A stretch of DNA of 22,744 bases from a virus, in IMG/VR virus record IMGVR_UViG_3300048507_000453, positions 1 through 22,744 of that record, one strand, 5' to 3'. Shown here piece by piece: positions 1 to 22,744 of the stretch. How positions within the stretch are numbered: the stretch's first letter is position 1; the number at the start of each line of letters is the position of its first letter. The notes under the pieces were generated by a model that made no database searches, had not been told where the DNA came from, and worked only from the letters and a program-made list of their open reading frames with translations. The translations under genes and the position numbers were made by a program.

Positions 1-68
1 TGTTTAAAACAACAGGTACAGATGTTGAAGCCAACATTATTCTACGTTGGTCAGAGGCTCAAGCGTAA
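1..68 (+). CDS. 3' end of an unidentified gene (partial)
   Basis: An open frame enters the window from the left (first full codon at base 3) and stops at TAA 66-68, leaving a 22-residue C-terminus that ends in RWSEAQA. It runs convergently into the 2OG oxygenase gene on the other strand and overlaps its last 10 bases, with no terminator between them. Too little is present to name a function. The position beside late structural genes makes a virion protein plausible, but that is only inference from context. Confidence 0.55.
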   Translation, partial: FKTTGTDVEANIILRWSEAQA

Positions 69-586
69 AGATTATAATTTACAATACAACGGGGATTGTC
101 AGTTGGAAATCCACCAGCATGTAATGTGTTACCATCAAAAATAACAATACGTCCTTTTTTAGGAGATACTCTTTGTAATTCTTTGTCACCTGCAAAGAAT
201 ATAGTATCACCATCGCTATCATTTACATAATAGATTAATCCTAAATGTTCTTCAGGTCTATCAGTATGTGGTGCGTAATGATCTAAGGTTGTTTTATGAG
301 GCACAGTAATGAAAAGCCTAGCGGCGATTATATCTATAAAATTTATATTAAGTGCTGAGCACACTATTTGCGGAACTTTACTAAAATTTCCGTAGTGTTC
401 GGTTAACTTTGTACTGCTTTTTAAAACATGTTCAAAACTTATAGGCATCACACCGTTATCAGTAGCAGTAGGTTCATATTTACATACAAGTGGTAACATT
501 GCATTAACACTAGTATTACCAAATACAAGTGTATTATAATAATCCTGTAACTCTTTTGGTATTAGATTATCTTTAACTATTATCAT
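59..586 (-). CDS. 2OG-Fe(II) oxygenase family protein
   Basis: This 175-aa protein has the signature of a 2-oxoglutarate/Fe(II)-dependent dioxygenase on a double-stranded beta-helix. The metal ligands appear as H107-T-D109 and a distal H156 in the segment DGNTLHAG, and R166 is placed to bind the 2OG carboxylate. Before the distal His is the typical strand KKGRIVIFDG. Such enzymes hydroxylate proteins, small molecules or sugars; the substrate cannot be read from the sequence. It is the last gene of the minus-strand heptose operon. Its start ATGATAATAG lies inside the 3' end of the phosphatase gene (14-nt overlap) with no clear Shine-Dalgarno, so translation is probably coupled. Its company suggests a role in glycan modification, which is inference. 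Similar oxygenases are common in marine T4-like phages. Confidence 0.75.
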   Translation of the reverse strand: MIIVKDNLIPKELQDYYNTLVFGNTSVNAMLPLVCKYEPTATDNGVMPISFEHVLKSSTKLTEHYGNFSKVPQIVCSALNINFIDIIAARLFITVPHKTTLDHYAPHTDRPEEHLGLIYYVNDSDGDTIFFAGDKELQRVSPKKGRIVIFDGNTLHAGGFPTDNPRCIVNYNLYA

Positions 587-1208
587 CTAAACTATCAACA
601 AATGCTGAAAGGTTATCAAACACTTTAGTTGCTTTTCTTATATTTTTATATGTAAATCTTTTATTAATTAATTCTTCTGTTTCTTTACCATAACCTGTGC
701 GTACAAGTATAGGCCTTGCACCCATTTTAAGAGCGGCTTTCAAATCACTTATTTTATCACCAACAAAATATCCATTTTTAAATTTTACGTGCTTTACTTC
801 TTGCTCGCAACGTTTGAACATTCCTGTATTGGGTTTTGCAAACATATCTTTTTTAGAACTACTAGCACTATAATACAATCCGTCTATACTAGGACATCCT
901 GCTTCGCCAAATTCCTTAAACATATGCTCGTGTAATTTTTCAACATCTTCTTGCTTGTAAATACCTTTTTCAATACCGCCTTGATTTGTAATAATAACAA
1001 TTTTATGCCCAAGTTTGCGTAATCTGACCACAGCATCTAAACTACCTTCTTCAAATTCCCAGTCGTCAATCTTGTAAACGTAATCTCCAATGTCTTTATT
1101 AATTACACCGTCACGGTCTAACCCAACAACACACTTTGGTGCTATCCAATCAGGTTTGTAAAAGTCAATATTGACATCATCACTCCATACTATCTTTGGG
1201 TTGCTCAT
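573..1208 (-). CDS. gmhB: HAD-family phosphatase, D,D-heptose 1,7-bisphosphate phosphatase-like
   Basis: This 211-aa HAD-superfamily phosphatase has motif I at D31-R-D33-G-V-I-N, motif II at T75-N-Q-G-G, a lysine (K125) in AKPNTGMF for motif III, and motif IV around G150-D-K-I-S-D155. The motif-I form LDRDGVIN and the TNQGG motif are typical of GmhB and related histidinol phosphatases. GmhB removes the C7 phosphate of D-glycero-D-manno-heptose 1,7-bisphosphate, between the two HldE reactions, and HldE and HldD are encoded just upstream. Oddly, the Cys/His zinc-binding loop of E. coli GmhB, between motifs II and III, is replaced here by a short serine-rich stretch (YYSASSSKK) without cysteine. 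The gene overlaps the cupin upstream and the oxygenase downstream. An AAGGA lies 10 nt before the ATG. The family call is firm; the exact substrate rests on the neighbours. Confidence 0.82.
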   Translation of the reverse strand: MSNPKIVWSDDVNIDFYKPDWIAPKCVVGLDRDGVINKDIGDYVYKIDDWEFEEGSLDAVVRLRKLGHKIVIITNQGGIEKGIYKQEDVEKLHEHMFKEFGEAGCPSIDGLYYSASSSKKDMFAKPNTGMFKRCEQEVKHVKFKNGYFVGDKISDLKAALKMGARPILVRTGYGKETEELINKRFTYKNIRKATKVFDNLSAFVDSLDDNS

Positions 1209-1605
1209 CTGATACTTTTCCTTTTATTTCTTCTAAAATACCTTCTTGACTATCTCCTGGAATAAGTCTATAATTATCTTCAACACTATCCGCGGTGCTT
1301 ACTTCTGTAATACTACTATTATCTTCAAGTGCTTCTAATTGATGCGGCAACAAAGGTTTGTTACGCCATGTCATTCCTTGTGTAAGTGTTTGGCTAAACA
1401 GTGTTGCAGTTTTTGTATCAATCCATCTAACAATAAAACTACCTTCGTTTACAAACCAAGATTCGTCTTTTTCTTTATGAAAATGCATACTAAATTTATT
1501 TCCTTTTTTAGTAAACACCATCATTTTACCACAATACTTGTCATTGGTTGCCCAAATTAATTCAAAGCCCCAACCTTTATCTACTTTACCTTCTAGTCTT
1601 TCCAT
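1180..1605 (-). CDS. Cupin-domain protein, sugar-isomerase-like
   Basis: A small single-domain cupin. It carries a K-G-W-G-F-E stretch near the N-terminus, resembling the KPWGxE motif of mannose-6-phosphate isomerase type II C-domains. A cupin metal motif follows, with H41 and H43 in SMHFHKEKDE, E48, and a later histidine (H88) in LLPHQLEAL. I start it at the ATG at 1605, giving 141 aa, because AAGGAG lies upstream at 1617-1622; a GTG at 1617 would add four residues but would leave no Shine-Dalgarno. It overlaps the 3' end of hldD by 13 nt and the phosphatase gene by 29 nt. The acidic C-terminal tail after about residue 95 looks disordered. The role may be sugar isomerisation or sugar-nucleotide binding in the heptose operon; the substrate is not known. 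Confidence 0.7.
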   Translation of the reverse strand: MERLEGKVDKGWGFELIWATNDKYCGKMMVFTKKGNKFSMHFHKEKDESWFVNEGSFIVRWIDTKTATLFSQTLTQGMTWRNKPLLPHQLEALEDNSSITEVSTADSVEDNYRLIPGDSQEGILEEIKGKVSDEQPKDSME

Positions 1606-2435
1606 GTTTCTATCCACTCCTTAGGTGTAGTAAATTTATACTCACCGATTGTACCTAGTAACTTTGTATTGTCACTACACGTATATTTTTGATATTGTCC
1701 TTTTAATGCACTAGGCATTGGTATAGGTTCTACTTTAGCATTATACTTACTAGCAATATCACTAGCAATTGAACCAAAACTAGTTGTGTCTCCGGTACCT
1801 ACATTCCATATACCCATTTCGTCTATATGCATCATTTTTTCAATAATTTGACATACATCTCCTATGTATATAAAGTCTCGCAAATATTCATCACTGCCTT
1901 CGAAAGGATGTACTTTACCTGTTTCTTTTGCTTGACTTCTAAACTTATGAAACACACTCATTTGATCACCTTTGTGTTCTTCGTGTTCTCCATATACATT
2001 GAAAAATCGTAACCCTTTAATGTTACATTTATAATCTTCCCAAGATAACATTTCAACACTTCTATCAAATAAGTATTTTGACCATGAATAAGGACTTTGA
2101 GGTTGCTTAGGAGCATCTTCGTTAAACTGTTGACCATCTCCGTATACACTAGCACTTGATGCATATATTAAATCTACACCTTGCATGTCGCATACTTGCA
2201 TTAATCTATGACTAAAGTCTAAGTTTTGTCTTAAAACTTTTTCAACATCTCGTTCAGTTGTGCTTGATATAGCACCCATATGTATAACCTTATCAAATTG
2301 ACTGCAATCAGGAACTACATTTTCAATAAATTCATACTCTGCTATACCGTGGCCTTTGCTCATTAGGTATTCTTTTAGGTTTTTACCAATAAAACCATCG
2401 GCACCTGTAATTAAAATTTTTAAACGTTCGCTCAT
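1593..2435 (-). CDS. hldD: ADP-L-glycero-D-manno-heptose 6-epimerase
   Basis: This 280-aa extended short-chain dehydrogenase/epimerase has the NAD(P)-binding glycine motif G11-A-D-G-F-I-G17 and the catalytic Y116-S-W-S-K120. The substrate-side segments YASSASVYG (91-99), GLRFFNVYGEHEEHKG (141-156) and FEGSDEYLRDFIYIGDV match HldD (RfaD) closely and separate it from UDP-glucose 4-epimerases. HldD converts ADP-D-glycero-D-manno-heptose to the L-glycero epimer, the last step before heptosyltransferases use it for LPS inner core. The E. coli enzyme is about 310 aa, so this version is slightly shorter. Its ATG overlaps the hldE stop codon (ATGA), so the two are translationally coupled. Confidence 0.9.
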   Translation of the reverse strand: MSERLKILITGADGFIGKNLKEYLMSKGHGIAEYEFIENVVPDCSQFDKVIHMGAISSTTERDVEKVLRQNLDFSHRLMQVCDMQGVDLIYASSASVYGDGQQFNEDAPKQPQSPYSWSKYLFDRSVEMLSWEDYKCNIKGLRFFNVYGEHEEHKGDQMSVFHKFRSQAKETGKVHPFEGSDEYLRDFIYIGDVCQIIEKMMHIDEMGIWNVGTGDTTSFGSIASDIASKYNAKVEPIPMPSALKGQYQKYTCSDNTKLLGTIGEYKFTTPKEWIETWKD

Positions 2436-3571
2436 TTACTGTTCTCTATAATACTTGTTGTTGAATAACCTTCTACTGTTGGAATAAGATGTACTTCTGC
2501 TAAATCATGTCCTACAACAGTTTCAACAGTATAATCTCCGCCCTTAACAATTTTATTAGGTTGTATATACTTAATTAACTCGTAAGGAGTATCTTGATCA
2601 AAAACGTGGACTTCGTCTACCCACGGTAACATTGATATCTGTTTTACTCTTTGATCAGTGTTGTTTATTGGTCTGTCATTGCCCTTGAGTCTTTTTACAC
2701 TTGCATCAGAATTAATACCTACAACGAGTTTGTTGCCTAGTTCTTTTGCTTGACGCAATAGTTCTAAATGTCCAGTGTGTAGTATATCAAAGACTCCGTT
2801 AGTAAACACAACTGTATCTTCAACATCGTCTTGGTTAAGTATGTATGTGCCTGCGTGTTTAACACTTTCAGTTGATCCTCGTATAGCAACTTCTAAACAT
2901 TTCTTGTGTGTATATCCTTTTGTAAGACTGTATACAAATCCTGCTAGGAAGCAATCACCTGCACCAGTAACGTCTGATACTTCAACTGTTTCTACAGGAA
3001 TGTTGTATTCAACTTCATCTATTTTAGCAGTAACTTTATGTCCAGCGTCAGTAGTAATAATATTACCTTGCCATTCATCAAACTCAAACTTAGTGTATTC
3101 GCTATTGTTAGGTTTAACTAACCAAGCACCTTCATAGTCATGTGCGTAACGTTTTGGATCTACGATTACTTTACAATTAAATTTATTAATATGTTTTATA
3201 ATTTGTTTAGCATTGTCTAATGTGCCTTTATCGTAATCACTTAGAACAACAATATCATATGGTCTGAAATCTGATTGTTTTATTCTTTCTAGCACAGCAT
3301 TTGAGTTTGCATCTTTATCTTCATCAATACGTGTTATGTAATGTCCATCACAAATAATTCTAGTTTTGACACTATGGTCTTCTAGTGTGTCATACATTTC
3401 TACATCTACACCTAAACTTTTTAAATTATCGTAAACTAATGCCGCTCCACCCATTGTAGTTTTTTCTTCTTTGTGTGTTACTACCGGCACAGGTGCTTCC
3501 GGACTAATACGTGTACTAGTGCCGTAAATATATTTGTCTAATATTATATCACCAATAACTAAGACTTTCAT
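2432..3571 (-). CDS. hldE: Bifunctional D-beta-D-heptose 7-phosphate kinase / heptose 1-phosphate adenylyltransferase
   Basis: This 379-aa fusion has both HldE (RfaE) activities in the usual order. The N-terminal PfkB/ribokinase-type kinase (about 1-245) shows GDIILDKYIYG, TRISPEAPVPV, MGGAALVYDNL (40-50) and the anion-hole/catalytic G203-A-G-D206. The C-terminal cytidylyltransferase-like domain (about 253-379) shows TNGVFDILHTGH with H265-T-G-H268, VVGINSDASVKRLKG and the VKGGDY segment. The kinase makes heptose 1,7-bisphosphate; the second domain makes ADP-heptose from heptose 1-phosphate. E. coli HldE is about 477 aa; most of the missing length is in the middle of the kinase domain, so the kinase is compact but its key motifs are kept. 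The start at 3571 is set by the sigma70-like promoter whose -10 box ends 5 nt upstream. It is the first gene of the operon. Confidence 0.92.
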   Translation of the reverse strand: MKVLVIGDIILDKYIYGTSTRISPEAPVPVVTHKEEKTTMGGAALVYDNLKSLGVDVEMYDTLEDHSVKTRIICDGHYITRIDEDKDANSNAVLERIKQSDFRPYDIVVLSDYDKGTLDNAKQIIKHINKFNCKVIVDPKRYAHDYEGAWLVKPNNSEYTKFEFDEWQGNIITTDAGHKVTAKIDEVEYNIPVETVEVSDVTGAGDCFLAGFVYSLTKGYTHKKCLEVAIRGSTESVKHAGTYILNQDDVEDTVVFTNGVFDILHTGHLELLRQAKELGNKLVVGINSDASVKRLKGNDRPINNTDQRVKQISMLPWVDEVHVFDQDTPYELIKYIQPNKIVKGGDYTVETVVGHDLAEVHLIPTVEGYSTTSIIENSK

Positions 3572-3576
3572 ACTAT

Positions 3577-3605
3577 ATAATAACTTACTATCTACTCTTT
3601 GTCAA
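3577..3605 (-). promoter_or_regulatory. Sigma70-type promoter for the heptose operon
   Basis: On the minus strand TTGACA (3605-3600) is followed by a 17-nt spacer and TATTAT (3582-3577). The hldE ATG begins only 5 nt after the -10 box, where transcription would be expected to start, so the mRNA is predicted to be leaderless or nearly so. The -35 box lies inside the 3' end of the Nudix gene. This would give the heptose operon early, host-polymerase transcription separate from the late neck genes upstream. Confidence 0.75.
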
Positions 3606-4032
3606 GTAAATTTAAAACTTTTGTTACAGTTTCAAGTTTACTTTGATTAATTTTACTTTGTAGTGTATTGCGTAATCCGTGGTGTAAAGGTTTTGGCCAA
3701 CTACCACTATTAACCCAAGCATACCCGTGATGCTCATCGTTTAGTATAGGAATAAATTCTTCTTTTACTGCACAAAGATATGTATGAAACTGAAACTGAT
3801 GATCGGTTGATATAAAAGTTTCAAGAGGAATAGTTTTTTCAATTTTAGGTTCAAAGCCAACCTCTTCTGTTATTTCACGTTTAAGAACTTCCCAAGGAGT
3901 TTCTTTACCTTCCCCGGTGCCACCAACTAATCCCCAGAGATTTTTGGTCTTGCCTTTAGCACGATGTAATAGTAAAAAGCGTTGTGTTTTTAGACTGTAG
4001 AACAGAGTTCCACTGCAAATTATCTTGTTCAT
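3592..4032 (-). CDS. Nudix hydrolase
   Basis: This 146-aa protein has a complete Nudix box spanning G38 to F60: G-x5-E-x7-R-E-I-T-E-E-V-G-F, which fits the consensus exactly. Nudix enzymes cleave nucleoside diphosphates linked to another moiety, such as nucleotide sugars, oxidised dNTPs, ADP-ribose or capped RNA. The N-terminal SGTLFYSLKTQRFLLLHRA segment is the usual first strand pair. The specificity is not visible. It starts 8 nt after the gp15 stop and lacks a Shine-Dalgarno, so it is probably expressed with gp14-gp15. It lies just before the ADP-heptose operon, so a nucleotide-sugar substrate is possible but unproven. Confidence 0.88.
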   Translation of the reverse strand: MNKIICSGTLFYSLKTQRFLLLHRAKGKTKNLWGLVGGTGEGKETPWEVLKREITEEVGFEPKIEKTIPLETFISTDHQFQFHTYLCAVKEEFIPILNDEHHGYAWVNSGSWPKPLHHGLRNTLQSKINQSKLETVTKVLNLLDKE

Positions 4033-4040
4033 AAAAATAA

Positions 4041-5477
4041 TTAGCCGTTGAGAGCGATTCGCCAGGTCCCTCCTGGATATAATCCCTCAATACTTAAGAG
4101 CCATTCTTCGCCATCCCAGCGATATTGAACGCCTGTATTTAAATTAGTTGTATATGTTACTTCGGTTACAGTTGATGCATCAAATACAATTACCCAACTA
4201 TTACCGTCCCATTCAACAATATCATTGCGTTTAGCAACTAAATCACCCGACGCTCCACGCCAAGCATCTGGACCGTCTGCGTTATTAGCATCTCCAATAT
4301 CATTTAATAATAATATTCTACCACCTAGTCCCTTCATTATATTAGTTGGAACAGTTTTTTGTGGATCAATAATATAATCAATAGTTGTCCATTGATTGTT
4401 ATTTCTAACAGGACCTTGTATTATAGTATTACTTGGGAACGTATCAGTGTCCCAATTTATTATAAGTTGTGTTTCGTCTAATGAGTTAATGCTTATTGTA
4501 CCAGTTACTTCGTGTGTAACTTCGTTTAGTTTTGTAAAGAATATTCTACTTATATCATCCTGATATTGACCAGGGTGTGAATCTAGTATTTGTCTCCAAT
4601 TAGTTGAACCTACTAAACCACGACTTTCAATTTGTGCTAAATTACCTGAGATATACACGCCAAAATCTTGATAATTTGTACCTACTACATGTTTAGCGGC
4701 TGTAGTTTCTACTGAACGTTGTCCGTCTTTGTCTGCTACACCAGGTACAATACTGTCGTCATGTGCATTTAATGATGGCATACTTAATCCTAAATCTAAT
4801 GTTCCTGTATTTTCGTCAAATATACTTGTAATAATATTTGTAATAACACCAAGTCTTTTAACTTTTACAGGCGGACTAATATAGATTGGTGTACTAAACG
4901 TAAGTGTTGCAACGTCTATTTCTGAATCAACTCCAACAGGTACACTTCTTGAACTCCATGTAACACTATCTAACATCACATGTGTCAAACTTGTCCAGTC
5001 TATATAGTTGTCAGTTGTTTGTACTTCTAAACTAGGATTAAACAATACTAGTATTTGTTCTAGTATTTGAAGTTTCATATCTGTATTTGTAGACCATATA
5101 TCACAATTGAATGTAAGTTTATATGGTGTAGGCATTAATCTTTCTACTGTATAATTTTTACCTTCATAATTTAGATATTCTTTATTGTTACTATCATATG
5201 CACGTTCTCTAATGTTTACTTTACTAACATAACTAGCATCTGCTGTACGCTCTCTATCTATTTCCATACCAGTTACGTGTACAGCAATACGTGGCGCACT
5301 AGGTATTTTGTTTTCTGTGTTGTCACGAATTATACTTGCAACTTGACGTGTAAGATCTCCGTAGGTTACTGGTATCTGAGTAAGGTTTCCTTTGCCGTCT
5401 TTGACAGAAAAGTTACTCATTAGTCTTACCATTTGAGTAACGTAGCGCCTTACTTGGCCGTCATAAAAATGTTCCAT
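4041..5477 (-). CDS. 15: Tail sheath stabiliser / tail completion protein (T4 gp15-like)
   Basis: The 478-aa product resembles the long gp15 of marine T4-like phages. The N-terminus HFYDGQVRRYVTQMVRLMSNF, the segment RIAVHVTGMEIDRER, and TPYKLTFNCDIWSTNTDMK followed by QILEQILVLFNPSLEVQ are characteristic of that family, as I recall it. T4 gp15 forms the hexameric ring that caps the tail tube and last sheath ring and joins the tail to the neck. The C-terminal part (about 400-478) carries aromatic DG-x-x-W hairpins (VEWDGNSWVIV, YRWDGEEWLLS) and ends GGTWRIALNG, an extension T4's shorter protein lacks. Its start codon overlaps the gp14 stop (TAATG), so it is translationally coupled to gp14 and shares its late promoter. 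Confidence 0.88.
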   Translation of the reverse strand: MEHFYDGQVRRYVTQMVRLMSNFSVKDGKGNLTQIPVTYGDLTRQVASIIRDNTENKIPSAPRIAVHVTGMEIDRERTADASYVSKVNIRERAYDSNNKEYLNYEGKNYTVERLMPTPYKLTFNCDIWSTNTDMKLQILEQILVLFNPSLEVQTTDNYIDWTSLTHVMLDSVTWSSRSVPVGVDSEIDVATLTFSTPIYISPPVKVKRLGVITNIITSIFDENTGTLDLGLSMPSLNAHDDSIVPGVADKDGQRSVETTAAKHVVGTNYQDFGVYISGNLAQIESRGLVGSTNWRQILDSHPGQYQDDISRIFFTKLNEVTHEVTGTISINSLDETQLIINWDTDTFPSNTIIQGPVRNNNQWTTIDYIIDPQKTVPTNIMKGLGGRILLLNDIGDANNADGPDAWRGASGDLVAKRNDIVEWDGNSWVIVFDASTVTEVTYTTNLNTGVQYRWDGEEWLLSIEGLYPGGTWRIALNG

Positions 5478-6631
5478 TAGTTATCCGCCTTAGGTCTAAG
5501 TGCTTTTGATAGACTTTGTTTTTCAGGAACTGTTTCACCACCAATTTGTGATGTTGCAGGATTATTAATAAATGTTGTTTTCTGTGTATTACGTGTGTCA
5601 GTATTAGTTAAGTCTACTCTTACACCGTCTTGTAACTTGATCCAACGATTGCCGTCATACCTAAATAATCTTTTAGGTGAATAATCTGTTCTCAAAAAAT
5701 AATCTCCGTCTACTGATGCAGTTGGAAAACTAATTCCCATGCCATAAGGTGCACCATTGTTACCTTCAAAGCCTAGTAAGTATCCTTGATATCCTGCTCT
5801 ATCTGGACGATCACTAATATCGCCTGCTTGAACACCTATGTTACTTGCATCTATATCAGTTTCGTCTGCTGTTTTGAGTGCAACAGTACCATCATCATTA
5901 GTTGCTAGTGTATAGTAATGTCCTATATCGTATCCTGATTTAGGTGCATCTGCTTCTGCCTGTGCAATCACAGCATTATTGATATTCATTTCTTTTTCAT
6001 AGGTACTTAATACATCACGTAAAGTATCAGTTGAACCTTCTTGTGCAGGTAAGTCTAATATTTCTTTGAACTCTTGTGAGTCAACAATTTGTTTTAATTT
6101 AATTCTATATAGATGTGGATACCATGTAGGTGAAAAACCTTCTGCGGCTCTGTTTACATCTTCAACTACGTAAAATCTTTTTAGTGCATATGAAAAATCA
6201 TTCGCCGCATATTCGTCTTTCAAATGTGGTAATTCAATTACATCACCACTCATAATTTTTCTACCAAGTGTCTTTACACTATTATTAATATGTATGGTCA
6301 TAAACAATGTGTCGTTTTGTAGAAATAAGCCGAATTGACTCATATCAAAATCAATATCTTGTACATTGTAGATGCCACGCATAGTATAAATGTCTGGATC
6401 GTATTTTCTATCCCTATTTTCAAGGAACAACATGTCTTGAATATTAGTTTCTTTGACAGCATTATAGCGAGGCTGATCCGCAGTTGCATCTGCTTCATCA
6501 GGATTATTAGGGCCTAGATACTTGTGAACGAATATATCAGTTCCGCCTACAGTGAACATTTCATAGACTTGTTTGTCCATAAATGCGTAATCGTTGCCCT
6601 TTTCTGGTTTATATAAGGATAGTCTTGGCAT
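5477..6631 (-). CDS. 14: Neck protein (T4 gp14-like)
   Basis: The 384-aa product matches marine gp14. It begins MPRLSLYKPEKGNDYAFMDK and then has YEMFTVGGTDIFVHKYLGP, a DFDMSQFGLFLQNDTLFM segment, an aromatic hairpin module GDYFLRTD...LFRYDGNRWIKL around 320-335, and a tail with NTDTRNTQKTTFINN. T4 gp14 forms part of the neck (head-tail connector) with gp13. I place the start at the ATG at 6631, not the in-frame ATG at 6655, because the late promoter octamer GATAAATA (6644-6637) lies inside the longer frame and ends 5 nt before ATG 6631. A third ATG at 6637 lies between them. The gene diverges from gp13 and is followed by gp15 with a 3-nt overlap. Confidence 0.85.
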   Translation of the reverse strand: MPRLSLYKPEKGNDYAFMDKQVYEMFTVGGTDIFVHKYLGPNNPDEADATADQPRYNAVKETNIQDMLFLENRDRKYDPDIYTMRGIYNVQDIDFDMSQFGLFLQNDTLFMTIHINNSVKTLGRKIMSGDVIELPHLKDEYAANDFSYALKRFYVVEDVNRAAEGFSPTWYPHLYRIKLKQIVDSQEFKEILDLPAQEGSTDTLRDVLSTYEKEMNINNAVIAQAEADAPKSGYDIGHYYTLATNDDGTVALKTADETDIDASNIGVQAGDISDRPDRAGYQGYLLGFEGNNGAPYGMGISFPTASVDGDYFLRTDYSPKRLFRYDGNRWIKLQDGVRVDLTNTDTRNTQKTTFINNPATSQIGGETVPEKQSLSKALRPKADN

Positions 6632-6636
6632 ACACA

Positions 6637-6644
6637 TATTTATC
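6637..6644 (-). promoter_or_regulatory. T4-type late promoter for gp14-gp15
   Basis: GATAAATA on the minus strand matches the T4 late consensus TATAAATA in seven of eight positions. The proposed gp14 start (6631) follows after 5 nt (TGTGT). T4 late octamers lie roughly at -13 to -6, so the start codon would be at or next to the transcription start: a predicted leaderless mRNA. It stands back-to-back with the plus-strand octamer at 6661. Confidence 0.7.
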
Positions 6645-6660
6645 GAACGAGGCATCTAAC

Positions 6661-6668
6661 GATAAATA
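6661..6668 (+). promoter_or_regulatory. T4-type late promoter for gp13
   Basis: GATAAATA lies 18 nt before the gp13 ATG. If transcription starts about 6 nt downstream, the leader is about 13 nt and begins at the GGAG Shine-Dalgarno (6674-6677). It is one half of a divergent late promoter pair serving gp13 and gp14. Confidence 0.7.
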
Positions 6669-6686
6669 CTAGTGGAGACTTTACAT

Positions 6687-7445
6687 ATGGCTACACTAGC
6701 AACTAAAAAACAAGAAGTTTACGACTACGTTTACGCACTATTGGGCGGAGGTATGGTAGACGTTGAACTAGATCCAGTTCATTATCAAACTGCATTAGGA
6801 AAAGCGTTATCAAAATTTAGACAGCGTTCAGATAATTCAGTTGAAGAATCATATATGTTTATGCCAACAGTTGAAGATCAAAACACTTATGTTTTGCCAG
6901 ATAATGTAATTGAAGTAAGAAGAGTTTTCAGACGTTCAATTGGTTCACGATCAGGTGGCGGAGATGGTGGTACATTATTTGAACCATTCAACATGGCATA
7001 CACTAACACTTACTTGTTATCAAGTTCTAACATGGGCGGACTAGCAACATATGATATGTTTAGTCAGTACCAAGAACTAGTAGGTAGAATGTTTGGTTCT
7101 TATATTGAATTTAAATGGAATACAACTACAAAAGAATTTACAATGTTACAGCGTCCTCGAACACAAGAAACATTGTTACTACTTTGTTACAATTATCGTC
7201 CAGATGAACAATTATTGTCAGACTATCTAGCAAGTCAATGGATTAAAGATTATACTGTAGCAACTTGTAAATTTATGCTAGGAGAAGCACGTAGTAAGTT
7301 TGCACAAATAGCAGGACCACAAGGTGGTAGTTCTTTGAACGGTGATGCACTCAAAGCAGAAGCACAAGCAGAACTAGAAAAACTTGAAATGGATGTATCA
7401 CAGCAAGTAGCCGGTGGAATGGGCTACGGATTCACAATAGGTTAA
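6687..7445 (+). CDS. 13: Neck protein (T4 gp13-like)
   Basis: This 252-aa protein begins MATLATKKQEVYDYVYALLGGGMVDVELDP and contains FMPTVEDQNTYVLPDNVIEVRRVFRR, the typical gp13 start and central region in marine T4-like phages. T4 gp13 is about 309 aa and joins gp14 on the portal to close the filled head and receive the tail. A glycine/serine loop (SRSGGGDGG) precedes a central YLLSSSNMGGLATYDMFSQYQELVG stretch. The C-terminal third (about 200-245) looks helical. I choose ATG 6687, preceded by GGAG at 6674-6677; an upstream in-frame GTG at 6672 would overlap that Shine-Dalgarno. The gene diverges from gp14, so the two partners are transcribed from back-to-back late promoters. Confidence 0.87.
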   Translation: MATLATKKQEVYDYVYALLGGGMVDVELDPVHYQTALGKALSKFRQRSDNSVEESYMFMPTVEDQNTYVLPDNVIEVRRVFRRSIGSRSGGGDGGTLFEPFNMAYTNTYLLSSSNMGGLATYDMFSQYQELVGRMFGSYIEFKWNTTTKEFTMLQRPRTQETLLLLCYNYRPDEQLLSDYLASQWIKDYTVATCKFMLGEARSKFAQIAGPQGGSSLNGDALKAEAQAELEKLEMDVSQQVAGGMGYGFTIG

Positions 7446-7452
7446 AAAATAC

Positions 7453-7481
7453 TTGACAAACTGATATATTGATAGTATTAT
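7453..7481 (+). promoter_or_regulatory. Sigma70-type promoter for the tandem oxygenases
   Basis: TTGACA (7453-7458), a 17-nt spacer and TATTAT (7476-7481) form a near-consensus sigma70 promoter between gp13 and the next gene. The ATG at 7488 starts 6 nt after the -10 box, at the expected transcription start, and no Shine-Dalgarno is present. A leaderless early transcript is predicted. The same TTGACA-17-TATTAT layout precedes hldE. Confidence 0.75.
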
Positions 7482-7487
7482 TATACT

Positions 7488-8132
7488 ATGCATTATGATA
7501 TCACACCTTTATTCTCAACGCCTTTGCTAAAGACACATATTGGACCTCTGGATCCAATAACACTTGCATGGCTAAAGCGTTTAGACTGCCCAAATAGTTC
7601 TGTTGCACAATATGGCAACGAAGATCATTTACCAGCGTCAGAACGAGGATTTGATGTCCTTAATCAGCCAAAATTAAGTAACTTACTAGAACTAATAGAA
7701 CGTGCAGTAAATCATTTTGCTCATACAGTTTTAGATGTTACAGACGATACAAAGTTCGAACTTACTACAAGTTGGATTAATAAGATGAATACTGGTAGTG
7801 ATATAGGATTACACAATCATGCTAATTCATTAATTAGTGGAGTATATTATCCTGAAGTAGGAGACCATTCTAATCCTATTACATTTAGAAAGAATAGACA
7901 ACATCTTAATACATTTCCAGAACATGTACGACCTAATACAAAAGAAAATTGGAGTCAATATACTATTGGAGCATGGACAGTAAAACCTATGACTGGAGAT
8001 TGTTTAATATTTCCTAGCCACTTAGAACATGAGGTCGCACTTAGTAATGATAAACAAGATAGATATAGTTTGGCTTTTAATTATTTTCCTAAAGGTAAAC
8101 TAGGAACAAATTCAGTAAGGATTAATATATGA
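7488..8132 (+). CDS. TIGR02466-like putative 2OG-Fe(II) oxygenase (copy 1)
   Basis: The 214-aa product fits the family of putative 2OG-Fe(II) oxygenases described by TIGR02466 / 2OG-FeII_Oxy_5. It opens with ITPLFSTPLLKTHIG, then TTSWINKMNTGSD, the proposed iron motif H109-N-H111, and ANSLISGVYY. The second half has GDCLIFPSHLEHEV with distal H181, and R192 in DRYSLAFNYF for 2OG. The HxH form replaces the usual HxD. Substrates of this family are not known to me. It has no Shine-Dalgarno; the start is set by the sigma70 promoter just upstream. The next gene is a paralogue sharing order and motifs, overlapping by 4 nt (ATGA). A third, more distant oxygenase lies at 59-586. Confidence 0.78.
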   Translation: MHYDITPLFSTPLLKTHIGPLDPITLAWLKRLDCPNSSVAQYGNEDHLPASERGFDVLNQPKLSNLLELIERAVNHFAHTVLDVTDDTKFELTTSWINKMNTGSDIGLHNHANSLISGVYYPEVGDHSNPITFRKNRQHLNTFPEHVRPNTKENWSQYTIGAWTVKPMTGDCLIFPSHLEHEVALSNDKQDRYSLAFNYFPKGKLGTNSVRINI

Positions 8133-8746
8133 AATATCAAACTACACCTTTATTTGCTATACCTTTATTTTATTCAAATATTGGTACTGTAGATCCTATT
8201 ACAATGAAATGGATTGAAAATTTAGATTATCCAGATGAAGCGGCAGGACATGATCATACTGATGACAAGTATATTTTAAATAATCCGAAGTTATCAAACT
8301 TAAAAAAACAAATACAAGAAGCATGTAACGTTTTTGTAAAAGATGAATTACAAGTAAATGATGATGTAGAGTTTGAGATGCAAAATAGTTGGATTAACAG
8401 ACATGCAAAAGATGAACAAAACACACTACATTGGCATAGTAATGCAATGTTAAGTGGAGTATATTATATTCAAAATGAGCCAGGGGCAGGTGATATAGTG
8501 TTTCATAAATCACATCTATATTATAACTTATTCCATGATACAGTTAGGGTAAGTTTTAAAAATCACAACCAATGGAATACTCCAGGATTTACTATAAGTC
8601 CTAAGAGCGGAGACATAGTTATATTCCCAAGTCATTTAGAACACCAAGTAACCCCAAATCAAACAACAACTCCACGATACAGTTTGGCATTTAATTTCTT
8701 TGCTAGGGGAACTGTAGGCGGTGGTACATCGGAACTAAAATTATGA
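8129..8746 (+). CDS. TIGR02466-like putative 2OG-Fe(II) oxygenase (copy 2)
   Basis: This 205-aa paralogue of the preceding gene begins YQTTPLFAIPLFYSNIG. It has NSWINRHAKDE, the HxH motif H101-W-H103, AMLSGVYYIQ, GDIVIFPSHLEHQV with distal H172, and R183 in PRYSLAFNFF. Every key motif aligns with copy 1 in the same order, while the linkers differ in length, so the pair looks like an old tandem duplication with later divergence. It overlaps both neighbours by 4 nt (ATGA at each end), so copy 1, copy 2 and the kinase form a translationally coupled cassette, apparently driven by the promoter at 7453. Whether both copies are active or work together is not visible. Confidence 0.77.
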   Translation: MKYQTTPLFAIPLFYSNIGTVDPITMKWIENLDYPDEAAGHDHTDDKYILNNPKLSNLKKQIQEACNVFVKDELQVNDDVEFEMQNSWINRHAKDEQNTLHWHSNAMLSGVYYIQNEPGAGDIVFHKSHLYYNLFHDTVRVSFKNHNQWNTPGFTISPKSGDIVIFPSHLEHQVTPNQTTTPRYSLAFNFFARGTVGGGTSELKL

Positions 8747-9354
8747 TAATAGGAATATGCGGCTTGATAGGCTGTGGTAAAGGAACAGTAGGAGATATAT
8801 TAGTTGAGAATCACGGATTTACAAAACTAAGTTTTGCTGACAAATTAAAAGATGGTGTAGCAACCGTATTTAATTGGGATAGACAAATGCTTGAAGGTGA
8901 TACTGTAGAGAGTAGAGAGTGGAGAGAAACACAAGACGAGTTTTGGACTAAAGAAACAGGACGTACTATCACACCAAGACTAGTATTACAAGAGTTTGGT
9001 ACTGATTGTATGCGTCATGGGTTTGATGACGGTATTTGGGTTAGTTTAGTAAAGCAAGAACTAGTGAAATATCCTACTAAAGACTTTGTTATTCCTGATG
9101 TAAGATTTCCTAATGAAGCAAATATGATTAAAAGTATACATGGTGAAGTATGGCGTGTAAAACGTGGTCAAGATCCTGTATGGATGCGTATGTATCAAGA
9201 TATAGGTGTTGAGCCTAAAGACGTACATGAAAGCGAATGGCGCTGGGCAAACGTAGATTTTAACAATGTTATATATAACGACTTAGGAATTGAAGAACTT
9301 AAAAGTCAGGTAAAAGATCTCCTTGTTTCCAACGAACACCTCGTTTCTGTATAA
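8743..9354 (+). CDS. 1: Deoxynucleoside monophosphate kinase (T4 gp1-like)
   Basis: The 203-aa product starts with a P-loop, G7-L-I-G-C-G-K13-G-T15, followed by the KLSFADKLKDGVATVF segment common to phage dNMP kinases. Further segments are PRLVLQEFGTDCMRHGFDDGIWV and DFVIPDVRFPNEANMI; the latter resembles the family's nucleotide-site region. T4 gp1 phosphorylates dNMPs, including the modified hmdCMP, to dNDPs for phage DNA synthesis; here the substrate range is unknown. It starts in the ATGA overlap with the second oxygenase. Its last 56 bases overlap the convergent HNH gene, so the C-terminal residues are coded on both strands. Confidence 0.82.
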   Translation: MIIGICGLIGCGKGTVGDILVENHGFTKLSFADKLKDGVATVFNWDRQMLEGDTVESREWRETQDEFWTKETGRTITPRLVLQEFGTDCMRHGFDDGIWVSLVKQELVKYPTKDFVIPDVRFPNEANMIKSIHGEVWRVKRGQDPVWMRMYQDIGVEPKDVHESEWRWANVDFNNVIYNDLGIEELKSQVKDLLVSNEHLVSV

Positions 9355-9634
9355 GACGCTGACAGTTAGCACATACTGTTTTCAAGTTTGACATTGAACA
9401 ATTATCTAAATTACCATCAATATGGAAAACGTTAAATTGCTCAGGATGTACACTCTTGTAATTACACTTTTCGCAATAGTCTTTTTTCACATATCCACGT
9501 TGCTTCCATTTAGGAACACCGTGCTTAGGGCCATTACGTAAACACGCTTCGCATTTCTTACGATAGTAGGTTTTGCCTGCTTTTTTATAATTTATAGCCG
9601 CAGGTCTTAGTTTACAATCACATAAAGGTCTCAT
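9299..9634 (-). CDS. HNH endonuclease
   Basis: This 111-aa cysteine-rich protein has C5/C7 with C28-x-x-C31, then C54-x-x-C57 and C88-x-x-C91 as zinc pairs flanking an HNH-like core, FNVFHIDGNLDN...MSNLKTVCANC, in which H71, N75 and N83 are candidate core residues. This layout is that of small free-standing HNH nucleases scattered in T4-like genomes, often homing-type enzymes; some serve packaging instead. It is the only minus-strand gene in this part of the window and sits between gp1 and gp18. Its 3' end overlaps the kinase gene by 56 bases. A GGTAAATA octamer ends 4 nt before the ATG, so late expression is possible. Confidence 0.78.
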   Translation of the reverse strand: MRPLCDCKLRPAAINYKKAGKTYYRKKCEACLRNGPKHGVPKWKQRGYVKKDYCEKCNYKSVHPEQFNVFHIDGNLDNCSMSNLKTVCANCQRLIQKRGVRWKQGDLLPDF

Positions 9635-9638
9635 AACG

Positions 9639-9646
9639 TATTTACC
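9639..9646 (-). promoter_or_regulatory. Possible late promoter for the HNH gene
   Basis: GGTAAATA on the minus strand ends 4 nt before the HNH ATG at 9634, close to the 5-nt spacing seen elsewhere. A GAGG overlaps the octamer's 5' side and could instead act as a Shine-Dalgarno on a longer transcript. A TATAAT at 9681-9676 (minus) without a good -35 is an alternative upstream -10. Confidence 0.4.
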
Positions 9647-9701
9647 TCACCTTTTTGGTCCCTTTTTCTGATGCTATTATAGGCAGTTTAATTTTAAATC
9701 A

Positions 9702-9709
9702 CATAAATA
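9702..9709 (+). promoter_or_regulatory. T4-type late promoter for gp18
   Basis: CATAAATA lies 30 nt before the sheath ATG. With initiation about 6 nt downstream the leader would be about 25 nt and would contain a strong AAGGAG (9727-9732) 7 nt before the ATG. This is a classical leadered late gene, in contrast to the 5-nt-spaced octamers elsewhere. Confidence 0.72.
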
Positions 9710-9739
9710 CTACGAACACTTTTATTAAGGAGAAACACA

Positions 9740-12700
9740 ATGGCATTATCATCACCAGGTGTTGAGGTTAAAGTAATAGACGAAAGTTTTTACACGCCCA
9801 GCGAACCAGGCACCGTACCAATGATATTTGTTGCAACTGCCCAGGATAAGCAAAATGGGGCAGGTACTGGTACAGCACCAGGTACAACAGCGGCAAATGC
9901 AGGTAAACCTTTCTTGGTTACCTCACAAAGAGATTTAGTAGAAACATTCGGCGAACCAACATTTTATACGGATTCAAACAATAATCCGATACATGCAGGT
10001 GAACTTAATGAATATGGATTACAAGCGGCTTACTCGTTATTAGGCGTAAGCAACAGAGCATTCGTTGTTAGAGCAGGAATTGATCTTGCAGGACTAACAG
10101 CAAGCGCAGACGCACCAACAAGCGATCCAGCAAACGGCACATATTGGGTAGATACAGCAAGTACTATCTATGGTGTCTTTGAATGGAATTCAGCGGCAGT
10201 AACTACAACTGGCGGACAGTCATTTGGTTATAAAGCACCAACAGTAATTACTGACGTAACAAAATTAGTTGGTGGAGTTGCAACAGGTGCACCAAAAACA
10301 TCAGTAGGCGCAGTAGGCGATTATGCTATTACAGCGGCAAGTACACTACACAAACTATACTACAAAAATGAAAGTGGTACATGGGTTGAAGTAGGAACTG
10401 GCGCATGGAAAGCAAGTTGGGCTACAGTATCAGGTACTGCTGGTGCTACAACAACTTCAGGTTTGAACTTTACTTTAAACAGTACAACAGTAACAGCAAA
10501 CGCAACAGACGCAACAGCATTGGCGGCAGTTATTAACGGCTTGAGCATTTCAGGCGTAACTGCATCAGTTGAAGCGGCTAACGATATATTAAGATTACAC
10601 TCAACAGGTGTTAACATAGTACTAGCAGAAGGCACAGGCGCATTAGGCGACATGGGTCTTGTAGCAGGAACTTATGCGGCACCGGCGTTGAATATTGCCC
10701 CTCATACAAGTGTTCCCGAGTTTGGTTCAGGCGATACAACTCCACGTCCAACAGGAAGTATTTGGGCTAAAACTACAACTGCAAATAAAGGTGCCAAATG
10801 GGCTATCAAAGCATGGAACAGTGCAACTAAATTATGGGACACTAAAGATGTTCCAATCTTTAGCACAAACCAAGCGGCGTTAGCAACACTTGATAAATCA
10901 GGTGGCGGAGTAAACTTAGGAACTGATTCACTTTACATCAAATCAAATGATGCAGAAGCAAGTGACTTAGTTGCTAACTTTAAAGTTTACAAACGTTCAG
11001 CAACAGGCGCAACAACAATTACATCAAGTGCAGTTTCAACACAAGCATCTAGTGGTACAGCATCATTTACTCTTCAAGAGTCAATTGTAGGCAGTGCATC
11101 ATTAGGTAGTGCAATTACAGTATCACAAGCAGTCGACGGTGACGCAGGTGATGCAGATCATATTGCAGGTGCAATCAACTCAGCAGGACTTACAAACGTA
11201 AGTGCAAGTGTTGATAGTGCTAACAGAGTTGTAATTTCACACTCAAAAGGTGGTGACTTTAGAATTAAAGACACAAGCGGACACTTAGCACAAATTGGTT
11301 TTAGTACATCAGATACTACAAACTTATATGCGGCTCCAGCAGGCGATACAAGTGCAGACTTTATTGCTACAAACTGGAAAGTACTAAGTGCAACTAATGG
11401 TCCAGATGCTCCAACAGCATTAGCAACAGATGGTACACTATGGTACAATTCAGTTGTTGATGAAGCAGACATTATGGTACACAATGGTACTACTTGGGTA
11501 GGTTATCAAGATTCAACTAGTCCGTACTTTGCGGCGGCGACAGGCGATAAAACTGACCCTGCAGGACCAATTGTAAGTGCAACTGAGCCACTAGCGGCAA
11601 CAGGACAATCAGATGGAACTGCTCTTAAAGATGGTGACATTTGGATTAATACAACAAACATTGACAAGTATCCAGAGATTTATCGCTGGTCACATGCTAA
11701 ACAACAATGGGTATTATTAGATTCAAGTGATCAAACTACACAAGACGGTGTACTATTTGGTGATGCACGTTGGTCAACAGCAGGTGCAAACAGCAAAGAA
11801 GCAACTATTGTTGAGTTACTTACAAGTAACTTCTTAGACTTTGATGCTCCAGATCCTGCACTATATCCAAAAGGCATGATTTTGTTCAACACACGCAGAA
11901 GCGGTTTCAATGTTAAGAAATTTGTACGTAACTACATTGACTTAACAGCAGATAACGGACGTGACGGCGATGCACCAATGAATGGCTACTATCCACACAG
12001 ATGGATTACTGAGTCAGCAAACAACGCAGATGGTTCAGGTAAGTTTGGTCAATCAGCACAGAGAGCAGTTGTTGTACAAGCAATGCAAGCAATGATTAAT
12101 AGCAACCAAGATATTAGAGATGACGAATCAAGAATCTTTAACTTAATGGCGGCACCAGGTTATCCAGAACTAATCGGCGAAATGATTTCACTAAACTATG
12201 ACAGAGGCTTAACAGCATTTGTTGTAGGTGATTCACCAGCAACACTAGATTCAAGTGCTACTTCACTTAACGAATGGGGCACAAACGTTGCTCTTGCAGT
12301 TGAAGATAATAGCGATGGACTAGTAAGTAGAGATGAATACTTAGGTGTTTATTACCCATGGGGCTTCACAAGTGACAACGCAGGTAACAACATTGTTGTT
12401 CCGCCAAGTCATATGATGCTAAGAACTATTGCATTAAGTGATCAAGTTTCGTTTCCATGGTTTGCTCCAGCAGGAACAAGACGTGGTGGAGTTACTAACG
12501 CAACAGCAACAGGTTACATTGATAACGAAGGCGAATTTGTATCAATTGCACTAAATGAAGGACAGCGTGATACGCTATTTGGAATTAGTGTTAACCCTAT
12601 TACATTTATTACAGGCGCAGGACTTGTTTGTTTCGGACAGAAAACAAGAGCAAAGAATGCAAGTGCATTAGATAGAGTAAACGTTGCTAGACTTGTAATT

Positions 12701-12988
12701 TACATGCGTAGTCAACTTAATAAACTTGCTAAGCCTTATATCTTTGAGCCAAATGATAAGATCACACGTGATGAGATCAAACAAGCGGCTGAAAGTTTAA
12801 TGCTTGAGTTAGTTGGAAGTAGAGCACTATACGACTACATAGTGGTTTGTGATGAATCTAACAATACTCCAAGTAGAATTGATAGAAACGAACTATACTT
12901 AGATATAGCAATTGAACCAGTTAAGGCTGTGGAATTCATTTATATTCCATTAAGACTTAAGAATACAGGGGAGATTGCAGGATTATAA
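9740..12988 (+). CDS. 18: Tail sheath protein (T4 gp18-like), oversized
   Basis: The contractile sheath subunit, 1082 aa against about 659 in T4. The N-terminus (SSPGVEVKVIDES, then PFLVTSQRDLVETFGEP) and the C-terminal 390 residues are typical sheath. The latter include LFNTRRSGFNVKKFVRNY, NNIVVPPSHMMLRTIALSD, the GTRRGGVTNA loop and GLVCFGQKTRAKNASALDRVNVARL. The extra length, about residues 125-690, holds five aromatic hairpin modules (near 130-150, 190-219, 338-370, 563-590 and 630-658), built on a pattern like DG-[TD]-[IL]-W...W. Between them are two alanine/threonine-rich domains (about 225-310 and 410-525). The insert would lie on the outer sheath surface, as the variable domains of T4 gp18 do. 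It has its own late promoter, a strong AAGGAG, and a hairpin after the stop. Confidence 0.93.
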   Translation: MALSSPGVEVKVIDESFYTPSEPGTVPMIFVATAQDKQNGAGTGTAPGTTAANAGKPFLVTSQRDLVETFGEPTFYTDSNNNPIHAGELNEYGLQAAYSLLGVSNRAFVVRAGIDLAGLTASADAPTSDPANGTYWVDTASTIYGVFEWNSAAVTTTGGQSFGYKAPTVITDVTKLVGGVATGAPKTSVGAVGDYAITAASTLHKLYYKNESGTWVEVGTGAWKASWATVSGTAGATTTSGLNFTLNSTTVTANATDATALAAVINGLSISGVTASVEAANDILRLHSTGVNIVLAEGTGALGDMGLVAGTYAAPALNIAPHTSVPEFGSGDTTPRPTGSIWAKTTTANKGAKWAIKAWNSATKLWDTKDVPIFSTNQAALATLDKSGGGVNLGTDSLYIKSNDAEASDLVANFKVYKRSATGATTITSSAVSTQASSGTASFTLQESIVGSASLGSAITVSQAVDGDAGDADHIAGAINSAGLTNVSASVDSANRVVISHSKGGDFRIKDTSGHLAQIGFSTSDTTNLYAAPAGDTSADFIATNWKVLSATNGPDAPTALATDGTLWYNSVVDEADIMVHNGTTWVGYQDSTSPYFAAATGDKTDPAGPIVSATEPLAATGQSDGTALKDGDIWINTTNIDKYPEIYRWSHAKQQWVLLDSSDQTTQDGVLFGDARWSTAGANSKEATIVELLTSNFLDFDAPDPALYPKGMILFNTRRSGFNVKKFVRNYIDLTADNGRDGDAPMNGYYPHRWITESANNADGSGKFGQSAQRAVVVQAMQAMINSNQDIRDDESRIFNLMAAPGYPELIGEMISLNYDRGLTAFVVGDSPATLDSSATSLNEWGTNVALAVEDNSDGLVSRDEYLGVYYPWGFTSDNAGNNIVVPPSHMMLRTIALSDQVSFPWFAPAGTRRGGVTNATATGYIDNEGEFVSIALNEGQRDTLFGISVNPITFITGAGLVCFGQKTRAKNASALDRVNVARLVIYMRSQLNKLAKPYIFEPNDKITRDEIKQAAESLMLELVGSRALYDYIVVCDESNNTPSRIDRNELYLDIAIEPVKAVEFIYIPLRLKNTGEIAGL

Positions 12989-12998
12989 TTCAAAAAAT

Positions 12999-13020
12999 GA
13001 GCCCCTGAAATATGGGGCTC
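12999..13020 (+). terminator. Hairpin between gp18 and gp19
   Basis: GAGCCCC (12999-13005) and GGGGCTC (13014-13020) form a perfect 7-bp GC-rich stem with an 8-nt loop. No T-run follows on the plus strand. On the minus strand the stem is followed by ATTTTTTG, so the U-tract faces the opposite direction. It may be a weak or minus-strand terminator, or an mRNA 3'-end stabiliser for the abundant sheath transcript. Confidence 0.6.
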
Positions 13021-13026
13021 GTTAAT

Positions 13027-13034
13027 GATAAATA
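13027..13034 (+). promoter_or_regulatory. T4-type late promoter for gp19
   Basis: GATAAATA lies just after the gp18 hairpin and 22 nt before the gp19 ATG. The predicted leader is about 17 nt and carries AGGAG (13043-13047), 9 nt before the ATG. Confidence 0.72.
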
Positions 13035-13056
13035 CTTGTAACAGGAGTAAAACATT

Positions 13057-13686
13057 ATGGCAATTTCAACACTCTCAAAAATTACAGTACCACTAGCGAG
13101 CGACGCATCTGCATCAACACAAGGTTTGTTGATGCCGAAACTACAGTATCGCTTTAGAGTGACACTTGAGAACTTTGGTGTATCAACACCGACAACAGAA
13201 CTTACAAAACAAGTAATTGATGTAACACGCCCAACAGTAAACTTTGAGGAATTAGAAATTCCAGTTTACAATAGTAGAGCATACCTAGCAGGTCGTCCTA
13301 CTTGGGAACCAATTACATTGAACTTAAGAGAAGATGTTAACAACAGTGTACAAAAACTAGTTGGCGAACAACTTCAGAAACAATTTGACTTTTTCGAACA
13401 GTCAAGTGCGGCATCAGGTATTGATTACAAATACACAACACGTATTGAAATCTTAGATGGTGGTAACGGTGCTAACACACCAAACGTACTAGAAACATTC
13501 GAGTTATACGGTTGCTTTATCCAAAACGCAAACTATAACACACTAGCATATAGTTCAAATGAACCAGTAACTATTGCATTAGCAATGCGTTACGACAACG
13601 CTATCCAATCACCACAAGGTGAAGGAATTGGTACAGCAGTTGGTAGAACTATTAACAGTCTAGTAACAGGCGGCGGCGGAATATAA
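13057..13686 (+). CDS. 19: Tail tube protein (T4 gp19-like)
   Basis: This 209-aa protein matches the gp19 tail tube family: LQYRFRVTLENFG, VTRPTVNFEELEIPVYNSRAYLAGRPTWEPITLNLRED, then QKQFDFFEQSSAASGIDYKY and LETFELYGCFIQNANY. T4 gp19 (163 aa) stacks in hexameric rings to form the rigid inner tube through which DNA passes; this version is longer, including a glycine-rich tail (TGGGGI). It has its own late promoter and AGGAG, and a strong terminator follows, so it is likely one of the most independently expressed genes here. Confidence 0.93.
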   Translation: MAISTLSKITVPLASDASASTQGLLMPKLQYRFRVTLENFGVSTPTTELTKQVIDVTRPTVNFEELEIPVYNSRAYLAGRPTWEPITLNLREDVNNSVQKLVGEQLQKQFDFFEQSSAASGIDYKYTTRIEILDGGNGANTPNVLETFELYGCFIQNANYNTLAYSSNEPVTIALAMRYDNAIQSPQGEGIGTAVGRTINSLVTGGGGI

Positions 13687-13714
13687 TAAATCCGTAATAT
13701 TGCCATAGTATTAT

Positions 13715-13746
13715 AAGAGGGTGGCTTAGGTCACCCTTTTTCTTTT
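13715..13746 (+). terminator. Rho-independent terminator after gp19
   Basis: AGGGTG (13718-13723) pairs with CACCCT (13732-13737) across an 8-nt loop, and is followed by TTTTCTTTTT. Flanking A and T bases can extend the stem. The next late promoter begins about 20 nt downstream. Confidence 0.82.
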
Positions 13747-13767
13747 TATACGCACTTTTCTTTTAAG

Positions 13768-13775
13768 GATAAATA
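13768..13775 (+). promoter_or_regulatory. T4-type late promoter, 5 nt from start codon
   Basis: GATAAATA followed by TTTAC and then ATG at 13781. The 5-nt gap places the start codon at the expected transcription start. An AAGGA overlaps the octamer (13765-13769), 11 nt before the ATG, but would be transcribed only on read-through past the upstream terminator. Confidence 0.72.
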
Positions 13776-13780
13776 TTTAC

Positions 13781-15031
13781 ATGGCCAACATACTTAATGG
13801 ATTCTTAAATAACGTTTTACAGGGAGCAACAAATCCTGGTGGTAATTTAAAAGATTATCAACATGCCGCAAGACTTTTTACAGATGACGGCATGCGTCTT
13901 GCACCTAAGACAAAATTCCTGTATCATGTAGTATTTGAATTAAGTCCAGAAGCACAAAAAGTTATACCACAATTAGATCAAAGACACAAACAAGAAATTA
14001 ATATGCTTGTTAAGTCAGCAGATTTACCTAAGTTTAGTATTCAAACTGCAACTAAAAATATGTATAATCGCAAAAAGAACTTACAAACTAGTATTGAATA
14101 TGATCCTGTTAACATTACTTTCCATGATGACAACATGGGATTGACCACAACGTTAATGGAAGCATACTACAGATATTATTTTAGAGACGGTAACTATAGA
14201 GATGACGGAATAAATCCACCATATAATCCGCGTAACACATATACAGATCCAATTTCACAAAATTATAGATATGGTTTAGATAACGATCACAAATCACCTT
14301 TCTTTAATAAAATTACAATTTACCAAATGGCTAGACATGAGTATCTAGGATATACACTTGTTAATCCTATGGTTACAGGTCTAACACACGACCAAGTGGA
14401 TAGTATGGATAATAGTACACCTTCACAAAACCAAATTAGTATTGCATATGAAGCAGTATATTATAGTAGAGGTCCAGTAGGTGAAAACAGTCCAAAAGGA
14501 TTTGCTACTGCACACTACGATAAAACACCTAGTCCATTAACACTAGGCGGTGGTGGTACAAGTAGTCTATTTGGCGGTGGTGGAGTAATTGGCGGAATTA
14601 GTGATGTACTTGGAGATATTGCCGGTGGTACTTTTAATTTAGGTACAGCGTTGACTGCATTTAATACATTTAAAAATGCAAAATCATTATCAAAAGCAGG
14701 ACTACGTGAAGAAGGATTTAATATTTTAAAAAGTACAATTACAAATATAGGTAGAGAAAATGTAGGTGGACTTAGTAATATAAGTATTCCTAAATCATCT
14801 GGTAACGGAGGGAATGCATCTATTACATCAACAGTAGGCGGAACAGTTGATACTAGTTCATTAATATACGGTCAAAGGATTACCCAAGCGGCGGCAAACA
14901 ATAGTACAACAGCAGGTGCAACTAGTTTTGCAAACGATGCCCAAGCAGGCACAGCAAATTCATTTGGTACTTCAACAACAGTAGGTGCAAATTCAGGATC
15001 AACATTACAAGCAGGAAGAAATGGACCATAA
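13781..15031 (+). CDS. Tail-tube/baseplate protein (T4 gp54-like, tentative)
   Basis: This 416-aa protein has an N-terminal half of tail-tube type: KDYQHAARLFTDDGMRLAPKTKFLYHVVFEL, then LVKSADLPKFSIQTATKNMYNRKK, VNITFHDDNMGLTTTLMEAYYRYYF and GFATAHYDKTPSPL. I recall this pattern from a marine T4-like protein annotated either as baseplate tube initiator gp54 or as a tail protein. T4 gp54, gp48 and gp19 share a fold and build the tube from the baseplate up. From about residue 250 the chain turns glycine-rich and low-complexity (GGGGTSSLFGGGGVIGG), then Ser/Thr/Asn-rich to the end; T4 gp54 has no such tail. Its TAATG overlap couples it to the next gene. Confidence 0.55.
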   Translation: MANILNGFLNNVLQGATNPGGNLKDYQHAARLFTDDGMRLAPKTKFLYHVVFELSPEAQKVIPQLDQRHKQEINMLVKSADLPKFSIQTATKNMYNRKKNLQTSIEYDPVNITFHDDNMGLTTTLMEAYYRYYFRDGNYRDDGINPPYNPRNTYTDPISQNYRYGLDNDHKSPFFNKITIYQMARHEYLGYTLVNPMVTGLTHDQVDSMDNSTPSQNQISIAYEAVYYSRGPVGENSPKGFATAHYDKTPSPLTLGGGGTSSLFGGGGVIGGISDVLGDIAGGTFNLGTALTAFNTFKNAKSLSKAGLREEGFNILKSTITNIGRENVGGLSNISIPKSSGNGGNASITSTVGGTVDTSSLIYGQRITQAAANNSTTAGATSFANDAQAGTANSFGTSTTVGANSGSTLQAGRNGP

Positions 15032-15399
15032 TGGCAAACAGCAGTTACAAATTAGAACCAGTAGATAGTGCAACAGAAGTAAAAGAATTTTTTAACAAAT
15101 ACTTTACTGATCCTATTTCATATAATGCTACACAAGTTGATTCAGTAGTAGGATTTTTCTTAAAAAGAGGTTTTGAACAAAGTTCAGCAACAGGTGTTGC
15201 TACAGTATTATTACAACAAGCAAAGACAGATGACGTAAATGTTTACACACTACTTGATACACTTAAAGGTTTAGACGATGTAGAAATAAGTGGATTAGTC
15301 GGCGAAATTGTAAACTATAATAGATCTAAAGTTAGTGTAATTGGATTCAAAACAAAAGACACTATATCTCGACAAGAATCACGTAACATAGTGGTATAG
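15031..15399 (+). CDS. Conserved phage protein of unknown function
   Basis: A 122-aa protein whose ATG overlaps the upstream stop (TAATG), so it is probably translated together with the gp54-like protein. It looks mostly helical, with the segments VDSVVGFFLKRGFEQSSATG, VATVLLQQAKTDDVNVYTLLDTLKGLD and LVGEIVNYNRSKVSVIGFKT, and a C-terminal RNIVV. It has no signal peptide, transmembrane segment or catalytic motif that I can recognise. Its place between a tube protein and the head completion protein suggests a small virion or assembly protein of the tail or neck. I cannot name a T4 counterpart with confidence. Confidence 0.75.
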   Translation: MANSSYKLEPVDSATEVKEFFNKYFTDPISYNATQVDSVVGFFLKRGFEQSSATGVATVLLQQAKTDDVNVYTLLDTLKGLDDVEISGLVGEIVNYNRSKVSVIGFKTKDTISRQESRNIVV

Positions 15400-15403
15400 A
15401 TCC

Positions 15404-15841
15404 ATGTCACGGTTTGCACAGGGAAAATATAACCTAAAAAATCCAGACAAGTACATAGGCAATAGAACTCCTACTTATAGAAGTAGTTGGGAATTTGCGT
15501 TTATGAAAATGTGCGACGAACATGCGTATATTCAAGCATGGGCTAGTGAAGCAGTAAAAATTCCTTATAGAAATCCATTAACTGGTAAGCATACAATATA
15601 TGTACCAGATTTTTTTATTGCATATGCAAATAAAAATGGCAGTAGGAAAGTTGAGATAATAGAAGTCAAACCTGAAAATCAAACGCTAAAAGAAAAACTA
15701 GGTCGTAGCAAACACAACCAAGCGGCATGGATTGTTAACCAAGCAAAATGGGAAGCCGCTAGAGCATGGTGTAAACAAAAAGGAATGTATTTTAGAATAG
15801 TTACTGAGCAAGATATCTTCCACAGCGGAAGGAGACGATAA
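15404..15841 (+). CDS. 4: Head completion protein/nuclease (T4 gp4-like)
   Basis: This 145-aa protein aligns by motif with T4 gp4 (also called gp50/65): PDKYIGNRTPTYRSSWEFAF, IQAWASEAVKIPYRNPLTGK, YVPDFFI, EIIEVKPENQTL and NQAKWEAARAWCKQKGMYFRIVTEQD. The likely TnsA/PD-(D/E)xK-type active-site residues are E30 (SSWE), D69 (VPDF) and E87-x-K89 (EVKP). gp4 is needed to finish filled heads before tail joining, and this family has a nuclease-like core. It lies 4 nt after the preceding stop and its stop overlaps the methyltransferase ATG (TAATG). Confidence 0.9.
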   Translation: MSRFAQGKYNLKNPDKYIGNRTPTYRSSWEFAFMKMCDEHAYIQAWASEAVKIPYRNPLTGKHTIYVPDFFIAYANKNGSRKVEIIEVKPENQTLKEKLGRSKHNQAAWIVNQAKWEAARAWCKQKGMYFRIVTEQDIFHSGRRR

Positions 15842-16470
15842 TGAATTTAGCAGAATACAAATCAAAAATGTTTGATATAGCAAACAGTCATCCCAAAAAA
15901 GCAAGGGGTGCAAAATATATCAGACAATGGGATATACACTATCCAGAAAAAGAATACATGGTTAAAAAAGCAGAAGAGTTTGGTATGCTGAAAGATGTAA
16001 AGACAGCAGTTGACATAGGTACTGGTGTAGGAATGTTGCCATACATGCTTATGCAAAAAGGTATACATGTTGAAGCAACTGATGTCGACGAAGAGCAAAC
16101 AGGTCCAATGTACAAACAATGCTGTGATATCATTAATTTAAAAAGACACTATTTGTGGATTGACAATGGTAAGCCTATGGACTTTCCGGGCAAATATGAT
16201 TTGTTTATTGCTAGTAGGACATGCTTTGATAGAGAGTGTTTACCACCAGGAGAACTATTTGACTGGAAGTTTTTCTTTAATGATGTATTTCAATATGTAG
16301 ATAAAGTGTTTATCAAAACAAATAATGCAGGAAGTGGTAAAGGATATCCTGAGTACTTACTTCCTTATTTGTACAATCCAGCAGGCGAAGGACTAGGCAA
16401 ACCATTCAGAGCATGGTATATACGCATCACTAAAGAAAAATGGGAGCAAGACCCTAATTCTGCTAAATAA
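15841..16470 (+). CDS. Class I SAM-dependent methyltransferase, substrate unknown
   Basis: This 209-aa protein has a Rossmann methyltransferase motif I, V57-D-I-G-T-G-V-G-M-L-P-Y, and an acidic motif II, EATDVDEE (D81). A YDLFIASRTCFDRECLPPGE region follows where the substrate motif would lie. There is no DPPY/NPPY (adenine-N6) motif and no PC motif of cytosine-5 enzymes, so it does not look like a standard DNA methylase. It ends at TAA 16468-16470, inside a GCTAAATA octamer. It is inserted between the head completion gene and small terminase, coupled to gp4 by TAATG, so it should be expressed late. The target could be protein, RNA or a small molecule. Confidence 0.8.
   Translation: MNLAEYKSKMFDIANSHPKKARGAKYIRQWDIHYPEKEYMVKKAEEFGMLKDVKTAVDIGTGVGMLPYMLMQKGIHVEATDVDEEQTGPMYKQCCDIINLKRHYLWIDNGKPMDFPGKYDLFIASRTCFDRECLPPGELFDWKFFFNDVFQYVDKVFIKTNNAGSGKGYPEYLLPYLYNPAGEGLGKPFRAWYIRITKEKWEQDPNSAK
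16462..16469 (+). promoter_or_regulatory. Possible late promoter for gp16
   Basis: GCTAAATA overlaps the methyltransferase stop codon, 26 nt before the gp16 ATG. The predicted leader is about 21 nt with only a weak GGA before the start. It differs from the consensus at the second position (C for A), so it is a weaker call. Confidence 0.5.
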
Positions 16471-16495
16471 TAGTAGCAGTTAATGGAATATTAAA

Positions 16496-16999
16496 ATGAC
16501 AAAGAAACTACAAGACTTGCTTGATTTACCTGATTCAAAGGAAATTATCGACGAAGCATCTAAGCAAGAAAATCAGCAAAAGAAATACGAAATTGCTGAG
16601 CAAAAAGAGACTATGCGTGATATAGCAGAGTTTGATAAGATTGCTAGTGCATTGCCTAGTGTAAAAGGATTAGGCGAAAAAGCAGATAATGAACTAAATG
16701 ATATTGCTGAACGTGCTTTACAAAGTTACGAAGACTTAATGGATTTAGGGATGAATGTTGAAAGTCGTTATAGTGGCAGGGTATTTGAAGTAGCAGGATC
16801 AATGCTTAAAACATCTTTAGACGCAAAAGTTGCAAAAATGGACAAAAAACTTAAAATGATAGACTTACAACTGAAAAAAGAGAAGCAAGATAAGGATACA
16901 CCTATTGAAGAGGCTGGTATTGTTAACGGTCACGGTGCTATTGTTACTGATAGAAACAGCCTATTAGCAAGATTAAAAAAATTAGAAGAAGATAAATAG
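16496..16999 (+). CDS. 16: Small terminase subunit (T4 gp16-like)
   Basis: This 167-aa highly charged helical protein is close in length to T4 gp16 (164 aa). It starts KKLQDLLDLPD and has a long central helical region, ALQSYEDLMDLGMNVESRY, then GRVFEVAGSMLKTSLDAKVAKMDKKLKMIDLQLKK. This is the conserved coiled-coil and Ala/Lys-rich part of gp16. It forms a ring that regulates the gp17 motor and recognises DNA for packaging. It is separated from gp17 by two conserved unknown genes, whereas in T4 the two are adjacent. Its last codons GAT AAA TAG form part of a late promoter octamer for the next gene. Confidence 0.85.
   Translation: MTKKLQDLLDLPDSKEIIDEASKQENQQKKYEIAEQKETMRDIAEFDKIASALPSVKGLGEKADNELNDIAERALQSYEDLMDLGMNVESRYSGRVFEVAGSMLKTSLDAKVAKMDKKLKMIDLQLKKEKQDKDTPIEEAGIVNGHGAIVTDRNSLLARLKKLEEDK
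16991..16998 (+). promoter_or_regulatory. T4-type late promoter overlapping the gp16 stop
   Basis: GATAAATA coincides with the last codons and stop of gp16. The predicted start near 17004 gives a leader of about 14 nt that opens with AGAGGA (17004-17009), 8 nt before the ATG at 17018. This is a minimal leader with Shine-Dalgarno, as for gp13. Confidence 0.65.
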
Positions 17000-17017
17000 T
17001 ATTAGAGGATAACCGTC

Positions 17018-17581
17018 ATGAAAACATTTACACAAATATTAACAGAGTCTAAAAAGACTTATGAATTCAAAATTGGGGTTGCAGGTGAAATGGCAGAAGG
17101 ATTTCAAGATAAACTTGAAACTGCTCTTAAAAAGTTTGATGTTGTATCAATGTCGAATGGCAAAAAGACACCTATACAAGAAAGACCACTAGATTTTCCA
17201 CAGTTGCAAAACATGGAAGTTACTTACTATGATGCAGAAGTAGGATATCCTACTACTCCACAAGTATTACAAGATTATATTTGTAAATGTTGTGAGTGTG
17301 AACAAGCACACGTTATTGTAAGAAACGCAAATGATCCAAGAGAAGAATATCAAGCACCAAAAAGCGGTGAACCTTATGAATCAAAACTTGATACTTTAGA
17401 AATGGAACAAGCAGATCCGAAAGCACAGGATCATGTTGCTGGTAACAGAGTAATGGACTTACTCAAAGAGTTAGAAGTAGCACGTAAAGAACGTAATACA
17501 GATCCAATGGAAGCCGCGCCCAAAGGCGAAAGTGCTGACATTGATTCATCAGAAAACACTAAAGCAGTTGTAGGAGGCTAA
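17018..17581 (+). CDS. Conserved marine T4-like virion-associated protein (unknown)
   Basis: This 187-aa protein starts MKTFTQILTESKKTYEFKIGV. The short amphipathic M-K-T-F-x-x-[FI]-L-T-E leader resembles N-termini of head-core proteins in T4-like marine phages, as I recall them. A compact domain follows (about 14-105), with TPIQERPLDFPQLQNMEVTYYDAE, a C89-K-C-C-E-C94 cluster that could bind metal, and HVIVRNANDPREEYQ. The last 80 residues are acidic and look disordered. It resembles a conserved cyanophage structural protein I cannot name. The next gene's AGGAGG overlaps its 3' end, so the pair is coupled. Confidence 0.75.
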   Translation: MKTFTQILTESKKTYEFKIGVAGEMAEGFQDKLETALKKFDVVSMSNGKKTPIQERPLDFPQLQNMEVTYYDAEVGYPTTPQVLQDYICKCCECEQAHVIVRNANDPREEYQAPKSGEPYESKLDTLEMEQADPKAQDHVAGNRVMDLLKELEVARKERNTDPMEAAPKGESADIDSSENTKAVVGG

Positions 17582-17582
17582 T

Positions 17583-18746
17583 ATGAAAGACTTATTACAA
17601 AAATTAACGGACCTAGAGAACACTTTAGATTCTATGGATCCAACTCCAAAAGAAGTTAAGCAAATTAATGAAGCGGCTTCAATGAGCATTAACATGTCAG
17701 GCGAAACAGCAGATGATGTTGCACGTCTAGTACAAATTATGCGTGATGGCGGAGCACCAGATGCAGGCGAAATGAAGCCTGATATGATGCCACCAATGGG
17801 ACCACCAGACATGGGTAAAATGCGTGACCTTGTTAAGTTAGCGCCACCAATAGACATGGACGGAATGGACGGACCACCGGACATGCCAAGCATGGGTAAA
17901 ATGGATAAAGGTGATAGCAAAGATAAACTTATGGGAATGGGCGAAGATACATTTGATAAGGTAGATAGAATTACAGATCCGGTAGAACTTAATTTAAATG
18001 ATCCAGAAGAAATAGAAGATGCTAAGTCAATGAGTGCAGAAGAACTTAAAGATGAGTTAGAGGGAGATATCTATCATTTAATGGATAAAGCATCAGATGA
18101 TTTTACTGACAATGATCATATTACGGATGAAATGGGCGACTACTTTGCCTCTATGCATTTCAACGCAGACGATAAAACATTAAGTTGTTATTCAGCAATG
18201 AGAGATTTAGTTGATGCAGATCCATCAGACGTTTATGAAACAGGTAAGAAATGTCTTAAAATATTAGGTGCTCAAGAACATCAAGATCAGGAGCAAGGTA
18301 ACAAAGGACCAAAAGGTCGTCCAGCCGCAGATGCTTATGCTGGCGGCATGAAAAGTGAAGCAGGATATGACAACTCACCAGAAGAAGATTACAAAGACCA
18401 TCAATATATGACTAAAGATTTATCGGGTGGATTGAACCGTGAGAAGAAAGCATACGCAAAAGCACAAGATGGCGATAATGCTATGGCAGTTGAATGTCCA
18501 ACAGACGAAAACATGGCTATAGAAGAATTGCAATCAGCACTACGTGATGCACTAATGACTAAGATGGCCGAAACAGAAGAAGTAACTGAATCAGAAGATG
18601 ATTTTGACGAATCAGGATGTGTAGGTGAAATGAAAAAACTTAACGCAAGCGGTTGTACTAAAACAGAAATGTTTAAAAAAGTACAAGACGGATATGGTTG
18701 CGATAAGGGCAAATTCGAAAAACTATTCGCGGCACACTGCGGTTAA
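17583..18746 (+). CDS. Acidic Met/Pro-rich conserved phage protein (unknown)
   Basis: This 387-aa acidic protein has four visible parts. The N-terminal part contains ASMSINMSGETADDVARLVQIM (about 32-53), a pattern I recall from marine T4-like structural proteins. A low-complexity Met/Pro/Gly/Asp stretch follows (about 60-120, with PPMGPPDMGKM). An acidic central domain (about 150-240) includes DEMGDYFASMHF. A small cysteine-bearing C-terminal domain has four Cys in about the last 50 residues (ESGC, ASGC, GYGC, AHC), compatible with a metal site or disulphides. No enzyme motif is seen. AGGAGG (17572-17577) precedes the ATG, and a strong terminator follows the stop. A head-internal or packaging-associated role is inferred only from the neighbouring gp16 and gp17. 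Confidence 0.72.
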   Translation: MKDLLQKLTDLENTLDSMDPTPKEVKQINEAASMSINMSGETADDVARLVQIMRDGGAPDAGEMKPDMMPPMGPPDMGKMRDLVKLAPPIDMDGMDGPPDMPSMGKMDKGDSKDKLMGMGEDTFDKVDRITDPVELNLNDPEEIEDAKSMSAEELKDELEGDIYHLMDKASDDFTDNDHITDEMGDYFASMHFNADDKTLSCYSAMRDLVDADPSDVYETGKKCLKILGAQEHQDQEQGNKGPKGRPAADAYAGGMKSEAGYDNSPEEDYKDHQYMTKDLSGGLNREKKAYAKAQDGDNAMAVECPTDENMAIEELQSALRDALMTKMAETEEVTESEDDFDESGCVGEMKKLNASGCTKTEMFKKVQDGYGCDKGKFEKLFAAHCG

Positions 18747-18762
18747 CACCCCCCAACTATTC

Positions 18763-18789
18763 AATAGGACCTTCGGGTCCTATTTTTTT
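18763..18789 (+). terminator. Rho-independent terminator with UUCG tetraloop
   Basis: AATAGGACC (18763-18771) pairs with GGTCCTATT (18776-18784) over a TTCG loop, followed by a T-run to 18789. The 9-bp stem with a C(UUCG)G loop is a textbook strong terminator. It ends 1 nt before the gp17 late octamer, so gp17 is largely insulated from upstream transcription. Confidence 0.93.
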
Positions 18790-18790
18790 C

Positions 18791-18798
18791 GGTAAATA
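18791..18798 (+). promoter_or_regulatory. Late promoter for gp17, 5 nt from start codon
   Basis: GGTAAATA followed by TTACT and then ATG at 18804. There is no Shine-Dalgarno between the upstream terminator and the ATG, so a leaderless gp17 mRNA is predicted. The second position is G, not A. Confidence 0.65.
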
Positions 18799-18803
18799 TT
18801 ACT

Positions 18804-20384
18804 ATGAGCAAATCACTTGACGGCGTATTAATTAAAAAAGCCAATAAAAGAGAAACATTTACTAATGATCAAGTAGAGCAGTTACTTAAATGTAGCGATC
18901 CTAAACTTGGGTACGATTACTTTGCTCGTAACTTTGCATACATACAGCATCCTGTTAAAGGCAAACTATTATTTGATCCGTATGAATATCAAACAAGATT
19001 ACTTTCAAGTTATCACGATTATAGATTTAATATTAATATGTTGCCTAGACAAACAGGCAAAACTACCTGTGCCGCAATTTACTTGTTATGGTATGCAATG
19101 TTTATACCTGACCAAACAATACTAATTGCCGCACACAAGTATACAGGCGCACAAGAAATTATGCAACGTATTAGATACGGATATGAAATGTGTGCTGATC
19201 ATATTAGAGCAGGTGTTACAAACTACAACAAAGGTTCAATTGAATTTGAAAATGGTTCACGTATTGTAAGTGCTACTACAACAGGCAACACAGGACGTGG
19301 TATGTCCATATCATTACTATACTGTGACGAGTTTGCATTTGTTATGCCTAATGTTGCTACAGACTTTTGGACATCAATATCACCTACACTAGCAACAGGT
19401 GGTCGTGCTATTCTTACAAGTACACCAAACTCAGATGAAGATACTTTTGCTACTATATGGAAACAAGCAGAAGATAAGTTTGATGAACACGGCAACGAAA
19501 ATGAATTAGGTAAAAACGGATTTCATAGTTTTCGCAGTTACTGGCAAGAACATCCTGACAGAGATGACGTTTGGAAAAAAGAAGAATTAGGACGCATAGG
19601 TGAAGAAAGATTTAAACGTGAATATGATTGTGAATTTTTAGTATACGACGAAACATTAATTAATTCAATAAAACTTGCGGCAATGGAAGGTAACAATCCT
19701 ATTATTAATATGGGACAAACACGCTGGTATAAAAAACCAAGTCCAGAATTTACATATGCAGTAGCACTTGATCCTAGTATGGGTACTGGTGGCGATAATG
19801 CGGCTATACAAGTATTTGAATTACCTAGTTATGAACAGGTAGCAGAATGGCAACACAATACTACAGCAATTCCAGCACAAATAAGAATAATGACAGATAT
19901 ATGCAAACACATTGAACAAGAAACTGGTGATGCTAACGGGATATATTGGAGTGTTGAAAACAATGGATTAGGAGAAGCGGCACTTATTGTAATCAATGAT
20001 TTTGGTGAAGAAAATATACCCGGACTATTTGTAAGTGAACCTATTAGAAAAGGACATGTACGTAAGTTTCGTAAAGGATTTAATACTACCCATGGTAGTA
20101 AAGTTACAGCCTGTAGCCGACTAAAAACCATGATTGAAAATGATAAAATGGTTCTACATAGTAAACCTATGATAAGTGAACTGAAAAACTATGTAGCAAC
20201 TGGCTCTAGTTATAATGCAAAACTAGGTCAAACAGACGATTTGATTAGTGCAACGCTACTAGCACTAAGAATGATGGATGTATTGAAAGATTGGGATCCA
20301 AGAATCTATGATACCTTCAATCAATCAGACCAGCACGGAGATTATGTAGAACCAATGCCAATCTTCGTTAGTAACAATTATTGA
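18804..20384 (+). CDS. 17: Large terminase subunit (T4 gp17-like)
   Basis: This 526-aa packaging motor has ATPase and nuclease domains in the usual order. Walker A is at P81-R-Q-T-G-K-T-T88 and Walker B with catalytic Glu at L171-L-Y-C-D-E176. The coupling region is near TSTPNSDEDTF. The RNase H-like nuclease domain shows D323 in ALDPSMGTGGDNAA, E385 in YWSVENNGLGEA and D479 in GQTDDLISATLLALRMM, matching the acidic triad of gp17. T4 gp17 is about 610 aa; this one has a shorter N-terminus. It translocates DNA into the prohead and cuts the concatemer. The stop TGA lies in the next gene's late octamer. No intein or intron disrupts it. Confidence 0.95.
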   Translation: MSKSLDGVLIKKANKRETFTNDQVEQLLKCSDPKLGYDYFARNFAYIQHPVKGKLLFDPYEYQTRLLSSYHDYRFNINMLPRQTGKTTCAAIYLLWYAMFIPDQTILIAAHKYTGAQEIMQRIRYGYEMCADHIRAGVTNYNKGSIEFENGSRIVSATTTGNTGRGMSISLLYCDEFAFVMPNVATDFWTSISPTLATGGRAILTSTPNSDEDTFATIWKQAEDKFDEHGNENELGKNGFHSFRSYWQEHPDRDDVWKKEELGRIGEERFKREYDCEFLVYDETLINSIKLAAMEGNNPIINMGQTRWYKKPSPEFTYAVALDPSMGTGGDNAAIQVFELPSYEQVAEWQHNTTAIPAQIRIMTDICKHIEQETGDANGIYWSVENNGLGEAALIVINDFGEENIPGLFVSEPIRKGHVRKFRKGFNTTHGSKVTACSRLKTMIENDKMVLHSKPMISELKNYVATGSSYNAKLGQTDDLISATLLALRMMDVLKDWDPRIYDTFNQSDQHGDYVEPMPIFVSNNY

Positions 20385-20390
20385 TAAATA
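20383..20390 (+). promoter_or_regulatory. Late promoter overlapping the gp17 stop, 5 nt from next start
   Basis: GATAAATA, whose first bases are part of the gp17 stop TGA, is followed by TTAGC and ATG at 20396. There is no Shine-Dalgarno. It is the fourth case of the exact 5-nt octamer-to-ATG spacing. Confidence 0.7.
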
Positions 20391-20395
20391 TTAGC

Positions 20396-22558
20396 ATGAA
20401 AGACTTAAATAAAATTGGCGAAGAACTGTTTTCTAAACTTAGAGGAAGGTTTAAAAACATTACTATAGGTAATGCTGAGGGTGTTGTTACTAATACACCT
20501 AGCGAATCACGCTTTTATGACTTTGTATACGGAAATCAAGGTGGTAAAGTAAGTGTTAGTTTAGACGAAGAGGCTGTAGTTGTTATGTATAGCGAGAATC
20601 TATTTGATTCAAACGATGCATCAATAAAAAGAAAATGGTACGATTTTTTAAAAGAAATGAGAGTATTTGCCAAGAAAAGAATGTTAAACTTTGAAGTGAG
20701 AGACATACAGAAGTCAAACTTAGAAAAGAGAGATTACAAATTCTTATCTAATAAGAACGGAGATAACACCATGACAGAATCAACGATGTACGGAACTAGC
20801 AAAACTAGTTACCAGAATATAGCAGATGCAAGAATTTGTGTTAAGCACAGCGAAAGCATTAACCAAGAATTAGCAGGCGGAAGATCACAAAAGATTGGAA
20901 GCATTTACATTGAAAGTGCAAACGGCGAACGTTTTAAATATCCATTTAAACATTTGAACGGTGCAAGAGCAATGGCCCGTCACGTAGCAGAAGGCGGAAA
21001 CATGTACGACGACTTTGGTAAGCACATTGTCGGACTATCAGAAGAAATGAATAAACTACGTAAGTTCAAAACATATATGTCAAGAAGCAGTGTCATGGCT
21101 GAAGGTCTTGCAGGATATATGGATGTTGTTAACGAGCGTATTGAAACAGTTAAGAATACAGTAGCAAAATTACAAAACAAAGCACACTATACAGAAGCAA
21201 CTTCAAATTTCCAAAGTGTTGTTCTTGAAGAAGTGCCAGAAGATGTAGCAACTGATTGGACTACACAACTTACAATTAAACAGTTCAATGAAGAACTAAA
21301 AGGTGTTTTTCCATACATTTATAAATTAGTAAGTGAAGCAAATGCAATTAAAGAATTAGGACCTGAAGAACTTTTAGGTGAAGCAGATAAAGACAAACAG
21401 GATAACGGAACAGATAAAATGGATGTTACAGATGCTGATAAAAAAGCAAATACTCCTGCATACAAAAGAATGAAAGCAGGCGACAAACGCTACAACGATA
21501 AAACTACAAAAGAAAATGTAAATGAATCAGACTTCGACAGAGATAGTGTAACCTATGATGAAGTATTACCATTTGTAAAGATGACTTACAAAACGTTACT
21601 AAATGATATTCAAAAAACAAGAAAAGAGATAGAACAATATAAAGCAAACGGCGACGACGGCGAAGAAGGTGGCGACATTGCTATGGTAGCACCATACCTT
21701 AAAGATTTAAAAGATATGCAACCATATGTGCAAAAGATTCTTGATAATCCAGATATGGACATCGAAACTGTTGCTGACCATATGATGCCAGGTGCTTTAG
21801 ATACATCTCCAAGAGAAGACCTAATTGGAAGATTTAAAAAATCATTTTCTAAAGATCCACAACTTGCAAAAAGATTATTTAAAGATCCTGATTTAGATTT
21901 TCATTCAGAAGATGATGAATCAACTATTCCAACAGAAGCAGACATTGATGCAGGCTTTGAAGAAATGATGGGCCAGTTTAGTGAAAAAGCAAAACCAGAC
22001 TTTTTAGATATGGATGGCGATGGCGACAAAGAAGAGCCAATGAAAAAAGCAATCGATGATAAAGAAGATGGCGACGAAGACGAAACAGATGAAGGCAATG
22101 CATATGCACACGCAGTACGCAAAGCAAAAATGGACGGCAAGAAAAAAGGTGATAAAATAGATCATCCAGATGATGACGAAGAAGATATCACACTAGAAAA
22201 AGATCAAAATATACCGTTACCAGAAAAGATTTTATCATTGTTTGATAGAGAAGAAGGAACATTTCCAAAAGGCGAAACAGCAGTATTAACTATGGTTGAA
22301 AAAGACTATGGTGAGCAGTACATTGCGCCAGCAAAGCAATTTATTGAAAAAATACTTAGTAAGTATGAATCAGTAATGCAAGGCCCAGCAGTACAAGAGA
22401 TGGAAGCAGAGCATGAGCCAGAGAAGATTACACTGGCTGTAACAGCAGATATTGAAGCAATGAAAAGAGCGGCAGGCATAGGCGAGAGCGAAAGACCTGC
22501 TTCGAACACAAAATTAGACGTTAGTCAAAACGATCTTTACAAATTAGCAGGGCTATAA
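20396..22558 (+). CDS. Large acidic conserved marine T4-like protein (unknown)
   Basis: A 720-aa protein with no known enzyme motif. It has an N-terminal domain (about 1-115: KRKWYDFLKEMRVFAKKRMLNFEVRD) and a second domain from about 126 (MYGTSKTSYQNIADARICVKHSE, then GERFKYPFKHLNGARAMARHVAEGGNMYDDFG). The rest is a long acidic, probably flexible part. I recall both N-terminal patterns from conserved cyanophage proteins of unknown function. A D538-M-D-G-D-G-D544 acidic loop near LDMDGDGDKEEPMKKA resembles half an EF-hand, but the usual position-12 acid is missing. The start at 20396 is preferred over a TTG at 20381 because a late octamer sits between them. An in-frame ATG at 20771 with GGAGA upstream could begin a shorter 595-aa form. 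Confidence 0.75.
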   Translation: MKDLNKIGEELFSKLRGRFKNITIGNAEGVVTNTPSESRFYDFVYGNQGGKVSVSLDEEAVVVMYSENLFDSNDASIKRKWYDFLKEMRVFAKKRMLNFEVRDIQKSNLEKRDYKFLSNKNGDNTMTESTMYGTSKTSYQNIADARICVKHSESINQELAGGRSQKIGSIYIESANGERFKYPFKHLNGARAMARHVAEGGNMYDDFGKHIVGLSEEMNKLRKFKTYMSRSSVMAEGLAGYMDVVNERIETVKNTVAKLQNKAHYTEATSNFQSVVLEEVPEDVATDWTTQLTIKQFNEELKGVFPYIYKLVSEANAIKELGPEELLGEADKDKQDNGTDKMDVTDADKKANTPAYKRMKAGDKRYNDKTTKENVNESDFDRDSVTYDEVLPFVKMTYKTLLNDIQKTRKEIEQYKANGDDGEEGGDIAMVAPYLKDLKDMQPYVQKILDNPDMDIETVADHMMPGALDTSPREDLIGRFKKSFSKDPQLAKRLFKDPDLDFHSEDDESTIPTEADIDAGFEEMMGQFSEKAKPDFLDMDGDGDKEEPMKKAIDDKEDGDEDETDEGNAYAHAVRKAKMDGKKKGDKIDHPDDDEEDITLEKDQNIPLPEKILSLFDREEGTFPKGETAVLTMVEKDYGEQYIAPAKQFIEKILSKYESVMQGPAVQEMEAEHEPEKITLAVTADIEAMKRAAGIGESERPASNTKLDVSQNDLYKLAGL

Positions 22559-22601
22559 TAGTCCTGTTATAAGTTTTATTTCTTTTTCTTTAAAAAAAGA
22601 C

Positions 22602-22630
22602 TTGACATTGTTAGCAGTTTAGTATATAAT
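22602..22630 (+). promoter_or_regulatory. Consensus sigma70 promoter
   Basis: TTGACA (22602-22607), a 17-nt spacer and TATAAT (22625-22630): both boxes match the consensus and the spacing is optimal. Transcription should start near 22637, giving a leader of about 60 nt that ends in AGGAGG (22683-22688), 8 nt before ATG 22697. This is the strongest early-type promoter in the window and marks the end of the late block. Confidence 0.88.
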
Positions 22631-22650
22631 AATAACTGTGCTACTAACAA
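22608..22650 (+). repeat. Inverted repeat around the -10 box (possible operator)
   Basis: TTGTTAG (22608-22614, in the promoter spacer) and CTAACAA (22644-22650, just after the start site) are perfect 7-bp inverted arms centred on the -10 box. A repressor dimer or DNA loop could use them. The arms are AT-rich, so chance cannot be excluded. Confidence 0.35.
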
Positions 22651-22661
22651 ACTAAGGCACA
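22637..22661 (+). promoter_or_regulatory. Possible 5'-terminal mRNA hairpin
   Basis: TGTGC (22637-22641) can pair with GCACA (22657-22661) across 15 nt, at the predicted 5' end of the transcript. It may protect the mRNA or take part in translational control. It is only a 5-bp stem, so the call is tentative. Confidence 0.35.
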
Positions 22662-22696
22662 AAGGCTATAAGGCAATTACATAGGAGGCATTTATT

Positions 22697-22744
22697 ATGG
22701 CATCATTAGCAGAAATCAGAGCAAAACTGAAATCTCAAGAAACG
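22697..22744 (+). CDS. 5' end of an early gene, possibly gp32-like ssDNA-binding protein (partial)
   Basis: The window ends 16 codons into this gene, which begins MASLAEIRAKLKSQET. It has an AGGAGG 8 nt before the ATG, a long leader and a perfect sigma70 promoter, all pointing to strong early expression. The N-terminus is reminiscent of gp32-type single-stranded DNA-binding proteins of marine T4-like phages, which would suit such expression, but 16 residues cannot prove it. Confidence 0.45.
   Translation, partial: MASLAEIRAKLKSQET

What the first reader, a model, noticed from the sequence alone, without database searches (positions are those of the whole stretch)
1..22744. The tetranucleotide AGCT appears to be absent from the whole window
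Reading every GC dinucleotide in the 22.7 kb, I found no AGCT on either strand (it is its own reverse complement). With A and T near 0.32 and G and C near 0.18 each, chance predicts several tens of copies (about 75). Other 4-bp palindromes such as TGCA, GATC, CTAG, GTAC and GGCC do occur. In coding regions an Ala codon after a codon ending in A is GCA or GCG, not GCT. Such total loss points to strong selection, most simply against a host restriction enzyme of AluI specificity, or another AGCT-directed defence.
Basis: partly seen in the sequence, partly recalled or inferred. Interest (0 to 1): 0.8.

Follow-up and report, generated by a model that had tools for sequence, protein, structure and literature searches.

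The report
Jumbo phages purged of restriction sites
This uncultured phage has lost every copy of two short DNA words (AGCT and GCAGC/GCTGC) of the kind that bacterial restriction enzymes cut, while its relatives have lost other words or none, most likely a record of the bacterial defences that each lineage has had to survive.

Summary
AGCT occurs 0 times in 22,744 bp (53.6 expected from trinucleotides; 86.7, sd 7.6, in shuffles). A second word, GCWGC, is also empty: 0 against 25.2 (sd 4.9). A 182-kb contig 86% identical to the window has AGCT 0/394 and GCWGC 0/193. The window is a fragment of a T4-like phage whose longer relatives reach 335-358 kb. AGCT loss marks one well-supported terL clade of 14 rows (13 with 0, one with 1); the nearest relatives, 83% identical in terL DNA, have AGCT. 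Other lineages have 0 CATG, CTAG, GCGC or TGCA. Over 320 loci, O/E<0.1 was found in 86 of 4,426 palindromic 4-mer tests and 0 of 37,540 non-palindromic ones. AGCT does not reappear between window and the 86%-identical relative. DNA methyltransferases are rare (PF00145 0, PF01555 1 of 128 records). Best reading: restriction-site avoidance driven by host Type II enzymes cutting AGCT and GCWGC. Host and enzymes were not found. The kind is known; the scale and the change of missing word between relatives are notable.

The parts
1..22744 (.). Whole window free of AGCT (0 copies) and of GCWGC (0 copies)
9740..12988 (+). tail sheath gene; one of the genes of this structural block, kept in the same order in PA5oct and Phosso, all without AGCT here
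   Evidence: PHROG tail sheath 1e-226
13057..13686 (+). tail tube gene; query for 80 of the related loci
   Evidence: PHROG tail tube
18804..20384 (+). terminase large subunit; gene on which the clade of AGCT-free phages was defined
   Evidence: tblastn to annotated terminases, best 54% aa; tree
9299..9634 (-). small HNH-like ORF, examined and rejected as the cause: found in 30 of 34 records, with and without AGCT
   Evidence: weak PHROG HNH match E 0.007
15841..16470 (+). ORF with a methyltransferase-like motif by eye, no Pfam or PHROG match; 78-80% identical copies in AGCT-bearing G004 and G016, so not an explanation of the loss

Best explanation
The lineage has infected, over a long time, hosts whose Type II restriction enzymes cut AGCT and GCWGC. 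Phage genomes with fewer such sites survived entry more often, so every site was lost, largely by codon-neutral change, and new ones are removed as they arise. The phage does not appear to protect itself by methylation. Sister lineages met other enzymes and lack other words. Shown: the losses, their clade pattern, their self-complementary nature, the lack of reappearance, the rarity of DNA methyltransferase genes. Inferred: that the agents are restriction enzymes, and that they belong to the hosts.
For: 0 AGCT and 0 GCWGC in window, G003 57 kb and G086 182 kb. AGCT loss in one clade, AGCT present in the other 67 terL loci. Other lineages lack CATG, CTAG, GCGC or TGCA. 86 of 4,426 palindromic against 0 of 37,540 non-palindromic 4-mer tests; 57 of 6,897 quasi-palindromic (all GCWGC) against 9 of 107,901 other 5-mer tests; clustered: 10/887, 0/7,397, 10/1,422, 5/22,034. 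0 of 133 and 0 of 176 sister sites kept. 0 of 58 single-base changes at one-step neighbours made AGCT, controls 27-64%. PF00145 in 0 and PF01555 in 1 of 128 records. Words recognised by orthodox Type II systems are those that lytic phages lose (PMC6286503).
Against: No host and no cognate enzyme were found. No complete genome of the AGCT-free clade was seen. A non-palindromic word, CGAAA, is lost in other relatives (3/74, 0/26, 0/13). GATC, GTAC and TCGA are never lost (0 of 318, 318, 251 loci), a narrower list than common restriction specificities would suggest. L008, inside the clade, has one AGCT near its contig end.
Confidence: 0.83

Rival explanations
1. The phage itself encodes nucleases that cut AGCT and GCWGC, against host or rival DNA, and its empty genome takes the place of a protecting methyltransferase.
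For: The state is held across a clade diverged to 82% in terL DNA, which is long for strain-variable host systems; about half of a genome of this size is unseen for the clade.
Against: No lineage-specific nuclease recognised in 57 kb of G003 or among 83 of 172 ORFs of G086 scanned by Pfam and PADLOC. The nuclease-like genes found there (SegE-like GIY-YIG, HhH-GPD protein, small HNH) also occur in relatives rich in AGCT.
Confidence: 0.07
2. Mutation, not selection: methylation of AGCT followed by C-to-T deamination wore the sites away.
For: AACT plus AGTT account for 14 of 133 (against G004) and 28 of 176 (against G016) aligned sister sites.
Against: AGCA plus TGCT are commoner (39 of 133; 38 of 176); these compare living relatives, not ancestors, and no neutral spectrum was worked out. 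Mutation alone would leave some sites, and the phages rarely encode DNA methyltransferases.
Confidence: 0.03
3. Composition, codon usage or an assembly artefact.
For: CGCG, GCGC and GGCC are mildly low in many loci, so some compositional effects exist.
Against: Trinucleotide and dinucleotide controls; G+C is 0.36-0.37 in nearly all terL loci with or without AGCT; GCT is used freely unless it would make AGCT; four metagenomes yielded both an AGCT-free and an AGCT-bearing relative (sample numbers, counts).
Confidence: 0.01
4. Another host defence that recognises the same words without being a classical Type II system, for example a modification-linked or non-cleaving system.
For: CGAAA loss in relatives is not self-complementary.
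Against: Nearly all other losses are self-complementary, as expected of orthodox Type II enzymes.
Confidence: 0.06

Closest known systems
Restriction-site avoidance in lytic dsDNA phages (Rusinov et al. 2018, PMC6286503; passages, Discussion part 1 of 2)
   Same: Loss of words of orthodox Type II systems, up to complete elimination (about one-tenth of viral genomes by the abstract).
   Different: Here two words are empty over at least 182 kb (394 and 193 expected) and the missing word differs between relatives; host unknown. The passages read do not speak of jumbo phages (0 occurrences of 'jumbo').
GANTC depletion in pelagiphages (PMC9516812; passages, section 12)
   Same: A site depleted in some clades of a marine phage group and not in others, linked there to host methylation.
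   Different: One word in small phages, depleted; here several words, each lost completely in its own lineages, in a jumbo-phage group.
AGCT and GCWGC methylation in environmental genomes (PMC6329791; passages)
   Same: Both words exist as methylated motifs: AGCT with GATC in a Thaumarchaeota genome, GCWGC with GANTC and TTAA in Chloroflexi genomes; TseI named as cutter of GCWGC.
   Different: Different organisms have the two words; both methyltransferases are listed there without a restriction partner; the window keeps GATC (61) and TTAA (184), so neither set fits the phage.
Pseudomonas phage PA5oct (Arenbergviridae) and Sinorhizobium phage Phosso
   Same: Closest annotated terminases (54% and 50% aa) and similar order of structural genes.
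   Different: No loss of AGCT, GCWGC, CATG, CTAG, GCGC or TGCA in the 41.6-kb stretches counted.

Membership tests
Restriction-site avoidance against Type II systems | Word far below compositional expectation | tested here: met
Restriction-site avoidance against Type II systems | Avoided words are self-complementary, of Type II character | tested here: met
   AGCT and GCWGC; over 320 loci 86/4,426 palindromic against 0/37,540 non-palindromic 4-mers. Exception in other relatives: CGAAA.
Restriction-site avoidance against Type II systems | Not shared by relatives irrespective of defence (not compositional) | tested here: met
   67 of 67 other terL loci keep AGCT at O/E 0.52 or more; tree
Restriction-site avoidance against Type II systems | Selection continues against new sites | tested here: met
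   no AGCT, GCAGC or GCTGC on either side of the window-G086 alignment
Restriction-site avoidance against Type II systems | Host encodes an enzyme of that specificity | not testable with these tools
   host unknown; terL search in bacterial genomes found two contigs of one mixed bin
Phage self-protection by its own DNA methyltransferase | DNA methyltransferase gene in the phage | tested here: not met
   PF00145 0 of 128, PF01555 1 of 128 records over cut-off; PF02086 0 of 29 virus records. Records are fragments; other methyltransferase families not searched.
Phage-encoded nuclease with empty genome as protection | Nuclease gene confined to avoiding lineages | tested here: inconclusive
   none recognised in G003 or 83 of 172 G086 ORFs; rest of genome unseen

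The most novel reading that the evidence does not exclude
The unseen half of these genomes encodes lineage-specific nucleases that cut the very words the phage lacks, so that an empty genome replaces the methyltransferase of a restriction-modification pair; exchange of the nuclease would then explain why sister lineages lack different words.
Probability: 0.07. Interest if true: 0.85.

Novelty: new member of a known kind. Interest (0 to 1): 0.52.

Why it matters
If right, the empty words are a readable record of the restriction enzymes of uncultured hosts. Where both words could be scored, 26 of 27 AGCT-free loci also lack GCWGC, and 0 of 12 CATG-free loci do; after clustering the first stays (5 of 5, p 7e-4), the second cannot be tested (one CATG cluster). 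That suggests separate host groups and a way to match phages to hosts by methylome. It also shows complete clearing of hundreds of 4-bp sites from a large genome, a demanding case for theories of how avoidance evolves.

Tried and rejected
Small HNH ORF of the window as the agent: found in 30 of 34 records, with and without AGCT (the 4 misses are short fragments). Gene-content comparison of AGCT-, CATG-, GCGC- and CTAG-free contigs for a gene absent from AGCT-rich contigs that might be a nuclease: none recognised, by eye and by tblastn among fetched contigs only. PADLOC 'Type II nicking endonuclease' match in G086 (E 1e-4): an ORF with a 60% identical copy in AGCT-rich G084 contig 57. SegE-like GIY-YIG gene in G086: 63-74% identical copies in G111, G084, G009 and G016. 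Host by terL in bacterial genomes: 12 stretches matched a pattern, 2 were relatives, both in one Neomarinimicrobiota MAG (contigs of 335 and 153 kb). That bin's three PF00145 genes lie on other contigs, one beside an ORF that looks to me like a small terminase (by eye), so no host is claimed. Host lead from a TonB-dependent receptor gene in G086: 52 of 120 genomes of that phylum match, best 27% identity; plasmids about 25%; not informative. Literature: searches listed no paper, as far as titles and abstracts show, that reports this pattern; two papers on large or jumbo phages were opened by term search only. The library lacks most subscription papers and all preprints. Limits of the counts: the 320 loci overlap and are related (some are two cuts of one contig), so counts are not independent; clustering by a shared 60-mer gives 63 clusters but over-merges (one holds 133 loci). 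Tests need an expected count of 10 (8 for tree and pair tables); shorter loci drop out. The terL tree is a FastTree run, 21 of 80 inner branches open.
Full report
What was checked. AGCT is absent from the window: 0 in 22,744 bp against 53.6 expected from trinucleotide counts and 86.7 (sd 7.6) in dinucleotide shuffles. It is the most depleted of the 256 tetranucleotides.

What the window is. It is a 22.7-kb virus record with tail sheath, tail tube, head-closure and terminase genes and a deoxynucleoside monophosphate kinase. The terminase matches 2,519 annotated phage records, best a Pseudomonas jumbo phage of the PA5oct type at 54% aa; megablast finds no annotated phage. Its relatives reach 335 and 358 kb as single contigs, hence 'jumbo'.

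The relatives. 159 loci were fetched by terL and tail tube and 160 by DNA polymerase and helicase of a relative. The 13 terL loci at 90% or more (L001-L013) hold one AGCT in 118,242 bp, in L008, 186 bases from the contig end; they come from 12 metagenomes. The other 67 terL loci all keep AGCT, lowest O/E 0.52. Whole contigs: G003 (57 kb; 100% identical HNH protein to the window's) AGCT 0/132 and GCWGC 0/71; G014 (86 kb) CATG 0/242; G010 (55 kb) CATG 0/148; G019 (118 kb) GCGC 0/93; G020 (55 kb) CTAG 0/103, GCWGC 0/60, AGCT 6/111; G004 (70 kb) GCWGC 7/87 and CGCG 5/39; G009 (201 kb) and G016 (100 kb) no 4- or 5-mer under O/E 0.2. G086 (182 kb) AGCT 0/394 and GCWGC 0/193; G116 (53 kb, 65-72% identical to the window) AGCT 0/100, GCWGC 0/44; G130 (33 kb) AGCT 0/75; G111 (358 kb) no 4- or 5-mer lost. 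G084 contig 57 (335 kb): GCWGC 35/413, AGCT present throughout, an intermediate state. G086 is 86.2% identical to the window, closer than L013 in the clade (82% in terL); it was not itself in the tree.

Phylogeny. On a terL tree of 104 rows the AGCT-free rows form one clade of 14 with support 100 (13 with 0, L008 with 1); AGCT is also lost in L141 and nearly in L136-L138 (3-4 left). Fewest changes: AGCT 3, GCWGC 7, CATG 3, CTAG 1. The closest differing pairs in terL DNA: AGCT 83.4% (61% at fourfold sites; the partner has AGCT 13/17), GCWGC 86.1% (62%) and 84.0% (74%), CATG 85.1% (61%), CTAG 76.4% (57%). Within the AGCT-free clade terL diverges to 82%, so the state has been held long.

Specificity. 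Over 320 overlapping and related loci (3.8 Mb), O/E<0.1 at expected count 10 or more: 86 of 4,426 palindromic 4-mer tests, 0 of 37,540 other 4-mer tests, 57 of 6,897 quasi-palindromic 5-mer tests (all GCWGC), 9 of 107,901 other 5-mer tests. In 63 clusters: 10/887, 0/7,397, 10/1,422, 5/22,034. By word: AGCT 48 of 314 loci, CATG 13 of 318, CTAG 13 of 317, CGCG 7 of 105 (27 more partly low), GCGC 3 of 210 (35 partly low), TGCA 1 of 320, ACGT 1 of 314; none for GATC (318), GTAC (318), TCGA (251), CCGG (141), GGCC (220; 20 partly low) and the four A/T words (320 each).

How sites were lost. In 40 orthologue pairs with G004 (65% aa; 49% identity at fourfold sites), 133 AGCT sites of G004 gave 0 AGCT in G003; control words kept 12-34%. 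Replacements: AGCA 26, TGCT 13, AACT 8, TGCA 7, AGTT 6. Against G016, 0 of 176 kept: AGCA 27, AACT 14, AGTT 14, TGCT 11. So the two C-to-T outcomes are 14 of 133 and 28 of 176, not the majority; ancestors and a neutral spectrum were not worked out. In the window GCT after a codon ending in A is 0 of 189, AGC before T 0 of 43, NAG before CTN 0 of 56; in G004 these are 129 of 610, 33 of 169 and 32 of 129. All three reading frames therefore lose AGCT, each with a codon-neutral exit used. Between window and G086, over 22,058 aligned columns, no AGCT, GCAGC or GCTGC occurs on either side, while TGCA, ACGT, GTAC, CATG, GATC and CTAG each differ at 42-127 places; of 58 single-base changes at one-step neighbours (both directions counted) none made AGCT, controls 27-64%. 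Selection acts against the word now or did until recently.

Artefact control. Four metagenomes each yielded an AGCT-free and an AGCT-bearing relative (L010/L014, L002/L038, L011/L032, L007/L072; sample numbers, counts).

Which agent. Self-complementary words are what orthodox Type II enzymes recognise, and these are the words that lytic phages lose (PMC6286503). AGCT and GCWGC are known methylated words in environmental genomes, but in different organisms and with methyltransferases listed without restriction partner (PMC6329791, passages). The AluI name for AGCT comes from the finding and my own knowledge. The phages rarely carry DNA methyltransferases: PF00145 in 0 and PF01555 in 1 (G125) of 128 records, with one more match under the cut-off and broken by a stop (G094); PF02086 in 0 of 29 virus records. 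These are fragments and other families were not searched. No restriction enzyme confined to avoiding lineages was recognised in G003 or among 83 of 172 ORFs of G086 scanned against Pfam and PADLOC (for one batch 25 of 27 Pfam families were shown); the nuclease-like genes there also occur in AGCT-rich relatives. Host enzymes are thus the best explanation, not shown.

Structure among losses. Where both words could be scored: 26 loci lack AGCT and GCWGC, 1 only AGCT, 42 only GCWGC, 165 neither; CATG-free loci lack GCWGC in 0 of 12; CTAG-free loci lack GCWGC in 8 of 8 and AGCT in 10 of 12. In clusters: AGCT and GCWGC 5, 0, 7, 32 (p 7e-4); the CATG and CTAG relations rest on one cluster each and are not significant. 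This suggests, no more, one host group with GCWGC enzymes to which AGCT or CTAG enzymes are added and another with CATG enzymes.

Against the reading. CGAAA, not self-complementary, is lost in G096 (3/74), L330 (0/26) and L332 (0/13); L330 is the locus from G096. CATCC is low in three or more loci. GTGCAC is low (O/E 0 to 0.43) in all 13 contigs over 50 kb, avoiders or not, unexplained. No host, no enzyme and no complete genome of the AGCT-free clade was seen.

Novelty. Site avoidance is long known, and clade-wise GANTC depletion was described in pelagiphages (PMC9516812, section 12). Within the searches I saw no report of complete removal of two words over 182 kb or more of a jumbo phage, or of the missing word changing between close relatives.

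Noticed in passing
window 573-3571, minus strand: Cluster of a HAD phosphatase, a cupin-like gene, a NAD-dependent epimerase and a PfkB-cytidylyltransferase fusion; by recall it resembles an ADP-heptose pathway, which would alter surface sugars.
   Followed up: no
L421:12126-14338 (G086, close relative): A TonB-dependent receptor gene (Pfam barrel and plug) with a DUF6580 gene beside it in a phage contig. tblastn against 50,697 phage records gave 3 hits covering 14%, at least two of them bacterial by name.
   Followed up: partly
G096 (L431-L435), L330, L332: CGAAA, a non-palindromic word, is almost absent (3/74, 0/26, 0/13), unlike the palindromic losses elsewhere.
   Followed up: no
L199:5583-15589 (G019) and L418 (G086): Runs of genes that look like radical SAM enzymes: 8 Pfam matches in one batch of G086 ORFs; by eye in G019.
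   Followed up: no
13 contigs over 50 kb, e.g. G084 contig 57, G111, G096: GTGCAC is low in all 13 (e.g. 2/64, 2/55, 0/21), whichever 4-mer is lost; cause unknown.
   Followed up: no
PBPT01000016.1 and PBPT01000082.1 (L230, L231): A Neomarinimicrobiota MAG (RS350) holds contigs of 335 and 153 kb of this phage group with near-identical word counts: a mixed bin or a host hint.
   Followed up: partly
L137, L365, L115, L142, L155: CATCC is strongly low in some loci (e.g. 3/28, 2/16, 0/11), another non-palindromic word.
   Followed up: no
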